DNA from: Terriglobus albidus
Lineage (GTDB): Bacteria; Acidobacteriota; Terriglobia; Terriglobales; Acidobacteriaceae
NCBI RefSeq assembly: GCF_008000815.1
Contig: NZ_CP042806.1
Coordinates: 6,138,001 to 6,202,000, forward strand
DNA length: 64,000 nt
Direction of reading: 5' to 3'
This document shows positions 1 to 64,000 of the stretch, piece by piece (within the stretch, counting starts at the first letter, position 1; each line of letters begins with the position of its first letter). A program made the position numbers and the translations under genes. A model generated the notes under the pieces. That model was not told where the DNA came from, searched no databases, and saw only the letters and a program-made list of their open reading frames with translations.

Positions 1-2022
1 ATAGGGGGCGATAGGACGATAACGCCCACCCACTTCACTGACCGGACGAAGCTGCAGACTTGGGCTGCCACCGATTGCACCAAGCAGGTAGCTGGCATAG
101 GAGTAACCGGACGAACTGGAAAGCGTCTGCGAATTCGCTCCGAAGTTCGCGGTTGAAAAGTTATTGAAAACCATCTGCAACAGACCGGTGTAGGTATCGG
201 GATTGGCATTGTTGATCTGCTGCCACTGGACCTGGATACCGGCTGTGACCGAGTGCTTGCCCTTGGTCCACAGAACGTTGTCGAGAACGGTGTAGTTATT
301 CGGCGTCGTCTTCTGCGTCGATACCGCATCACTTGCGCCGGTCCATGTCTGCAGTGCGACCGAGCTTGCTCCGCCGGCAGTAAACGTCATACCTGGGAAG
401 GTCTGGCCCGCCTGCCCGGCAGGCAGATTTGTAACACCTAGATCGCCGATCTGATAGCCCGGGACATTCTGGGTTGCGTTCTTGATGTCCTGGAAGAACC
501 GCACGAAGCCGAACTTCAACTGGTTCACCAGGTTGTTGTTGATGGTGTAGACATCCTGTACGTCGAAGATCTTCGGATAGATGGTTGCGAGATTTCCGCC
601 GGTGTAAGGCTGCGGCAGGAAAGGCGCGCTGTAGTTGTTCAGATAACCGACCTTTCCGATGGCGCCCACGGTCGAGATGCGATGGTTCGGTGTGATCTGA
701 AAATCAACGCGGTAGTCGACCGTAAAGTTGTCGAAGCCGTATGGGACGCTGCCGAGATAGTTATTCGTCGTGCCGGAGTTCGATGGCTGGGGCAGATACT
801 GCTGCGCCGCCTTTGCAAACGGGGACAGATAGCTTGCGGGAATTACGTTGTAGGTCGGGACTCCGTTCTTCGAGCCCTGGAATGGCTGGCGAGTGCAGGT
901 CCCACCGGAACAGCTCGTCGTTGTCGGGTCGAACAAAGCGGGGTTAGAGGTACCGAGCAACTCGGTGAAATCACCCTGACGCTCGAGAAGCGTTGGAATG
1001 GTGTAGGCAACAGGACCACGCACCGTACGGTTGTGGTAACGATCGTACGCAGCGAAGAAGAAGACACGCTTCGTGCCCGGCACATGTCCTCCGACACTGG
1101 CCGACAGCTCATTCTGGTGATCGACAGGTTTCGGAGCAGCAACCTGCCCTCCCTTGCCATCGGAGACAGTCTGCGCCTTGGTCAACAGTGGCCATGCGTC
1201 CAGGGCCGTGTTCCGGATGTAGTCCGAGACCTGGCCGTGATACTTCAACGTGCCCGATTTAATGGTGAAGTTCTGCGCACCCGCGCCGGAGTACTCCACA
1301 GGCGGCGTGCTGGTGAGGACCTGCGTCTGGTCGATCGCCTCGATTGAAAACGCCTGCGAGACCAGGCGATTATCACCCTGCTGGCTGACCGTCTGTGCGG
1401 GCAGGCCATCGACATAGAGCTGGCCGAGGTAGTTTCCCGTTCCGCCTACGATAGGCAGGCGAGCACCGCCCTGCGCGCCAGGAGCCAGGGCTCCAAATGC
1501 AGTCGCGTCGCGCTGGGCGTTGTTGGTCACCAGCGGAAGGTTGGAATATGCTTCGTTTTCGATCGTGAGACCAAGCGATGCGTTCGTTGTCTCCAGCTGC
1601 GGCGGAGCCTCGAGAACGGTGATCACGTCGCTGGTCGCGCCGATCGTCAGGGTCACATCGAAGCCGGTAACGATCATCGCGTTGACGGTCAGGTTCTTCT
1701 GGAGGAACTCCTGGAAGCCTTCGTGCTTCACGTCAACGGTGTAGATCCCAGGCGGCAGCGGGCTGACGGAATACAGGCCGGCGCTCGTGCTCTGACGGGT
1801 GGTCTGCGTACCTGTTCCCTGGTTGGTAATGATGATGGTTGCGTCCGGAACTGCGGCTCCGGTGCTGTCCGTCACTGAGCCCTGCAGGCCGCCTTCACCG
1901 CCGGTCTGCGCCGGCAGCATGCCCGGCATCAGCACAACGGCGAGAAGGGCCAACATGCCCAGCAATCGACTCCACCTGGAAGACGCAATGCGCTCACACG
2001 GCTCCAAAAAGGTTGTTGCCAT
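1..2022 (-). CDS. TonB-dependent receptor, carboxypeptidase-regulatory-like N-terminus (3' end outside window)
   Basis: The gene starts at ATG 2022 behind a strong Shine-Dalgarno AGGAGG and runs off the left edge, so only about 674 N-terminal residues are present. The reading begins MATTFLEPCERI, followed by a hydrophobic export segment ending near LPAQ. A carboxypeptidase-regulatory-like beta-sandwich follows (GSVTDSTGAAVPDATI, then SPLPPGIYTVDV). That order is typical of acidobacterial Oar-like outer-membrane receptors of 1000-1200 residues, which usually import oligosaccharides. The promoter overlaps a LacI-type palindrome and the next gene is an arabinofuranosidase, so an arabinan-type ligand is plausible. 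The ligand is inference; the family call is firm. Confidence 0.9.
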   Translation of the reverse strand, partial: MATTFLEPCERIASSRWSRLLGMLALLAVVLMPGMLPAQTGGEGGLQGSVTDSTGAAVPDATIIITNQGTGTQTTRQSTSAGLYSVSPLPPGIYTVDVKHEGFQEFLQKNLTVNAMIVTGFDVTLTIGATSDVITVLEAPPQLETTNASLGLTIENEAYSNLPLVTNNAQRDATAFGALAPGAQGGARLPIVGGTGNYLGQLYVDGLPAQTVSQQGDNRLVSQAFSIEAIDQTQVLTSTPPVEYSGAGAQNFTIKSGTLKYHGQVSDYIRNTALDAWPLLTKAQTVSDGKGGQVAAPKPVDHQNELSASVGGHVPGTKRVFFFAAYDRYHNRTVRGPVAYTIPTLLERQGDFTELLGTSNPALFDPTTTSCSGGTCTRQPFQGSKNGVPTYNVIPASYLSPFAKAAQQYLPQPSNSGTTNNYLGSVPYGFDNFTVDYRVDFQITPNHRISTVGAIGKVGYLNNYSAPFLPQPYTGGNLATIYPKIFDVQDVYTINNNLVNQLKFGFVRFFQDIKNATQNVPGYQIGDLGVTNLPAGQAGQTFPGMTFTAGGASSVALQTWTGASDAVSTQKTTPNNYTVLDNVLWTKGKHSVTAGIQVQWQQINNANPDTYTGLLQMVFNNFSTANFGANSQTLSSSSGYSYASYLLGAIGGSPSLQLRPVSEVGGRYRPIAPY

Positions 2023-2068
2023 ACTTCCTCCTGCGACTCCAAATCTTGTCGTTGGATGTCCATCGGAA

Positions 2069-2097
2069 CGCTATTTCGTGAAACGTTTCATTGTCAA
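2069..2097 (-). promoter_or_regulatory. Predicted promoter with LacI-type operator in the spacer
   Basis: On the minus strand TTGACA (2097-2092) is followed after 17 nt by a weak -10, ATAGCG (2074-2069). The spacer contains the perfect 12-bp palindrome TGAAACGTTTCA (2079-2090), with the central AACGTT typical of LacI-family operators. A repressor bound there would block RNA polymerase, so derepression by a sugar is likely. Confidence 0.55.
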
Positions 2098-2186
2098 TAG
2101 GGAAGAAGTTTCAGCAGAGGAATTAAAAGCCTGAATTCCCATAAATTTCGCCAGATATATCAGGAAATCGGGATTGTGGACGGCCA

Positions 2187-2196
2187 GAAACGTTTC
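2187..2196. promoter_or_regulatory. Second LacI-type operator half of a pair
   Basis: GAAACGTTTC recurs exactly here, 107 bp (about ten helical turns) upstream of the operator in the receptor promoter. Two identical palindromes at this spacing would allow looping by a tetrameric LacI-family repressor. The looping is inference. Confidence 0.45.
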
Positions 2197-2231
2197 CTGA
2201 AATTTCCTCGAGAGAGGAGCTTTCCGGGCAC

Positions 2232-2270
2232 AAAAAAGCGGGCGGGGCGCTGTTGCGCACCCCGCCCGCT
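2232..2270 (-). terminator. Rho-independent terminator of the GH51 gene
   Basis: A long G+C-rich hairpin (arms AGCGGGCGGGG and CCCCGCCCGCT) is followed on the minus strand by six T. It lies 20 bp past the stop codon of the arabinofuranosidase gene. Confidence 0.85.
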
Positions 2271-2290
2271 CCTTTTCTGGGGAAGGACTC

Positions 2291-4174
2291 TTACTTCAGA
2301 GGAATGTCGATCACCTCAATGGTGTTCGCCCCCACGACGTGCTTCCAGCTACCCGCCGTAACAGTCGTCGTTCCCTTCACCGGCTTGATGGTCTCCGGAT
2401 GATCGATCGCGTTGGTCACATACCAGGTCGCCGCGTGCATGGTGTTGGTGACCGCAGCGCCTGCCTTGGCTCCCGTGACATCCAGCGTCAGCGACTGCGG
2501 ACGATCACTGGCGTTCACCAGCTTCAGGTAGAGCACCTTTTTCTCCGGCGAGACCGTCGCCGACCAGAAGAACCGGTTCCCCACTCCCTCGGCCTGGCTC
2601 TTCGCCACTTGTGTTCCCAGGTGTTCATTGAAGAGCACCTGCGCCCAGTAGCTGGGAGAGCCGTACGAATGCAGCGCGTCATAACCGATCAGATCGCTCG
2701 ACCACTGCATACCGCCCGGGTTCACGTTCGTAAACAACGGCGCATAGGCAGCCATCACCACCAGGTCGGCATTGCGCTCCATGGAGGTCATCCAGGCGGC
2801 ATCGCCCAACGCCGCTCCGAAGTCAGGCGTCGGTGAGCCGGTTCGCGTTGCCCACTCGCCCACGAAGATCTTCGGTCCGTTACGGTCGCCGTTGTCGTAC
2901 TTGTGTACCAGGTCAAAGAACTCGTGCGGGGTCTGGTAATAGTGATCGTCCACCAGGTCCGGCGAACCGCCATGCTGCCATGAAGTCGCAATCAGCTTCA
3001 GTTGCGGATACTTCGCGCGAATTGCCTTCTCGAACGGCGGATAGCGCTTGATGTAGCTTCCCGAGCGGTCGAGGTTATCTTCGTTCCCCACCTCGATGAA
3101 GCGCAGCTTGAAGGGTTCCGGATGGCCGTCACGCGCGCGGATCGCGCCCCACTTGGTGCTGGCGTCACCGGTCACGTACTCAATCTCATCCAGGGCTTCA
3201 GCGATGTACGGATTCAACGCCTCGCCCTCGGCATGCTCGCCGTTCAGCGTGTAGCCGGCGAAGATGGCCAGTACCGGCTCCATCTTCAGGTCTTCACACC
3301 ACTCCAGGAACTCGAGCAGGCCCATGCCGTCGCTCGACGTATAACCCCATGAGGTCCGCTTGGTGGGACGGCCAACCAGCGGTCCGATGGTCTTCTTCCA
3401 GTCGAAGTGCTCGGCCAGCGTGTTGCCCTCGACGTAGTTGCCGCCGGGGAAGCGCAGGAAGTTCGGGTGCATGGCCGCCAGCATCTTCATCAGGTCAGGA
3501 CGGTTGCCATGCTCGCGGTTGTTGAACGTCGGTTCGAACAGGCTGACCAGCTGCAGCTCAATGCTGCCCTTCTGGGTAAACGTCATCTCCCAGTGGTTGT
3601 CCTTGCCCGGAACCACGCCCGCACCGGTCTTCAGGGTGTACTCGTACTTCTTCCAGTCGCCATCAGTCAGCGCCACGGTCGCCTCCGCCAGCGTCGCCGC
3701 CGTCTGGTTGGCGATCAGGCGAATGTGTGCCGTCCCCACGCCTGCGGGTTTGGCATAGAACGATCCGCGATAGGTTGCGGAGGGCCGTACCGCCATACCC
3801 CAGTAGCCATCGTTGGAGACGCCGGCCTCATTGCCCTTCGACGCCTCGCGCACCACGAGCTTCATGCTCTTCGCCAGCGCCTCGCTCGGCCCACTGTCAC
3901 CGTTCTCCACCACTGCGGAGGATTCGCCCTGGGTCACTACGCGCCACCACTCAAAGCGAGGCCAGCGGTTGGTGAAGGTGCGGTTGCGGATCAGTTCCGC
4001 ATACAGGCCACCGTCGTAGCTGAAGTTGATCTCTTCCGTCATCAGGCCATAGAGCGTTGGGCTCACATCAGCCGTCTTCTGCGTGGTGTCCACGCTCAGC
4101 TTCGCCGGCTGCTGCGCCGCCGCAACCCCCAGCGCCAGCGCGCTGAGGCCAACTGCCATCCACTTCATTCGCAT
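2291..4174 (-). CDS. Secreted GH51 alpha-L-arabinofuranosidase
   Basis: This 627-residue protein starts [21 protein letters not shown], a clear signal peptide. It hydrolyses terminal alpha-L-arabinofuranosyl groups of arabinan or arabinoxylan outside the cytoplasm. Clan GH-A catalytic signatures are visible: the acid/base Glu in EVGNEDN (about residue 365) and the nucleophile Glu in VGEWATR (about residue 440). Residues 75-215 form an inserted carbohydrate-binding-like beta-domain, as in the longer members of the family. Length is normal for secreted GH51 enzymes. It has its own terminator downstream and an AACGTT palindrome just upstream of the start, and it lies next to a TonB receptor gene, which suggests a co-regulated utilisation locus. 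Confidence 0.93.
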
Positions 4175-4195
4175 GTATCTTCCTCGAACGGATTT

Positions 4196-4210
4196 AAGAA
4201 AACGTTATCT
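4196..4210. promoter_or_regulatory. LacI-type operator-like palindrome upstream of GH51
   Basis: AGAAAACGTTATCT is an imperfect palindrome centred on AACGTT, about 22 bp upstream of the GH51 start codon, between the promoter region and the ribosome-binding site. The same core occurs at the receptor promoter. Confidence 0.45.
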
Positions 4211-4355
4211 CAACCGGCCGGATTTGTCCCAGAAAAACATCCCGGAAACGCAAAACGGGCTCACACACGGTTCGGTATGGACTATACCTTCCCGGCCCCG
4301 GCGAAGTACATCCCCCCTTCCCGCCTCGCTGCCGACGTACACTGAAACTCTCAGG

Positions 4356-5150
4356 ATGCAGTTCGAGCTCATTACCATCTTTCCCGGCTTCTTCGCCGGC
4401 CCCCTCGACTACGGCGTGGTCTCCCGCGCTATCCGCAAAGGCGTGGTCTCTGCCAATACGCATGACCTGCGCGCCTTTACGCACGACCGCCATCGCACCG
4501 TAGACGACCGCCCCTTCGGCGGAGGCGAGGGGATGGTGCTGAAAGCTCAGCCCATCTTCGAGTGCGCCGAATCGATCGGCATCACTCCCTTGGCCGAACG
4601 CGACCTCAGCCGCGAGTCTGTCATTCTGCTGGCCGCCGGCGGGAAGCCGTTTACCCAAACCATCGCGCACGAGCTCTCGAAGCTGGAACGCATCACCTTG
4701 ATCTGCGGACGCTACGAAGGTGTGGACGAGCGCGTGAACACGCTGCTCTGCGACCGCGAGCTCTCTGTGGGAGATTACGTTCTCTCAGGCGGCGAGCTGG
4801 GCGCGGCCATCATCCTCGACGCAGTCACACGCCTGCTGCCCGGTGTACTGGGCAATGCCGACTCCGCCCGCTTCGAATCCTTCGGTCACAGCGATGAAGA
4901 GATCGAACACACTCTCGAAAGCCCGCAAGCCACCCACGGCAGCGGAGGCCTGCTGGACTACCCGCACTACACCCGTCCCTCCGAGTTCCGCGGCCATACT
5001 ATCCCCGAAATCCTGGCCAACGGCGACCACGCCCAGGTGCGCAAATGGAGACGGCAGCAACAGCTCCTGAAGACCGCCCGCAACCGCCCCGACCTGCTGG
5101 CCAAAGCCGACCTCTCCGAAGAAGACCGCGCGTTTCTGGATTCGCTGTAG
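4356..5150 (+). CDS. trmD: tRNA (guanine-N1-)-methyltransferase
   Basis: This 264-residue protein begins [13 protein letters not shown] and carries the TrmD core: [26 protein letters not shown], and the knot motif [14 protein letters not shown]. It uses SAM to methylate G37 of tRNAs that read CNN codons and so prevents +1 frameshifting. ATG 4356 was chosen because homology begins exactly there. The upstream in-frame extension overlaps the GH51 promoter region and is not conserved-looking. A TACACT box sits 12 nt before the start with no Shine-Dalgarno. It is not next to rimM/rplS as in many bacteria. Confidence 0.97.
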
Positions 5151-5177
5151 GAATAGCCCATACATCGGGTGCCCCTC

Positions 5178-5410
5178 GATAAGGAAGAAGACTGTGTCAA
5201 GGGGTAAAAAGAGCGTACGTCATTATTCGATGCGAGGGCACCGTTTGAGAGTCCAGAGGCAAGGGGTTAGAGGACCGGTGTCTTCTGGGGTAACTCAACG
5301 CTGCATCACATCTCTGTGGGGCCTAGCCCCACCAACCATCGATTCGACCGTATACAACAGGCCATGATGCTTCTATGCGGACATCCAGCCTGTGCTGGAT
5401 GCGAAAGCGC
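5178..5410 (-). ncRNA. Presumed bridge/seek guide-RNA region of IS copy A
   Basis: This is the only sizeable non-coding part of the element (about 230 bp), lying downstream of the transposase stop. In IS1111-group elements the guide RNA that pairs with target and donor is encoded in this downstream segment. The strand contains strong local palindromes, for example GGGGCCTAGCCCC and CAGCCTGTGCTG. RNA ends and loops cannot be set by eye. Confidence 0.45.
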
Positions 5411-6463
5411 TCACTCAACGTCACGACCATGGATGGCCAGGGGCACCCCCGAGCCGCTCTCGATATGGGCGATCTCTGGATAGCGTTTGTTCAGCCTGAG
5501 CATCCAGTAGAGTCGCACTGCTAACCTCCTTGCTGCCGCCACCTTGGCCACTGCTTTCGGCTTGTGGTGGCAGCGAGCCTGATACTGCTTTCGAAATCCC
5601 TCATCCAGCCGGCAGGCCGTCTGTGCTGCTTCCACCAGCAACTGGCGCATGAACCGGTTGCCCTGCTTGCTGATGGCTCCCAGTTTGCGCTTGCCGCCCG
5701 AGGTGTATTCGCTGGGGATCAGGCCCAGATAGCTGGCGACCTTCCCGCTGTACTCGAACCGGCTCACATCGCCGATCGTCAGTACGAAGGCCATCGCCGT
5801 GATCGGGCCGACTCCCGGCTGGCTCATCAACAGCTCCGCCTTCGCATCCTCCCTGGCCGCCTGCACGACTGCCTCATCCAGCTCCTTGACCTGCCGGTCC
5901 AGACCCTTCATCAGTTCCAACAGATCCTCCCGTCGACGAGCACTCCAGCCCTCCAGGGGAAGCTTTTCCAACTCAGCCCTCCCCCGAACGCTCCACAGCC
6001 GCGACTGCTTCTGTACGCCACGGTTCATCGCCAGGTGCTGCAGCCCGTTCTTCACCCGGGTCCGGATCTCCACCAGCTTGTGTCGGTGGATCAGCAGCTG
6101 ACGAAGATCCCGCTGCTTGGCTGAAGGCGTCCACAACCGCGGAAACCGGTCCTCCACCAGAAGCTTCAGGATATGGTCCGCATCCCGGCGGTCCGTCTTC
6201 TGCTTCCGTACATAGCTGGCTCGGATCTTCGCCGCATCTCCGACCCACACCGTGTGACCCAGACTGCTTAGAAGATCAATAAACCACTGCGCGTTGCCGC
6301 ACGACTCGATCCCTACAAGCGCTCCTGGAGACAACGACCGGTAGAACCGCTCCGCCTCCCCATCACCGTTGACTAGCTTCGCTTCCCGGTACTCGCCAGT
6401 CTCCTGATCTAAAAATGAAACCTGCTGCCACTGCGGATGGAAATCACAACCTACAATCTGCAT
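5411..6463 (-). CDS. IS110-family transposase (DEDD/serine recombinase), copy A
   Basis: This 350-residue protein starts MQIVGCDFHPQW. The N-terminal RuvC-like DEDD domain shows Asp7 (GCDFH), Glu53 (GIESCG) and the TDRRDAD motif at residues 90-96. The C-terminal Tnp domain has SQPGVGPITAM near residue 215 and the conserved serine-rich YTSGGKRKLGAISKQGN near 253-269. The frame is intact and differs from copy B by a Gly-to-Ser change near the C-terminus, so both may be active. It works with a guide RNA to insert the circularised element at a short specific site. Confidence 0.95.
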   Translation of the reverse strand: MQIVGCDFHPQWQQVSFLDQETGEYREAKLVNGDGEAERFYRSLSPGALVGIESCGNAQWFIDLLSSLGHTVWVGDAAKIRASYVRKQKTDRRDADHILKLLVEDRFPRLWTPSAKQRDLRQLLIHRHKLVEIRTRVKNGLQHLAMNRGVQKQSRLWSVRGRAELEKLPLEGWSARRREDLLELMKGLDRQVKELDEAVVQAAREDAKAELLMSQPGVGPITAMAFVLTIGDVSRFEYSGKVASYLGLIPSEYTSGGKRKLGAISKQGNRFMRQLLVEAAQTACRLDEGFRKQYQARCHHKPKAVAKVAAARRLAVRLYWMLRLNKRYPEIAHIESGSGVPLAIHGRDVE

Positions 6464-6554
6464 AAGAAGGCTTCTCCTGATCTTCCCGATAGGTCAGTCC
6501 TCTAACCCTTACCTATCTCGATCTTCGCTGAAGCCTTCTTCCTTATCCCATCAA

Positions 6555-6812
6555 TATCCCTCGGGGACATGGGCATCGCGCTACGCGCGACCGCTTTTGT
6601 TTCTTCGGCGAAATGAGGTAGAGAAGCAGATTTCTCCGCTTCGCTACGAAATGACAAACAAAACAGTAGATCGAGCTCCGCTCGATAAATCACCCCAGCG
6701 AACAAGTTCGCTGGGGACCCCGATACTCCCACATAAGCTTCGCGTATGTGGGGCACCCGGACCTCACTCCCCCATGCATTGACGCTTCAACTTTTAACTT
6801 TCAACTTTTAAC
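6555..6812. repeat. Mosaic of short palindromic intergenic repeats
   Basis: This gene-free gap holds a chain of dispersed units. They are a GAGAAGCAGATTTCTCC/ACGAAATGACAAAC unit, a hairpin CCCCAGCGAACAAGTTCGCTGGGG (6691-6721), a hairpin CCCACATA...TATGTGGGGCACCC (6728-6758), and the iterated TTCAACTTTTAACTTTCAACTT tract (6786-6811). Each unit recurs elsewhere in the window. The tract runs into a GCGAAGCTCGCTTCGCGAGCTTCGC hairpin (6813-6837) that codes the last residues of the MFS gene. Confidence 0.7.
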
Positions 6813-8046
6813 GCGAAGCTCGCTTCGCGAGCTTCGCTGCCAGTCCCATCATCACCACTGCCAGGCAGAGATAGATCACGGACGTCGCGCTGATACACGC
6901 TGAAAGGCCAAAGCGCTGCGCAGCCGCTGCGATTAGCACCGGGGCGAAGCCACCGCCCAGCCATCCCAGGCTGTTCATCACACCGGCGGCCACGCCGCGC
7001 TTCTCTACCGGCACGACGTCATACAGCGATGCCCAGATATTCGCGTCGTAGATGCCTTTGAAGAATCCAAAACCGGTCATGCTGACGATCAGCCCCAATA
7101 CCGTGATCGACCATCCGGTAAGAAACAGAAACGGCACGCCGCACAGCAGACCGATCGCCTGCGTCAACTGACGTCCGCCTGCTCGCTTTGCTGCAAAGCG
7201 ATCGGCAAGCCAGCCGCCCAGCAGCACACCCAGCACCGAGGCAGCCTGCAGATACGCCGTCGAGCTGAAGCCCGCATTGCTCAGGCTCATGTGGAACTTT
7301 TCCAGCAGGAACGTCGGCAGCCACGTCAGGAAGACGACTGCGACAAAGTTCGCCCCCATGAAGACCGCGATCATCAGCACGATGCGGCCGTTGCGCAACA
7401 CCTCGCGCACTCCATGCGCAAAGTGCAGCAGCGGGTTCTCCCGCGGTTCATCGCCGGCAACACGCGGGGGCTGCCGCAGACAGAAGAGCAGCACCACCGC
7501 CAGCACCACACCTAGCGCGCCAAAGATGGTGAAGCTCGAGCGCCAGCCGTGCCGCTCAGCAATAAACGCCGACATCGCTCCACCGGCAATCGTGCCTGCG
7601 TACACGCTCGACTGGTGCAGTGCCATCGCCCGCGACCGTGTCGCCGCACCGTGATATGCCCCAATCAGCGCCATCGCCGCGGGAAAGTAAAAGGCCTCGC
7701 CCAGCCCGCCGAGCGTACGGAAGAAGACCAGGATGCCGTAGCTATGGCACAGCGCCGTTCCCGCCGTCACCACCGACCAGAAGGCCAACGCGCCCACAAT
7801 CACCTTACGTGGCGAGACGCGATCACTCATCCATCCGGCCAACGGTCCGGCAAGCGCATACATCCACATGAAGCTCGAGCCCACAATGCCGAGCTGAATC
7901 GGAGTAAGCGCAAGCTCCTTACGCAATAGCGGAAAGACCGAAAAGATCGCCTGCCGGTCCGCATAGTTGAACAGGCAGACAAACCACAGCATGCCTACAA
8001 GCAGCCATGGATAGGCCTTGCCCGTGCCCGCCTCGATCTTCGTCAC
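6808..8046 (-). CDS. MFS sugar/sugar-acid transporter
   Basis: This 412-residue integral membrane protein has about 12 hydrophobic segments. It begins in the style of the anion:cation symporter family (FNYADRQAIFSVFPLL), has the loop 2-3 motif GWMSDRVSPRK, and a matching ADRFAAKRAGGR loop in the second half. The start is a GTG (8046-8044) overlapping the upstream TAG by one base, so it is translationally coupled to the isomerase-like gene. It probably imports the acidic or deoxy sugar used by this operon. The C-terminal residues are encoded inside an intergenic-type hairpin repeat, which suggests that the repeat replaced the original 3' end. Confidence 0.85.
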   Translation of the reverse strand: MTKIEAGTGKAYPWLLVGMLWFVCLFNYADRQAIFSVFPLLRKELALTPIQLGIVGSSFMWMYALAGPLAGWMSDRVSPRKVIVGALAFWSVVTAGTALCHSYGILVFFRTLGGLGEAFYFPAAMALIGAYHGAATRSRAMALHQSSVYAGTIAGGAMSAFIAERHGWRSSFTIFGALGVVLAVVLLFCLRQPPRVAGDEPRENPLLHFAHGVREVLRNGRIVLMIAVFMGANFVAVVFLTWLPTFLLEKFHMSLSNAGFSSTAYLQAASVLGVLLGGWLADRFAAKRAGGRQLTQAIGLLCGVPFLFLTGWSITVLGLIVSMTGFGFFKGIYDANIWASLYDVVPVEKRGVAAGVMNSLGWLGGGFAPVLIAAAAQRFGLSACISATSVIYLCLAVVMMGLAAKLAKRASR

Positions 8047-9653
8047 TACGCCTTTACACCACAGAGATGGACGTTTACCCCGAGTTCGGCAAACGCCGCG
8101 GCCTTTACTGCGAGCGCATGATCGGCTCCAGCAGCATCGTTCGCATACGCAATGCTGATGTGGTTGGCGCGATGCCGCGCCATGAAGCTGTCACGCGTAA
8201 CGCCGTGCAGTACGGTATTCACAATAGGCCACTGATACGTGGTCTCGCGCCAGCGGCGTTCTGTCTCTTCATTCGGCAGTGCGACAACCGTGCCACGCCC
8301 AAGGTCCACGTGCAGCGCTCCACCCTCGACAAAGACGCGGCTCCACACAATCTCACCGGGCTTGCCGACGCCTTTCAACGACCCTCCACCGAGCGGGAAG
8401 TACATCGCCGGCTGCCGCTCACTTACTGAACCTGCATAGCCGCCGACAAAGTGACTGGCCGGAGCAGCGCCCGAGATCTGCAGCACCCACACGAACTGCT
8501 TTTCCCCATCGACCTCCAGTTCTTCACCCCAACGCACATCATGCAGCGTCGTCGAAGGATCAAGCCCAAGCTTCACCCAGCAGCGATTGGTCACCAGGGC
8601 ATCCACACCCGCACCCTCGTCCACCTCGTTGAAGTGCGGCAGAGCCTTGCCCGCAAAGAGCTCCACACCGTTCTCATCGAAGACCGGAGGACGATCAGGG
8701 TTATTCAACAGGCCTTCCACCAGGTCCGATGCCGGGGTCGTGTCTTTAAGTCCCTGCTGATACTGAATACCGATGGCGTCGCAGCCGAACTCCGCCGCCA
8801 TGCGTACGGCGGCTATATACATCTTCGCCTGCAGGAGGATCTGACGGTCGGTCAGCTCCGTCGCCTCATCCGCACCGGTAACGAAACGAAGACCGCGTGC
8901 GTCCAGCCAGGTACGCACTGCCGCAGCCTCCTCGTCGCTGACCGTGGTCATGCGAGCGGCAAGCGCACTCTGGCTCAACCGCTCTTTGAAGAACCCGCAG
9001 GGATTCAGCAGCTCGTCATCGATGATGGCGTTGTACATCCCCATGCAGCCTTCATCGAAAACACCGAAGATCGCCTTGCGATCGCGCAGCGCAGTAGCCA
9101 CCTCGCGGCCCGCAGCCTTTGCTGACTCCGGAAGCTTGGCGATCTTCAGCGGCTCTACGTGCGACAGGTCATGTGTGACCGTCCCCGTCTCCAGCCACTG
9201 CTTCAGGCCATTCAGAAAGAAAGCATCGTCAAAACCGCGGCTCCACAGTGTCGAAAACTTCACGCCCGCCTTCACCAGCGATCCATTCAGATTCAACAGA
9301 CCCACCAGGCCGGGCCACTGTCCGGACCAGTTGGCGATAGTCAACATCGGGCCTTTATGGAAGCGCATGCCAGGCAGCACATGATGCGTGTACTGCCACG
9401 CTGCAGTAGCGAAGATAAGTGGTACATCCTTCGGTATGGTGGCAAAGACATCCATGCCCATCCGCTGGCTGGAGAGAAAGCCATGCCCTGCTTTTTCATC
9501 CACAGGAAAGGCACGCCGCATCATTACCCCCATGGCCGCGAGCACCGAGGTCAGCTTCTCTTCCAGTTCCTTCTGCGCCGGCCAGCAGGCCTGGTTTGCC
9601 GAAAGCCGCAGATCTCCGCTTGTTACCAGAACAACTTCCTTCACCATCGCCAT
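8046..9653 (-). CDS. L-fucose isomerase-like protein
   Basis: This 535-residue cytoplasmic protein resembles the fucose/arabinose-isomerase fold family. It has an N-terminal alpha/beta region with a nucleotide-fold pattern (VVLVTSGDLRL), a central CDAIGIQYQQGLKDTTPASDL stretch and a C-terminal barrel part with VALPNEETERRWRETTYQWP. Such enzymes interconvert aldoses and ketoses. ATG 9653 was chosen because it forms a TGATG overlap with the preceding stop and has AGGAG just upstream; ATG 9647 is the alternative. It is the middle gene of a coupled three-gene sugar operon. Substrate unknown; annotation by family resemblance. Confidence 0.7.
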   Translation of the reverse strand: MAMVKEVVLVTSGDLRLSANQACWPAQKELEEKLTSVLAAMGVMMRRAFPVDEKAGHGFLSSQRMGMDVFATIPKDVPLIFATAAWQYTHHVLPGMRFHKGPMLTIANWSGQWPGLVGLLNLNGSLVKAGVKFSTLWSRGFDDAFFLNGLKQWLETGTVTHDLSHVEPLKIAKLPESAKAAGREVATALRDRKAIFGVFDEGCMGMYNAIIDDELLNPCGFFKERLSQSALAARMTTVSDEEAAAVRTWLDARGLRFVTGADEATELTDRQILLQAKMYIAAVRMAAEFGCDAIGIQYQQGLKDTTPASDLVEGLLNNPDRPPVFDENGVELFAGKALPHFNEVDEGAGVDALVTNRCWVKLGLDPSTTLHDVRWGEELEVDGEKQFVWVLQISGAAPASHFVGGYAGSVSERQPAMYFPLGGGSLKGVGKPGEIVWSRVFVEGGALHVDLGRGTVVALPNEETERRWRETTYQWPIVNTVLHGVTRDSFMARHRANHISIAYANDAAGADHALAVKAAAFAELGVNVHLCGVKA

Positions 9654-10555
9654 CACTCCTGAACCATCATGGCCGCGCGGTTCTCCGCAAACCACGCCAG
9701 CATCTCCTGCATCTGTTGCCTGCGCTCATCGCTGAGTGCAAAGGGGAACGTCGCCTGTGCCAGGCCGCGTGCTTCTCCGAAGACCTTCAGCCCCCAGGGC
9801 GTCGGCATCCGGTCAAGCTGCTGGATGAACATGCGCAGCCTTCCGTTGAGTGCATCCAGATCCACACCCCTGGTCTCCTCCAGACCGGAGGAGAAGATAG
9901 CTGTGATCAGCTCCGGCAACACGCACGATACGCCAGAGACCACTCCATCGGCCACCTTACCCTTCAGGGCCGGCGTCAGAGCGCCATCGTTGCCGATGAT
10001 GCGGCATGCATCCGGCGCGCGCTTGCTCAGTAGAGAGATCGTATCCAGCGAACCGCTCGAGTCCTTGATACCGATAATGTTGCTGCACTGCTCGATCAGC
10101 GCCAGCGACGCCTCCGGTTGCAGACCGGAGGTAAACTGCGGCAGGTTGTAGAGCAGTATCGGTGTCTCCACGTTCTCGGTCACCTCGCGGCAGAAGGCAG
10201 TCAGGTCTCCCTGGCTATAGGGAAAGAAGTACGGCATTGGCAGCAACAGGGCCTGCGCACCGGCTTCATAAGCGATCTTTCCCAGGCGGATGGCGGCAGA
10301 GCTTCCAGCGGCCCCCACACCAGCAAGGAAGCTCCCTCGGCCCGCGATGGTGCCGGCCACGATCTCCATCAGCTCCGAGAACTCCGCTTCGGTCACCAGC
10401 GGAAACTCACCGGTCGCTCCATTGATGGCAAAACCCTTGACGCCTTTGCCCAGAAGAAATTCGATCCAACCCCGAAGCTGCCCTGCGTCAATCTTTCCTG
10501 CTGCATCGCGCGGCGTAAGCACCGCCGCATAGACCCCGGTCACCAGTTTTGCCAT
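9653..10555 (-). CDS. Dihydrodipicolinate synthase / N-acetylneuraminate lyase family aldolase
   Basis: This 300-residue TIM-barrel lyase has the family landmarks GATGEFP near residue 45, the catalytic Tyr in LLYNLP near residue 135, and the Schiff-base Lys in IIGIKDSSG near residue 162. Members cleave or form 2-keto-3-deoxy sugar acids. The context (isomerase-like protein, MFS transporter, FCD regulator, not lysine genes) argues for sugar-acid catabolism rather than DapA. It is the first gene of the operon and follows a perfect palindromic operator 27 bp upstream of its ATG. Confidence 0.88.
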   Translation of the reverse strand: MAKLVTGVYAAVLTPRDAAGKIDAGQLRGWIEFLLGKGVKGFAINGATGEFPLVTEAEFSELMEIVAGTIAGRGSFLAGVGAAGSSAAIRLGKIAYEAGAQALLLPMPYFFPYSQGDLTAFCREVTENVETPILLYNLPQFTSGLQPEASLALIEQCSNIIGIKDSSGSLDTISLLSKRAPDACRIIGNDGALTPALKGKVADGVVSGVSCVLPELITAIFSSGLEETRGVDLDALNGRLRMFIQQLDRMPTPWGLKVFGEARGLAQATFPFALSDERRQQMQEMLAWFAENRAAMMVQE

Positions 10556-10581
10556 GTGGGCATGATAGAGGTAATGTCAAC

Positions 10582-10597
10582 TATTTGTCGACAAATA
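10582..10597. promoter_or_regulatory. GntR/FCD-type operator upstream of the sugar operon
   Basis: TATTTGTCGACAAATA is a perfect 16-bp palindrome with the TTGT...ACAA arms usual for FadR-subfamily regulators. It lies 27 bp before the first gene of the aldolase operon and just downstream of the GntR gene, its likely controller. Confidence 0.65.
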
Positions 10598-10668
10598 AGG
10601 ATTAAGCACAGTCTCTGACCGAAAAGCGCGGCTGGGGCAATGCTATTTCTTCACCCATACCGTACCTC

Positions 10669-10699
10669 TTCAACTTTCAACTTTTAACTTTCAACTTTT
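10669..10699. repeat. Iterated TTCAACTTT(TAAC) tract
   Basis: Three to four iterations of a CTTTCAACTTTTAA-like unit, next to the 3' end of the GntR gene. The same tract is at 6786-6811 and, inverted, at 61066-61100. Confidence 0.7.
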
Positions 10700-10700
10700 C

Positions 10701-11453
10701 TCATCCTCCCAAACTGGCCAGGTGCTGCTCCCTCTCCCAGTGGTCGAATTCTTCCAGCCGTTCCTGTGCGCTCGCCTGGATATGCTGCGACAGCAAACTG
10801 CGCGCCGCCTCCGGCTCGCCGTCAATCACGGCCTGCAGGATCTCTTTGTGGTGACGATGAATCCGCTCCAGTTCTTCCCGGCGATGACCGCTGCGCTGAA
10901 TGCCGAAGATGCGGATCATCAGCCGCGTCTCATTTACCACCTTCAACAGGCGTTCATTAGCAGCCAATCGCAGCAGTAAGGTGTGAAACCCAAGATCACT
11001 CAACGCAAACCGGCGCATCTGCTCTTCGTCCAGCTCTTTCTGACCGGAGGACTTCAGCTCCTTCAGCAGCGCCTGCGTCTCGTCCAACAGCTCTTTCAGG
11101 CGGGCAATGTCGGTCGGACGAACTCCGTTCTGCGCCGCACGGCCCACGGCGAAGACCTCCAGCGCCTCACGCAGCTCGTAGAGCTCCGTAATGCCCTGCC
11201 GCGTCAGCCGCGTGACCACAATACCGCCACCGGGACTCAGCTCCAGCATGCCTTCCGCCAGAAGTTGCCCGGCGGCCTCACGTATCGGAGTACGGCTGCT
11301 ACCAAGTTCCTTGGCCAGAGCAACCTCTGAGATCAGCTCGCCGGCCTTCAACTGACCGTTGCCGATCTTCTTCTGGATAAGCAGGTATGCCTTACGGCGT
11401 ACGGAATCTTTCTTTCCCTTTTGCTGGTGGTGCGTGGTGGACCGTCTCGGCAT
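10701..11453 (-). CDS. GntR-family transcriptional regulator (FadR/FCD subfamily)
   Basis: This 250-residue protein has an N-terminal winged helix (AYLLIQKKIGNGQLKAGELISEVALAKELGSSRTPIREA, about residues 22-60) and an FCD ligand-binding domain (about 90-235) with the DLGFHTLLLRLAANERL and HRHHKEILQAV motifs that hold a metal and a small acid. It probably represses the downstream aldolase/isomerase/MFS operon by binding the palindrome at 10582-10597. The start has no Shine-Dalgarno, but a TAGACT box ends 6 nt before the ATG, pointing to a leaderless mRNA. Confidence 0.92.
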   Translation of the reverse strand: MPRRSTTHHQQKGKKDSVRRKAYLLIQKKIGNGQLKAGELISEVALAKELGSSRTPIREAAGQLLAEGMLELSPGGGIVVTRLTRQGITELYELREALEVFAVGRAAQNGVRPTDIARLKELLDETQALLKELKSSGQKELDEEQMRRFALSDLGFHTLLLRLAANERLLKVVNETRLMIRIFGIQRSGHRREELERIHRHHKEILQAVIDGEPEAARSLLSQHIQASAQERLEEFDHWEREQHLASLGG

Positions 11454-11459
11454 GCAACA

Positions 11460-11465
11460 AGTCTA
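11460..11465 (-). promoter_or_regulatory. -10 box of a probable leaderless promoter (GntR gene)
   Basis: TAGACT is followed by 6 nt and then the ATG, placing the expected transcription start at or next to the start codon. Confidence 0.5.
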
Positions 11466-11485
11466 GGGCGTATCGGCGTATACGG

Positions 11486-11600
11486 ATAGAGCATTTTCCC
11501 TGTAGGTGTAGTGTAGGGATTCCGCATCTATGGGCGTTTTCTGCAACGAAAACGCCGCTGCGCGCCCTTCCGGAATACCCGGCAACAGGGAAACGCTCTA
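11486..11600. mobile_element. MITE-like 115-bp element, copy 1
   Basis: The element is bounded by TA on both sides, with terminal inverted repeats GAGCATTTTCCCTGT and ACAGGGAAACGCTC, and has the inner hairpin GGCGTTTT...AAAACGCC. It is one of seven related copies. No open reading frame. Confidence 0.8.
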
Positions 11601-11632
11601 GCCCATAATCGGGGTGCCGCAGGCGGGTCTTT

Positions 11633-11821
11633 TGTTTGTCATTTCGTAGCGACCAAAGGTCGCGGAGAAATCTGCTTCTCTCCCAGACTCACAACGGAGA
11701 AGCAGATTTCTCCGTTCCCTCCGGTCACTGCGAAATGACAAATAAAGCAATAGGCGAGGCAAATGTCTCCGCCTCGCCCATGCCGCACAATTCAACCATT
11801 CAACGATTCAACCATTCAACC
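11633..11821. repeat. Mosaic intergenic repeats between GntR and the CocE-type gene
   Basis: Two inverted copies of the GTCATTTCGTAGCGA/GGAGAAATCTGCTTCTC unit (11636-11750) are followed by an iterated ATTCAACC/GATTCAAC tract at 11790-11821 that abuts the stop codon of the next minus-strand gene. No gene is visible in 11602-11827. Confidence 0.65.
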
Positions 11822-11827
11822 GCCTCA

Positions 11828-13753
11828 CTACTTCACCACCGGCAATTCCACCGCACTGCCGGCATAGATCCGCTGTGTCGCCTTCACATAGTCCTCAGGC
11901 TTTGCCCAGAAGATGTTCGGAACAAACTTCTGCGGATTGCGGTCGTAGAGCGGAAACCAGCTCGATTGCACCTGCACCATGATGCGGTGACCCGGCAGGA
12001 AGACATGATTTGCCGTCGGAAGCTCCCAGCGGTACTCAAGCGGCTTGTTCGCTTCAATCGGCTTGGCTGTCGCAAAACTCTCGCGATAACGGCCGCGGAA
12101 GATATCCATCGATACCGCGAGCTGATATCCACCCAGCTCCGGTTGATCTGCCATCTCATCGGGATAGACATCGATCAGCTTCACCACCCAGTCCGAATCC
12201 GTCCCTGACGTCGAAGCCAGAAGCTTCACCAGCGGCTGACCGCTGATCTTCAACGGCGCGGTTAGCGGCTGGCTGAGATAGCTCAGAACATCCGGCCTGC
12301 CGGAGGCCTCACGCTGATCGTCCACCAGCCAGTTCACCCAGGTCAGCGGAGGCGTATATCCAATGGGCTGGTTCGGACGCGCACGGAAGGGCACCGGCTT
12401 CGCCGGATCGGAGACGTACTCCTCGAACTCACCGGTCTTATTCGCCGGCGTGTTCCAGGTCGCTGCCAGTCCTTTACCGAGATACAGGTCTTTCTTCTCA
12501 ATCGAGCAGCTTCCTTCACATCCCGCAGGCCAGCTCTTCAACTTGCGCCACTCGTTGGTGCCGGTCTCAAAGGCCGTCACCGGAGCCACGTCCATTGCAG
12601 GAGCGTCGTCTTTCAGATAGTGGTCGAGGAATGGCAGCAGCACCCTCCGCATGAAGTAGGTGCCGGTCGCGCTACCCCAGCGGATCGCGGCCATATTGCT
12701 GGACTCTTCAATCTCCTGCCCATGATGCCAGGGCCCCATCACCAGGAAGAGCTTGCCCTTGTTCGCCGGCTGCGCCGACAGCGCCTTGTACACCGCGATG
12801 CCGCCGTAGATATCTTCCTGGTCCCACAGGCTGTGCACCACCATCATTGGAACCGCCAGCGGCTCCTTGGCCAGCAGCTTGTCGACAGCCTGTTGCTGCC
12901 ACCACTCGTCATACGCCGGATGGGCCAGGATATTCCGCCAGAAGCCGACCTGCTCCGCTCCATGACGCCGGCCCATCTCCCCGGCCGAGCCTGCCTTCAT
13001 CCAGAAGTCGTACTCGTCGAAGGCATCTGACCACCACTTGTAATCGTTGGAGCGCGAGCCTTCCTGCTCATAGATATATGGAAGATTCTGTTGACGGAAG
13101 GCCCCGTTGTGGAACCAGTCATCGCCCATCCATCCGTCGACCATCGGGTTCATCGGCACCGTAACCTTCAACGCCGGATGCGGATGATAGGCCGCCATCA
13201 GGGGCTCGAAGCCGTCGTAACTGATGCCCAAAGTCCCAACACGTCCATTGCACTCTGGAATGTTTTTCACCAGCCAGTCAATCGTGTCGTAGGTATCGGT
13301 CGAATCGTCTACCGGCGTGGGATTCAGCGGCCCATGCACCGGGCGATTCATCACATAGTCGCCCTCGGAGCCATACTTACCGCGAATGTCCTGCACGACG
13401 CGGATATATCCGCCGCCCACGATCGTGTCGACGGCGTTGTCATACCCATATAGAGCCGCGCCCAGATGCGCGCTGGCACGGTTCGCCGTCAGGATGTTGG
13501 CGTTGTACGGCGTGCGCGTCATCAGGATGGGCGCTTTCTTCGCCGTTGTCGCGGACTTCGGCACCAGGATGACCGTATGCAGCTTCACGCCGTCGCGCAT
13601 CGGAATCATCACCTCACGGCGCGCATAGTCGAAGCCCGTCTCGGTCGGCTTCAGCGTTGGCGGAGTCTCACTGGGATACTCGGGATACTTCGGCGTCTCC
13701 TGCGCAGCGCAGGACGCCACCATCGCGGCCAGAACAAGGACGTGCAATTTCAC
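11828..13753 (-). CDS. CocE/NonD-family serine hydrolase, lipoprotein
   Basis: This 641-residue protein starts at GTG 13753, six nt after GGAGG; the longer in-frame ATG extension lacks a ribosome-binding site. A lipobox VASC puts Cys15 at the mature N-terminus, so it is membrane-anchored outside the cytoplasm. The alpha/beta-hydrolase domain shows the nucleophile Ser178 in GTLGISYDG and a His in GPWHHGQ, and the C-terminal part is the jelly-roll typical of S15/CocE proteins. Relatives include X-Pro dipeptidyl-peptidases, alpha-amino-acid ester hydrolases and cocaine esterase. The substrate is probably a peptide or amino ester. Confidence 0.88.
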   Translation of the reverse strand: MKLHVLVLAAMVASCAAQETPKYPEYPSETPPTLKPTETGFDYARREVMIPMRDGVKLHTVILVPKSATTAKKAPILMTRTPYNANILTANRASAHLGAALYGYDNAVDTIVGGGYIRVVQDIRGKYGSEGDYVMNRPVHGPLNPTPVDDSTDTYDTIDWLVKNIPECNGRVGTLGISYDGFEPLMAAYHPHPALKVTVPMNPMVDGWMGDDWFHNGAFRQQNLPYIYEQEGSRSNDYKWWSDAFDEYDFWMKAGSAGEMGRRHGAEQVGFWRNILAHPAYDEWWQQQAVDKLLAKEPLAVPMMVVHSLWDQEDIYGGIAVYKALSAQPANKGKLFLVMGPWHHGQEIEESSNMAAIRWGSATGTYFMRRVLLPFLDHYLKDDAPAMDVAPVTAFETGTNEWRKLKSWPAGCEGSCSIEKKDLYLGKGLAATWNTPANKTGEFEEYVSDPAKPVPFRARPNQPIGYTPPLTWVNWLVDDQREASGRPDVLSYLSQPLTAPLKISGQPLVKLLASTSGTDSDWVVKLIDVYPDEMADQPELGGYQLAVSMDIFRGRYRESFATAKPIEANKPLEYRWELPTANHVFLPGHRIMVQVQSSWFPLYDRNPQKFVPNIFWAKPEDYVKATQRIYAGSAVELPVVK

Positions 13754-13821
13754 GAGGTGCCTCCGATATGTGTCGACTGCAACCACCATATCGCGAGGCA
13801 TCACGAGAGCCTACGAATTTT

Positions 13822-14208
13822 TCAGGGATTGGCGATGACCAACTGCCGCAGCAGGCTCTCCACCAGATCTTCCGTGCCTTCACACACACCCGTTCGCACC
13901 GGACCAGTCTGGAGAATCGTACTGCGCGGCGAGGTAAGCCAATGGAACCTGGCCTTCAGTTCCATCTTCGCCAGCGGACCGGCAGATTCGTCACCGGCAG
14001 CGATCTTCTCGACAGCTTCCAGATGCAGGCGAATGGCGCCGAGATCGGCCTGCGGCCACAAAGCCTTCAGGCGCTCTTCATCCAGCATTGTCTTCGCCGC
14101 GAGATAACGTTTCTCCAGGCAGAGCACGATCACACCGGCGTTGATGAACTCCTCGCGCTCGACCCGGGGGACAATGCGGATGACGGCGTAATCAAATGAG
14201 GCGCGCAC
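13822..14208 (-). CDS. DUF3037 protein
   Basis: This 128-residue protein has the signature FDYAVIRIVPRVEREEFINAG near its N-terminus, diagnostic of DUF3037. Start GTG 14208 was chosen because AGGAGG lies six nt upstream. The coding region overlaps the 3' end of the HipA-like kinase gene by 17 nt, so the two are translationally coupled. Function is unknown. In other genomes DUF3037 genes often lie beside HipA-family kinases, which suggests a partner or substrate role. Confidence 0.85.
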   Translation of the reverse strand: MRASFDYAVIRIVPRVEREEFINAGVIVLCLEKRYLAAKTMLDEERLKALWPQADLGAIRLHLEAVEKIAAGDESAGPLAKMELKARFHWLTSPRSTILQTGPVRTGVCEGTEDLVESLLRQLVIANP

Positions 14209-14971
14209 GTGTTGCCTCCTCTTCGAAGCGATCGGCATCTTCAAGCCGCTTCATCAGGAACTCCACATACGCGGCACGCTTGGCCTCGGGCGTCTCTGCG
14301 CCCTCCTCCGGCTCCAGCCACGCATCGGGCGCCAGAGCGAGAATACGCTCAAACTCGCCGCGATTAAGCCGCGCACGCGCCGTCTTCCCGGCAGCTTTTA
14401 CATCGGCCGCCCACGACAACAACACATGATCGCGAATGGCGACGAAAGGGCTCGCTGCTTTCTCCATCATCGACATCCAGTCATGCTGCACATAGAGCGC
14501 CGCTCCATGATCGATGAACCACAGATTGCCGCCCCAGCACAGCAGATTCGGATTTCGCGGTGTGCGGTCGACATTCATCACAAACGCATCGAGCCACACC
14601 GCCATCGACGCAACCTCTGCCGTCGCACAGTCACCAGCCGCTACCTCAAACATCGTCGAGCCGGGCAGATAATCCATACCCAGATTGCGTCCGGTGGAGG
14701 CCTTCAACAGATCACGGATCTCCTCATCGGGATAGTTGCGTCCCAGCGCCGCATCGATCTCGACAAAGACCAGCTCCGGCACACGCAGGCCGACGGTTCG
14801 CGCAATCTCACCAGCAACAATCTCAGCCAGCAGCGCCTTGACGCCTTGCCCGGCTCCACGGAACTTGACGACATACATGCCATCGTCATCGGCCTCCACA
14901 ATTGCAGGCAGACTTCCGCCCTCCCGCAAGGGCACGGCATAGCGGGTCGCGAGCACTTCACGCAACGGCAT
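14192..14971 (-). CDS. HipA-family kinase (short form)
   Basis: This 259-residue protein has a minimal kinase layout: ATP-binding Lys36 in MYVVKFRG, the catalytic loop DAFVMNVDRTPRNPN (residues 128-142) and the metal-binding Asp154 in WFIDHGAAL. It is much shorter than the classical HipA toxin (about 440 residues) and no HipB-type HTH antitoxin is nearby. It starts 2 nt after the stop of a small antitoxin-like gene and overlaps DUF3037, forming a tight three-gene unit. Kinase activity is inferred from motifs; the target is unknown. Confidence 0.82.
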   Translation of the reverse strand: MPLREVLATRYAVPLREGGSLPAIVEADDDGMYVVKFRGAGQGVKALLAEIVAGEIARTVGLRVPELVFVEIDAALGRNYPDEEIRDLLKASTGRNLGMDYLPGSTMFEVAAGDCATAEVASMAVWLDAFVMNVDRTPRNPNLLCWGGNLWFIDHGAALYVQHDWMSMMEKAASPFVAIRDHVLLSWAADVKAAGKTARARLNRGEFERILALAPDAWLEPEEGAETPEAKRAAYVEFLMKRLEDADRFEEEATRARLI

Positions 14972-14973
14972 GT

Positions 14974-15162
14974 CTAGATCGACTTCTCTTTCTCAGGTTG
15001 CGTGAGCGTCTTGATCAACACGCGCAATGTGTTATTGATAGCCGTAGAATCGCGAGAAACCCAGGATACATTCGGTTTCAGGAGCACCAGATTCGTTCCC
15101 AGTGCGCCTCGAACCGCATACTTGCCGCGTATTCCCTTACCGAAATCGTATTCTCGACGCAT
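14974..15162 (-). CDS. Small antitoxin-like protein of the MRREYDF-VRGKY type
   Basis: This 62-residue protein begins MRREYDFGKGIRGKYAVR and ends in an ALRVLI-like helix (NNTLRVLIKTL). The pattern resembles small proteins that occur in many bacteria as orphan or toxin-linked antitoxin-like genes. Start ATG 15162 was taken over a TTG five codons upstream because the conserved part starts there; a TTTAGT box lies six nt upstream. Its stop is 2 nt from the kinase start, so it leads the kinase-DUF3037 operon. An antitoxin role is a guess from size and position. Confidence 0.65.
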   Translation of the reverse strand: MRREYDFGKGIRGKYAVRGALGTNLVLLKPNVSWVSRDSTAINNTLRVLIKTLTQPEKEKSI

Positions 15163-15177
15163 GGTGTAACTAAACAA

Positions 15178-15400
15178 CGCAGCTCGTAAGCTTAGGACGG
15201 TTGGGTTATAGAGCGGGCCTTCAGCCCTTCGTTTGTCACTGCCTAAAACCTGGGGCGTTGCCCCAGGCTGGTATAGAGCGCACCTTTGGTGCTCTAGTTA
15301 TTGCGGCCACTGGCTTTGTCATCCTGAGCAACGCGAAGGACCTGCTTCTCTACCCACACATCCTACCCGGGTGCCGCCTGGGTATTCCCAACGAATTTTG
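15178..15400. repeat. Cluster of short palindromic repeats
   Basis: This gene-free gap contains CCTGGGGCGTTGCCCCAGGCTGGTATAGAGC-type hairpins (about 15240-15300) and a GTCATCCTGAGC...AAGGACCTGCTTCTC unit (15318-15352). Related sequences lie at 48864-48895 and, in frame, inside the glycosylase gene at 17243-17292. Confidence 0.55.
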
Positions 15401-15433
15401 TCCGTTGGGAATACCGAAACACCCGAATCTTCC

Positions 15434-16642
15434 CTACACCTTGCTGAAGAGCTCGTCCCGCGGATCCTCCGGATTCAGCTTCGCGAGCTCGCGCAGGATC
15501 TCCTTCGAGCGCTCATCCTGCACCTTCGGTACCGCAATCTTGACCTCGACGATCTGGTCGCCGCGCGTCCCCTCGTGTGTAGCTGACGGCACACCCTTTT
15601 CCCGCAGCCGCAGCTTCTGCCCTGTCTGCGTGCCCGGCGGAATCTTCAAATGCGCCCGGCCATCGATCGTGGGCACTTCCACCTTCGCCCCCAGCGCGGC
15701 CTCAGTGACGGTGACTGGAACCGTGACAAAGATGTCGTCCGCGACACGCGAGAAGACCGGGTTTTCCCCGACCTTGATGATCAGATACAGATCGCCCGCC
15801 GGCCCGCCATGCAGTCCGGCATTGCCCTTGCCTGCCAGACGGATGCGTTGTCCATCACGCGTGCCGGCCTTGATGCGGAACTCCACAGGCTCGCGCTTCA
15901 GTACAACGCCCTGCCCGTGGCAGGTGACACAATCGTTCTGCACCTTACCGGTTCCACCGCAACGCGGGCACTGCAGATTGAACTTCATACGGCCGCCCAT
16001 CTGCGTTACCTGGCCGCTGCCGTGGCACTCCGGGCAGGTCATGCTGCCACCCGTGGTGGAGCGTCCGTGACACGTCGGGCAGACCTCCTGACGCTGAATC
16101 TCAAGCCGCGTCGTTCCACCACGAATCGCGGTCCAGAAATCGACCGTCACCTGGTACTCGATATCCGTGCCGGGCTGCGGCCCCTCGTCGCGGTCACGGC
16201 CGCCATTGAAGATGCCGCCGAAGATGTCGCGGAAGCTGCCCCAACCGCTCGATTCACTCTCCTGTGGCTGCTGCTGACGCCCACCGCCACCCGTGAAACC
16301 TGAGAAGTCAAAGCCCCCGAAATCGAATGGAACGCCCTGACCACCGGCGCCACGTGCGCCGGCGCCTGCTCCGCCGCGGGCATACGCTTCGGCGGCGGCA
16401 GGATCGATATTGTCGGAGTAGAAGCCAAGTTGGTCATAGACCTTGCGCTTCTTCGCGTCGGAGAGGATATCGTTCGCCTCCGAGATCTCCTTGAACTTCT
16501 CCTCGGCCTTCTTATCCCCGGGATTCACGTCGGGGTGATACTTACGCGCAAGCTTACGGAAGGCCTTGCGAATCTCGTCCGCCGTCGCCGTCTTCTTCAC
16601 GCCAAGTGCGCCGTAGTAATCCTTTTGCTGCGTCGTTGCCAT
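15434..16642 (-). CDS. dnaJ: Chaperone DnaJ (Hsp40)
   Basis: This 402-residue protein has the full DnaJ order: J-domain with HPD (residues 8-75), a Gly/Phe-rich linker (about 85-145), four CxxCxGxG zinc repeats ([32 protein letters not shown], about 190-265) and two C-terminal substrate-binding beta-domains. The first zinc repeat ends GRS rather than GxG, a mild deviation. It stimulates DnaK ATPase and delivers unfolded proteins. It lies 1.3 kb from dnaK on the same strand, separated by a DNA repair gene and a small gene. SD AAGGA precedes ATG 16642. Confidence 0.96.
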
Positions 16643-16660
16643 AATCCGTTTTCCTTAAAC

Positions 16661-17578
16661 TTACTCCGCCTGGCACGTCGGGCACCAATACAAACTGCGC
16701 CCAGCCATCTCCTGCCGCTGCACCTTCGTACCGCACACCCAGCAGGGCTTGCCGTGGCGCCGGTAGACGTAGTGCACCTCCGGTTTCAACGGCTTCCCTT
16801 CACCGTGCGGACGATCCTTCGGCAGGGTCGTGACAATCCTTCTGTCCACCATACCTGCCTTAAGCAGCGGAATGGAATCGTTCCACATCGCCTCAACTGT
16901 TGTCTTTGGCACATCTTTGCCGGCAAGAAAGGGCGACAACCGCGCCCGGTACAACAACTCCGCGCGATAGATATTTCCGATGCCCGAAAGCACCGACTGG
17001 TCCATCAACAGCGCCGCAATCTGCGTCTTCGACCGCGCAATCTTCGCAAACGCCGGCTCGGGATCGTCCCCGTTCAACGCATCAGGCCCTAACCGACCCA
17101 GCAGCTTCTTCCACTGCTCGCGGTCATAAAGCGAACAATCCGAGGGGCCACGCAGCTCGATCCAGTCCACATCCGCAGGCTCCAGCGAGGTCGATCCGTC
17201 ATCCTCGGAGTACCACCCATGCCGCGTCGTACTCGCCTCTCCGTTGTCATCCTGAGCGGAGCGCGGCGAAGCCGAAGAACCCGCTTTCTTTGCACACTGT
17301 CTGGATAACCTCACCCGCAATGCGCCCTTCACCGGCAGCAACTCGCCGACACCTTCCGTCCAGTCACCGTAACGACCGAGATGCACATGCAGAATCGCAT
17401 CCGGCCCGAACTCATAGCCGAGATGCTTACCCACTGCATGAATCTTTTTCAGTGTCTTGCCATCGATAGCATCGGCATCAGCAAAGCGTCCGCCGGGAGC
17501 TTCAACATGAAGCTTCTTCCCGACGAACGCTTTGGTGTGTCTCTCCGCCCAACGGTGAATCTCATTTCCTTCAGGCAT
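16661..17578 (-). CDS. Nei/Fpg-family DNA glycosylase with in-frame repeat insertion
   Basis: This 305-residue protein begins MPEGNEIHRW, with catalytic Pro2 and Glu3 after Met removal. It has the helix-two-turn-helix (SVLSGIGNIYRAELL, about 205-219) and a C-terminal zinc finger with CWVC and CPTC pairs. It removes oxidised pyrimidines (Nei) or purines (Fpg) and cleaves the abasic site. Residues about 96-112 (KKAGSSASPRSAQDD) are not family sequence. They translate an intergenic-type repeat (TCATCCTGAGCGGAGCG...GAAGAAC) inserted in frame, which explains the above-average length. The catalytic parts are intact, so it is probably active. Confidence 0.9.
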   Translation of the reverse strand: MPEGNEIHRWAERHTKAFVGKKLHVEAPGGRFADADAIDGKTLKKIHAVGKHLGYEFGPDAILHVHLGRYGDWTEGVGELLPVKGALRVRLSRQCAKKAGSSASPRSAQDDNGEASTTRHGWYSEDDGSTSLEPADVDWIELRGPSDCSLYDREQWKKLLGRLGPDALNGDDPEPAFAKIARSKTQIAALLMDQSVLSGIGNIYRAELLYRARLSPFLAGKDVPKTTVEAMWNDSIPLLKAGMVDRRIVTTLPKDRPHGEGKPLKPEVHYVYRRHGKPCWVCGTKVQRQEMAGRSLYWCPTCQAE

Positions 17579-17608
17579 GAATCTCCGCTTTACCTCGCAG
17601 ATGCGCTC

Positions 17609-17779
17609 TTAGTTCCACACATGCTCTAACGGCATCGGCTCAATCCGGAAGATCACATCCGGAGCTACCTCGGAGAACTTACGAACGAACTCACGCGCCT
17701 GGTCTTCCGTCTCAAACATGTTCTGCTGGTGCATCTTGCCGCCTACAAACTGTTCGCATTTCCAGATCATCGTGTTCAT
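17609..17779 (-). CDS. Small conserved-looking protein of unknown function
   Basis: This 56-residue protein begins MNTMIWKCEQFVGGKMHQQ and ends RIEPMPLEHVWN. Start ATG 17779 follows GAGGT at a good distance. It is compact and mixed alpha/beta in appearance, with no signal peptide and one Cys. It lies between the glycosylase and dnaK genes on the same strand. I recall similar unnamed proteins in acidobacteria, but cannot name a family or function. Confidence 0.65.
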   Translation of the reverse strand: MNTMIWKCEQFVGGKMHQQNMFETEDQAREFVRKFSEVAPDVIFRIEPMPLEHVWN

Positions 17780-17915
17780 ATCGTTACCTCTCCTCCCACC
17801 TGCTGTTTCTATAAACCCCAAATCCTGCTCTTCGTTTCTGCCGTCAGATACACCGCGGGCGCTCTGAATCAAACTTCAAGAGCGCCCGCGTATGCTTCTC
17901 AGCGAGAAGCAGTTG

Positions 17916-19829
<1,914 letters not shown>

Positions 19830-19895
19830 AAGCCTGCTCCTAAACCCTCTGAAATCCGTCCCGAAGGACGCAAACCCAATCCCTCGACAGTCTCT

Positions 19896-19924
19896 ATTCT
19901 GAACATTGAGTGAGTTACTGTCAA
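19896..19924 (-). promoter_or_regulatory. Predicted sigma70-type promoter of dnaK
   Basis: On the minus strand TTGACA (19924-19919), a 17-nt spacer and CAGAAT (19901-19896) lie 67 bp upstream of the dnaK ATG. No HrcA/CIRCE inverted repeat was found near it. Confidence 0.6.
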
Positions 19925-20017
19925 CTTATCTGATGCGCCACCATTCGCCCAGGTTTCACCCTCTTTTTCCTTTCTTTCCCGCTCGAACCGAAGGATACTT
20001 CTGCCCTTGGAGGCTCA

Positions 20018-20785
20018 ATGCTGCGAACGGTTTGCCTCACTCTTCTTTCTGCCACCCTTCTTGCCCAACAGCCCGCCACCGCCCCGCAGGACGCCACGCC
20101 CAAGGCCCCTGTCAGGCCGCCGGACGGCGGCACCTCCGAAGTACTGGAGAGCATCTACATCCCCCCAAAGCCGGGCGCTCCCTTCTCCTTGACCCTCAAT
20201 ACGGAATGGGTGCGGAGCTATGCCGACGGCAATACCACCACCGTGACCAACCACCGGTTCATCGCCCGCGACGCCCAGGGGAGGATCTTCGAGGAGCGCC
20301 GCCTTCTAGGCCCGGTTGGCAGCCGCGGCAACTCCTACCTCTCCTGGTGGCAGCACGGCGACCCGGCCGCGCATGTCTTCTACAACTGCCATCCCTACAA
20401 GAAAGTCTGCTACATGCTGCCCTACAACGACCCGGTCGACGTCGACCCCACCTTCGACCCGGGTGTACAGAGCTTCCCGGCTGGTTCTACGACGCGCGAG
20501 GACCTGGGCCGCCGGTTCATCCTCGGAATCGATACCCACGGGGTTCGCGTGACCACCACCCTAAAACCAGGGGTTCTGGGGAACTCGCAGCCCTGGGTTA
20601 TCACCCGGGAGTACTGGTACTCCGAGCAGCTCGGCATCAACCTGCTCTCCATTCGCAACGATCCGCGCTCCGGCCACCAGACCTTCACGGTTGCCGAGAT
20701 CAGCACAGCGCCGCCGGACCCCAAACTCTTCGATCTTCCTGAAGGATTCCCGATCATCGACCAGCGGGCACCCAGCCAAAAGTAA
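20018..20785 (+). CDS. Secreted protein of unknown function, acidobacterial type
   Basis: This 255-residue protein has a short signal peptide (MLRTVCLTLLSATLLAQQ), a Pro/Ala-rich linker to about residue 45 and a mostly beta domain with LNTEWVRSYADGNTTTVTNHRFIARD and a C-terminal EISTAPPDPKLFDLPEGF. I recognise the pattern from many uncharacterised acidobacterial secreted proteins but know of no function. GGAGG lies six nt before ATG 20018. It is divergent from dnaK. Two Cys in NCHPYKKVC may form a disulphide after export. Confidence 0.75.
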   Translation: MLRTVCLTLLSATLLAQQPATAPQDATPKAPVRPPDGGTSEVLESIYIPPKPGAPFSLTLNTEWVRSYADGNTTTVTNHRFIARDAQGRIFEERRLLGPVGSRGNSYLSWWQHGDPAAHVFYNCHPYKKVCYMLPYNDPVDVDPTFDPGVQSFPAGSTTREDLGRRFILGIDTHGVRVTTTLKPGVLGNSQPWVITREYWYSEQLGINLLSIRNDPRSGHQTFTVAEISTAPPDPKLFDLPEGFPIIDQRAPSQK

Positions 20786-20847
20786 GCGAGGCGTACGTCT
20801 ACACACACCCTCGCCCAAGCCGCCCCGGACCAACTGGCAACTGCTTT

Positions 20848-21726
20848 TTAAGCTGCTATCGAAGCCTCGGGATGTCCCTGCGGCAGGATCAGGTTCCCGT
20901 CGCCATCTATCTCATTTGACTCCACATAGAAGTGGGTCAGATTCGCGACGCCGAAGGTCGTCGTGATCGCTACATCGGTCGCATCGCGGCCTGTCGCCAT
21001 CAACACACGACCGATGCGCGGATGATTGTGACGCGCATCCATCGTCCACCAGCGGCCGTCGAGAAAGACCTCGTACCAAGCAGAAAAATCCCCCGCTCCG
21101 GCGTAGGGCGAACGAATGTCGCCGAGGTAGCCGGCAACATACCGTGCCGGAATATTCATGGCCCGCGTCAGCGTAATCGCCAGGTGCTGAAAGTCACGGC
21201 ATACACCGACACGCTCCGTGAACAGATCGAGCGCGGTCTTGGTGGGCCGCGCCGAGTTGTAATCGAAGCTCACATGATCGTGTACCCAGTCACGAATGGT
21301 TACTGCCAGCAGCCATCCCTTAGGAACACTCCCGAAAAGATCGCTGGCAAGACCGCACATCCGGTCTACCTCGCAGTAGCGGCTGGCAAGCAGGAAGGGC
21401 AGCACTGCTGCCGGAAGATCCCGCACCTCGGCCTGTTGGGCGTCTATCTTCATGAGATCGGGCATGCCATCGATCTCCACCACATTCGATCCGCTCAACC
21501 TCACCGCCCCAGCGGGCAGATGCACCCGTGAGCAGCGATTACCGTAGCTGTCCTGATACTTCTCCGTCACCAGCCGCGACATCTGCCCACCATCAACATG
21601 TTCCACGACAAGCGGTGTCACCTCACGCGCAAGAGCATCGACCGACGGATGCAGGTCCAACATGGCGAGCATCGTTATCGGAGCAGGCAGCTGGAACTGA
21701 ATATCGAATTCAGAGCGAATGAGCAT
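20848..21726 (-). CDS. Transglutaminase-like protein, canonical His replaced
   Basis: This 292-residue protein has an N-terminal beta region (1-110) and a transglutaminase core. The nucleophile Cys176 sits in ERVGVCRDFQH, and YVAGYLGDI and GRWWTMDARHNHPRIGR follow. At the position where most relatives read HAW (catalytic His) it reads DFSAWYEV, so the usual Cys-His-Asp triad is incomplete; a His in DARHN might substitute. Such proteins act as Cys peptidases or amidases in the cytoplasm, often with peptide-ligase-like partners that are not present here. Start ATG 21726 excludes an unlikely 28-residue extension. Confidence 0.8.
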   Translation of the reverse strand: MLIRSEFDIQFQLPAPITMLAMLDLHPSVDALAREVTPLVVEHVDGGQMSRLVTEKYQDSYGNRCSRVHLPAGAVRLSGSNVVEIDGMPDLMKIDAQQAEVRDLPAAVLPFLLASRYCEVDRMCGLASDLFGSVPKGWLLAVTIRDWVHDHVSFDYNSARPTKTALDLFTERVGVCRDFQHLAITLTRAMNIPARYVAGYLGDIRSPYAGAGDFSAWYEVFLDGRWWTMDARHNHPRIGRVLMATGRDATDVAITTTFGVANLTHFYVESNEIDGDGNLILPQGHPEASIAA

Positions 21727-21812
21727 AGATTCACCACGGGCTTTCCTGGAGTGAGATGCCGAAATGCCATCGGACCGCTGTCTGCGGCCCTTATGCCACA
21801 GCCATTGCAACC

Positions 21813-22568
21813 CTAAATGCCTGCATACCAGGCATATCCGCCCTCCGGCGAAGACGATCCCAGTCCCTTACCGAAGTGCTTCATCGAGTCGGTTACGGTG
21901 ATAGAGTCGACAAACTTCAGGCTCTTATAGCCAAGTTGCCGTGGCAGACGAAGACGCAGTGGTCCACCGAATCTGACAGGCAGATCGTCATCGTTCATGC
22001 CATAAGTAAGCAGTGTCTGCGGATGCATCGCATCGGCCATGTCGATACTCTCCCACCAATCGCGGTCGATGGAACGATAGATAACGTAGCGAGCCTGAGT
22101 CAGCATGCCGGCAGCGTGCAGTACCTCGAAGAGCGGCGTACCGATCCACTCCGCGATGTACGACCAGCCCTCCTCACACGCCAGTTCCGTAACCTGGCTG
22201 CGTATTGGCAGCGCCTTGAGATCTGCAAGCGAGAGCGATGCCGGGTGCGCCACCATGCCGTCGATCGTCAGCTTCCACTCCTTGAATCCGGCAGACTGAT
22301 GGCGTTTGAACTCGTCTTTGAGTGGCGGTATCTCATTCGCGAACGGAGCCTTCGAGATCATGTTGCGAGAGAACTCACGCGCCGTCGAGTGAGCGGTCAG
22401 CAACCGTTGCGTCGCGTAGGTCAGCGTCTCTCCCGGACCATAGATACCACCGCTGTCAGGAGGCACCAGGCCATATCTCCGCGCCAGCCGCGCCGCTACT
22501 CCTGCAGCAGAAACACCGGCGCCTGCAGCTACAGCCGCCACAATCATCCTTCGCCGCGTCATGCTCAT
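21813..22568 (-). CDS. Molybdopterin-dependent oxidoreductase (SUOX/MsrP-like), Tat-exported
   Basis: This 251-residue protein has a twin-arginine start (MSMTRRRMIVAAVAAG) and a sulfite-oxidase-fold core. The probable Mo-ligand Cys131 lies in ELACEEGWSYIAEW and a second cofactor-binding stretch is GGPLRLRLPRQLGYKSLKFV. It is expected to act in the periplasm, as MsrP reduces methionine sulfoxide, taking electrons from a membrane cytochrome. Its start codon overlaps the end of the cytochrome b561 gene, so the pair forms one enzyme system. Exact substrate unknown. Confidence 0.85.
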   Translation of the reverse strand: MSMTRRRMIVAAVAAGAGVSAAGVAARLARRYGLVPPDSGGIYGPGETLTYATQRLLTAHSTAREFSRNMISKAPFANEIPPLKDEFKRHQSAGFKEWKLTIDGMVAHPASLSLADLKALPIRSQVTELACEEGWSYIAEWIGTPLFEVLHAAGMLTQARYVIYRSIDRDWWESIDMADAMHPQTLLTYGMNDDDLPVRFGGPLRLRLPRQLGYKSLKFVDSITVTDSMKHFGKGLGSSSPEGGYAWYAGI

Positions 22569-23287
22569 AGCTGCTCCTCCTTCACGACACCGGTCACCAT
22601 CGCCCGTGTCCGGCTCCAGAAACCCGCCAGCGTCACCATCACGACGTGCACAACAAAGAACAAGACCAGCGCAACGGTCGCGAAGAAGTGCAGTGTGCGA
22701 GCTGACTGCCGTCCACCGAGAGCCTCCACTGCCCAGGGAGCAACAGAGGCAACCGCAGGCGACAACGCCAGACCAGTCCAGATCAGAAGTGGCAGCAGAC
22801 CGAAGATCACGCCTAGATAGGCCGCGCGTTGCACGGCGTTATAAGCGCCACTCTCTTTCACCGGAGCGCGGTGAAGATATCTGCCCAGCACCGCAGCGTA
22901 TGCCTTCCAGTTACGCTGCTCACGTGCCGGCAGTAGATCACGGCGAAGATGGCCGTTCCAGAGACTCGCCAGCACATAGACGATGCCAGTCAGAATAATC
23001 AGCCATGCGGCCTCAAAGTGCAGATAGCGGCTCCATCCATTCTGATCCGGCAGCACGGCGTATCCCGTGGGCACCATAGCGCGAGACGATGGCACATGCA
23101 GCGTGAACAACGGATGCATATTCACATTGCCTGTCTCTCCCCAGTAAAACCGTGGATGCGAGAGAAGAATCTCAACACCGGTCACCAGCAGCGCTAGAAA
23201 ACAAAACACCGTGATCCAGTGCGTCACACGCACGACGGCGGAGTGCCGCGATCTCTCGGTAGCAGGCGCTGCAACGGTAGTTGGCAC
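22565..23287 (-). CDS. Cytochrome b561-type membrane subunit
   Basis: This 240-residue membrane protein has four to five transmembrane segments. Candidate haem-ligand His residues lie in VRVTHWITVF, YLHFEAAWLI, RTLHFFATVAL and VVHVVMV. It should pass quinol electrons to the exported molybdoenzyme encoded just downstream. GTG 23287 was chosen because a TATGCT box ends exactly 6 nt before it, matching the leaderless pattern of other genes here; GTG 23311 in the same frame lies upstream of that box. The stop overlaps the next start by 4 nt. Confidence 0.82.
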   Translation of the reverse strand: MPTTVAAPATERSRHSAVVRVTHWITVFCFLALLVTGVEILLSHPRFYWGETGNVNMHPLFTLHVPSSRAMVPTGYAVLPDQNGWSRYLHFEAAWLIILTGIVYVLASLWNGHLRRDLLPAREQRNWKAYAAVLGRYLHRAPVKESGAYNAVQRAAYLGVIFGLLPLLIWTGLALSPAVASVAPWAVEALGGRQSARTLHFFATVALVLFFVVHVVMVTLAGFWSRTRAMVTGVVKEEQL

Positions 23288-23293
23288 GACGGG

Positions 23294-23299
23294 AGCATA
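23294..23299 (-). promoter_or_regulatory. -10 box of a probable leaderless promoter (cytochrome b561 gene)
   Basis: TATGCT, six nt before GTG 23287. The divergent ATPase gene has the identical hexamer six nt before its ATG. Confidence 0.45.
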
Positions 23300-23371
23300 G
23301 CACGGAGTCACCCTCGTCCCGCCACAAGAAATCAGCCAATTTCAGAGTGCAACAGCAATGCTGCGACCAGC

Positions 23372-23377
23372 TATGCT
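23372..23377 (+). promoter_or_regulatory. -10 box of a probable leaderless promoter (AAA ATPase gene)
   Basis: TATGCT, six nt before ATG 23384, with no Shine-Dalgarno between. Confidence 0.5.
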
Positions 23378-23383
23378 GCATCT

Positions 23384-24550
23384 ATGATCCGCACGATCGC
23401 CATCCAGGGATACCGCTCGATTCGCGATCTCGTTCTTCCCCTGGGGCAGCTCAGTGTCGTCACCGGAGCCAATGGCAGCGGAAAGTCCAATATCTACCGT
23501 TCGTTACACCTGCTCGCCGATGCGGCGCAGAACTCTGTGGTTGGTTCGCTGGCGCGTGAGGGCGGACTGCCCTCCACCTTCTGGGCCGGTCCTGAGACCA
23601 TTGCCCGCAGCGTGCGGCAGGGAGAGCATGCAGTGCAGGCCCTGGCGAAACGGAGCGTCGCCAGCCTGAAGCTCGGCTTCGGCAGCGATCTCTACGGATA
23701 CAGCATCGACCTCGGATATCCGCCACCTTCCAGGACCATGTTTGGACTGGATCCGCATATCAAGCGGGAGTGCATCTGGAACGGCGCCATCTATCGGAAG
23801 GCCTCCGCCATGGTCGACCGTCGCAACAACTACGTCTGGTTCTCCACCACACGTGACGAAGAGCCAGTGATGCTGACCCAGCACCTTGCCGACACTGACA
23901 GCATGCTGGCAACGATTCCCGATCCCCAACGTGCACCGGAGATGCTCGCTGTCCGCGAATCGATCCGCAAGTGGCGATTCTACGATCACTTCCGCACCGA
24001 TGCGGACTCACCTGTTCGTGCGGCACAGATCGGCACGTTTTCTCCGATTCTGCATCATGACGGAAGCAACCTCGCGGCTGCACTTGAGACCATTATCGAA
24101 CTTCGCTCCGACGAGGAATTGGCACGTACCGTTGACGATGCGTTCCCCGGAAGCGGCCTACACGTCGAGAACACCGATGGCCGATTCAGCATCTGCCTGC
24201 GGCAGCATGGGCTGCTACGCTCACTCTCTGCCGCGGAACTCTCCGACGGAACCCTTCGCTATCTACTGCTGACGGCTGCCCTGCTAACTCCGCGGCCGCC
24301 GGAGCTTCTGGTCCTCAACGAACCAGAGACGAGCCTCCATCCAGACCTGCTACCGGCGCTGGCAAGGCTGATCCGCGCCGCTGCAAAGAACACGCAAATC
24401 ATCGTCGTTTCGCACGCTCCAGTACTTATCGAAAATATCCTCGCCGAACCCGGTTGTGCCCACCTGCACCTGATCAAATCATTCGGAGAGACGACGCTCG
24501 AATCGGCCACGCTCTTCAATACACCAAAGTGGGCCTGGCCCGCACGATAG
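23384..24550 (+). CDS. AAA-family ATPase (RecF/OLD-like, stand-alone)
   Basis: This 388-residue protein begins MIRTIAIQGYRSIRDLVLPLGQ, the N-terminal strand usual for SMC/RecF-type ATPases. Walker A GANGSGKSN is at residues 28-36, an ABC-signature-like ELSDGTLRYL lies in the second half, and Walker B LLVLNEPETSLHP is near 308-320, followed by a VVSHAP switch. No TOPRIM nuclease domain follows, so it is not a full OLD protein. Such genes are linked to DNA repair, anti-phage defence or unknown roles; no defence partner is adjacent. Start 23384 was chosen by the motif start and the TATGCT box. Confidence 0.88.
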   Translation: MIRTIAIQGYRSIRDLVLPLGQLSVVTGANGSGKSNIYRSLHLLADAAQNSVVGSLAREGGLPSTFWAGPETIARSVRQGEHAVQALAKRSVASLKLGFGSDLYGYSIDLGYPPPSRTMFGLDPHIKRECIWNGAIYRKASAMVDRRNNYVWFSTTRDEEPVMLTQHLADTDSMLATIPDPQRAPEMLAVRESIRKWRFYDHFRTDADSPVRAAQIGTFSPILHHDGSNLAAALETIIELRSDEELARTVDDAFPGSGLHVENTDGRFSICLRQHGLLRSLSAAELSDGTLRYLLLTAALLTPRPPELLVLNEPETSLHPDLLPALARLIRAAAKNTQIIVVSHAPVLIENILAEPGCAHLHLIKSFGETTLESATLFNTPKWAWPAR

Positions 24551-24571
24551 TTCTAGTAGAAGATCTGATCA

Positions 24572-25855
24572 TTATCCAAAAGCAACGACCGCGACCGGCT
24601 GCGCTTCCGGATCCTCTTTCGCTGCCCGAAGCAGCCACCAGCCCACCACATAACCGACAATCGCCAGGGGCAGAGAGATCTGCAATGGCGTCCCTATATC
24701 CGGCAGGTAGCTCACGATCAGATGAATCGCCAGGAACCCCCACGCCTTCGCACCGCTCTTGAAGATCGGCGGCACGCATGCCGGAACGGCAAGCATAAAG
24801 AGCGGCCAGGCATAGCCGAACAACCGCGGCACCGCTGTTCCCAGCATCGGCGCCAGCAAAAACGAAATTACGCCGTAAATTAAGCAGAAGCGCAGAAAAA
24901 GGCTTTCACGCCACAATGAACGCCACGTACGGATAGGAAAAAAGAAAAGCAGGAGCAACGGGAAAAGCCCAAAGCGTGTGAGGCCATCAAAAAGTGTCGT
25001 CAAGGGCAAAGAAAGCACCCACTCGCAGACACCAAAGACTTTGATGGGACCGAATGGCAAATGTATCTGCCATGCCGGTGTACATATGTTCATTCCTGCT
25101 GTCCACGGATAAGCTCCAATAACATTCTTAAAAAAATTCCAGGGAATCTTGCCCAGAACATAGAGCGAACCCGGAACGTGTTGCTGGTTCGCCAGAGCGT
25201 TCGCGCTCAGCCGGCTCGTAATGAAGGAACCTGCAAAGGTCGCAACAAAAGCAAGTACACGCTCGATTACACGCAGACGTTTCCAGGCAGCTAACAGCAG
25301 ACATAACAGCACCAGAAGAGTGGACTCCCGCGAGAGCGAAAGCGGAAACAGCATAAGCATCGCCGCCAGCGTCTGACGATTCGCTAAAGCGTAGAGCATG
25401 ATCCCCAACAGCGCTGCATACCAGAGATCAGGAAGCGCGAGCCCCCGGACCAGATCAGCCCAGAAGAAACAACCGCCAGTAGCAATTAGAATCCACACCG
25501 GTGTTCCCGAGCGCAACAGAAGACCACCAACGATCGTCAGTACGACGACGATCGAAGCAACCCCGAGAGCAATAAAAATCGAATAAACAGAAAAGCCCGT
25601 CAGATGCGAAAGGCCACGAACGACCAAAGGCTGCAGTTGACGCGTGGCAAAGGGCTGCATGACACGCTCAACATGACCTTCGGCGAGAGCGATGTACCAC
25701 TCTACATCAGAGATCGCAAAGAAACTGCTGCCCCGATATCCCCTAACGAGCGCCAGTAACGAAGAAAATACAACGAAGATCGCCAGTTGCAGGAGCTGAA
25801 TGGGCTGCTCTGACCGCACCCGTGTCTGCGAAGAAGGAGCCGAGAACAAGGTCAT
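24572..25855 (-). CDS. Multi-pass membrane protein of unknown function
   Basis: This 427-residue protein has about 10 hydrophobic helices. It resembles polytopic glycosyltransferase-like or DUF2029-like proteins in layout, with a first periplasmic loop ISDVEWYIALAEGHVERVM and a helix-loop motif FPLSLSRESTLLV. The protein at 29183-30268 has the analogous motif LIGTLNRETTMFL, so the two may be distant relatives. No catalytic residues can be assigned with certainty. It follows a GATAAAG/CTTTATC palindrome at its promoter. Confidence 0.6.
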   Translation of the reverse strand: MTLFSAPSSQTRVRSEQPIQLLQLAIFVVFSSLLALVRGYRGSSFFAISDVEWYIALAEGHVERVMQPFATRQLQPLVVRGLSHLTGFSVYSIFIALGVASIVVVLTIVGGLLLRSGTPVWILIATGGCFFWADLVRGLALPDLWYAALLGIMLYALANRQTLAAMLMLFPLSLSRESTLLVLLCLLLAAWKRLRVIERVLAFVATFAGSFITSRLSANALANQQHVPGSLYVLGKIPWNFFKNVIGAYPWTAGMNICTPAWQIHLPFGPIKVFGVCEWVLSLPLTTLFDGLTRFGLFPLLLLFFFPIRTWRSLWRESLFLRFCLIYGVISFLLAPMLGTAVPRLFGYAWPLFMLAVPACVPPIFKSGAKAWGFLAIHLIVSYLPDIGTPLQISLPLAIVGYVVGWWLLRAAKEDPEAQPVAVVAFG

Positions 25856-25878
25856 GACCTGTTTCTTTCAGAAAGGTA

Positions 25879-25895
25879 GATAAAGCTACTTTATC
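25879..25895. promoter_or_regulatory. Inverted repeat GATAAAG-N3-CTTTATC upstream of membrane protein gene
   Basis: A perfect 7-3-7 inverted repeat 24 bp upstream of ATG 25855; either an operator or a small mRNA hairpin in the 5' leader. Confidence 0.35.
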
Positions 25896-25985
25896 CTGAC
25901 CTGCACGGAGCGCGCATCGTCCCTGCAGGATCCTTAACATGATGTAAACAGTTAGTTCCTGGTCTTCGATTCTTATTCGAAAGGA

Positions 25986-27809
25986 TCAAACCTTCTGATA
26001 CAGCCGATACCGCTCCGTCGTAATCGCATCAAACGGCCGCATCTCCACGTCGCCCTTTGACGTCGCAACCTTCCAGATCTTCGACCGGCTGCTGGTCCGC
26101 GCTGCCTTCAGCAGATTCTCCTGCGTCAGCCCCGTATCTCCCGGTTGAATCGCAAACAGCGCCAGCGGACCGACCTTCAGCGCAACAAGGTTACGATGTG
26201 CTGCATCGATCGGCTCCAGTACAGCGGGGAACGCAAATGAGATCTCCACACGATCGCCATCACGCCACTCACGCTGCACCTTGGCCCATGTACCGGCCGT
26301 AACCGCGACGCCGGCGTCCTTTCCATTCACCAGCAGACGATTCTCCCCTGTGGCCCATGCCGGAATCCGCAACGCCAGCGCGAACCGGCTTGCCGAACTC
26401 ATCTTCAGGCGCATGCTGATGTTGTTGTCGTATGGATACTCCGTCTGTTGCTCGAGCTCCACCCGAGCTCCGCCCTGCTTCCACGCAAGCCGCGACGGGA
26501 TGTACAGGTTTACATAAACGCCGGAAACATCGTGGAAGTACGCACTGAGGCCGTAGTCCGCCGTCAACTGCGGGAAGGTACCGGAGCAGCACGGCCACTT
26601 CTGTTCGTAATCCACCTTGACGGCATCCATCGAGTAGTCGGCGTAGTAGAAGCTGACGCCGTCAGACCGCATCGGACGAGCTCCCAGGATGGTGTTGTAG
26701 AGCACGCGTTCCATGCTGTCGCCGTAACTCGAGTCGCCCGTCACTGACAGCAGATAGCGGGTGATCTTGAAGTGTCCGTACGCTCCGCACGGGGTCTCGA
26801 AGCTGTTGTGGTTCTTCTCCAGCGACTTTGCAAGCTGGTCCGACCCAGGCGTAACGAAGGTCTCTCCCGGTCCCCAACCGCCGGTGGCAAAGCTCTGTTC
26901 CAGTACATAACGGAAGCCGTTCTGCGCTGCCCGCAGATGCTTCGCCGAACCATCATTCAGATATGCCTGCATCGCTGAACACAACGCATTCACATGGCTG
27001 TACGCGTGCTGCCCCGGAAGGACATTTTTCCCTTCTGCCAGCGGATTGAAGTAGGTATCGTCCTGCAGGAAGCGCTGAGCCAATGCGCGATAGCGTGCTC
27101 CGGCGCCGCGTTTGTACGCCAGATAGAAGTTCTCCGGCAGGGTATAGCTCTCATCCCACGTATACGACACATTCGGATGAGGACGTGCCGCCATCTCTTC
27201 ACGGTTCAGAGCCTTGGGAGGAAGCCATGGCAACGCCGCGTCGGTAGCCTTCTGCAGCACCGGCAGAGCACTGTGACAACCGGCAATAGCATATGCATCG
27301 CTGAGACCGCACATCGTCTTCTCGAAGGTATACGCCGGCAGGCAGTAGCCCTTGTAGAAGTTGGTCGTAACCGTCGGCGCAAAGCCCGCGACCAGCCGCT
27401 CCACCTTTGCCTTCGTCGCTGCATCCCCAGTAACGGCATAAGCCCGGGCCAGACCGGAGAGATACTGCCCAAAGGTGTGACCTGGGATATATCCGGTCAT
27501 GTTCTTCGGCGGATCGAATTTGTCCGAATAGGAATACCAGCCGCCCATATCTTCACCGGGCGCGGCCATACCGGCCGCCTGGCGGAATGGCTTCAGCAGA
27601 CTGTCCTCTGAGAGATTCAAGAAGAGCTGCTGGTTATGCCGGAACTGCTCATCCAGCGGCCCCGGAAGCAGCTTCGCAGCTCCATAGGAAAAAGTCTGCA
27701 GCCTCACCGTATCCTGCTGCGATGTTGCAGCGGCTAATAGACGAGAGGCCGGGACGCGCGATACTACCGCGGCCCCGGCCATGCCCTTTAGAAACGACCG
27801 TCTCTTCAT
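25986..27809 (-). CDS. DUF1680 / GH127-like beta-L-arabinofuranosidase, exported
   Basis: This 607-residue protein has a Tat-style signal (MKRRSFLKGMAGAAVV). The core matches DUF1680/GH127: an alpha/alpha barrel with HTFGQYLSGLARAYA, then Glu338 and Cys341 in SFETPCGAY and the Cys pair in KWPCCSGT (407-408), equivalent to the zinc ligands and Cys nucleophile of these unusual cysteine glycosidases. The E-T-P-C spacing has one extra residue compared with the E-T-C form I know. It likely removes beta-L-arabinofuranose from plant glycans. ATG 27809 has AGGAG upstream and lies 18 bp after the GH105 gene, so the two form an operon. Confidence 0.85.
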   Translation of the reverse strand: MKRRSFLKGMAGAAVVSRVPASRLLAAATSQQDTVRLQTFSYGAAKLLPGPLDEQFRHNQQLFLNLSEDSLLKPFRQAAGMAAPGEDMGGWYSYSDKFDPPKNMTGYIPGHTFGQYLSGLARAYAVTGDAATKAKVERLVAGFAPTVTTNFYKGYCLPAYTFEKTMCGLSDAYAIAGCHSALPVLQKATDAALPWLPPKALNREEMAARPHPNVSYTWDESYTLPENFYLAYKRGAGARYRALAQRFLQDDTYFNPLAEGKNVLPGQHAYSHVNALCSAMQAYLNDGSAKHLRAAQNGFRYVLEQSFATGGWGPGETFVTPGSDQLAKSLEKNHNSFETPCGAYGHFKITRYLLSVTGDSSYGDSMERVLYNTILGARPMRSDGVSFYYADYSMDAVKVDYEQKWPCCSGTFPQLTADYGLSAYFHDVSGVYVNLYIPSRLAWKQGGARVELEQQTEYPYDNNISMRLKMSSASRFALALRIPAWATGENRLLVNGKDAGVAVTAGTWAKVQREWRDGDRVEISFAFPAVLEPIDAAHRNLVALKVGPLALFAIQPGDTGLTQENLLKAARTSSRSKIWKVATSKGDVEMRPFDAITTERYRLYQKV

Positions 27810-27827
27810 CGCAGCTCCTTGAAGCAT

Positions 27828-28904
27828 CTACCGCAGCAGTGCGTTGGTGCACCAGATGGCAGCTTCCTGTCCGTGGAAGTCGCCTGTGCGGCGACGGCGA
27901 GCGTAGTAGTAGGCAAGATCGTTCTTCTTGCCAGTGCCCTCACACACCTGCGTGATGTCGCTGTTCTGATCGATATAGCCGGCCACGGCGATCCATCCCT
28001 TACGCGCCGCAGGACCGTACTCCGCCTCTGGCAGCCAGCCGTTCTTTACACCGGTGATGAAGGCGTAGGTAAACATCGCCGAGCTCGAACTCTCCGGCCA
28101 GGCATCGTCCTTATCGATCAGCTCACGCCACATGCCGTCTTTGCCCTGGTACTTCAGAAGGCCGGCCATCATCAGCTTGTAGCCTTTCAGGATTCGCGCA
28201 CGGTCGGGATGATTGTCAGGCAAGTCACGCAGCATCTCAGCCATTCCCACGGCAACCCAGCCATCGCCACGTCCCCAGAAGAAGGGCACATCGGGCGCGT
28301 GATGGAACAGGCCATTCGGCTGCTGCAGTTTGTCGAGATAGCTCACCATCTCCTTTGCGGTGCGGTCCAGATACTTTTTGTCGCCCGAGGCGCGATACTC
28401 CTGCAGCTGCAGGATGGTGAGCATGTACATGTCGTCGATCCAGTAGCGGGTCTCAGCCGAAAGGCCGTCCGGCTGCGGATTCTCCCACTGACGGTCAGCC
28501 CAGCTCTTGCCATAGCTGGCATACTTCTCGTCCTTGGTCAGGATGCCGATCTCGATGGGCACGATGCCGAAGATCGAGTCGTCCACGTGCCGCCGCTGCG
28601 GAATACGGGACTCCTCGGCGCCACCGGGCATCAGCGGCTCGAACTTCTTAATCAGCTTGTCACGCAGCTCGGTATCGCCGGTGAGCTTAGAAAACTCCAG
28701 CGATCCGTACCATGCCCCGACTTCTGAGTAATGGATCGTGGCCGTGTACTGGTGAGGGCTCACAACAAAATGGTCGGCCAGCTTCTTTCCCACAACCTTG
28801 GGGTCGGTATTTTCCGGCCAGTTCGTGAAGTACTTGTCGCCGGGCTTCTGAGCCAACAGAGCGGTCGCAAAGAGAGGTAGAGCAGCCAGGATGCGGAGCT
28901 TCAT
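27828..28904 (-). CDS. Secreted GH105 unsaturated rhamnogalacturonyl hydrolase
   Basis: This 358-residue protein has the signal peptide MKLRILAALPLFATALLAQ. The alpha/alpha-barrel core carries the acid Asp in YWIDDMYML (157-158) and the WGRGDGWVAVGMAE and DAWPESSSSAMFTYAF motifs of GH105/GH88. It removes the unsaturated uronic acid left by pectate or rhamnogalacturonan lyases. Start 28904 was chosen over an upstream in-frame codon because the signal peptide starts there and AAGGAG lies upstream. It leads an operon with the GH127-like gene. Two LacI-type palindromes sit before it. Confidence 0.9.
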   Translation of the reverse strand: MKLRILAALPLFATALLAQKPGDKYFTNWPENTDPKVVGKKLADHFVVSPHQYTATIHYSEVGAWYGSLEFSKLTGDTELRDKLIKKFEPLMPGGAEESRIPQRRHVDDSIFGIVPIEIGILTKDEKYASYGKSWADRQWENPQPDGLSAETRYWIDDMYMLTILQLQEYRASGDKKYLDRTAKEMVSYLDKLQQPNGLFHHAPDVPFFWGRGDGWVAVGMAEMLRDLPDNHPDRARILKGYKLMMAGLLKYQGKDGMWRELIDKDDAWPESSSSAMFTYAFITGVKNGWLPEAEYGPAARKGWIAVAGYIDQNSDITQVCEGTGKKNDLAYYYARRRRTGDFHGQEAAIWCTNALLR

Positions 28905-28905
28905 A

Positions 28906-28919
28906 AGAAAACGGTTTCT
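28906..28919. promoter_or_regulatory. Operator-like palindrome in the GH105 leader
   Basis: AGAAAACGGTTTCT, directly before the start codon, closely resembles the AGAAAACGTTATCT site before the GH51 gene. Confidence 0.35.
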
Positions 28920-29005
28920 CCTTCTAGAACGAGAGGATTGTACCGAATGGAGCCACCACTTGTTGAGTACTTCGTTTTTTCGCCGTCTCAACGGAATCAG
29001 CCCAG

Positions 29006-29017
29006 GTTAGCGCTAAC
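29006..29017. promoter_or_regulatory. LacI-type operator GTTAGCGCTAAC
   Basis: A perfect 12-bp palindrome with the central AGCGCT typical of LacI-family operators, 102 bp upstream of the GH105 start. Its sequence differs from the AACGTT type at 2-4 kb, which suggests a second regulator. Confidence 0.6.
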
Positions 29018-29048
29018 AATGGCACGACCAACCCTCCCCCCCCCGACG

Positions 29049-29164
29049 TGGAGCATTTTTCCTGTAGGTGTAGTGTAGGGTTTCCGCATCCATGGGCGTT
29101 TTCCGCAATGAAAACGCCACTGCACGCCCCTTCCGGGATACCCCAGCAACCGGAAGAACCTCTA
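29049..29164. mobile_element. MITE-like element, copy 2 (degraded)
   Basis: About 116 bp with left end TGGAGCATTTTTCCTGT and right end AACCTCTA; the inner hairpin GGCGTTTTCCGCAATGAAAACGCC is intact. It lies between divergently placed transcription units and overlaps no stop codon. Confidence 0.75.
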
Positions 29165-29182
29165 AACATACCATTCACTCGC

Positions 29183-30268
29183 TCACGAATGAGCAATCAT
29201 CTTCTCAACCGCCTGCGCAGGCCGGTCGGCGGCCGCATTCCCACGCCTGACAATAAGCAGGCTGTTGCTGACGATCAGTGCCAGGCACGCCGTCACATAG
29301 GGAATCCATTCGTTGTACAAACGGATCTCCAGCGGATCCCCTGTATAGAACATCACTGCGACCCAGAGCGGAAGCAGATACGCGCTGCGGCGCAGCCGTG
29401 TGTCCGAAACTCTGTCATGAAACAGGACCAGCGGGATCCAGAGAAAACCGAAGGTGCTGGCAAAGAGAGGCCAGTGCGTTGGATTGGAGACGATATGCAG
29501 ATTGTTCCGCCAGGAGATCACAATGCCGGTTCCGGGTCCTCCGGTCATTCGCTCGCACCACATCACCAGGAGCTGCCATACCACCAACTGAGCGGCTGCC
29601 TCGGCTAACACAAGGGGACGAATCTGCCGCCATGCCTGGCGCAGGGAGAACTCCTCCGGCAAGGAGCAGACAACAAACAGCAGCGGCAGGAACATCGTCG
29701 TCTCACGATTCAACGTTCCAATCAGAAAAGCCGCGTAATAAAGCCATCGCTTACGGCTGATCAGAGCGTATAAGCCGGTCCCGAAAAATACCGGCGTGGT
29801 CAGATCATAAGGAAACTGCGCTCGGATATCGAAGGAGAGCAGCTCGTGGGTATCGAGCATGTAGATGGCCGCCAGAGAGAGCCATTGCCACGGGGTCTGG
29901 CGTCCCAGTAGTTGGCGGATCAGTGTCCAGGTCACTACAACCATCAAAATTGACGCGACGAAGCCGGTAAGAAACAGAACCTGCTGCTCCGGAGTCATGA
30001 TGCGCTTGCCCAGATGAAACACCCGGGTACCATGCAAGTGCAGAAATGCCCGGTAGACCCACTCCATGAAGATGCGCCGGCGGTACGGGCTCTCAACGTG
30101 ACCATAGGCGAAATCCTGCAGGGTAAACGCGGGCCCCAGAGTGATGGAAAATCCCTGCGCGAACTGGAAGCAGCCAGCAATACACAGCATCCAGAAGAGA
30201 AGATTGCGCTTCCCGCCGGAGCCGCCGTCGCCGGAAACCGTTAGCGGCTGAACCTCGGTCGTAGGCAT
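29183..30268 (-). CDS. Multi-pass membrane protein of unknown function
   Basis: This 361-residue protein has about nine hydrophobic helices after a short cytoplasmic Gly-rich N-terminus. Charged loops include AFAYGHVESPYRRRIFMEWVYR-like and SFDIRAQFPYDLTTP segments and LIGTLNRETTMF. The architecture recalls polytopic membrane proteins of the mannosyltransferase/DUF2029 type, but no catalytic motif can be assigned. It may be distantly related to the protein at 24572-25855. It stands alone on its strand, with a MITE copy just beyond its 3' end. Confidence 0.6.
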   Translation of the reverse strand: MPTTEVQPLTVSGDGGSGGKRNLLFWMLCIAGCFQFAQGFSITLGPAFTLQDFAYGHVESPYRRRIFMEWVYRAFLHLHGTRVFHLGKRIMTPEQQVLFLTGFVASILMVVVTWTLIRQLLGRQTPWQWLSLAAIYMLDTHELLSFDIRAQFPYDLTTPVFFGTGLYALISRKRWLYYAAFLIGTLNRETTMFLPLLFVVCSLPEEFSLRQAWRQIRPLVLAEAAAQLVVWQLLVMWCERMTGGPGTGIVISWRNNLHIVSNPTHWPLFASTFGFLWIPLVLFHDRVSDTRLRRSAYLLPLWVAVMFYTGDPLEIRLYNEWIPYVTACLALIVSNSLLIVRRGNAAADRPAQAVEKMIAHS

Positions 30269-30407
30269 ACTTCAAGCTACCATGCGGAACAGAACGGCGT
30301 GATGAAGGCAACCCGATTGCTTGCAGGTTGGCAAAGCCGGTCACCCACAGTGGCAATTGTCGCTGCATGGATGAGATGACGATAGCGTCCCACGCAAGCC
30401 GCCAAAA

Positions 30408-30437
30408 GTAAAAGCGCCGCAAAAGCGGCGCTTTTCT
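30408..30437 (-). terminator. Terminator downstream of metK
   Basis: AAAAGCGCCGC-AAAA-GCGGCGCTTTT is a perfect 11-bp hairpin with A/T runs on both sides, 32 bp past the metK stop; it could work in both directions. Confidence 0.8.
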
Positions 30438-30468
30438 TCTTCCATCATTCCTTTATTCGATCATTCAA

Positions 30469-31665
30469 TTACTTGGTAGCGACCGCTTCCCGCTGCACGG
30501 CAGCCTTCAGAGCGGCGGCCTTGTCGGTCTTCTCCCAGGTGAACGCATCGCCGGTGCGGCCGAAGTGGCCGTAGGCTGCGGTCTGCTTGAAGATCGGGCG
30601 GCGGAGCTCGAGGGTCTCGATGATGCCCTTCGGCGTCAGCGAGAAGTTCGCGCGGACAGCCTCAGTGATCTTCGCCTCGGAGACCTTGCCGGTGCCGAAG
30701 GTGTCCACCAGAACCGAAACCGGCTCGGCGACGCCGATGGCGTAGGCAAGCTGAACCTCGGCGCGATCGGCCAGACCGGCGGCGACGATGTTCTTGGCGA
30801 TATAGCGGGCCATATAAGCAGCCGAACGGTCGACCTTGGTCGAGTCCTTACCGGAGAAGGCGCCGCCGCCGTGACGGCCCATGCCGCCGTAGGTGTCGAC
30901 GATGATCTTGCGGCCGGTCAGACCCGAGTCACCCATCGGTCCGCCGATAACGAAGCGGCCGGTCGGGTTGATGTGGTACTTGGTGTCGGCATCCAGAAGC
31001 TCGGCCGGAATGACGGCCTGGATCACGTTCTTCAGGATGTCGGCGTGAAGCTGCTCATTAGTCAGCGTCGAGTTCGGATCGCGGTCCTTGAACTCGGCGT
31101 GCTGCGTCGAAATCACCACCGCATCCACGCGGACGGGCTTGTGGTTCTCGTCGTACTCCACCGTCACCTGGCTCTTGCCGTCAGGACGCAGGTACGGCAT
31201 CAGGCCGTTCTTGCGGACCTCGGAGAGGCGGAACGACAGCTTGTGCGCCAGCGCGATCGGAGTCGGCATCAGGTCCGGGGTCTCGTTGGTGGCATAGCCG
31301 AACATCATGCCCTGGTCACCGGCGCCGCCGGTATCTACACCCTGGGCGATGTCAGGCGACTGGCTGTTGATCGAGGAGATGACAGCGCAGGTCTGGCTGT
31401 CGAAGCCCTTCAGGGCGTCGTCATAGCCGATAGCCTTCACCGTGGCGCGGACGATGTTCTGGAAGTCGACATACGCCTTGGTCGTGATCTCGCCGGCAAC
31501 CACCACCAGACCGGTGCAGGTGAGGGTCTCACAGGCGACACGGCTGTAGGGGTCCTGCTCCAGGCAGGCGTCCAGGATTGCATCCGATACCTGATCGGCA
31601 ATCTTGTCAGGGTGTCCCTCAGTTACGGACTCACTGGTAAACAGAAAACGGTCGCGTGTCGCCAA
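30469..31665 (-). CDS. metK: S-adenosylmethionine synthetase
   Basis: This 398-residue protein makes SAM from methionine and ATP. Landmarks are [21 protein letters not shown] at the N-terminus, [12 protein letters not shown] (about 116-127) and [22 protein letters not shown] 31665 is taken as the start because GGAGGA lies eight nt upstream and the length then matches the family; an in-frame GTG at 31707 would add 14 residues and has no ribosome-binding site. No SAM riboswitch was recognised upstream. ahcY of the same methyl cycle is at 52.7 kb. Confidence 0.97.
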
Positions 31666-31792
31666 AACTACTTCCTCCAATGCCGCGTTGCAGCTCGTGT
31701 GATGCACTATTCATTTTACGCGGTTGTGCCCATTTCGGGTCAGATTTGCAGCGAGCGGGGCGCCTGGAGGGCCGAACGGGCCATTTCCCGGC

Positions 31793-31827
31793 AAAAAAGA
31801 GCGACGGCCGCCGAAGCGGCCGCCGTC
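31793..31827 (-). terminator. Terminator of the TonB-dependent receptor gene
   Basis: A GACGGCGGCCGC/GCGGCCGTCGC-type hairpin with a TTCG loop, followed by six T on the minus strand, 31 bp after the receptor stop and before metK. Confidence 0.85.
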
Positions 31828-31857
31828 CAAGATCCCCGATCAAGGGGAATGAAGGGT

Positions 31858-34800
31858 TTAGAAGGTGAGCTTTGCGCCAAGCTGCACGATGCGCTTGTCG
31901 CGGAAGCCAGTTACCTGGCCATAGGTTGTCGTCGTTGAGATATTCGTTCCCACGGTATCCCAGTTGGTGTGATTGAAGACGTTGATGAACTCGCCACGGA
32001 CCTGCACCGAGACGCCCTCGACAATGCGCACGTTCCGGAACAGTCCCGGATCCACACGCCACCAGCCAGGCCCGTTGACCACACCGCGACGAGCATTGCC
32101 CGGACGATAGACGCCGGTTGGAACTGTCGCAAATGCTGCGGTATTGAACCAGTGCAGGTACTGGCCTGTACCGGTCCCCGAGTTCGGATCGGCGACCTGA
32201 TCAGGGCGTCCGCCTGCCGCCGACGATCCCAGAAAGCCAATCCCACCTGGATCCACCGAGGAGGTCGCAGGGCTGAGCGGCAGACCGGTCTGGAAATAAC
32301 CGGCAGACGACAGCTCCCAACCACCCAGCACCCGGTGAACCAGACCGCGCTGGTCCGCAAACGGCAGGTTGTAGACGAAGTTGAAGTTGAAGATGTGTGT
32401 ACGATCGGCGGCGGCGCGGCCATACTCGGCCATCAGATCGTAGTTGTTCTGCGGTGCTCCGGTCCGATCGGCGCTGGCATTGGTCAAGGCACGTGACCAG
32501 GTGTAGTTGGCGCTGAACAGAGAGCCGTTCTTCCAGTTCTTCTGTCCGGCCAGCTGCAGGGCGTTGTAGTTCGCCATATACATGGGCGATACCGTATTGA
32601 TCGCGTTGTAGCCCTTGTAAGGACGAATGCGGTTCAATAACGGCGTATTAGTAGTCGTTACCACATTGCCCGGAATGATTCCGGCGGTCACATAAGCCCC
32701 CGGCTGCAGATTGTTGATATCGATCAGACCGATCAGATGACGCGAGACATTACCCACATATCCCAAATCAACCATCACGCCGCCCGGCGCCATCGCCTGA
32801 ACGTCCAGCGAGTACTGCTGAGTATATGGAGTTTTAAAGTTCGGATCGGTCGCGCGTACGACAAAGGGGCTGAAGCTGGCTGCCGCCGAATTACAACCGG
32901 CGGGGTCGTTAAGACACGTGTTGGGAATAGAGGGTGAATTCACATACGGCTTGTTCTGAAAGATGTTCTGCTCGTAGATGCCGAACAGAGCCGAATCATA
33001 AGCAAGACCGTAACCGCCACGGAGCGCGACCTTGCCGTTGCCCAGAACGTCATACGCAAAACCGAGACGCGGAGCAAAGTTCAGGCCGCTCGACTTGCCC
33101 ACCTTCGCGCCATACGGAGAGCTGCCGCCGTTGACGCTCATACCATTCAGCGGATCGTAGGATGTATTCGGACTCACACCTGTGCACGGAGCACCGGTGG
33201 TGCAGATCAGGCCGTTGTTATCGATCGTGGGAGCTTTCGCTGCCACGTAGAGAGACGGATCGAAGGTCGTCAACATTCCCTTCGCGTCAGTCGGCTGATT
33301 GAAACGCGAATAGCGCAGACCGGCATTGATGGTCAAACGGCGAGTAGCCTTCCAGTCATCCTGAAAGAAGATCTCGTATTGCGTCGTACGAATATCCGGA
33401 GTCAGATCCAGCGATGCCTGCGAATAGGTCGTTACCCATCCGGTAAGGAAGTTGGCGAACGCCTGAACGTAGTTAGGAGTGCTGGCCGCAGGCGTACCGC
33501 TGACACCGGCACCGGCGTTGGTGAACGAGAAGGTACCCGCATTATTGCCGGCGTTATTTTCCGTCTTCTGGTACTTGTTCCAGGTGAAGCCGGCTTTGAG
33601 CGTATGGTTGCTAACAGTCTTGGCCACGTTCGCAAAGATATTGTGATTGCGGTTGTAGTCGCGGTACGGTCCATAGCTGGTGAGGTTTCCGTTGGTCACA
33701 CCCGTGCTGGTGTATGTAATGGTCGGAACACGGGCCAACATAGACGAATAGGGAAGCTTCGGACTGATGTCGGGCGAATTAGCCTTGGCCATCAGTCCGA
33801 CCGGATCGCTCGTGATTGCACCGTATGAGAACGCATATCCGCCATCAATCAACAGGGTGGGCGAAACGATATAGGTAATGTGCCCCAGCCAGTTCTGGCC
33901 GGGAGCGTTCGTCTTCGTGGTGTTCACACCCGGCAGTCCAGAACCGCTGAATAGGCCGCCGGGTTCGACGGTAGGGATGATGTCGTTGATCACACGGAAC
34001 GTCGCCGTAATCTTTTGGCCGAACTGGTGATCCAGGCGGCCGATCTGCTGGTTCTGGTTATAAGTGCTTTGCTGCGTCGTGATGACGCTGTTCGAAGTAG
34101 CTGACAAGGGAAGCTTGGAATAGATGTCTTTGATGTAGGCCTGGGCAACCGGATTGATGGTGGTCACCTGATTGGAGTAGGAGGTGCAGCTACCGGCAGC
34201 ATTGCGCGCAACGCAGACCGTGTATGCACCGAAGTTACCGGTCAACTGTGAAGTCACCGGCAGACCGGTGCTGCGCACCTGCGCCTGGGTCACCACACGA
34301 CGAACTTCCTGTGAGTAGAAGAAAAAGGTATGGTCCTTCCACACCGGACCGCCGATGGTGCCGCCAAAGTCGTTATAACGAAGCTTCGCGCGCGGCGCTC
34401 CGCCCTGCTTGCCGAGTACGGTATTGGCGGCGAAGACGTCGTTCCGAACGAACTCATACAGGCTGCCGTGGAATTTGTTGGCGCCGGACTTCGTGATCAC
34501 GTTAATCTGGCCGCTGGCGCTGCGGCCATACTCTGCCGAGTAATTGCCCCGCAGCGTACGGAACTCAGCAATCGCATCGACCGAAGGATAGGTCAGCACG
34601 TTCAGGTTCGCTCCGCGGTCGACATTATCCGCACCATCCACGGTCCAGTTATTACCGCTGGTACGAGCTCCATTTACGGAGAAGCTCACCAGGTTGTTTC
34701 CGCCGACAGGGTTCGTATTGCCGACATAAAGCTGGTCGCCACCGGTGTATGAGACGCCCGGCTGAAGCGCCACAAGCTGCTCATAGTTACGGGTAGCCGT

Positions 34801-35247
34801 CACCAGTTCCTTGATCTGCGTGCTGTCGATCAAGCCGGCCTGTGTCGAGTTCTCGAAGTTTATCTGTAGAGTGCTGGCATTAACGGTCACCGTAGAGTTC
34901 TCGGCGCCCGGCTTCATTTCGCGATTGACCGTAAGAGTATCGTTCGCGTGCAGAACGATGCTCTGCACCTCTTCGGCGGCAAACCCAGTTGCCTTGATAT
35001 GAACGTCGTAGGTTCCGACTGGCAAAGCCGAGGCGGCATAAAACCCGGCATCAGAAGTTGTCAGTGTGCGGAGAGTCTGATTGCGTTCAGTGAGAACGAT
35101 CGTGACGGTAGCTCTCTGAATAGCGGCGCCGGTGGGATCGGTTACCGTTCCGCTGATGCTACCTGTCACGGACTGCGCCAAGGCGGGCGTACCCGTCAGC
35201 AGCAGTACAGCCGCGACGGTACATAAATACTGCAAAATACGCTTCAT
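31858..35247 (-). CDS. TonB-dependent receptor with carboxypeptidase-regulatory-like domain (Oar-like)
   Basis: This complete 1129-residue outer-membrane protein begins with the signal peptide MKRILQYLCTVAAVLLLTGTPALAQ. A CarboxypepD_reg-like domain follows (GSISGTVTDPTGAAIQ to VGTYDVHIKATGF, about 30-115), then a plug (QIKELVTATRNYEQLVALQPGVSYTGG) and a 22-strand-type barrel (about 300-1129) with the Oar-typical FRTLRGNYSAEYGRSASGQINVITKSG. The C-terminus ends KLTF, an aromatic end as expected for barrel insertion. Ligand not evident: no glycan genes are adjacent and no clear operator was seen. The start has a strong GAGGAGG upstream. Confidence 0.95.
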   Translation of the reverse strand: MKRILQYLCTVAAVLLLTGTPALAQSVTGSISGTVTDPTGAAIQRATVTIVLTERNQTLRTLTTSDAGFYAASALPVGTYDVHIKATGFAAEEVQSIVLHANDTLTVNREMKPGAENSTVTVNASTLQINFENSTQAGLIDSTQIKELVTATRNYEQLVALQPGVSYTGGDQLYVGNTNPVGGNNLVSFSVNGARTSGNNWTVDGADNVDRGANLNVLTYPSVDAIAEFRTLRGNYSAEYGRSASGQINVITKSGANKFHGSLYEFVRNDVFAANTVLGKQGGAPRAKLRYNDFGGTIGGPVWKDHTFFFYSQEVRRVVTQAQVRSTGLPVTSQLTGNFGAYTVCVARNAAGSCTSYSNQVTTINPVAQAYIKDIYSKLPLSATSNSVITTQQSTYNQNQQIGRLDHQFGQKITATFRVINDIIPTVEPGGLFSGSGLPGVNTTKTNAPGQNWLGHITYIVSPTLLIDGGYAFSYGAITSDPVGLMAKANSPDISPKLPYSSMLARVPTITYTSTGVTNGNLTSYGPYRDYNRNHNIFANVAKTVSNHTLKAGFTWNKYQKTENNAGNNAGTFSFTNAGAGVSGTPAASTPNYVQAFANFLTGWVTTYSQASLDLTPDIRTTQYEIFFQDDWKATRRLTINAGLRYSRFNQPTDAKGMLTTFDPSLYVAAKAPTIDNNGLICTTGAPCTGVSPNTSYDPLNGMSVNGGSSPYGAKVGKSSGLNFAPRLGFAYDVLGNGKVALRGGYGLAYDSALFGIYEQNIFQNKPYVNSPSIPNTCLNDPAGCNSAAASFSPFVVRATDPNFKTPYTQQYSLDVQAMAPGGVMVDLGYVGNVSRHLIGLIDINNLQPGAYVTAGIIPGNVVTTTNTPLLNRIRPYKGYNAINTVSPMYMANYNALQLAGQKNWKNGSLFSANYTWSRALTNASADRTGAPQNNYDLMAEYGRAAADRTHIFNFNFVYNLPFADQRGLVHRVLGGWELSSAGYFQTGLPLSPATSSVDPGGIGFLGSSAAGGRPDQVADPNSGTGTGQYLHWFNTAAFATVPTGVYRPGNARRGVVNGPGWWRVDPGLFRNVRIVEGVSVQVRGEFINVFNHTNWDTVGTNISTTTTYGQVTGFRDKRIVQLGAKLTF

Positions 35248-35452
35248 AGTGGAACTGCCTCCTCAAAATGGCGAACAAAAGAGGAATCGCCAAACAACAA
35301 TTTGGTTGGAAATGGAGGTGCTGACGCGCCACTTAAAAGGAGTTGGCTGCGCCGCGTGGATGGCATTTGTATTGCAAGCAGTTGAATATGCTGCAACAGG
35401 ATTGTCAATGAAGATTTTGTGCGACTGACAGGGAAACGATCATTCCATCTGA

Positions 35453-35878
35453 TCAAAGACGGCGGTTAAGCAAATACCATGCCAGCGTGGCCAGGAAGAG
35501 GAAAACGAGCCCCATCAGCGCAACCCCGGCCCATCGCAACCGGATCGCCGGGTCGGCGGCCTGGTCAGAATTCACCATATTTTCGGTAAATGCGAGCCAG
35601 TCGGCGTCGTCGTGCTTTAGAGAGCCACTACTGCGATAGCACTCCATAAAGCGATCGTGCCATTCCTGCTCGTCGAGTCCGACTACGCGGGCATAGCTAC
35701 GCACCATGCCGCGGTTGAAGACCCCGCCGGGCAGATCTTTGAAGCGTTCCTCTTCCAGGGATTCCAGATGACGGACAGCAATTTTCGTCCTCTCCGAGAT
35801 CATCTCCAGCGATATCCCACGCTCCGCACGTGCACGCCGCAGTTGCTCTCCGAATCCAGCCATGGATCCGTTCACCAT
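35453..35878 (-). CDS. RodZ-like HTH membrane protein (short)
   Basis: This 141-residue protein has an N-terminal helix-turn-helix of the HTH_25 type (FGEQLRRARAERGISLEMISERTKI, about 9-33, continuing to residue 75) and one transmembrane helix near the C-terminus (VALMGLVFLFLATLAWYLL). It lacks the periplasmic domain of full RodZ. Such proteins bind MreB and shape the cell or act as regulators. GGGGAG precedes ATG 35878; ATG 35863 in frame is an alternative. It is divergent from the next gene. Confidence 0.78.
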   Translation of the reverse strand: MVNGSMAGFGEQLRRARAERGISLEMISERTKIAVRHLESLEEERFKDLPGGVFNRGMVRSYARVVGLDEQEWHDRFMECYRSSGSLKHDDADWLAFTENMVNSDQAADPAIRLRWAGVALMGLVFLFLATLAWYLLNRRL

Positions 35879-35963
35879 GGTCTCCCCGTCACCCGAATAT
35901 TATTTTCTTGAGCATAGAGACAGAATCCTATCGAGTCAAAGACAAGCACCCTGCTCTATCGAC

Positions 35964-35969
35964 TAGACT
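35964..35969 (+). promoter_or_regulatory. -10 box of a probable leaderless promoter
   Basis: TAGACT, nine nt before GTG 35979; no Shine-Dalgarno. Confidence 0.45.
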
Positions 35970-35978
35970 AGCAGTAAC

Positions 35979-37472
35979 GTGCGACTCCCCTTCCCAACCA
36001 AGGTTCCCCTGTGGGGCGCAATCCTATTTGCCATCGTGCTCTGCCTCTTCGAAGTACTTCAGGGCACATCGACCTTTTTCACGCTGGGCGTATTTGCCTA
36101 CATCATTGTCTCGGTCCTGGCCTTCAATGCAGCTGGCGGCCTGTCGACGCCGAGCGGCGGGTACATCTTCTTCCAGGTTGTCCTGACAGCGCTGTTTGGC
36201 TTTGTGATGAAGGCCGTCTTGTGGGAAGCAGCTGACAGCAGACTGCGCGTACCTGAAACCACCATCATGGCCAACCTCGGCTTCAGCCTTGTCATGCTGA
36301 TCGCCGTTTATGTGAAGCGGCCGTTGACCAAAAAACCTGCCATTCTCAGCGGCCTTCTTACACCCGCCAGCACACGGCAGGCGACCATCGGTTGTGTCAT
36401 CATCGCCATCGCCATTGATGCCTACTCAGCCATTGCGGGCCTGGGAGATGGCACTCTTGCCAGCGCACTGAATCGTGCGAATGTCTTTCTTCCTATCGCC
36501 ATCCTGATCGGTACGTTCGACACGGTCAGGCGGAGCGGAGGGCGCAAGAATGTGAGCTTAATTGCGGTCTTCGCTGGTGTTTACTCCTTTGTGATCGTCG
36601 GCCTCCTGAGGTACTCCAAGGAAGCAATGCTGGCGAGCCTTGTCGCCTGGCTGATCGCTGTGGCCGCCAGTGGCGGCAGGCTCTCTCTCCGGCAGATCGC
36701 CTTCATCCTCGTAGCAGGCGCGGGAATCGTGTACTTCCTGGTGCCCTATGCGCAGGGAGGCCGGGTTGACAGAGGTACTCCAGGCAATCAGCTCGACAAG
36801 GCAATGACTAACCTTTCCCGTATCGACGAGTTTCGTGCCCAAACGGCTTTAGACGCAGCGGACGCGGAGCGTCAGCCAAACGAACCGCTGTTTTATGACG
36901 AGAAGGTGGGATTTCTCGAGCGCTTCCAGATGATCAGTTGGGATGACGCTTTGATAGAAACGGCCGTTAACGGCAGCACACTCGGCTACACCCCGCTTCT
37001 GACATACATGTACAACATAGTGCCCCACTTCCTATGGCCCGATAAACCCGTGACAATTTGGGGGAACTTTTACGCCCATCGCATCGGAATGCTCGCCGAC
37101 GACGACATCTATACAGGCGTCTCGTTTTCGCCAGTAGCGGAGGTATTTCTGATGGACGGCTGGAACAGTCTCTTCTTCGTCTGTCCTTTCATTTACATCG
37201 TCGTCTTTGCAGTCATCGATTCGGTAGGGGGCGACGTTCGCTATAACCCCTGGGGCCTCTTTTTCACCATGATCTCAGCCCATAATGCCAATGAAGGCAT
37301 GCTTGCTGCCCCTTTCACGATGGCAACATTCCTGACGCCTCTGCTGATCGGGCTCGCCTATTTCACGGTATATGTACTTCCACTCATCGGCAGTCTGCTG
37401 CTGCCGCGCAGCCGCGCAGCGATCATGCAGGGCCGCACTCAGCCACGATTCATCCGTGAAACGCCAAGCTAG
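35979..37472 (+). CDS. Polytopic membrane protein, O-antigen polymerase-like
   Basis: This 497-residue protein has about 12 hydrophobic segments and a larger soluble loop around residues 265-345 (GRVDRGTPGNQLDKAMTNLSRIDEFRAQTAL onward) ending in YTPLLTYMYNIVPHFLWPDKP, a layout like Wzy/EpsG-type polysaccharide polymerases. No biochemical motif proves the role. The start is GTG 35979 with only a TAGACT box upstream. The stop TAG (37470-37472) is formed by the TA target and first G of a MITE copy, so the natural 3' end may have been changed. A glycosyltransferase gene lies 5 kb away, not in the same operon. Confidence 0.65.
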   Translation: MRLPFPTKVPLWGAILFAIVLCLFEVLQGTSTFFTLGVFAYIIVSVLAFNAAGGLSTPSGGYIFFQVVLTALFGFVMKAVLWEAADSRLRVPETTIMANLGFSLVMLIAVYVKRPLTKKPAILSGLLTPASTRQATIGCVIIAIAIDAYSAIAGLGDGTLASALNRANVFLPIAILIGTFDTVRRSGGRKNVSLIAVFAGVYSFVIVGLLRYSKEAMLASLVAWLIAVAASGGRLSLRQIAFILVAGAGIVYFLVPYAQGGRVDRGTPGNQLDKAMTNLSRIDEFRAQTALDAADAERQPNEPLFYDEKVGFLERFQMISWDDALIETAVNGSTLGYTPLLTYMYNIVPHFLWPDKPVTIWGNFYAHRIGMLADDDIYTGVSFSPVAEVFLMDGWNSLFFVCPFIYIVVFAVIDSVGGDVRYNPWGLFFTMISAHNANEGMLAAPFTMATFLTPLLIGLAYFTVYVLPLIGSLLLPRSRAAIMQGRTQPRFIRETPS

Positions 37473-37586
37473 AGCATTTTCCCTGCGGGTGTAGTGCAGG
37501 GCCTCCGCATCGATGGGCGTTTTCCGCAATGAAAACGCCCGCTGCACGCCTCTTCCGGAATCCCCGGTAACAGGGAAAATGCTCCA
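37470..37586. mobile_element. MITE-like element, copy 3, at the stop codon of the polymerase-like gene
   Basis: TAGAGCATTTTCCCTG...CAGGGAAAATGCTCCA, nearly perfect terminal repeats. The first three bases are the stop codon of the upstream gene, and the right end lies 21 bp before the next start codon. Confidence 0.85.
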
Positions 37587-37592
37587 AGGCGA

Positions 37593-37598
37593 TACACT
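37593..37598 (+). promoter_or_regulatory. -10 box of a probable leaderless promoter (permease gene)
   Basis: TACACT, nine nt before ATG 37608. The corresponding -35 position falls inside the right terminal repeat of the MITE. Confidence 0.45.
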
Positions 37599-37607
37599 GC
37601 AAAAAGC

Positions 37608-38711
37608 ATGAATAAGCTGGTTATTGGAAATCTCGTCCACAGACCGCTACGCTCGCTGATCAGCGTCTTCGCCGTGGCCATTGAAGTCATCATGATCTTG
37701 TCCATTGCGGCAATCATGTTCGGCATGCTGAACGGACAGAAGGTAAGGACCAGCGGCATCGGCGCTGACATGATCACGCACCCCGGCGCGGCATCGAATC
37801 TGATAGGCGTCAGCGGCGCCGCAGCTTCCATCAAAGTTGCAGATGTGCTGCGCCCCCTGCCTCATGTCACCGTGGTATCCCCCGTGAACATCAAGCTCTC
37901 TTCAGGCGCCACACTAGAGAACATCTACGGCATCGATTTCAAGAGCTTTCAGGATCTTCGCCCCTTCATATTTATCTCCGGTGGTCCCTTCCAGGCTCCT
38001 GACGATGCCATCATCGATGACTATGAAGCGGCTCGGGGGACCGGGAAAAAAGTAGGTGACCCCATTCAGATCCTCAACCATACCTTCCGCATCGCGGGTA
38101 TCGTTGAGCACGGGCGCGGAGGCCGCAAGTTCATCCCGATCGACACCATGGGGCAGCTGATTGGTACCGAGGGCAAGGCCAGCTACTTTTATCTCAAACT
38201 TGACGACATCAAGAACAGCGACGCCGTTCGCGCTGAAATTAAGGCCACTCCGGGCATGGAGCAGTATGACGTTCAGACCATGGAAGAACTGCTCTCCAGT
38301 CTGACGCCCGATAAGATGCCGGGGTTCAATGTAGGCCTCCGGACTGTCATCGGCATCGCCATCATCATTGGCTTCCTCGTAATCTTTCAATCCATGTACA
38401 CCGCGGTCATGGAACGCACCCGTGAGATCGGCATCCTGAAGTCACTGGGAGCCTCCAAAGCCGCCATCGTTGGCGCCGTCCTTCGTGAGAGCGGTTTGCT
38501 TGCCGTCTGCGGCATCGTTTTGGGGATCGCTGCGACATTCGGCATTCGCGCCGGCCTGCATGCAAAGTTCCCTACGATGGATTTCGAGCTGACAGGAAAT
38601 TGGATCGCCATTGCAACCCTTCTGGCTCTTGCCGGAGCTCTCTTCGGTGCTCTCTATCCAGCGCTGAAAGCTGCAGCAAAAGATCCTATCGAAGCACTCG
38701 CATACGAATAG
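37608..38711 (+). CDS. FtsX/MacB-type ABC transporter permease without adjacent ATPase
   Basis: This 367-residue protein has the single-repeat MacB layout: a first transmembrane helix (residues 15-40), a large periplasmic core (about 45-240) and three C-terminal helices. The FtsX signature is MERTREIGILKSLGASKAAIVGAVL. It would pair with an MJ0796/LolD-type ATPase to drive mechanotransmission or lipoprotein or peptide export. No ATPase gene is next to it, because MITE copies flank it on both sides. The stop TAG is again supplied by a MITE end. Confidence 0.88.
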   Translation: MNKLVIGNLVHRPLRSLISVFAVAIEVIMILSIAAIMFGMLNGQKVRTSGIGADMITHPGAASNLIGVSGAAASIKVADVLRPLPHVTVVSPVNIKLSSGATLENIYGIDFKSFQDLRPFIFISGGPFQAPDDAIIDDYEAARGTGKKVGDPIQILNHTFRIAGIVEHGRGGRKFIPIDTMGQLIGTEGKASYFYLKLDDIKNSDAVRAEIKATPGMEQYDVQTMEELLSSLTPDKMPGFNVGLRTVIGIAIIIGFLVIFQSMYTAVMERTREIGILKSLGASKAAIVGAVLRESGLLAVCGIVLGIAATFGIRAGLHAKFPTMDFELTGNWIAIATLLALAGALFGALYPALKAAAKDPIEALAYE

Positions 38712-38825
38712 AGCATTTTTCCTGTAGGTCTAGTGTCGGGGCTTCCGCATCCATGGGCGTTTTCCGCAAATGAAAACGCCGCTGTACGCACCTTCTGGGA
38801 TACCCAGCGACAGGGAAAATGACCT
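38709..38825. mobile_element. MITE-like element, copy 4, at the stop codon of the permease gene
   Basis: TAGAGCATTTTTCCTGT...ACAGGGAAAATGACCTC; the left TAG is the permease stop codon. The right end is mutated. Confidence 0.82.
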
Positions 38826-38859
38826 CCTCCTGCGTTATTCCCATGCAACGAATAACCCA

Positions 38860-39012
38860 TGTCGGAGTCCCGTGGGGACGTGGGCGATTCGAGCGGAGCT
38901 CGAACCGCCCTTTTGTCATTTCGTAGCGACCGGGGTCCCCAGCCAGCTTGCTGGTTGAGGTGGATCGACCAACGGGAGCGCAGATTTCTCCGCTATCGCT
39001 ACGAAATGACAA
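38860..39012. repeat. Mosaic palindromic repeats between permease and DUF1501 genes
   Basis: Contains CCGTGGGGACGTGGGCGATTCGAG..., a GGGGTCCCCAGCCAGCTTGCTGGTTGAGG hairpin (38932-38963) and two arms of the GTCATTTCGTAGCGA/TACGAAATGACAAGC unit. No gene is visible here. Confidence 0.6.
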
Positions 39013-39033
39013 GCAAAATATGCTCAGGCGTTC

Positions 39034-40365
39034 TTATCCCAGAAAACCTAACGTACTCTTCGAGAAGTTACTCAGCTCCGGAAACACATTGCTGAGATCC
39101 TTGCTCTGCACCCCCAGCCACTGCGCCAGCGTGGCGGCATATTGCGAGCCGGAGGTTGTCGGGATCCAGAGTCCATTCGTCGCAAAGTCGTCATCACCGC
39201 CGATAACAAGGCTGGGGAAGGTGCCATACATATCACCACCCTTGACTGCACCACCGACGATGAGGTGATGATTGCCCCAGGCATGATCGGTTCCACCCCC
39301 GCTGTTTACCAGGTGCGAGCGTGCGAAGTCGGTCATAGTGAAGAGCGTCACCTGATCGAACATGTTGATCTCCTGCATGGCAGCCGCAAAGGCGCCGACT
39401 GCACCATCAAGATCTGCAAGATTCGATTCCTGTTGCGGGAGCTGCAGCGTATGCGTGTCATAGCCTGACACGCTGGAGAGGAAGATCTGCCGATTGACAT
39501 CGAAGCGTGAACGGCCATTGATCATCTGCGCGATGACCTGCAACTGCTGGCCAATATATGTGTTGGGAAACTTGGTCTGAATGCTGGAGCCCGTGGAAGC
39601 GGCATCCACAAGTAGCTTCGTTGTGGACAGGTGACCGCTCTGCATCTCAGAGATCGTATTCGACAACGCGTTCGAGCCCGGTGTCGAGTCCATCTGATTC
39701 AGGGAAGGTGTCAGAGACTGCAATGCATTCAGAACAGACAGAGCGTTGTTACCGGCGCCGATGGCGGCGAGCTCGGTTGTTGTGCCGCTGCCGAGCAACT
39801 GCCATCCGCTGGTCGAGATCACGACGGGCGAGCTCGAAAGATTCTGCTTCGCGAGAAGATCGGCAAGACGTCCGGCCCATCCATTGGTGCTGTCAGCCTG
39901 TGTAAGCGCGGACTGCCATTCGGCGGCCTGCCCGGTGTGGGAGAACAGGTTGAGCGGCACCTTGCCCGTGGTCTGTCCCTTCTTGTAAGGCATGGTCAAT
40001 GGACCCGCATTGCATAGCCATGTAGCGTGACCCTGGTTGTAGAGTGAGGCTACATTCTTCAGGCTGGGATGCAGACCGAAGAGACGTCCACCACTGGTAG
40101 CCCGCAGGCTGGCAAGGCTGGTTCGATCGAGAGCCAGTGCACCTCTACCGTTAGCGTACTGCGAGTAGTACGAGTCGACAGGAATGACAGTGTTATTTCC
40201 ATCATTGCCACCGTCGAGATATATACAGACGATCGCTCGGTAGCCGCTATTGCTGCCGGCAGCCTGTGCCAGAAGAGGTGCTGAGATCAGCCGCGGAATG
40301 AGCGGTGCTGCACTCGCCCCTAGTGCAAATTTTGAAGTGTGTTTAAGAAATTCACGCCGATTCAT
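39034..40365 (-). CDS. DUF1501 protein, Tat-exported
   Basis: This 443-residue protein starts MNRREFLKHTSKFALGASAAPLIPRL, a Tat signal. The sulfatase-fold-like DUF1501 core shows AIVCIYLDGGNDGNNTVIP, a TMTDFARSHLVNSGGGTDHAWGNHHLIVGG stretch and a conserved C-terminal domain. The gene lies 32 bp after a DUF1800 gene. This pair recurs in many Bacteria, but the activity is unproven; a periplasmic hydrolase or phosphoesterase-like fold is inferred. SD GAGGG precedes the start. Confidence 0.9.
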   Translation of the reverse strand: MNRREFLKHTSKFALGASAAPLIPRLISAPLLAQAAGSNSGYRAIVCIYLDGGNDGNNTVIPVDSYYSQYANGRGALALDRTSLASLRATSGGRLFGLHPSLKNVASLYNQGHATWLCNAGPLTMPYKKGQTTGKVPLNLFSHTGQAAEWQSALTQADSTNGWAGRLADLLAKQNLSSSPVVISTSGWQLLGSGTTTELAAIGAGNNALSVLNALQSLTPSLNQMDSTPGSNALSNTISEMQSGHLSTTKLLVDAASTGSSIQTKFPNTYIGQQLQVIAQMINGRSRFDVNRQIFLSSVSGYDTHTLQLPQQESNLADLDGAVGAFAAAMQEINMFDQVTLFTMTDFARSHLVNSGGGTDHAWGNHHLIVGGAVKGGDMYGTFPSLVIGGDDDFATNGLWIPTTSGSQYAATLAQWLGVQSKDLSNVFPELSNFSKSTLGFLG

Positions 40366-40397
40366 CGTTGCCCTCTAACTTATGTTGTGTGCTTTAC

Positions 40398-42821
40398 CTA
40401 TTGAATGGTCTGGTATGCCGCGCTTGAAACTGCCATAAACATCAGGTCCGGGAGCATGGAATTAATCGATGATCCGGTGTTAGCGGCAATGTAATTGGTC
40501 AGTGTCGTGCGAACGCTATCGGGCATCTGGCCGTGATACAGCAGGTGATTGACGCGCGCCAGAAAGTCATCCGTGGAGGTGGCGTTCGAGAACGGAGATG
40601 TCTTCCAATTGACCTGGAAGCCTGGTTGCTTGTTAGTGAAGATACTGTAGATCAGGCCAAGCTTGGTGACACCGTTCGCATTCGTTAGCAGTTGCGCCTC
40701 AGGAGCGTAGGTCCCATTAGGAAGCATGTGATCGGGGCTGTAATAGCTGAAGACCGAGGACGGACTGTAGAGGGCCTGTCCCATGGCGGCGTCGACGTTG
40801 CGCACCTGGTCGTCCGTGTAGACACCCTGCACTGCGTTCATAACATTCGCCAGGTAGAGAGCGGGCTCCATGTAGTGTCCACTTGCGGAATCGACCTGTG
40901 CGGCGTCATCGCCTTTGCGGGCTTCTTTATCGAGCAGGATTGCCTTAACCACCGCACCGAGATTGCCACGGACGCCGTTGCCATCATCCGCGAAGACCGC
41001 AGCGATGCGAGCGATGTATGCGGGTGAGGGATTGCTGGTTACCAGATGCTGAATCAAACGGCGCGAGAGAAATGGCCCATAGTTCGGATGATTGAAGAGT
41101 GTTTCGACGACCGCATCGAGATCGACCTCTCCTCTTTGCCCCGCCGGCAGTGTGATACCGGGCAAAATATTCTTGGCGCCCTGGTTGTGCCATCCTTCCG
41201 CCATGACCATAGGAACCTGTATCTGAGGGAGAAGTTCTCCCGCGCGGGCGTATTTCCATCCACTCAGTGCGTTTGCCATCTCCGCGATGTTCGACTGCGT
41301 GTAGGTCGGTACCGGCTGTCCATTCGCATCTAGAACGGCTGTTCCATCCTGGTTGAGCTGCACGGTTCCAATCGTCATCAGCTGCATGAACTCGCGAGCG
41401 AAGTTCTGGTTGGGCACTATGCCGTTGTAAGCGGCGTTATTGGCGTTGTCGAGATACGAGCCCATCAGGGGGTTAACCGCAACATCTTTCAGAAGCGTGC
41501 GCGCATTGCCAAAGGCATCGTTCTCCAGCACTGCTTCCCAGTAAGGTCCGCAATCCGTGGAGACACAGGCGCTGCTGCCGCTAGCGACATAGACATGTGA
41601 GAGTGCGGACGAGACACGCTGACGCAGTGAGTACTGTAGCGACTGGGTATTGCGATAGTACTGTCCGTACGAAAGCCCGGCGGTACTGGTGTAGTCATAA
41701 GCCGGATTCTTCAGTTGCTGATCGATCCAGCTACTCATACCCATCTGCTGTACCTGTTGCACGGCGGCCGGCGTTGCGCCGTAGGCGGCTTGCTGCAGGA
41801 AACGCACGGCAGCATCGTAGGAGACCGGTAATGCTTTGACTGAGAGCTGCAATGTGCCGGTGCTTCCACCATCGGAGCCGCTCATGCTTCCCTTGATGGC
41901 TATCGATCCGGAGTCCCACGACTGCATCGCGGCCTGCACGGAGATCTGTGTATCGCTGACCTTAGTAAAGCTCTGCGACTGACCGTTGATCATCAACTGC
42001 GAAAGATTCGAGAGGTGAGTTCCTGTAATCGTGAGTGTGGTCGTGGCCCCGGCATCGATCTGCGTGGGCGTGCTGCTGGTTAGTGTCGGCAGCGCGCGGC
42101 CAATGGGGAGGGCCAGTGTCGCAGTGACAGATGGAGTTGCTGTCAGAGATGCGGTGATGTGCGCGGTGGTGCTTGCGGTAACGTTACTGCTGGCAGTGTA
42201 GGTGCCGTCCGTTGTTACCGAGCCTGAATCAGTGCGCCACGTGATGGATTGTGTTGTTGAGGCTCCGTTGAGCAGTGCCGTAAACTGCGTGCTCTCTCCT
42301 TCGCGAAGAGAGGCTGCAGCGGTGCTGACGGTCAGTGTCTGCGAGATGCCCTTACCGGAAGCGGTAACAGTCAGCGAGCCGGTGCTCGTGGCAAATGTAA
42401 TACCTCCGGTCAAGGTACCGGACTGATCCGGTGTAAACAGTACAGCCATGGTGCACTTCGCGTTGGCACCAAGTGTGCCAAGACAGAGAGAAGTATCCGA
42501 GTGGAAGCTGCCGGTAACGTTGATGCTCTGCACCGTTGCTGCGGCGGTGCCGGTGTTGCTGAGAGTAATGTTCTGTGCAGCGCTGGCGGCGCCTACCGAG
42601 GTGTCAGGGAAGGCGAGTTGTGTCCCGCTCAATGTCAATAGCGGCGCACCGGAGGAGGTGCTGCCTGACGATCCGGCGCCGGAAGTAGAGTTGGAGACTG
42701 CGGATGTGCCAGACTGGCCTGTACCGCATCCATACAGAACGATCGACGCTCCAAGTGCAAGGTGGAGAACCACATCTCCCATGTGCTTTCTGAAAATGCG
42801 AATCCGCTGCCGCTCAGCCAT
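40398..42821 (-). CDS. DUF1800 protein with N-terminal Ig-like domains, probable lipoprotein
   Basis: This 807-residue protein has an N-terminal hydrophobic stretch ending LYGCGTG (a lipobox-like Cys), a Ser/Gly/Thr-rich linker, an ASH/choice-of-anchor-type domain (LSGTQLAFPDTSVGAASAAQNI, about 65-160), a second Ig-like domain (160-245), an IPT/TIG-type domain (ITGTHLSNLSQLMINGQ, about 250-320), then DUF1800 (about 335-800) with AVRFLQQAAYGATP and NFAREFMQLMTIGTVQLNQDG. It is transcribed ahead of the DUF1501 gene and the two probably act together at the cell surface. SD GGAG precedes ATG 42821. Function unknown. Confidence 0.88.
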   Translation of the reverse strand: MAERQRIRIFRKHMGDVVLHLALGASIVLYGCGTGQSGTSAVSNSTSGAGSSGSTSSGAPLLTLSGTQLAFPDTSVGAASAAQNITLSNTGTAAATVQSINVTGSFHSDTSLCLGTLGANAKCTMAVLFTPDQSGTLTGGITFATSTGSLTVTASGKGISQTLTVSTAAASLREGESTQFTALLNGASTTQSITWRTDSGSVTTDGTYTASSNVTASTTAHITASLTATPSVTATLALPIGRALPTLTSSTPTQIDAGATTTLTITGTHLSNLSQLMINGQSQSFTKVSDTQISVQAAMQSWDSGSIAIKGSMSGSDGGSTGTLQLSVKALPVSYDAAVRFLQQAAYGATPAAVQQVQQMGMSSWIDQQLKNPAYDYTSTAGLSYGQYYRNTQSLQYSLRQRVSSALSHVYVASGSSACVSTDCGPYWEAVLENDAFGNARTLLKDVAVNPLMGSYLDNANNAAYNGIVPNQNFAREFMQLMTIGTVQLNQDGTAVLDANGQPVPTYTQSNIAEMANALSGWKYARAGELLPQIQVPMVMAEGWHNQGAKNILPGITLPAGQRGEVDLDAVVETLFNHPNYGPFLSRRLIQHLVTSNPSPAYIARIAAVFADDGNGVRGNLGAVVKAILLDKEARKGDDAAQVDSASGHYMEPALYLANVMNAVQGVYTDDQVRNVDAAMGQALYSPSSVFSYYSPDHMLPNGTYAPEAQLLTNANGVTKLGLIYSIFTNKQPGFQVNWKTSPFSNATSTDDFLARVNHLLYHGQMPDSVRTTLTNYIAANTGSSINSMLPDLMFMAVSSAAYQTIQ

Positions 42822-42979
42822 TGCTCTGCTCCCTGCACAGGCTTATCGGCGACGGATAGGAATATCGCTGCGCTGTTGCAAGATCGGACAGTGCACTGGT
42901 TGCAGCACACATAACGCCAAAAGCTGCCGTCTGGACCGCACTTCTGGAGACCGCTGTGTGGACTGCGAGGATGATCCGT

Positions 42980-42985
42980 TAAAAT
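42980..42985 (+). promoter_or_regulatory. -10 box of a probable leaderless promoter (glycosyltransferase gene)
   Basis: TAAAAT, seven nt before GTG 42993, without a Shine-Dalgarno. Confidence 0.5.
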
Positions 42986-42992
42986 CACATAC

Positions 42993-44567
42993 GTGAACGG
43001 AAATTACCGTGTTCTTCGTGGAACCCTGCTGGCAGTCGCGGCAATGTTCTTCGCGTTGCACGCCGTACACCTGACTGCTGACTTCCCCAATCACTCCCCT
43101 TGGATGGATTGGGCCAAGTACACGGACGAGGGCTGGTATGGCGATGCCGCTATCCGCTACTTCCTGCGGGGCAACTGGTACGTCTCAGGCGACTTCAACC
43201 CTGCCGTCGCGCTCCCCGTCTGGCCGCTCCTGGAAGCCATCGTCTTCTCCATCTTCGGCGTCAGCCTGGCCACGGCACGCGGCCTGGCCATCGGGGTCTT
43301 CGGCGGCATTCTGCTCGTGACCTATCTGCTGCTTCGCCGCATGCGCCAGGCCTCACTGGTACCGGCCGTAGCGGTTTTGTTATTGGCGGTAAGTCCATTC
43401 ATCTACGCATTCAGCCGGCTCGCCATCCTGGAACCATTGCTGATCTTGCTCACCCTGCTCGGTCTATACGCAGGATCCTTTGTGCGGCCGGCGGCGACGG
43501 GACGCACGAGATGGCTACCGGCGATTGCTCTTGGCATCATTCTGCCCCTCATGGTGCTGACCAAGACGACAGCGGTCTTTCTGCTTCCCGCCATCTTCTG
43601 GATGGTCTTCGCGCAGTCTGAATACAACTGGCGTGAGGCGCTGCGGTTCGCGCTGCCGGCAGGCGTAACTGCCGCCGCGATCTGGGGCGGATACTTCCTG
43701 CTCTTCGTCCGGCCATATTACCTGGCAGACTACCGTTACCTGTTCAGCGCAAATCAGTACACCAGCTTCAATAAAGAGCCTTTATGGAAGGTGATCGCCA
43801 ATACCTTCCGCGACGGCATGTGGATGGGACGGGCCTCCTACTTCCTGGTTGCCATCGCGCTTGGGGCGGTCGTGCTAACCCATCGGAAGGCGTGGCGCAA
43901 TCCGCTATACGTCTCGCTTCTGCTATGGGTAGGCGGCTACTTCTTTTTCCTGGCGTATCACAACAATCTTCAGCCCAGATACTACCTGGTGATTGCGGTT
44001 CCGCTGACGATCCTGTTGGCCATCTCGCTGACGCTGCTCTCTGAGGACCGTGCGATGGTGCGCGGCGCGGCTGCTGCGGCATTAACAATCGTTGCAGTGC
44101 TGCACGCGGCAGAGACGGTCCACTACGTACGCAATCCGGAGTACACCTACCTGAATGCCGCACGCCGAATCCGCTCCCTGATCGATGCGGATCCGCGCGG
44201 AAACCACCTGGTGCTCTCTATCTCCGGATCAAACCTGGCCCTGATGACCGGACTGCCGGCCATTTGCGACGACTTCGGCACCATGGCGCTGGACCAGCGG
44301 GTCGCCGCCTACAAGCCCGGATGGTTCATCACCTGGAACCTGGTGGAAGACGACAAAATGGACGCCCTGGCGCCGCTCTATAAGCTGACGCGGGTCGCAG
44401 AATATCCAGCACTCGACGACCCGGAGCGTAATTTGCTCATCGTCTATCGCCTTGACCCCAAGGCGGCGACACCCGCCCCTACGAAAAAGAAGACGCGCAG
44501 GCGGCCACAGTTCATGGCCACCTCGCTTCGCGACGGAGAGGCAAAGGTCTCGCTCGACGACGAATAG
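42993..44567 (+). CDS. GT39/ArnT-like membrane glycosyltransferase
   Basis: This 524-residue protein has about 11 transmembrane segments. The first large periplasmic loop contains YTDEGWYGDAAIRYFLRGNW, with the Asp-Glu pair expected for catalysis in the PMT/ArnT superfamily, followed by FSRLAILEPLLI. It would transfer a sugar from a polyprenyl-phosphate donor to lipid or protein on the outer face of the inner membrane. The C-terminal 35 residues are Lys/Arg-rich and cytoplasmic. It starts with GTG right after a TAAAAT box. Confidence 0.82.
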   Translation: MNGNYRVLRGTLLAVAAMFFALHAVHLTADFPNHSPWMDWAKYTDEGWYGDAAIRYFLRGNWYVSGDFNPAVALPVWPLLEAIVFSIFGVSLATARGLAIGVFGGILLVTYLLLRRMRQASLVPAVAVLLLAVSPFIYAFSRLAILEPLLILLTLLGLYAGSFVRPAATGRTRWLPAIALGIILPLMVLTKTTAVFLLPAIFWMVFAQSEYNWREALRFALPAGVTAAAIWGGYFLLFVRPYYLADYRYLFSANQYTSFNKEPLWKVIANTFRDGMWMGRASYFLVAIALGAVVLTHRKAWRNPLYVSLLLWVGGYFFFLAYHNNLQPRYYLVIAVPLTILLAISLTLLSEDRAMVRGAAAAALTIVAVLHAAETVHYVRNPEYTYLNAARRIRSLIDADPRGNHLVLSISGSNLALMTGLPAICDDFGTMALDQRVAAYKPGWFITWNLVEDDKMDALAPLYKLTRVAEYPALDDPERNLLIVYRLDPKAATPAPTKKKTRRRPQFMATSLRDGEAKVSLDDE

Positions 44568-44579
44568 TTCAAGCCGTGC

Positions 44580-44936
44580 CTAGGCCGTTTTCGGCTCCCA
44601 AAGGGCAAACATTGCACCGGTGGGATCAAGCAGGATCGAGAAGGCGCCCATCCCTTCAACCGTATCTCCATGCAGGAGCTTCGCGCCGAGAGAGACAGCC
44701 TTATCGGTTGATTCCTTCAGGTTCTCGACACCGACGTACGGAGTCCACTGGGTGGGAGCTCCAGGCATGGTAAACATGCCGCCACCCGGGCCGGAGTCGG
44801 TCTGGAAGATGGAGTAGACCCCGACGGGCATCTGATGATCCTGATAGGTCCATCCGCATAACTCGCCGTAGAAGGCCTTTGCCGCGGCCAAGTCCGGCGT
44901 CGTCAGTTCAAGGTGTACGAAGGGTAGCTTTGCCAT
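44580..44936 (-). CDS. VOC-family (glyoxalase/bleomycin-resistance-like) protein
   Basis: This 118-residue protein shows the paired beta-alpha-beta-beta-beta modules of the vicinal-oxygen-chelate fold. The first metal position is His8 in FVHLELTTPDLAAAKAFYGELCGW, with an FSILLDPTGAMFALWEPK ending. Such proteins are often stress-related enzymes or binding proteins; the ligand is unknown. Start 44936 is the Met in front of AKLPFVHLEL; the longer form has no support. Confidence 0.85.
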   Translation of the reverse strand: MAKLPFVHLELTTPDLAAAKAFYGELCGWTYQDHQMPVGVYSIFQTDSGPGGGMFTMPGAPTQWTPYVGVENLKESTDKAVSLGAKLLHGDTVEGMGAFSILLDPTGAMFALWEPKTA

Positions 44937-44984
44937 GCGGGAAGAGTGCTCCCGCCGCACCGCCGCGAGCAAGTTAATTCTCGA

Positions 44985-45401
44985 TCAAGCTTTCCGCTTC
45001 GCGCTCTTGATCGATTTTGATTTCACAGGCTGCAACTCCCTCACCGTGGCAGTCTTGACCGATTTGGCTGGCCTGGCAGTCTTTGCATTCTTCGTAACAC
45101 GCAGGCGGTGCGCTGTCATAAGCGCTCCGCGAATCTGATCTTCGCTGGCCGCAGCCAGCACCATGTGGGTGGCGCCGTTGCGACCCCAGCCACCAGGAAC
45201 GGGCAAAAAGATCTCGGGCAGTTCTTCCACCAGGGGCTGCTGTGTCTCCGGGTCGAGCATCAGGTTGCCGTAACCCTTCGCCTCAGCGGCGAGTGTCGCA
45301 AAAATACGTCCGCCGACGCGAAAATCGGCAGCGCCCATGTGTGAGCCCTCTTCGGCGCCGGGAAGTGAGAGTGCGATCCTGCGAAAGTCGGCGGGAGTCA
45401 T
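44985..45401 (-). CDS. MmcQ/YjbR-family protein with Lys/Ala-rich tail
   Basis: This 138-residue protein contains a YjbR-like domain in residues 1-100 (MTPADFRRIALSLPGAEEGSHMGAADFRVGGRIFATL) and a basic tail (KNAKTARPAKSVKTATVREL...KSAKRKA) resembling histone-H1-like or nucleoid-binding tails. The core family has a double-wing DNA-binding-like fold. The tail suggests nucleic-acid binding. It lies 19 bp downstream of the DHA2 transporter gene, likely in one transcript. Confidence 0.82.
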   Translation of the reverse strand: MTPADFRRIALSLPGAEEGSHMGAADFRVGGRIFATLAAEAKGYGNLMLDPETQQPLVEELPEIFLPVPGGWGRNGATHMVLAAASEDQIRGALMTAHRLRVTKNAKTARPAKSVKTATVRELQPVKSKSIKSAKRKA

Positions 45402-45420
45402 CGGCCAACATTTTAGCCGC

Positions 45421-47007
45421 TTAGTGCGCTCCGGCCGGTGGACCTTTTCCTTTGACCTTCTGGAAGGCCCAGACGATTGCCACACACCCCAGACATAGCA
45501 GCGCTAACAGACGGAAGACATCAACGAACGCCCAGTACAAGGACTGCCGGATAAGTTGTTGATAGAGATTGGCGTTAGCTCCCGCGGCGGCATTGGCCGG
45601 GCCGAGAAAAGAGCCCGCCAGGAACAGCCGCGTCGTCTGCACGGCCTGTTGGAACGCGGCACCCGTGATGGGCACGAAGTTGGTTATCTCGTTCTGGTGG
45701 AGGGCGGCACGGCGCACCAGCAACGTCTGGGCGATCGAAATTCCGATGGAGCCGCCGACGTTACGCATCAGGTTGAAGAGCCCGGAGGCATTACCGATCT
45801 GGTCATTACGCAGCGTGCCGTAGGCCATGGTGCTGATGGGCACGAAGACGAAGGCCAGAGCCACACCGGTGATCACGATGGGCCAGAAAAGCGTCGTCGG
45901 CGAGATGTCCAGCGTGATATTGCCGAAATAAAGCGTCGTAAGCCCGAAGACAAGGAAGCCGAGCGCAAGCAGGATGCGGTTGTCAATCTTCGACGAGATC
46001 TGGCCCACCAGGACCGAGCCGACGATCGCACCAAGACCACGTGGAGCCACGACCAGACCGGCGGTGAAGGCGGTGTAGCCCAGGAGCTCCTGATAGAAGA
46101 GCGGAAGGACGGTCACCGTCGAGTAGATGGCCATGCCGAAGAGCAGAATCAGTAGGCAGCCCACACCGAAGTTACGATTCTTCAGAATCTGCAGACAGAC
46201 CAGAGGATCACGCGATCGCCAGGAATGAATGATGAACCAGATCAGCGAGACCACCAGGAACGTCGCAGCCCAGCGAATCCAGATGGCTCCGAACCAGTCA
46301 TCCTCCTGCCCCTTGTCGAGAATGATCTGCAGACAGCCGGTCCAAACGCACAGCGTACCGAAGCCGATCATGTCGAACGCCGGCACCTTCGCCTTAGAAA
46401 TATAAGGGGGGTCGTGCACGAAGCGGCTGATCATAAAGACCGCAAGAATGCCGAACGGAATATTGATATAGAAGGCGTATCGCCAGGAGTAGGTATCGGT
46501 CAGCCAGCCGCCGAGTGTAGGCCCGATGACAGGAGCGACGACTACACCGAGCGCGAAGACGGCCATCGCCGCGCCTCGTCTGGCCGGCGGGAATGACTCC
46601 AACAGGATAGCCTGCGAGAGGGGCTGCAGGGCTCCTCCGCCGGCGCCCTGAATCACACGAGCCAGAAGCATGAGCGCAAGACTCGGAGCTGCTCCACAGA
46701 AGAAGCTGGCAATGGTGAAGATGGTGACGCAGGAGATGAGGAAGCGCTTACGTCCGAAGCGCAGGCTGCACCAGTTCGAGGCCGGCAGAACAATCGCATT
46801 CGAGACCAGGTAGCTGGTCAGCACCCAGGTAGCTTCATCGTTCGAGGCCGAGAGCGAGCCCGCAATATATGGCAACGCAACGGCGGCGATAGAGGTGTCC
46901 AGAACCTCCATGAAGGTTGCCAGCATCACCGACGCAGCAATGAGCCACGGGTTTACCCCCTGGGTGACGGCGTTGGATTGGTCCACCGTAGCGGCGGCTG
47001 AAGCCAT
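45421..47007 (-). CDS. DHA2-family (EmrB/QacA-type) drug efflux MFS transporter
   Basis: This 528-residue protein has about 14 hydrophobic segments. The first-helix motif ATFMEVLDTSIAAVALPYIAGSL and the helix-5 motif GGALQPLSQAILLESFPPARRGAAMA are diagnostic of EmrB-type proton antiporters. It exports drugs or other amphipathic compounds, normally with an EmrA adaptor and an outer-membrane channel. Neither is adjacent here. A MITE copy lies just upstream of the start, between it and the GH39 gene. Confidence 0.92.
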   Translation of the reverse strand: MASAAATVDQSNAVTQGVNPWLIAASVMLATFMEVLDTSIAAVALPYIAGSLSASNDEATWVLTSYLVSNAIVLPASNWCSLRFGRKRFLISCVTIFTIASFFCGAAPSLALMLLARVIQGAGGGALQPLSQAILLESFPPARRGAAMAVFALGVVVAPVIGPTLGGWLTDTYSWRYAFYINIPFGILAVFMISRFVHDPPYISKAKVPAFDMIGFGTLCVWTGCLQIILDKGQEDDWFGAIWIRWAATFLVVSLIWFIIHSWRSRDPLVCLQILKNRNFGVGCLLILLFGMAIYSTVTVLPLFYQELLGYTAFTAGLVVAPRGLGAIVGSVLVGQISSKIDNRILLALGFLVFGLTTLYFGNITLDISPTTLFWPIVITGVALAFVFVPISTMAYGTLRNDQIGNASGLFNLMRNVGGSIGISIAQTLLVRRAALHQNEITNFVPITGAAFQQAVQTTRLFLAGSFLGPANAAAGANANLYQQLIRQSLYWAFVDVFRLLALLCLGCVAIVWAFQKVKGKGPPAGAH

Positions 47008-47090
47008 GTTCCCTCTCGTTAGGGGTAAGGATTTCCAAAACAGGCGCGTTTGATCTCGTTAGAAGCCGGCCGCAGCGAAGAGGATGCACC

Positions 47091-47205
47091 TAGAGCATTT
47101 TCCCTGTTGCTGGGTACCCCGAAAGGGCGTGCAGCGGCGTTTTCATTGCGGAAAACGCCCATGGATGCAGAAGCTCTACATTACACCTGCAGGGAAAATG
47201 CTTCA
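47091..47205. mobile_element. MITE-like element, copy 5 (inverted), at the stop codon of the GH39 gene
   Basis: TAGAGCATTTTCCCTGT at the left and AGGGAAAATGCTTCA at the right; the last three bases (complement TGA) are the stop codon of the GH39 gene on the minus strand. Confidence 0.8.
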
Positions 47206-48690
47206 TTTCTCGACCGTCACCAGAAGCAGAGCATTTGGCGCGAGTTGCAGACGAAGGGCGCCGTTTGCCAACCGCATATGCTCGGGCTCTTCCAGAGCCG
47301 TCTTGCTGTTAAGCTCTGTAGCCTGGGCGGCTGTAGGGCTGACGGGACTTCCCATCGCCTTGTAGAAGGGAGCAACGTTGCTATGCGTCTCATCGACACG
47401 CTGGATACTGACATCGGCATTCGCGCTAACGCCTTGAAGCTGCAGCGTAACGGTACTTGTTTGCGGTTGCGCCTCAGGATCGACCAGATTCCATAACGCG
47501 ATAGCCAATCGCCCATCCGCGAGGCGAGTGACGATAGCGTTCTTCGACGGATTGGCGATGCGCTGCTCACCGAGCTTATGCAGCAGAGCAAAGTCATAGA
47601 AGGCGGGTTTGTTAATCCCGCCCATCGCGCGGATCCCGAACTGTGTAAAGGGAGCGCGCGCCGGGCCTCCCTCCTCAAAGACCTCAGAGAAGGTCCAGAA
47701 AGAGAGATAGTCGACATTGCCATCACTCTCGCGGATGGTGTTCGCAAGCGCCGGGCCGACGTACGGCGTCTCGCGAGCGTCGTGGACGGGATAGACGTTC
47801 CATTCGGTCCAGAGCAAAGGAAGGTGCGGCGTCGGTGAAGAGTCGATCTGGCGGCGCACCTTTGCGACAACGGCAGCAACGCGGTCTTCCGGCGCAATCA
47901 CCTCGTCGGTGCCGAGCAGGCGCTTCACGGGCTCGTCGGCGTAGCCGTGGGTCGAGACGAAATCCACCGGAACGTGGTCGCGGGCGCAGAAGGCAAGGAA
48001 CCCCGGAATCCAGGCAGCGGCGGCGGTCGCTGGACCGCCGACACGAAGGCGCGAATTGACGGCTTTCAGAGACCGGGCGGTGTTGGCGTAGAGAGCGAAG
48101 TAGGTCTCGCCCCGGGGAACGCCACCCCAGAAGTCGATGTTCGGCTCGTTCCACACCTCGAAGTACCACTGCGCCACTTCGTCGATACCGTAACGCTCCA
48201 CCAGATGGCGGGCGAGTGCCGTCATCAGGTCGTTCCAGCGCTTGATGTCCTTAGGTGGAGAGACGTTCTGCTTGTACCAGAAGGGATGCAGTGCGTCGGG
48301 GTTGAATGCCAGCTTCTTCGGCATGAAGCTGAGCTCCACCACTGGACGGACACCTGCGGCGCGCAGGCCATCGTAGACCTGGTCAATGTAGTTGAAGTTG
48401 TAGACCGGATTACCATGTTCGTCCTCGTTGTAGACGCCCAGCTCGTCATGCAGGATGGCATGGAAGCGGATGTACTTAACCCCGGTAACGGCGTGTACGG
48501 CGGCGAGGTCGTCGCGGTAGCTCTGACGAAGGGAAAGAATCGCGCGGCCTGAGCCGAACATCTCTTCCCAGAAGTGGGGAAAGGGTTTGGCCTCGGCATG
48601 GGCATCGACACGCACCGTCTCTTCCCGTTGCGCCACAACGGGAAGTACGGCACACCACAACAGCACGGAAAGGACGGCTCGGCGGCGCAT
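47203..48690 (-). CDS. Secreted GH39-type beta-xylosidase-like glycoside hydrolase
   Basis: This 495-residue protein has the signal peptide MRRRAVLSVLLWCAVLPVVAQ. The clan GH-A barrel has the acid/base Glu in WYFEVWNEPNIDFW (about 178) and the nucleophile Glu in PLLWTEWNVYPV (about 296), with YIRFHAILHDELGVY as the GH39 substrate-binding stretch. A C-terminal beta-sandwich follows. It probably releases xylose or a related sugar from plant or algal glycans. The stop codon lies in the terminal repeat of a MITE (TGAAGCATTTTC), so the last codons adjoin inserted DNA. Confidence 0.88.
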   Translation of the reverse strand: MRRRAVLSVLLWCAVLPVVAQREETVRVDAHAEAKPFPHFWEEMFGSGRAILSLRQSYRDDLAAVHAVTGVKYIRFHAILHDELGVYNEDEHGNPVYNFNYIDQVYDGLRAAGVRPVVELSFMPKKLAFNPDALHPFWYKQNVSPPKDIKRWNDLMTALARHLVERYGIDEVAQWYFEVWNEPNIDFWGGVPRGETYFALYANTARSLKAVNSRLRVGGPATAAAAWIPGFLAFCARDHVPVDFVSTHGYADEPVKRLLGTDEVIAPEDRVAAVVAKVRRQIDSSPTPHLPLLWTEWNVYPVHDARETPYVGPALANTIRESDGNVDYLSFWTFSEVFEEGGPARAPFTQFGIRAMGGINKPAFYDFALLHKLGEQRIANPSKNAIVTRLADGRLAIALWNLVDPEAQPQTSTVTLQLQGVSANADVSIQRVDETHSNVAPFYKAMGSPVSPTAAQATELNSKTALEEPEHMRLANGALRLQLAPNALLLVTVEK

Positions 48691-48759
48691 ACTGCGCGGT
48701 TAGATGCAGGGGTGTCGATAAATTCTTGCCAGTCAGATTTTTTGTCGAGGGGTGAAAGA

Positions 48760-48900
48760 TATCCAGCCGGCAAAGCTACCGAGGATCCCACCCATCGCGA
48801 TGCGATGGATGGGGCACCCGGTGTATAGCTTCCGATCCGCCAGTCCGCCTCAGAAGAGGTGAAAGCAGGTCCTTCACTTCGTTCGGGATGACAGCATTTT
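48760..48900. repeat. Short repeat units between GH39 and ada
   Basis: This holds a CATCGCGATGCGATGGATGGGGCACCC palindrome and a GAAGCAGGTCCTTCACTTCG...GGGATGACA unit related to those at 15.3 kb and inside the glycosylase gene. No gene is visible in 48691-48965. Confidence 0.5.
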
Positions 48901-48965
48901 GAATGCAAACTTTGGCGGCAAGAACCGGGATGTGGCCAGCTGGCTAACCGTTGCAGGATACTGAC

Positions 48966-50051
48966 ATGAACTTCGCTATGGCACTTCGCCCCTCCATCCC
49001 GGCCGCGATTCCAACCGTGATCGAAGACACCCGCTGGAAGCAGGTGCTCGACCGCGATGCTGCCGCCGGCTTTGTTTACGGCGTGCAGTCGACCGGAATC
49101 TTCTGCCGTCCATCCTGCCCCAGCCGCAGGCCGAACCGGACACAGGTCCGCTTCTTTGACACCACAGCCGAGGCTGCGGCGGCCGGCTTCCGCGCCTGCA
49201 AGCGCTGCCGGCCGACCGAACGTCTCCATGACCGTTTTGCCGAGCCGGTGAGCCGGGCGGCGGCGTATCTTGCCGCCCACAGCGATGAGACGGTCACTCT
49301 GGACGAACTCGCCCGAATCACTCGAACGAGCCCCTTCTCGCTGCAGAAGAATTTCAAGCGCATTCTCGGGGTGACACCGAAGGAGTTCGCGGCAGCGAAG
49401 AAGCTGGAACGCCTGCGCAAGCACCTTCCTCAAGGACGGGTAACAGACGCCACTTATGAAGCAGGCTTCTCTTCGCCGAGCCGCATGTACCAGGCGGCGG
49501 AAGCTCTGGGCATGACACCGGGCGAGGCGGGACGAGGAGCGCATGGGCTAACGATCCGCTTTACCACCAGCGAGTGCTCTCTCGGCCGAGTGCTGGTGGC
49601 AGCAACCGACAAGGGCATCTGCTCTATCGCCTTCGGGGACTCTCCATACCAGTTAGAGATTGATCTGCGCGCCCGGTTCCCTCACGGCGAGATCGTATCG
49701 ACAGAAGACGATCCACTGCTGACGCAGGGAGTTCGTTTTGTGCTGGCTCAGCTGCGGTCTGCTTCGCACGAGCTCGATCTGCCGCTCGATCTGCGCGCAA
49801 CCGTCTTTCAGCAACGGGTGTGGAAGGCACTACGCGAGATTCCTCGGGGAGAGACACGCACCTATGCCGAGGTGGCGAAGTCTATGGGACAGCCCACAGC
49901 AACACGAGCCGTGGCACGCGCCTGCGCGACCAATCCGGTAGCCGTAGCAATTCCCTGCCATCGTGTGATTGGAAGCGATGGCAAGCTCACCGGCTATCGC
50001 TGGGGAGTGGAACGGAAGAAACGTCTTCTGGAGATGGAAGGCAAATTCTAA
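48966..50051 (+). CDS. ada: Bifunctional Ada: DNA-methylphosphotriester/O6-methylguanine methyltransferase and activator
   Basis: This 361-residue protein has three modules: an Ada zinc domain with Cys47, Cys51, Cys78 and Cys81 (TGIFCRPSCPSR, GFRACKRCRP), an AraC-type HTH (about 95-180, LDELARITRTSPFSLQKNFKRILG) and an Ogt domain with the acceptor Cys331 in VAIPCHRVIGSDG. Methylation of the first Cys turns it into an activator of alkylation-repair genes. ATG 48966 is preferred over an in-frame TTG five codons upstream. No alkA or alkB is adjacent. Confidence 0.95.
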   Translation: MNFAMALRPSIPAAIPTVIEDTRWKQVLDRDAAAGFVYGVQSTGIFCRPSCPSRRPNRTQVRFFDTTAEAAAAGFRACKRCRPTERLHDRFAEPVSRAAAYLAAHSDETVTLDELARITRTSPFSLQKNFKRILGVTPKEFAAAKKLERLRKHLPQGRVTDATYEAGFSSPSRMYQAAEALGMTPGEAGRGAHGLTIRFTTSECSLGRVLVAATDKGICSIAFGDSPYQLEIDLRARFPHGEIVSTEDDPLLTQGVRFVLAQLRSASHELDLPLDLRATVFQQRVWKALREIPRGETRTYAEVAKSMGQPTATRAVARACATNPVAVAIPCHRVIGSDGKLTGYRWGVERKKRLLEMEGKF

Positions 50052-50088
50052 ACATTGAAGCCCGCACAGCATGGGGCGCCCATACACC

Positions 50089-50273
50089 GGGTGCCCCACA
50101 TACGCGAAGCTTATGTGGGAAGATCGAGCGCAGCTCGATCCGCTTTTTGTTTGTCGTTCCTCAGAGATCTGTTTTATTGCCTATCCGAGACAAAAAGACG
50201 GTTCGATCTGCGCTCGAATACCCATGTCCAGAATCGGGACACCACCCCAGCAAACTTGTCTGCTGGGGACCCC
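50089..50273. repeat. Mosaic palindromic repeats between ada and nitrilase genes
   Basis: Units are GGGTGCCCCACATACGCGAAGC with a TATGTGGG arm (50089-50119), GATCGAGCGCAGCTCGATC, and the CACCCCAGCAAACTTGTCTGCTGGGG hairpin (50243-50273). The order matches the cluster at 6660-6760 but is inverted or rearranged. No gene is visible in 50052-50298. Confidence 0.65.
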
Positions 50274-50298
50274 GGACATAGGGCATCCGGTGCATAGG

Positions 50299-51174
50299 CT
50301 AGTCCAGACGCGGTTCAAATCGGAAAACATCAGGCCTACTGTAGTGACCAGCAACGTCGAGGTCGAACTTGCCGCGCTGAATCTCGTCCATGTCGAGCTC
50401 AGCGAAGAGGAGGTCGGGTTCCGCCACTGGGCCTGCGAGCAGTTCGCCGCGTGGAGAGACGATAAGACTTCGGCCGTGGATCTCTCCACCGATTTCCTGC
50501 AAATCCGCAGGCCAGTCGGATGTGGCAAGTTGCTGGCAGGCACTGAGGACAAAGCAGCGTCCCTCATAGGCGATGTGCTTCATGCTGGTCTGCCACATCT
50601 CGCGCGCATCCACAGTCGGTGCGCACCATAGCTCCACACCCTGGTTGTAGAGGTGTTGCCGGTAGAGCGGCATGTAGTTTTCCCAGCAGATAGCCATACC
50701 GATGCGGCCGATCTCTGTCTGGACGACCTGCATGGTGTCGCCTCCACCGAAGCCCCAGATCAGACGTTCACTGCCTGTGGGCATGAGCTTTCGGTGTTTC
50801 GCCACAACGCCGCCGTTCGGTGTGATGACTAGCGAGATGCAGTAGAGCGTATTGCCATCGCGTTCGACCGCGCCGCTAACCAGGTACAGGTTCAACTCAT
50901 GGGCGAGAGATTCGAGCTGCGCTGTCTCCGGGCCGGGACAACGAATCGCGGCTTCCATGTAGCGGCGGAAGAGCTCGCGACCTTCGTCCGTGCGATTGCC
51001 TACGGTGGCCCCGAAGCTTAGGCCTTTCGGATAACCACCAACCATCGCCTCGGGGAGTACAAGCAATTGCGCGCCTTGAGCGGCGGCTTTGCGGCAGAGC
51101 GTCTCGACGCGATCGAGAGTACGCGGTATATCGAAGAGGATGCTACCGGCCTGGGCAACAGCGACTTTCAGCAT
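50299..51174 (-). CDS. Nitrilase-family carbon-nitrogen hydrolase
   Basis: This 291-residue protein carries the complete catalytic triad of the superfamily: Glu42 (LVLPEAMVGGYPKG), Lys129 (KHRKLMPTGSER) and Cys163 (MAICWENYMPL). The GGYPKG and CWENYMPL variants resemble true aliphatic/aryl nitrilases and cyanide dihydratases more than amidases. It converts a nitrile to a carboxylic acid and ammonia in the cytoplasm. It is shorter than most nitrilases (about 330-350), lacking much of the C-terminal tail. GAGGAG precedes ATG 51174. Confidence 0.9.
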   Translation of the reverse strand: MLKVAVAQAGSILFDIPRTLDRVETLCRKAAAQGAQLLVLPEAMVGGYPKGLSFGATVGNRTDEGRELFRRYMEAAIRCPGPETAQLESLAHELNLYLVSGAVERDGNTLYCISLVITPNGGVVAKHRKLMPTGSERLIWGFGGGDTMQVVQTEIGRIGMAICWENYMPLYRQHLYNQGVELWCAPTVDAREMWQTSMKHIAYEGRCFVLSACQQLATSDWPADLQEIGGEIHGRSLIVSPRGELLAGPVAEPDLLFAELDMDEIQRGKFDLDVAGHYSRPDVFRFEPRLD

Positions 51175-51405
51175 GGAGACGACTCCTCAAGACCATTCAA
51201 TCATCCGGCCATCCATGCAACGGTGGCCCCAAGGCGTATTAACAAATCCGCTTTCACTGCGGAGTTTATCTTTCTATGAGCATCAGACGCGCCTTCAGTG
51301 CTTCATTCTCGGCATTCCGAGCAAATTTGCCGAAATCTAGTGTCTGTTTCTCAGGATGACAACTTTTTGACAAGAACTTTGTTGGCTCGGCGACATCTAT
51401 TGAAT

Positions 51406-52074
51406 ATGCGGGTGTTGATCTTTGGAGCAAGTGGAATGGTGGGGCAGGGCATCCTGCTGGAGTGTTTGCGGGCTGTCGATGTAGCAGAGGTTGTCTCCGT
51501 CGGGCGGTCACCGCTACCGCAAAAGCATCCGAAGCTGAAAGAGATTCTGCTACCGAACCTCTTTGACATCGCTACCGTAACCGACGATCTGAGCAACTTC
51601 GATGCGGTCTTCTTTCCGCTGGGCGTTTCGTCGTTTCGTATGTCCGAAGCGGACTATCGTTACATCACCTATGACCTGGCCATGAAGATCGCCTCGCTGG
51701 TGGCCAGGCAGAGTCCGCAGGCGACCTTCTGCTACGTCTCCGGCCGTGGGACTGATATCAACAGCCGCACCATGTGGTCGCGAGTCAAGGGCGAACTCGA
51801 AGAGGCCCTGCTGCGGCTGCCGTTTGCCGATGCATTCATGTTCCGCCCCGGGGCGATCCGGCCGATGGACGGCATCAAGACCAAAACGCCGCTCTATAAC
51901 GCCATCTACCTTCTTTTCAGTCCAATTGTTCCGCTGCTGGCACGACTGTTTCCAGCGCAGATTACCACCACGCGCGAGGTAGGCAAGGCGATGCTGGCCG
52001 TGGCGCGGAAGGGATATCCCAGCCCGATTCTGGAGCCGATCGATATTCGCCGGGCCGCCGGAGTCTCTATTTAG
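51406..52074 (+). CDS. NAD(P)-binding protein of the atypical SDR / epimerase type
   Basis: This 222-residue Rossmann-fold protein begins MRVLIFGASGMVGQGILLECL with the dinucleotide-binding GxSGxxG. It has VSVGRSPLP after strand 2 and FCYVSGRGTDINSRTMWSRVKGELEEAL, where the usual YxxxK is replaced by a Ser/Trp/Lys arrangement. Similar short atypical SDRs (NmrA/HTATIP2-like) often act as redox sensors or reductases of unknown substrate. Start 51406 is the conserved Met; an upstream frame extension overlaps repeat sequence. Confidence 0.82.
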   Translation: MRVLIFGASGMVGQGILLECLRAVDVAEVVSVGRSPLPQKHPKLKEILLPNLFDIATVTDDLSNFDAVFFPLGVSSFRMSEADYRYITYDLAMKIASLVARQSPQATFCYVSGRGTDINSRTMWSRVKGELEEALLRLPFADAFMFRPGAIRPMDGIKTKTPLYNAIYLLFSPIVPLLARLFPAQITTTREVGKAMLAVARKGYPSPILEPIDIRRAAGVSI

Positions 52075-52102
52075 GGGCTGTTTCCCTCGTGGGGGCCTGT
52101 GA

Positions 52103-52108
52103 TACGTT
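52103..52108 (+). promoter_or_regulatory. -10 box of a probable leaderless promoter (small Cys-rich protein)
   Basis: TACGTT, eight nt before ATG 52117, with only a C-rich stretch between. Confidence 0.35.
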
Positions 52109-52116
52109 GCCCCCAT

Positions 52117-52380
52117 ATGTCCTATACCGAAAGCTACGAGTGTGATGTTTGCGGCAATAAGAAGGGAGAGCGCGACCTGTGGTGGCTCTCATTCAGTGAC
52201 TGTATCCCTGGCTCCTCACCCGACGACACCATCCCGGTCATCAAGTTCTCTCGCTTCGATGTCAGCCACTCCCATGACAAGACCGTAAAGCATATCTGCG
52301 GCGCCCAGTGCGCGGCGACGCTGATGAACCGCTGGATGAGCGACCAGCACGACGACCCCGATCAGCATTGCGCCCGGTAG
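52117..52380 (+). CDS. Small Cys-rich, zinc-ribbon-like protein
   Basis: This 87-residue protein has a CxxC at residues 9-12 (YECDVCGNKKGERDLWW), further Cys in a HICGAQC motif near the C-terminus, and the helix AATLMNRWM. Four Cys/His positions could bind zinc. I recall similar unnamed acidobacterial proteins but no function. Start 52117 is the Met before SYTESYECDVC. The last codons and stop lie inside the first unit of a tandem repeat, so the C-terminus (DQHCAR) may be repeat-derived. Confidence 0.7.
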   Translation: MSYTESYECDVCGNKKGERDLWWLSFSDCIPGSSPDDTIPVIKFSRFDVSHSHDKTVKHICGAQCAATLMNRWMSDQHDDPDQHCAR

Positions 52381-52471
52381 CACACCAGCACTTGTGCACA
52401 GGAAAGTGGGCGTTGCGCCCGGTAAGGAACAGAGCACCTGTGCACCGTAACATCGGGCATTGCGCGCGGTA
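52365..52471 (+). repeat. Tandem repeat of about 46 bp, 2.3 copies
   Basis: GCATTGCGCCCGGTA (52365), GCGTTGCGCCCGGTA (52410) and GCATTGCGCGCGGTA (52457) recur with periods 45 and 47; the middles share AGCAC(T/C)TGTGCAC. The first unit includes the stop codon of the upstream gene and the last abuts a MITE. Confidence 0.75.
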
Positions 52472-52584
52472 GAGTATTTCTCCCGTAGGTGGAGTGCAGG
52501 GCTTGTGCATCTATGGGCGTTTTCCGCAATGAAAACGCCGCTGCACACTCTCACGGGATACCCAGCAACAGGAGAAAGGCTCTA
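52470..52584. mobile_element. MITE-like element, copy 6
   Basis: TA-bounded 115 bp; arms GAGTATTTCTCCCGT and ACAGGAGAAAGGCTC. Both arms carry TTTCTCC where other copies have TTTTCCC, a matched change. Confidence 0.82.
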
Positions 52585-52726
52585 ATCTATAAGGGCGCTT
52601 GAATGCGTGGTTTTTACCGCTCGCTGCACGGATTCCCCGTTCCCGCAGGTTGCACGAAAGGTAGTGCAATCCGGGTGCTATTCTGGGGCGGGAAATTTTC
52701 TATCCCAATCTTTTTAAGAGGTATCT

Positions 52727-54157
52727 ATGTCTACAGCCACTCTGGAACAGACACTGCCCTACAAAGTAGCCGACATCTCGCTGGCCGACTGGGGACGCAA
52801 GGAGATCACCATCGCCGAGCAGGAGATGCCCGGCCTGATGTCGATCCGCGCGAAGTACGCCCCCGCCAAGCCGCTGAAGGGCGTGCGCGTCACCGGATCG
52901 CTGCACATGACCATCCAGACCGCCGTGCTGATCGAGACGCTGGTAGAACTGGGTGCCGATGTGCGCTGGGCAAGCTGCAACATCTTCTCCACACAGGACC
53001 ACGCCGCAGCAGCCATTGCAGCCGCGGGTGTACCCGTCTTTGCCTGGAAGGGCGAGACGCTGGAAGAGTACTGGTGGTGCACGGATCAGGCGCTGAGCTT
53101 CCCCGGCGGCCTGGGACCACAGCTCGTCGTCGATGACGGCGGCGATGTGACCCTGCTGATCCACAAGGGCTATGACCTGGAGAACGGCGACCGCTCGTTT
53201 GTCGACTCCGCGGAAGGCAGCGAAGAAGAGCGCGTGATCAAGGCGCTGCTGAAGAAGATTTTGGGGCAGAGCCCGAACCGCTGGCACGATGTGGCCAAGG
53301 AGTGGCGCGGCGTCTCCGAGGAGACGACCACCGGCGTTCACCGCCTGTACAAGATGATGGAACAGGGCAAGCTGCTGGTGCCGGCCATCAACGTGAACGA
53401 CTCCGTCACCAAGTCGAAGTTCGACAACCTCTACGGCTGCCGCGAGTCGCTGGCGGACGGCATCAAGCGCGCCACCGACGTGATGGTGGCCGGCAAGGTT
53501 GCCGTTATTTGCGGTTATGGCGATGTGGGCAAGGGCTCGGCGCACTCGCTGCGCGGCATGGGCGCGCGCGTGATCGTCACCGAGATCGACCCCATCAATG
53601 CGCTGCAGGCCGCGATGGAAGGCTTCGAGGTCACGACCATTGAAGAGACCCTCGGCCGTGGAGATATCTACGTCACCTGCACCGGCAACGTGGACATCAT
53701 TACCTTCGAGCACATGGAGCAGATGAAGGATCAGGCTATCGTCTGCAACATCGGCCACTTCGATAACGAGATCCAGATGGACCGCCTGAACGGCGCTGCG
53801 GGCGTGACCAAGCTGAACATCAAGCCGCAGGTCGACAAGTACACCTTCCCCTCCGGCAGCTCGATCTTCGTGCTCGCCGAAGGTCGCCTGGTGAACCTGG
53901 GCTGCGCGACCGGCCATCCGAGCTTCGTGATGTCGAACAGCTTCTCTAACCAGACGCTGGCTCAGCTCGACCTCTGGAAGAACAAGGACACCTACGCAGT
54001 TGGCGTGTATGTTCTGCCGAAGAAGCTGGACGAAGAGGTCGCCCGCCTCCACCTGGAGAAGATCGGTGTGAAGCTCACGACGCTCTCGCAGAAGCAGGCT
54101 GATTACATCGGTGTTCCGGTGGAAGGTCCGTTCAAGGCCGAGCATTACCGGTACTAA
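52727..54157 (+). CDS. ahcY: S-adenosylhomocysteine hydrolase
   Basis: This 476-residue protein splits SAH to homocysteine and adenosine, relieving product inhibition of methyltransferases. The Asn/His/Glu/Asp active-site segments ([29 protein letters not shown]) and the NAD motif [14 protein letters not shown] (about 258-271) are intact, and the C-terminus ends PFKAEHYRY, the tetramer-completing Lys-x-x-x-Tyr-Arg-Tyr tail. AAGAGG precedes the ATG. No SAH riboswitch was recognised in the 140-bp leader. A terminator follows. Confidence 0.98.
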
Positions 54158-54159
54158 GT

Positions 54160-54195
54160 TGGTTGAATGGTTCAATAGTTGAATCGTTGAATGGT
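54160..54195. repeat. Iterated GTTGAATGGTTCAATAG tract
   Basis: Four iterations of a GTTGAAT(C/G)GT-like unit directly after the ahcY stop, the inverse of the tract at 11790-11821. Confidence 0.6.
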
Positions 54196-54229
54196 GAAAA
54201 AGCCCCTTGTACATCGAGGGGCTTTTTCT
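54196..54229 (+). terminator. Rho-independent terminator of ahcY
   Basis: AAAAAGCCCCT-loop-AGGGGCTTTTT, an 11-bp perfect hairpin ending in a T run. Confidence 0.9.
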
Positions 54230-54286
54230 ATTGGGATAGTGGGATTGTTCTCTGTTTAGAAACCGGACACTGTCCGACCCCATATA

Positions 54287-54621
54287 GGTACCTCAGCGGC
54301 TGAAGCCGCGTACACCTCAGCACGGGTGCGGCATGGCTGAAGCCATGCCCTTAAGCAAAACAAAAGCTCATCTCTCGTTCGCGCAACGCGCGAATGCCTT
54401 GCTTAAGGGGACGGCTTCACAGGCTGCGGAAAAACTCGATTTTCGAGAAGCGCAAAAAAAACGATCGCGTCAGAATGACCTATAAGCGATCCCGGGACAT
54501 TGGGTGATGATTTTCTATCCCCAAATTTGACCCGATTATCCCCTCATATAGAGTTTTTCCGCAGCCTGTTCAGCCGTCCCGCAGTCAGAGTAAGGTAGAG
54601 CGGCTTCAGCCGCTGAGGTAC
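54287..54621. repeat. 335-bp element with three nested inverted repeats
   Basis: Outer arms GGTACCTCAGCGGCTGAAGC (54287 on) and the complement at 54600-54621; a short pair CCCTTAAGCAA/TTGCTTAAGGG (about 54347 and 54398); and 30-bp inner arms (54408-54437 and 54551-54580, 2 mismatches) beginning GGGACGGCT and ending GGAAAAACTC. No reading frame of note. It is probably nested insertions of small palindromic elements; the 54230-54715 gap holds no gene. Confidence 0.75.
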
Positions 54622-54648
54622 ATGGGCCGATACCAATCAAGCGCCCTG

Positions 54649-54688
54649 CAAACCCACATCTCGGCTTCGCCGAGATATGGGGCACCCG
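54649..54688. repeat. GCAAACCCACATCTCGGC hairpin repeat
   Basis: CATCTCGGCTTCGCCGAGATATGGGGCACCC; the same unit with changed loops lies at 57221-57260 and 62622-62661. Confidence 0.75.
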
Positions 54689-54715
54689 CCTGTGGGAGCA
54701 CCCGTCTGTGGTGAG

Positions 54716-55039
54716 TTAGCGGACGCGGGCGTTGTGCTTGTCGCGATAGATGCGGCGGGATTCCGCGTTCTGCTGTTTGTTGATCAGATGGCGATCCGCG
54801 GCGGTGAGGTGGCCGTTGTCCTGGGCACGCATGGCGCGTTCTTCATGATTGATGGCCGCCTCCTGGTGTTCCAGGTGCGAGGTCTCACGCGGTGTGAGTT
54901 GGCCGGAGCGGACACCCTGGGCGATGCGGTCCTGCTGGTTGATCTTGCGGTCACGAATCTCCTGCGAGCTTTGTGCAAGAACGAGGGTAGGAGCAACGGC
55001 GATCAGCGTGGTGAGAGCGAGGGAAGCGAACTTCTTCAT
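54716..55039 (-). CDS. Small exported protein, Gln/Arg-rich, unknown function
   Basis: This 107-residue protein has a signal peptide (MKKFASLALTTLIAVAPTLVLAQ) and a mature helical region with repeated charged motifs: IRDRKINQQDRIAQGVRSGQLTPRETSHLEHQEAAINHEERAMRAQDNGHLT. The pattern of a GxLTxxE turn between helices resembles an EF-hand-free, periplasmic helical-repeat family found widely in Gram-negative bacteria and never assigned a role, as far as I know. It is transcribed alone. Confidence 0.75.
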   Translation of the reverse strand: MKKFASLALTTLIAVAPTLVLAQSSQEIRDRKINQQDRIAQGVRSGQLTPRETSHLEHQEAAINHEERAMRAQDNGHLTAADRHLINKQQNAESRRIYRDKHNARVR

Positions 55040-55163
55040 GACGGGGGATCTCCTTCAACTGCCGTGGCAGAGATAATGCGCCTGCCTACGAAGAGAGCAG
55101 ACACAGGGAGATACACCATGTTGCGAAGTTTATTTTTCGCGCTGCAGCGCGACATCCGGTGCT

Positions 55164-55910
55164 TTACTGGGTCGCGGTCGCCGAGTCGTAGTCGTTGGCC
55201 ACAATCACGTTCAGCGCGGGAGTGGTTACGAGCTGGCGATCGAGAATCACGATGGTGCGCGCGGAACCCTGCGGATAAGCTGTCGCTGCTCCTGTGTAAA
55301 GCGTCGTGGTCGTTGTGGTGAGCGCCGTTCCGTTGCTGACGATGTAAAGCGTATAGGTACCGACCGGGATGTTCAGATAGCCGGTGTTGGTGTTGAAGCT
55401 GATGTCGCTCTGCAACGACGAGACAGCAGTGACAGCCGTTCCTGACGGAACCATGTAGATATCGATATTGCCGACCGCAGTGGACTGGTCGAGGAAGCGG
55501 ATGGCGATCTGACCCGAAGGAGCGGGCTGCGACTGGTCAGTGAGCACCGTTGCACTCAGGTTGGCGGCGACGTTGCCGACCAGGACGGTGTATTGCTTGC
55601 TGTTGGCCAGGGTCGCGCGGGCGGTGGCCAAAGCCTGCTTGGTACCGGCGGTGTCTGCAGTAATAACGTAGGTGGCCGGGGTGGCCGGGATGTACGACGT
55701 AATGGTGCCGAAGCCGACGTTGTAGGCGACGGCGGTGCCGCCCATGTACATGTCCAGACCGCCGGCATCGATGGAGGCATCAATGAAACGGACCTGCGAG
55801 GTGCTGGTGCTGCCGGTGACACCCTGGCAACCACCAAAACCAAGCGTCGCGGCGGCCAGAGCGGTCGCAGCGGCGACTCGCTTAAAGAACTGTGCAACGT
55901 CTGCTTTCAT
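55164..55910 (-). CDS. DUF4397-domain lipoprotein
   Basis: This 248-residue protein has a lipoprotein signal ending LGFGGC (Cys28). Two successive DUF4397 beta-sandwich units are visible: VRFIDASIDAGGLDMYMGGTAV and, about 110 residues later, IRFLDQSTAVGNIDIYMVPSG. Each is followed by a YTLYIV/YVITAD strand. Such proteins are surface-anchored and of unknown function. It is divergent from the LssY_C gene. Confidence 0.88.
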   Translation of the reverse strand: MKADVAQFFKRVAAATALAAATLGFGGCQGVTGSTSTSQVRFIDASIDAGGLDMYMGGTAVAYNVGFGTITSYIPATPATYVITADTAGTKQALATARATLANSKQYTVLVGNVAANLSATVLTDQSQPAPSGQIAIRFLDQSTAVGNIDIYMVPSGTAVTAVSSLQSDISFNTNTGYLNIPVGTYTLYIVSNGTALTTTTTTLYTGAATAYPQGSARTIVILDRQLVTTPALNVIVANDYDSATATQ

Positions 55911-56007
55911 TGGCCTGTCTAAGTCGTGTGGACTACTTGCAACAGAGTACCTGATTCCGGGTTATCAACCTAGGGCGAAAGTCGTTACCCCCTGGAACGA
56001 AAGTCGT

Positions 56008-57165
56008 ATGGTGAAGCTTCCCGTATATCTGGCATGGCCACTTGTTCTCTCCACCGCCGTCCTGGCGCAACAACAGGAGGCGCCGCAGCAACGCGTCACT
56101 GCGATTCCCAGCATGCGTGCCAAGCAGGGGACGCAGCCCCTTCCACAACGCAAATCTTCCTATAGCTTTACGCTCGCGAACACTACCTGGCTGGATACCG
56201 GCGTGACCGTAGCTGCAGGCGAACGCCTGAAACTGAGCGCAAAGGGGAGCTTCCAGCTCGCGGACGGGCGCAAGTCGGGTCCCGCGGGCGTCGACCGCGG
56301 ATGGCGCGACCTGCTGGCGAGCTTTCCCATGAACGCCGCACCCGTGGGTTCCCTGATCGGACGTGTGAGCGATGCGGGCGCCTCTATTCCCTTTCCCATC
56401 GGCGAAGATGACACGGTCACCGCGCCCACTACCGGACATCTTTACCTTGGAGTTAACCTTCCTGACAGCATCACGGCCACGGGCAGTTTTACCGTCAAGT
56501 TGGAGTTCCCCAAGCCTGAGGCAGTCGCACCGAAGGCCCTGGCAGCGACGCCGATGCAGGACCTCACCTCGATGATCTCTCCGGATACCTTCGCCGAGGT
56601 GCCGCGCCGCGTAAGCGACCAGCAAGGCAATGTAGGCGACATGGTGAACTTCGCTCTGGTCGGTACACGTGGACAGGTAGAGCAGGCATTCAAGGCAGCC
56701 GGGTGGGTACAAGTCGATCAATCCGTCGATGCGGCCATCGTGCACGGCATCATGTCCACGTTGTCCCATGAGGCCTACCTGCAGATGCCAATGAGCACGC
56801 TGTATCTCTTCGACCGGCCACAAGATCTTTCGTATGCCCGAGCGGAGGCGATCAGCGTCGTTGCCGTACGGCACCACCTGCGTGTATGGAACAGCGGAAA
56901 GACGATCAACGACGTGCCGTTATGGGTAGGATCGGCAACACACGACAACGGCTTTGAGAAAGACCAGCGCAATGGCCAGGTGACCCACCATATCGATCCT
57001 GATATCGACATCGAGCGAAAGTTCATCCTCGACAGTTTCGATGCCGCCGGTGTGTTTTCTTCTGCGGCCTATGTGTTGCCGGATGATCCGTTTTCGAGTG
57101 GAAAGACGGCGACGGGAGGAGAGTTTCACTCCGATGGGCGGATTCTGGTGATGATGCTGAAGTAG
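56008..57165 (+). CDS. Secreted protein with PA-IL-like and LssY C-terminal domains
   Basis: This 385-residue protein has the signal peptide MVKLPVYLAWPLVLSTAVLAQ. Residues about 55-165 resemble a LecA/PA-IL-like jelly roll (TTWLDTGVTVAAGERLKLSAKGSFQL, then GHLYLGVNLPDSI). Residues about 200-370 match the LssY C-terminal domain (FALVGTRGQVEQAFKAAGWVQVD to LDSFDAAGVFSSAAYVLPDDP). LssY_C proteins are exported and linked to lipid or envelope functions in other bacteria. Start 56008 excludes a long upstream extension running through the divergent gene. Confidence 0.82.
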   Translation: MVKLPVYLAWPLVLSTAVLAQQQEAPQQRVTAIPSMRAKQGTQPLPQRKSSYSFTLANTTWLDTGVTVAAGERLKLSAKGSFQLADGRKSGPAGVDRGWRDLLASFPMNAAPVGSLIGRVSDAGASIPFPIGEDDTVTAPTTGHLYLGVNLPDSITATGSFTVKLEFPKPEAVAPKALAATPMQDLTSMISPDTFAEVPRRVSDQQGNVGDMVNFALVGTRGQVEQAFKAAGWVQVDQSVDAAIVHGIMSTLSHEAYLQMPMSTLYLFDRPQDLSYARAEAISVVAVRHHLRVWNSGKTINDVPLWVGSATHDNGFEKDQRNGQVTHHIDPDIDIERKFILDSFDAAGVFSSAAYVLPDDPFSSGKTATGGEFHSDGRILVMMLK

Positions 57166-57220
57166 GGAGAAGTCAAAGTTGAAGACCTACGGTATGGGCT
57201 CAACCCAGATCGTGGGTGCT

Positions 57221-57260
57221 GCAAACCCACATCTCGGCGTAGCCGAGATATGGGGCACCC
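57221..57260. repeat. GCAAACCCACATCTCGGC hairpin repeat
   Basis: CATCTCGGCGTAGCCGAGATATGGGGCACCC, same family as 54649-54688 with a changed loop. Confidence 0.75.
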
Positions 57261-57331
57261 AGTTGTTCTGGGATAAGCAGATGACGCCGATGCAAGCATC
57301 AATAACTAGGAACCAGCAACTAGCAACTGTT

Positions 57332-59971
57332 TTAGCTGACCTTCATCACCACCGACGTCATGTCGTCATGCTGCGGAGCGCCGTTGACGAACTCATCGGC
57401 GCGGCGATAGAGAGCGCGTAGCAGGCCTTCGGCCGTAAGTGCTCCGCGGGCGCGTTCCTGTTGGGCGGCGGTGATCATGCGGCACTCGCCCCACTCTTCG
57501 TCGTCGCCGTCCATAGCTTCGGAGATGCCGTCGGTGAAGAGCACCAGGATGTCGCCGGGCTCTAGAGTAATGTCGCGCTGCTCGTAGGCTGCGTCTTCAG
57601 TAATACCAACGACCATACCAGTGACTTCGAGCGCGATCACCTGATCGCCGCGCAGGATCACTGGTGGATTATGCCCACCGTTGGCATAGCAGAGGCGGCG
57701 GCTTGCGGGATCGTATTCGGCGTAGAAGAAGGTGGCGTAGCGGTTGGCGTGGCTGCCGTCGTAGACAAGCTTGTTGACGTGACCCATCAGCTCGCCGAGA
57801 TCGGAAGAGCCGACCAGCGTAAGGCCGCGCAGGCTGGCGCGGAGACTCGCCATCAGCAAGGCCGCGGAGATGCCTTTGCCGGAGACGTCTCCGATGGCCA
57901 GGCCGAGCAGACGCGGCTGCGGTGAGCCATCGTCGCTCTCGCGCTTCACCTCCATCACGTCGTAGTAGTCGCCGCCGATCTCCTGCGCCGGGCGACAGTA
58001 GCCGGCAACATCGACGCCATCGAACTTCGGATAGGTCTGCGGGAAGAGACGTTCCTGCACCTCGCGTGCGATCTCGATGTCGCGGGTGACACGCTCGCGC
58101 TGCGCAGCTTCGTGGGCAAGAGACTGGAGCAACTCTGCATTCTCAAGCGCGAGGCCGGTCTGCGAGGCGACGCTCTCAAGCAGACGGCGATCCATGCGGG
58201 AGTAGGGCTCTTCGCTGCGTTTCGGGCCGAGCGCCATGACGCCGATCAAGCGTCCACGGCCTGGCAGCGGAACCAGAAGCTCAGTCTGGAACTCGCTGAG
58301 TGCGGCACGCTCTGTGTCGCTGGCCTCGAGCAGCCAGTGGGAGCTGTCGTCAATGCGCATCGCCGCGGGCCGCTTCTCACGGGAGAGTGTGTTGACGGTC
58401 GCCGAATGCGCCGGCAACAGAACAGGCGAGGTCAAGTCGACTCCGGTGGCCGTCTGCAGGCGGAAGACATCGCCGCTGCCGCGCAGGAAGACAGCCATCC
58501 GTTCGATGTGCAGCGTGTCGCTGATGCGCTGGGTAATGGTGCTGAGCAGAGGACCGGTCTCGGTGAAGTTATGCGCCTGCTCTGACAGCTCGCTCAGCAC
58601 CTGTTCGGTGGAATACGCTTCGCGAAAGAAACGGCGGTCGATCTCCTGCTGCAGCCGTCCGGAGAGGACCATGCGGAAGCCGAAGAAGAGGAGGAGCAGA
58701 GCGAAGATGAGGATAACGTCGACCGGTCTGCGATGAGATTCCGGATCGGCGAAGAAGATCGTAAGCCGCCACGAGAAGAGAACGCCGAGCAGAGCCCGAA
58801 TACCGAAGAGGGTGTAGCGCGCGAAGGCGTACCTGGTGCCCTGGCGGACGATCAGGCGAATATCCATGGCGCGCTGTACGACCAGAGCGTAAGCGAGCGA
58901 GAGCGGGAAGATCGCCAGCACCAGGACGATGCCAAAGCTGAGCCACTGCGGGAAGGTCTCGCTCACGTCTTCGCCGGTAACAAGCGTGTAGATCACCATG
59001 GCGCCAAAGGGAGTAAGCCCGATCAACGATCCCCAGAAGAGCAGGCGCAGACGGCGGCCGGAGTCGGCGCCGACCTTTTCGGCGAAGATCTTGTGGCTGA
59101 AAAGAACGAAAAAGTAAGCGACGCAGAGGATGCTGAGAAAGCTCTCGATGCGGTCAGTCGGCAGAAACCACGGGCTCATGGTGCGATCGAGCGACAGGTT
59201 CCAGAGACGCGCATAGCTGTGAAACAGGTTGAAGGGCAACAGGGCGAGCAGAGAGATGCTCAGCAGCCACTTGATCCACGGAGCGCGGCGATCAAAGCCG
59301 GCACGCTCTGGAAAGAGAACACCAAACCACATCAGGCAGATGGGCATGGCCATCTGTGCGGTCTCATTCCAGAAGGGGGAAAACCAGATCGTCCAGTCCC
59401 CTTGCGGGTTAGCCGGTGAGAGCAGCGCCTCAAAGTAAGGCAGGATGCCGAGGACCAGCCACGCGCTGAGGTCATGCGGTTTGGCGAGCACGACCCACAG
59501 ACCCACCAGGAGAAAGGCCAGGGGAAGGATGACAAGCAGCAGCAGCGGACCGATCCATCCTGCGGGCCTGCCTCCGCCACGGCGGCGCTGCGGCGTAATG
59601 AGCTGCCAGCTTACCGTCTGCTGTTTGCCGTCGGGGTGCCGCACCTCCACCTTGATGGTGTCGCCGAGATGCGCATGGGCGAACTCCCGCAGCAGAACGG
59701 CCTCACCGGTCAATTCATGACCGTTGACCGCGAGCACACGGTCACCGACCTGCAGACCCGCATGACGAAGAAAGGGACTCATCCCCTCGATCACCCCGTT
59801 GTTGAGGCCGAAAGGAGCTCGAATGCCGCGCTCAGCGCTGAAGATACCCCGCACCACGCGATACGCAGTATTTCCCCACTGCCCCAGGGCCATGGCGGCG
59901 ATGAGCAGGAGCAGCAGATACTGCACGACGGCGGAGCGGTGCCTGGGCCGTGATGGGGAAAATGTATGCAT
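57332..59971 (-). CDS. Membrane PDZ-GAF-PP2C (SpoIIE/RsbU-type) serine phosphatase
   Basis: This 879-residue protein has four parts: an N-terminal transmembrane helix, a PDZ-like module (LRHAGLQVGDRVLAVNGHELTGEAV, about 70-115), about eight transmembrane helices (135-440), and a cytoplasmic GAF (about 490-630) plus SpoIIE/PP2C domain (about 660-875). The phosphatase domain keeps the metal Asp motifs AIGDVSGKGISAALLM and VLFTDGISEAMDG. Such proteins dephosphorylate anti-anti-sigma or partner-switch proteins after a signal. No RsbW/RsbV-type partner is nearby. The PDZ placed before the membrane domain suggests periplasmic sensing. Confidence 0.9.
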   Translation of the reverse strand: MHTFSPSRPRHRSAVVQYLLLLLIAAMALGQWGNTAYRVVRGIFSAERGIRAPFGLNNGVIEGMSPFLRHAGLQVGDRVLAVNGHELTGEAVLLREFAHAHLGDTIKVEVRHPDGKQQTVSWQLITPQRRRGGGRPAGWIGPLLLLVILPLAFLLVGLWVVLAKPHDLSAWLVLGILPYFEALLSPANPQGDWTIWFSPFWNETAQMAMPICLMWFGVLFPERAGFDRRAPWIKWLLSISLLALLPFNLFHSYARLWNLSLDRTMSPWFLPTDRIESFLSILCVAYFFVLFSHKIFAEKVGADSGRRLRLLFWGSLIGLTPFGAMVIYTLVTGEDVSETFPQWLSFGIVLVLAIFPLSLAYALVVQRAMDIRLIVRQGTRYAFARYTLFGIRALLGVLFSWRLTIFFADPESHRRPVDVILIFALLLLFFGFRMVLSGRLQQEIDRRFFREAYSTEQVLSELSEQAHNFTETGPLLSTITQRISDTLHIERMAVFLRGSGDVFRLQTATGVDLTSPVLLPAHSATVNTLSREKRPAAMRIDDSSHWLLEASDTERAALSEFQTELLVPLPGRGRLIGVMALGPKRSEEPYSRMDRRLLESVASQTGLALENAELLQSLAHEAAQRERVTRDIEIAREVQERLFPQTYPKFDGVDVAGYCRPAQEIGGDYYDVMEVKRESDDGSPQPRLLGLAIGDVSGKGISAALLMASLRASLRGLTLVGSSDLGELMGHVNKLVYDGSHANRYATFFYAEYDPASRRLCYANGGHNPPVILRGDQVIALEVTGMVVGITEDAAYEQRDITLEPGDILVLFTDGISEAMDGDDEEWGECRMITAAQQERARGALTAEGLLRALYRRADEFVNGAPQHDDMTSVVMKVS

Positions 59972-60039
59972 CCGTGTCGGTGCTCATCCTAGCATCGGAG
60001 ACGAACGAGCAGACCGAATGGTTTACGGGTGGCGGTTGC

Positions 60040-60155
60040 TAGAGCATTTCTCCTGTAGGTGTAGTGGAGGGCTTATGCATCTATGGGCGTTTTCCGCAAT
60101 GAAAACGCCGCTGCACGCTGCTCCCGGGATACCCAGCAACAGAAGAAATGCTCTA
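60040..60155. mobile_element. MITE-like element, copy 7, at the stop codon of the HhH gene
   Basis: TA-bounded; arms GAGCATTTCTCCTGT and ACAGAAGAAATGCTC. The last three bases (complement TAG) are the stop codon of the minus-strand HhH protein. Confidence 0.85.
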
Positions 60156-60473
60156 GCTGGAGTGATGCGCTACCAGGCGCTCTTTGATCGGCTCGTACGC
60201 ATCCTGCGGCAGAACACCCCGGCTCACGAGCTGATTCTTCGCCGTGTAAGGGCGGCCCGCGATGACGCGGCGAACATAGTTCTCGCCCAGTCCCAGCGAT
60301 TTGAGCTGTTCAGGGGTTGCCGTATTGATATCCAGCTTTGCGGGAACAGTCTCGGTTCCATCGACGTCAATCTGCTGAGCCTGTACAGGGGGTAGGGCGG
60401 CATCAGTGAGGCAGACAAAGGCAGAGAGCCCGAGCGCCAACAGATATGGCAGCAGTTTCCGGGGAGAAATCAT
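60153..60473 (-). CDS. Exported helix-hairpin-helix protein (ComEA-like), A
   Basis: This 106-residue protein has a signal peptide (MISPRKLLPYLLALGLSAFVCLTDA) and one ComEA-type HhH motif: LDINTATPEQLKSLGLGENYVRRVIAGRPY, with a helix after GVLPQDAYEPIKERL. Such small exported HhH proteins resemble the DNA-binding part of ComEA, which takes up transforming DNA, but many acidobacterial versions have no proven link. The stop TAG comes from a MITE end. A close paralogue lies 185 bp away. Confidence 0.85.
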   Translation of the reverse strand: MISPRKLLPYLLALGLSAFVCLTDAALPPVQAQQIDVDGTETVPAKLDINTATPEQLKSLGLGENYVRRVIAGRPYTAKNQLVSRGVLPQDAYEPIKERLVAHHSS

Positions 60474-60580
60474 TACTCAACAGTCTCCAAGAATCTAGAA
60501 AAGACTAACATGAGCTCCTAAACTCTGGCAGCAGCTTTTTTCGGAAGACCGTATATGGGCCCATCGGAAGTTGCCAGATA

Positions 60581-60628
60581 GCGAGTGCCCCGGAGTGACC
60601 CTTATCTGGGTCACTCCGGGGCACTCGC
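60581..60628. other. Perfect 21-bp-stem hairpin between the two HhH genes
   Basis: GCGAGTGCCCCGGAGTGACC is mirrored by GGTCACTCCGGGGCACTCGC with a 6-nt loop. There is no T run, so an intrinsic terminator is unlikely in either direction; processing site, palindromic repeat unit or protein site are alternatives. Confidence 0.7.
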
Positions 60629-60657
60629 CGTTCCGAGGCAGGCGTCTGAGCGGAGAT

Positions 60658-60996
60658 TTACTTCTTCGCCTGCTTGGCGATGATCTTGTCCTTCACCTTG
60701 TCATAGACGCCCTGCGGAAGGATGTTTTTGCTGACAAGCTGTGTCTTGTTGGCGTAAGGGCGGCCGTCGATGATTTTTTTGGAGTAGACATCGCCGATAC
60801 CTGGAATGGCCTGGAGCTGATCGGCGGTTGCGCTGTTGATATCGATCAGGCTGGAGGTGGAAGCGGCTGCGGCCGGCTTAGCCGGGGCTGTCGCGGCAGC
60901 GGGTTTAGCAGGCTTAGCAGCCTGCGCCGACGCAGCGGGGGAATACAACAGAGGGATTAGTACCAGCAACAACGCGATGCGATGAAACTTCGACAT
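60658..60996 (-). CDS. Exported helix-hairpin-helix protein (ComEA-like), B
   Basis: This 112-residue protein has the signal peptide MSKFHRIALLLVLIPLLYSPAASAQ, an Ala/Pro/Lys-rich linker (AAKPAKPAAATAPAKPA) and the HhH unit IDINSATADQLQAIPGIGDVYSKKIIDGRPYANK, with a Lys-rich end KVKDKIIAKQAKK. It is a paralogue of the gene at 60153-60473, with a longer basic linker and the canonical GIG turn, so it is the better DNA-binding candidate. No comEC-type gene is in the window. Confidence 0.87.
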   Translation of the reverse strand: MSKFHRIALLLVLIPLLYSPAASAQAAKPAKPAAATAPAKPAAAASTSSLIDINSATADQLQAIPGIGDVYSKKIIDGRPYANKTQLVSKNILPQGVYDKVKDKIIAKQAKK

Positions 60997-61040
60997 ATCT
61001 TGCCTCCTCCCAAACGGGCCGCCAGAGTAACACAGGGGCA

Positions 61041-61100
61041 GCGAAACTCGCTTTGCGAGTTTCGCGTTGAAAGTTGAAGGTTGAAAGTTAAAAGTTGAAG
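61041..61100. repeat. Hairpin plus iterated AAAGTTGAAG tract before IS copy B
   Basis: GCGAAACTCGCTTTGCGAGT hairpin (61041-61065) followed by GTTGAAAGTTGAAGGTTGAAAGTTAAAAG. This is the inverse of the arrangement at 6786-6837, with matched changes in the hairpin arms (AGCTCGC to AACTCGC). Confidence 0.7.
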
Positions 61101-61129
61101 CGTGGACTGGTTATATCTGGGTGCCCCTC

Positions 61130-61362
61130 GATAAGGAAGAAGACTGTGTCAAGGGGTAAAAAGAGCGTACGTCATTATTCGATGCGAGAGCACCGTTTGA
61201 GAGTCCAGAGGCAAGGGGTTAGAGGACCGGTAGCTTCTGGGGTAACTCAACGCTGCATCACATCTCTGTGGGGCCTAGCCCCACCAACCATCGATTCGAC
61301 CGTATGTAACAGGCCATGATGCTTCTATGCGGACATCCAGCCTGTGCTGGATGCGAGAGCGC
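61130..61362 (-). ncRNA. Presumed bridge/seek guide-RNA region of IS copy B
   Basis: Non-coding end downstream of the transposase. It differs from copy A at four small clusters (positions equivalent to 5237, 5280-5281, 5354-5355 and 5405 of copy A), two of them adjacent double changes. Confidence 0.45.
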
Positions 61363-62415
61363 TCACTCAACGTCACGACCATGGATGGCCAGGGGCACCC
61401 CCGAACTGCTCTCGATATGGGCGATCTCTGGATAGCGTTTGTTCAGCCTGAGCATCCAGTAGAGCCGCACTGCTAACCTCCTTGCTGCCGCCACCTTGGC
61501 CACTGCTTTCGGCTTGTGGTGGCAGCGAGCCTGATACTGCTTTCGAAATCCTTCATCCAGCCGGCAGGCCGTCTGTGCTGCTTCCACCAGCAACTGGCGC
61601 ATGAACCGGTTGCCCTGCTTGCTGATGGCTCCCAGTTTGCGCTTGCCGCCCGAGGTGTATTCGCTGGGGATCAGGCCCAGATAGCTGGCGACCTTCCCGC
61701 TGTACTCGAACCGGCTCACATCGCCGATCGTCAGTACGAAGGCCATCGCCGTGATCGGGCCGACTCCCGGCTGGCTCATCAACAGCTCCGCCTTCGCATC
61801 CTCCCTGGCCGCTTGTACGACTGCCTCATCCAGCTCCTTGACCTGCCGGTCCAGACCCTTCATCAGTTCCAACAGATCCTCCCGTCGACGAGCACTCCAG
61901 CCCTCCAGGGGAAGCTTTTCCAACTCAGCCCTCCCCCGAACGCTCCACAGCCGCGACTGCTTCTGTACGCCACGGTTCATCGCCAGGTGCTGCAGCCCGT
62001 TCTTCACCCGGGTCCGGATCTCCACCAGCTTGTGTCGGTGGATCAGCAGCTGACGAAGATCCCGCTGCTTGGCTGAAGGTGTCCACAACCGCGGAAACCG
62101 GTCCTCCACCAGCAGCTTCAGGATATGGTCCGCATCCCGGCGGTCCGTCTTCTGCTTCCGTACATAGCTGGCTCGGATCTTCGCCGCATCTCCGACCCAC
62201 ACCGTGTGACCCAGACTGCTTAGAAGATCAATAAACCACTGCGCGTTGCCGCACGACTCGATCCCTACAAGCGCTCCTGGAGACAACGACCGGTAGAACC
62301 GCTCCGCCTCCCCGTCCCCATTGACCAGCTTCGCTTCCCGGTACTCGCCAGTCTCCTGATCTAAAAATGAAACCTGCTGCCACTGCGGATGGAAATCACA
62401 ACCTACAATCTGCAT
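61363..62415 (-). CDS. IS110-family transposase (DEDD/serine recombinase), copy B
   Basis: This 350-residue protein is identical to copy A except for Ser instead of Gly near the C-terminus (HIESSSGVPL). All catalytic motifs (GCDFH, GIESCG, TDRRDAD, YTSGGKRK) are intact, so it is presumably functional. About a dozen silent differences from copy A show that the two insertions are not very recent duplicates. Confidence 0.95.
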   Translation of the reverse strand: MQIVGCDFHPQWQQVSFLDQETGEYREAKLVNGDGEAERFYRSLSPGALVGIESCGNAQWFIDLLSSLGHTVWVGDAAKIRASYVRKQKTDRRDADHILKLLVEDRFPRLWTPSAKQRDLRQLLIHRHKLVEIRTRVKNGLQHLAMNRGVQKQSRLWSVRGRAELEKLPLEGWSARRREDLLELMKGLDRQVKELDEAVVQAAREDAKAELLMSQPGVGPITAMAFVLTIGDVSRFEYSGKVASYLGLIPSEYTSGGKRKLGAISKQGNRFMRQLLVEAAQTACRLDEGFRKQYQARCHHKPKAVAKVAAARRLAVRLYWMLRLNKRYPEIAHIESSSGVPLAIHGRDVE

Positions 62416-62511
62416 AAGAAGGCTTCTCCTGATTTTCCCGATAGGTCAGTCCTCTAACCCTTACCTATCTCGATCTTCGCTGAAGCCTTCTTCCTTATCC
62501 CATCAACGCCC

Positions 62512-62661
62512 GGGGTCCCCAACGAGCTCGCTCGTTGGGGTGGTGTCTGGCGGCTTTATCGCCAGATGTGGGTGTGGTTCCTCGACAGTCCGGTCGTACC
62601 ATCACGTAGGCATGGCGTTCTGCAAACCCACATCTCGGCTTAGCCGAGATATGGGGCACCC
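62512..62661. repeat. Mosaic palindromic repeats downstream of IS copy B
   Basis: GGGGTCCCCAACGAGCTCGCTCGTTGGGGTGG hairpin region (62512-62542), GTCTGGCGGCTTTATCGCCAGA, and the CATCTCGGC/GCCGAGATATGGGGCACCC unit (62622-62661). Together with the left flank GGGTGCCC this shows that the IS entered a repeat cluster. No gene lies between the IS and 62700. Confidence 0.65.
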
Positions 62662-62700
62662 AATTGTTCGGGGGCAAAGGAATCTTTGCGAGGGATAGGA

Positions 62701-63495
62701 ATGAGTAGTCAGACAATTCGGTCGCTTCTCTGCTTCTGTATTGGGCTGTTGTGGGTTCTTCCTTTGGCTGCGGCGCCGGTAGTGGGATATCGAATAATTG
62801 CGACGTATCCGCACGCAACGGACAACTACACCGAGGGCCTCTTCTACCGGGACGGCATGTTCTATGAGGGCACGGGGCGTGAGGGCGACTCACGCCTTGT
62901 CGTGACCGATCCCGCAACCGGCAAGGTGTTGCAGCAGACCACCACCCTGCCGTCGCAGTTTTTCGGAGAAGGCATCGTCGACTGGGGTGCGAACCTCTAC
63001 CAGTGGACTTGGCAGACACACGCCGGCTTCGTCTATGACCGCTTTTCCCTGCAGCCGATCCGGCGGTTCACCTACGAGGGCGAGGGCTGGGGGATGACCC
63101 GCTCCTCGCAAGAGATCATCACCAGCGATGGCTCAGCAAAACTATCGTTTCGCGATCCCATAACCTTCAAGGTGCGGCGGACGATCACAGTGCGCGACGG
63201 CGGCCGACCGGTGACACAACTCAATGAGCTGGAGTTTATTAAAGGTGCGATCTATGCGAACGTCTGGCATTCGGACCGCATCGCCCGCATCTCGCCCGCG
63301 ACCGGCCGGGTTCTTGGCTGGATCGACCTGACCGGCATTCTGCCGGCGGATCAACGGCGGGATAGCGAGTCCGTCCTGAACGGGATTGCCTACGACGCGA
63401 AACAGAACCGCATCTTTGTGACCGGCAAAAACTGGCCAAAGATCTTCGAGATTCAAGCCGTCCCCAGAATCACTACGACCGGCGCAAAACACTGA
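62701..63495 (+). CDS. Glutaminyl-peptide cyclotransferase (plant/bacterial type), exported
   Basis: This 264-residue protein has a signal peptide (MSSQTIRSLLCFCIGLLWVLPLAAA) and a five-bladed beta-propeller core: YPHATDNYTEGLFYRDGMFYEGTG, FGEGIVDWGANLYQWTWQ, and VTQLNELEFIKGAIYANVWHSDRIARI. This is the papaya-type glutamine cyclotransferase, which converts N-terminal Gln to pyroglutamate on exported peptides. AGGGATAGGA lies directly before ATG 62701. It ends 5 bp before the -35 box of the his leader. Confidence 0.92.
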   Translation: MSSQTIRSLLCFCIGLLWVLPLAAAPVVGYRIIATYPHATDNYTEGLFYRDGMFYEGTGREGDSRLVVTDPATGKVLQQTTTLPSQFFGEGIVDWGANLYQWTWQTHAGFVYDRFSLQPIRRFTYEGEGWGMTRSSQEIITSDGSAKLSFRDPITFKVRRTITVRDGGRPVTQLNELEFIKGAIYANVWHSDRIARISPATGRVLGWIDLTGILPADQRRDSESVLNGIAYDAKQNRIFVTGKNWPKIFEIQAVPRITTTGAKH

Positions 63496-63499
63496 CAAA

Positions 63500-63528
63500 T
63501 TGACAAAACGGAGCCCTGTTCGGTACTT
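63500..63528 (+). promoter_or_regulatory. Predicted promoter of the his leader
   Basis: TTGACA (63500-63505), 17-nt spacer, weak -10 GTACTT (63523-63528), 15 nt before the leader start codon. Confidence 0.45.
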
Positions 63529-63542
63529 TCGAAGGTAGAGAT

Positions 63543-63626
63543 ATGCGCTTTGTGCACCATCATGGCCACCATCACCATCACGCGATCAGCGTGTCGGCGG
63601 CGGTGTCTGGTGCGGTAGAGAAGTAA
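63543..63626 (+). CDS. hisL: His operon leader peptide
   Basis: A 27-codon frame with eight His in nine residues (MRFVHHHGHHHHHAISVSAAV..., ending GAVEK), preceded by AAGGTAGAG. The frame ends 22 nt before a terminator hairpin and 102 nt before hisI. Ribosome stalling at the His codons when charged histidyl-tRNA is scarce would favour an alternative fold of the leader and let transcription into the his genes. Enteric hisL has seven consecutive His; here one Gly interrupts the run. Confidence 0.88.
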   Translation: MRFVHHHGHHHHHAISVSAAVSGAVEK

Positions 63627-63648
63627 GCACAGAGACACTCAAAGGATT

Positions 63649-63692
63649 CAAAGCCCGCTGATGCGCAAAGCCAGCGGGCTTTGTTGTGTCTG
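63649..63692 (+). terminator. Attenuator terminator of the his operon
   Basis: CAAAGCCCGCTG, 11-nt loop, CAGCGGGCTTTG: a perfect 12-bp stem followed by a moderately T-rich TTGTGTC. An upstream pair GTGTCT (63603-63608)/AGACAC (63633-63638) could form the competing structure. Confidence 0.8.
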
Positions 63693-63728
63693 CGGCTGAT
63701 GCGCACGGCAAGAAACGGAAAACAGGAC

Positions 63729-64000
63729 ATGGCAGAACCTATACAGCTCGACTTCGCAAAAGAAAACGGACTCGTCCCCGGCATTGTGCAGGACGCGAAC
63801 ACCGGCCAGGTGCTGATGCTTGGCTTTTTGAATGAGACCAGCTATCAGAAGACGCTGGAGAGCGGCTTCGTCACCTTCTGGTCGCGCACGCGGCAGAAGC
63901 TGTGGATGAAGGGCGAGACCAGCGGCAACCGCCTGCGTATTGTGTCGATCTCGACCGATTGCGACAGCGATGCGCTGCTCTTCAAGGTAACCGTCGACGG
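63729..64000 (+). CDS. hisI: Phosphoribosyl-AMP cyclohydrolase (3' end outside window)
   Basis: The first 90 codons are present, starting MAEPIQLDFAKENGLVPGIV. Motifs are VLMLGFLNE, TFWSRTRQKLWMKGETSGN and the zinc/magnesium-binding ISTDCDSDALLF. The enzyme opens the purine ring of phosphoribosyl-AMP in histidine synthesis. Whether it is fused to HisE cannot be seen. It is the first gene after the attenuator, so in this organism hisI (or a hisIE operon) rather than hisG is directly downstream of the leader. Confidence 0.93.
   Translation, partial: MAEPIQLDFAKENGLVPGIVQDANTGQVLMLGFLNETSYQKTLESGFVTFWSRTRQKLWMKGETSGNRLRIVSISTDCDSDALLFKVTVD

Follow-up and report, generated by a model that had tools for sequence, protein, structure and literature searches.

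Copies of a short MITE family in a Terriglobus (Acidobacteriota) genome coincide with the stop codons of genes; in the parts of two genomes that were surveyed, this happens more often than expected, and most of the empty sites read in relatives have a native stop at the same codon. The family very probably represents a non-autonomous, TA-targeting MITE that is mobilised in trans, enters TAA and TAG stop codons and rebuilds TAG; the excess beyond the target motif would come from biased insertion at gene ends or from selective retention of copies there. According to this mechanism, the MITE would insert at a TA within an asymmetric target close to CGMTAR, and TA would then stand on both sides of an element whose first inner base is G. 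Upon entry into TAA or TAG, TA and G would combine into an in-frame TAG. Because the first inner base of the element is G, the stop would be regenerated, and the upstream protein would keep its full length and be unharmed. Mobility would be supplied in trans by a putative TA-specific transposase.

Structure, spread and window copies of the MITE family

The window is a 64-kb stretch of a single-contig genome (labelled G000; G008, G012, G015 and G017 are relatives) and contains seven copies of a 116-bp near-palindromic MITE (Table 1). The MITE carries ∼16-bp terminal inverted repeats, TAGAGCATTTTYCCTG, at both ends, and its end type is TAGAGCATTTT. In 2.064 Mb of G000, 106 near-full copies were found with a modal length of 116 bp. 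A pattern search allowing up to three mismatches yields 253 core matches in the whole of G000, and an initial DNA search gave 329 candidates, of which 40 were scored; ∼250-330 copies are estimated on the 6.4-Mb chromosome. The median identity to the consensus is 0.90, and randomly drawn pairs (n = 200) are 77% identical on average and 95% at most. When up to two mismatches are allowed, four of 19 genomes from the genus contain the core (G000, 232 matches; G008, 307; G012, 218; G015, 210), and none of the 22 genomes sampled outside the genus does. Within the genomes sampled, the family was found only in one genus.

The family has several features of a bacterial MITE. It is short (below ∼400 bp), non-coding and multi-copy, it has terminal inverted repeats, and its filled and empty sites display a target duplication, a picture that a TA carried by the element would also give. 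The empty sites contain a single TA, and TA flanks the inserted element on each side. No MITE copy of the window is matched by Rfam at the gathering threshold.

Table 1. Positions of the MITE copies and of the genes that they terminate, numbered from the first base of the window
Feature	Coordinates	Strand	Remarks
Window	bases 6138001-6202000 of G000		single contig of 6,405,582 bp
MITE copy	11487..11600	+	off stop codon
MITE copy	29049..29164	+	3' end ∼20 bp downstream of - gene 30268-29183; not exactly at its stop
MITE copy	37470..37586	+	5' end = stop TAG (37470-37472) of gene 35979-37472
MITE copy	38709..38826	+	5' end = stop TAG (38709-38711) of gene 37608-38711; 3' end mutated
MITE copy	47091..47205	-	mutated 5' end (TGAAGC) = stop TGA (47203-47205) of GH39 gene
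MITE copy	52470..52584	+	off stop codon; 92 bp downstream of a weakly called ORF, upstream of AdoHcyase gene
MITE copy	60040..60155	+	3' end = stop TAG (60155-60153) of - strand HHH-motif gene
Membrane-protein-like gene	35979..37472	+	no Pfam match; ended by element-supplied TAG
MacB_PCD/FtsX permease gene	37608..38711	+	ended by element-supplied TAG
GH39 gene	47203..48690	-	ended by TGA in mutated end of element
HHH_3 (ComEA-like) gene	60153..60473	-	ended by element-supplied TAG; Pfam score 26.4, slightly below the cut-off of 27

The sequence-only reading had assigned the stop TAG of three genes, at 37470-37472, 38709-38711 and 60153-60155, to the TA target plus the first G of the element, and a fourth stop, the TGA of the GH39 gene, to a mutated element end. 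All four coincidences are confirmed, and the TGA corresponds to the element's first codon in mutated form. The further claim that four of seven copies at stops lie above chance is borne out (P 0.003-0.005 when stops are taken as 10-12% of the permissible TA sites); with the mutated end omitted, three of seven gives P = 0.04.

Relatives provide a history for the window copies. The 37470 copy is also present in G015 and has become a tandem dimer in G008, and the 38709 copy is present in G015 and is a decayed remnant in G008. These two insertions are, as read from the relatives, older and common to them. The 37470 element is followed by A, which makes TAA the probable native stop. The MacB-like permease ended by the 38709 copy is 92% identical to that of Terriglobus albidus DSM 26559 and 98% identical to that of an Acidobacteriaceae MAG. 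For the GH39 gene, the empty site reads AAA TAG in G015 and G008, and the filled site of G000 reads AAA TGA; in G017, which is more distant and lacks the element, the gene runs on for another seven codons. By this comparison, a TAG was entered by the element, whose end later mutated to another stop codon. The element-supplied TAG at 47203-47205 is now TGA and is still a stop, which would fit selection that preserves the stop and lets the remainder of the end decay.

The HHH-motif gene carries the same 60040 copy in G000 and G015. In the element-free G017, it ends two codons later with CAA TAA; in G008, it has a longer tail and a MITE copy at its stop in the opposite orientation. No exact empty site was seen among G008, G015 and G017. 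This arrangement suggests that the stop of one gene has been used repeatedly, with inversion in place as the alternative. In G008 (L232, C19), a repetitive tail with QEHHSS-like repeats precedes the element-supplied stop. In G008, the site of the 52470 copy, which lies off a stop codon, is empty and contains a single TA.

Some MITE copies are arranged as head-to-tail dimers that share one TA, as at locus L111 (upstream of position 3001). Further dimers are located at 301895-302126 and 325486-325715 of the joined G008 C28 stretch; the halves of these two are 92-94% identical to each other, and the G008 dimer at the 37470 locus displays the same private variants in both halves. Because the dimer halves are more alike than an average pair, tandem duplication of copies in place is probable, and the family would thus probably also multiply by this route.

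The window harbours other repeats and a candidate RNA. Two more short palindromic repeat families, apparently unrelated to the MITE, have cores like CCCACATCTCGGC..GAGATATGGGGCACCC and CACCCCAGC..GCTGGGGACCCCGG. Palindromic repeats are found at 54643-54699, 57216-57272 and 62617-62673 and also at 6682-6722, 38927-38963, 50234-50274 and 62507-62543. A 300-nt direct repeat with 97% identity occupies 5167-5466 and 61119-61418, 56 kb apart. At 15249-15293 (+), Rfam matches Acido-Lenti-1 RNA with a score of 37.1 (gathering score 37).

Coincidence with native stop codons

The survey covered 2.0 Mb of chromosome plus the window (2.064 Mb), about one third of G000, with genes called by a home-made hexamer-based script and not taken from curated annotation. 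In total, 1703 genes were called, with 614 TAG, 578 TAA and 511 TGA stops. From 236 profile matches, 26 that lacked more than 15 nt at an end or lay near a stretch edge were dropped, and the remaining 210, which included both strands of the palindrome, were merged into the 106 copies. The count that the sequence-only reading had proposed, made here over the 2.064 Mb, reveals 36 of these copies with the stop codon of a called gene exactly at an element end (5' end, 25; 3' end, 11; 35 TAG and 1 TGA). If non-coding TA sites and TAA/TAG stops are equal targets, 10.5 stop copies are expected (P 1.6e-11); when sites are weighted by the flanking bases that non-stop copies prefer, the expectation is 12.6 (P 2.4e-9). 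Five gene-calling thresholds place 34-36 of the 106 copies at stops, with P from 3e-10 to 7e-15. A second genome gives the same excess: in 0.8 Mb of G008, 19 of 63 copies are at stops compared with 7.2 expected (P = 4.7e-5). A BLAST search with flanks identified zero orthologue pairs between the surveyed parts of G000 and G008. The two parts share almost nothing orthologous, and thus the G008 result concerns different loci.

Stop copies are also found in operon-like spacers, as had been supposed, and are mildly over-represented there: the next gene on the same strand begins within 60 bp for 12 of the 36 stop copies versus 255 of 1192 TAA/TAG stops overall.

The coincidence could arise as an artefact if random insertions truncated genes and the gene caller ended each ORF at the in-frame TAG of the element. 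Any ORF that enters a copy in frame 0 does end at the element TAG. Reading frames and flanking bases nevertheless make this explanation highly improbable. Among genes that read into an element, the stop is at offset 0 in 36 (25 + 11), at offset 16 in two and deeper in three; random intragenic insertion would spread over the three frames, and the dominance of offset 0 with other frames nearly absent therefore indicates frame specificity. Moreover, the base after the far-end TA is A or G in all 20 of the 5'-stop copies whose far end is intact (20 of 25 in total), as expected if the insertion split a TAA or TAG. A or G follows the far end in 45 of 57 non-stop copies, and the corresponding flank base fits in 9 of 11 3'-stop copies.

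Orthologues free of the element, the other comparison proposed from the sequence, address truncation directly. With the four stop copies of the window omitted, the best-scoring 20 of the other 32 stop copies were taken (J0-J19), their joined flanks were queried in G008, G012, G015 and G017, and selected sites were read. A relative without the copy was readable for 19 of the 20, and J15 gave no empty site. In 16 of these 19 (J0-J8, J10, J12, J13, J14, J16, J17 and J19), the codon concerned is a native TAA or TAG in at least one relative. J13 has TGA at the codon in G017, TAG in G012 and TAA in G008; for J14 and J16, the evidence comes from G017 alone, at ∼80% identity over the gene end. A profile search for element remnants in these sites was positive only for J11 in G008 and J19 in G012, two stretches that had not been counted as empty.

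Three sites depart from this pattern. At J9, one of the two 3'-stop copies with an ill-fitting flank base, G015 and G008 read GAC TAC TGA; the last Tyr codon was struck and one residue was lost. J18 contradicts the pattern: in G008, the codon is TGG and the orthologue continues beyond it. J11 is ambiguous, with CAG in G015 and an element remnant in G008. J9 and possibly J18 are cases of the truncation artefact. At the level of sequence, it is settled that most stop copies examined sit at native stops and are not truncations. The proposal that insertion at the TA of TAA or TAG rebuilds TAG and spares the protein is supported by these empty sites, and in most cases examined the upstream protein reads as spared.

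Target preference and the gene-end hot zone

The flanks of non-stop copies with intact ends define a target, modelled over the three bases before TA and the two after it and seen in both genomes. Position -3 is C in 34 of 66 copies (∼31% at background non-coding TA), position -2 is G in 39 of 66 (∼27% in the background) and T in only 3, and position -1 is A or C in 46 of 66 (∼51% in the background). The A or G that follows TA in 45 of 57 copies compares with ∼47% in the background. The element thus has an intrinsic asymmetric target of approximately CGMTAR in a fixed element orientation, and this target is part of the stop bias. IS630/Tc1-mariner and other TA- or CTAG-targeting insertion sequences use TA targets with a preferred near-symmetric context; the Terriglobus MITE differs in the asymmetry of its target and the fixed orientation of the element. 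Stops are favoured because TAA and TAG match the TAR part of the target, but the motif raises the expectation merely from 10.5 to 12.6.

Copies are concentrated at gene ends. Unweighted rates per 1000 TA sites were obtained from 169 copies of G000 and G008, with 16 copies that were more than 40% covered by genes set aside. The rate at stops is 43 in tandem and 21 in convergent settings. It is 28 and 16, respectively, at 1-20 nt downstream of the stop and 8 and 4 at 21-60 nt. Divergent spacers have a rate of 5, and all settings beyond the stop and the 1-20 nt zone range from 0 to 8. In convergent spacers, the rate is 3-4 at 21-150 nt, and the 547 sites located farther away than 150 nt carry no copy. 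Stops exceed the 1-20 nt zone with a raw P of 0.008 and a target-weighted P of 0.07. Given this modest step, the stop codon represents the peak of a gene-end zone and not a unique address. The possibility that the copies at 1-20 nt are decayed stop copies was rejected, as their 15 distances are split evenly (5:5:5) among the three frames.

These rates bear on a passive origin of the pattern, in which TA sites would be struck at random, intragenic copies would be lost and the stop would be the last TA of a gene where insertion is tolerated. Copies within genes are few (6 of 106 copies in G000 are more than 40% covered by a called gene; 16 of 169 in both genomes), which indicates that purifying selection acts, and stops are tolerated because TAG is rebuilt. 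The passive account is nonetheless improbable. Stops are struck ∼3 times their share of non-coding plus stop TA sites, and the target motif closes little of this gap. Furthermore, distant convergent TA sites are almost empty compared with convergent stops, although tolerance should be highest there and no promoter should be harmed; tolerance alone is therefore insufficient for the peak.

Selective retention, the second alternative of the sequence-only reading, offers another explanation, in which a long hairpin placed after the stop would be kept as a 3'-UTR element for mRNA 3'-end protection, processing or attenuation. Consistent with this idea, strong folds are predicted for two copies, with z = -6.3 for the 37470 copy folded as DNA and z = -6.5 for the 60040 copy folded as RNA, the stop codon of the latter being within the basal stem. 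The 0-20 nt hot zone is also stronger in tandem than in convergent settings. Retention is rather unlikely, however, because stop copies show no clear sign of greater age or better preservation than the others (median identity to the consensus 0.897 vs 0.888, P 0.09), and the 38709 copy has decayed in G008.

Insertion bias toward gene 3' ends, caused by composition, supercoiling or termination and acting on top of CGMTAR, is the strongest of these candidates and is plausible, although confidence in it stops short of even. The tandem gradient of 43, 28 and 8 per 1000 TA sites away from the stop is in line with such a bias, convergent pairs follow the same direction, and the asymmetric motif is seen at non-stop copies too. 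Insertion bias is tentatively preferred over retention of a 3'-UTR hairpin as the cause of the gene-end concentration.

Element orientation, as a possible mark of a strand-specific mechanism, was recorded in the 1.864-Mb stretch 4538001-6402000 of G000, which holds the window, with 44 copies on the + strand and 50 on the - strand. The two halves of this stretch differ (Fisher P 0.01), with 21 of 58 copies on the + strand in the first half and 23 of 36 in the other, a shift that runs in the direction of the gene strand.

Mobilisation, known systems and biological meaning

PF13358 (IS630) has two matches in G000, two in G008, one in G015 and none in G012, and none of the IS630 copies behind these matches has ends matching the MITE. 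Of the two traits of a RUP-like, IS630-derived MITE, the TA target is present, and ends common with a host IS630 were not seen at the copies identified by PF13358. The two IS630 copies of G000 (L101 and L102) are 99.9% identical over 1165 bp and evidently recent, with ends unlike those of the MITE. Pairs of element-like ends in the 2.064 Mb are 66-2612 bp apart; six spans inspected by eye, with the pairs of 2462 and 2612 bp excluded, contain no transposase-like ORF, and a second search for inverted-repeat pairs in 2.864 Mb gave three weak candidates. The asymmetry of the target led to consideration of a Y1/REP-type (RAYT) origin. This origin was rejected: the seven Y1_Tnp matches of G000 were each viewed with ∼1.5 kb on either side, and one locus has a MITE copy, on one side only and ∼630 bp from the match. 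An autonomous partner with matching ends was thus not found among the IS630 and Y1 families in the parts of the genomes searched.

TA-ended MITEs are well known, as excerpts of two papers attest (PMC2229807, PMC3049150). According to these excerpts, RUP is 107 bp long, has terminal inverted repeats and TA in its target, occurs in 108-110 copies, is over-represented between convergent genes and is thought to be moved by IS630-Spn1 (PMC2229807, PMC3049150). The Terriglobus MITE resembles RUP in length (116 vs 107 bp), terminal inverted repeats and TA target. It differs in that RUP has a plausible IS630 partner, whereas none with matching ends was found here, and in that RUP is enriched in convergent spacers, which are poor in the Terriglobus MITE away from stops. 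Coincidence with stop codons, present in the Terriglobus MITE, is not seen for RUP in the excerpts of PMC2229807 and PMC3049150. ERIC, Correia/NEMIS and other bacterial MITEs are described in part of PMC2229807 as shorter than 200 bp and stem-forming, with terminal inverted repeats and mostly TA ends; exact stop-codon enrichment is not seen for them in that part. In Coxiella, QMITE2 in enhC is a MITE at a gene 3' end that affects the stop codon (PMC5896051). As far as the excerpt of that paper describes it, it is a single case in which the protein is extended, in contrast to the systematic regeneration of TAG by the Terriglobus MITE. No report of a MITE enriched at stop codons was found among titles and abstract openings of mostly open-access literature. 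What is known, then, is the TA-ended MITE; what is new is a MITE family with an unusually strong bias to stop codons and gene ends.

TA-targeting elements are common, and any with G or A as the first inner base would rebuild a stop in TAA or TAG. The Terriglobus MITE uses this safe niche ∼3 times its share, with support from empty sites at the sequence level. It provides a natural system for asking whether transposons reach safe sites by targeting or by selection and for examining what a long hairpin that begins at the stop codon does to termination, to the stability of the mRNA and to translation of the gene that follows. A more tentative reading, conceivable but doubtful at present, is an evolved gene-end strategy, in which the machinery of a 'stop-codon homing' MITE would prefer gene 3' ends plus TAR and the G would rebuild TAG. 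If true, such a MITE would be able to spread through transcribed, operon-like DNA while costing the upstream protein almost nothing.
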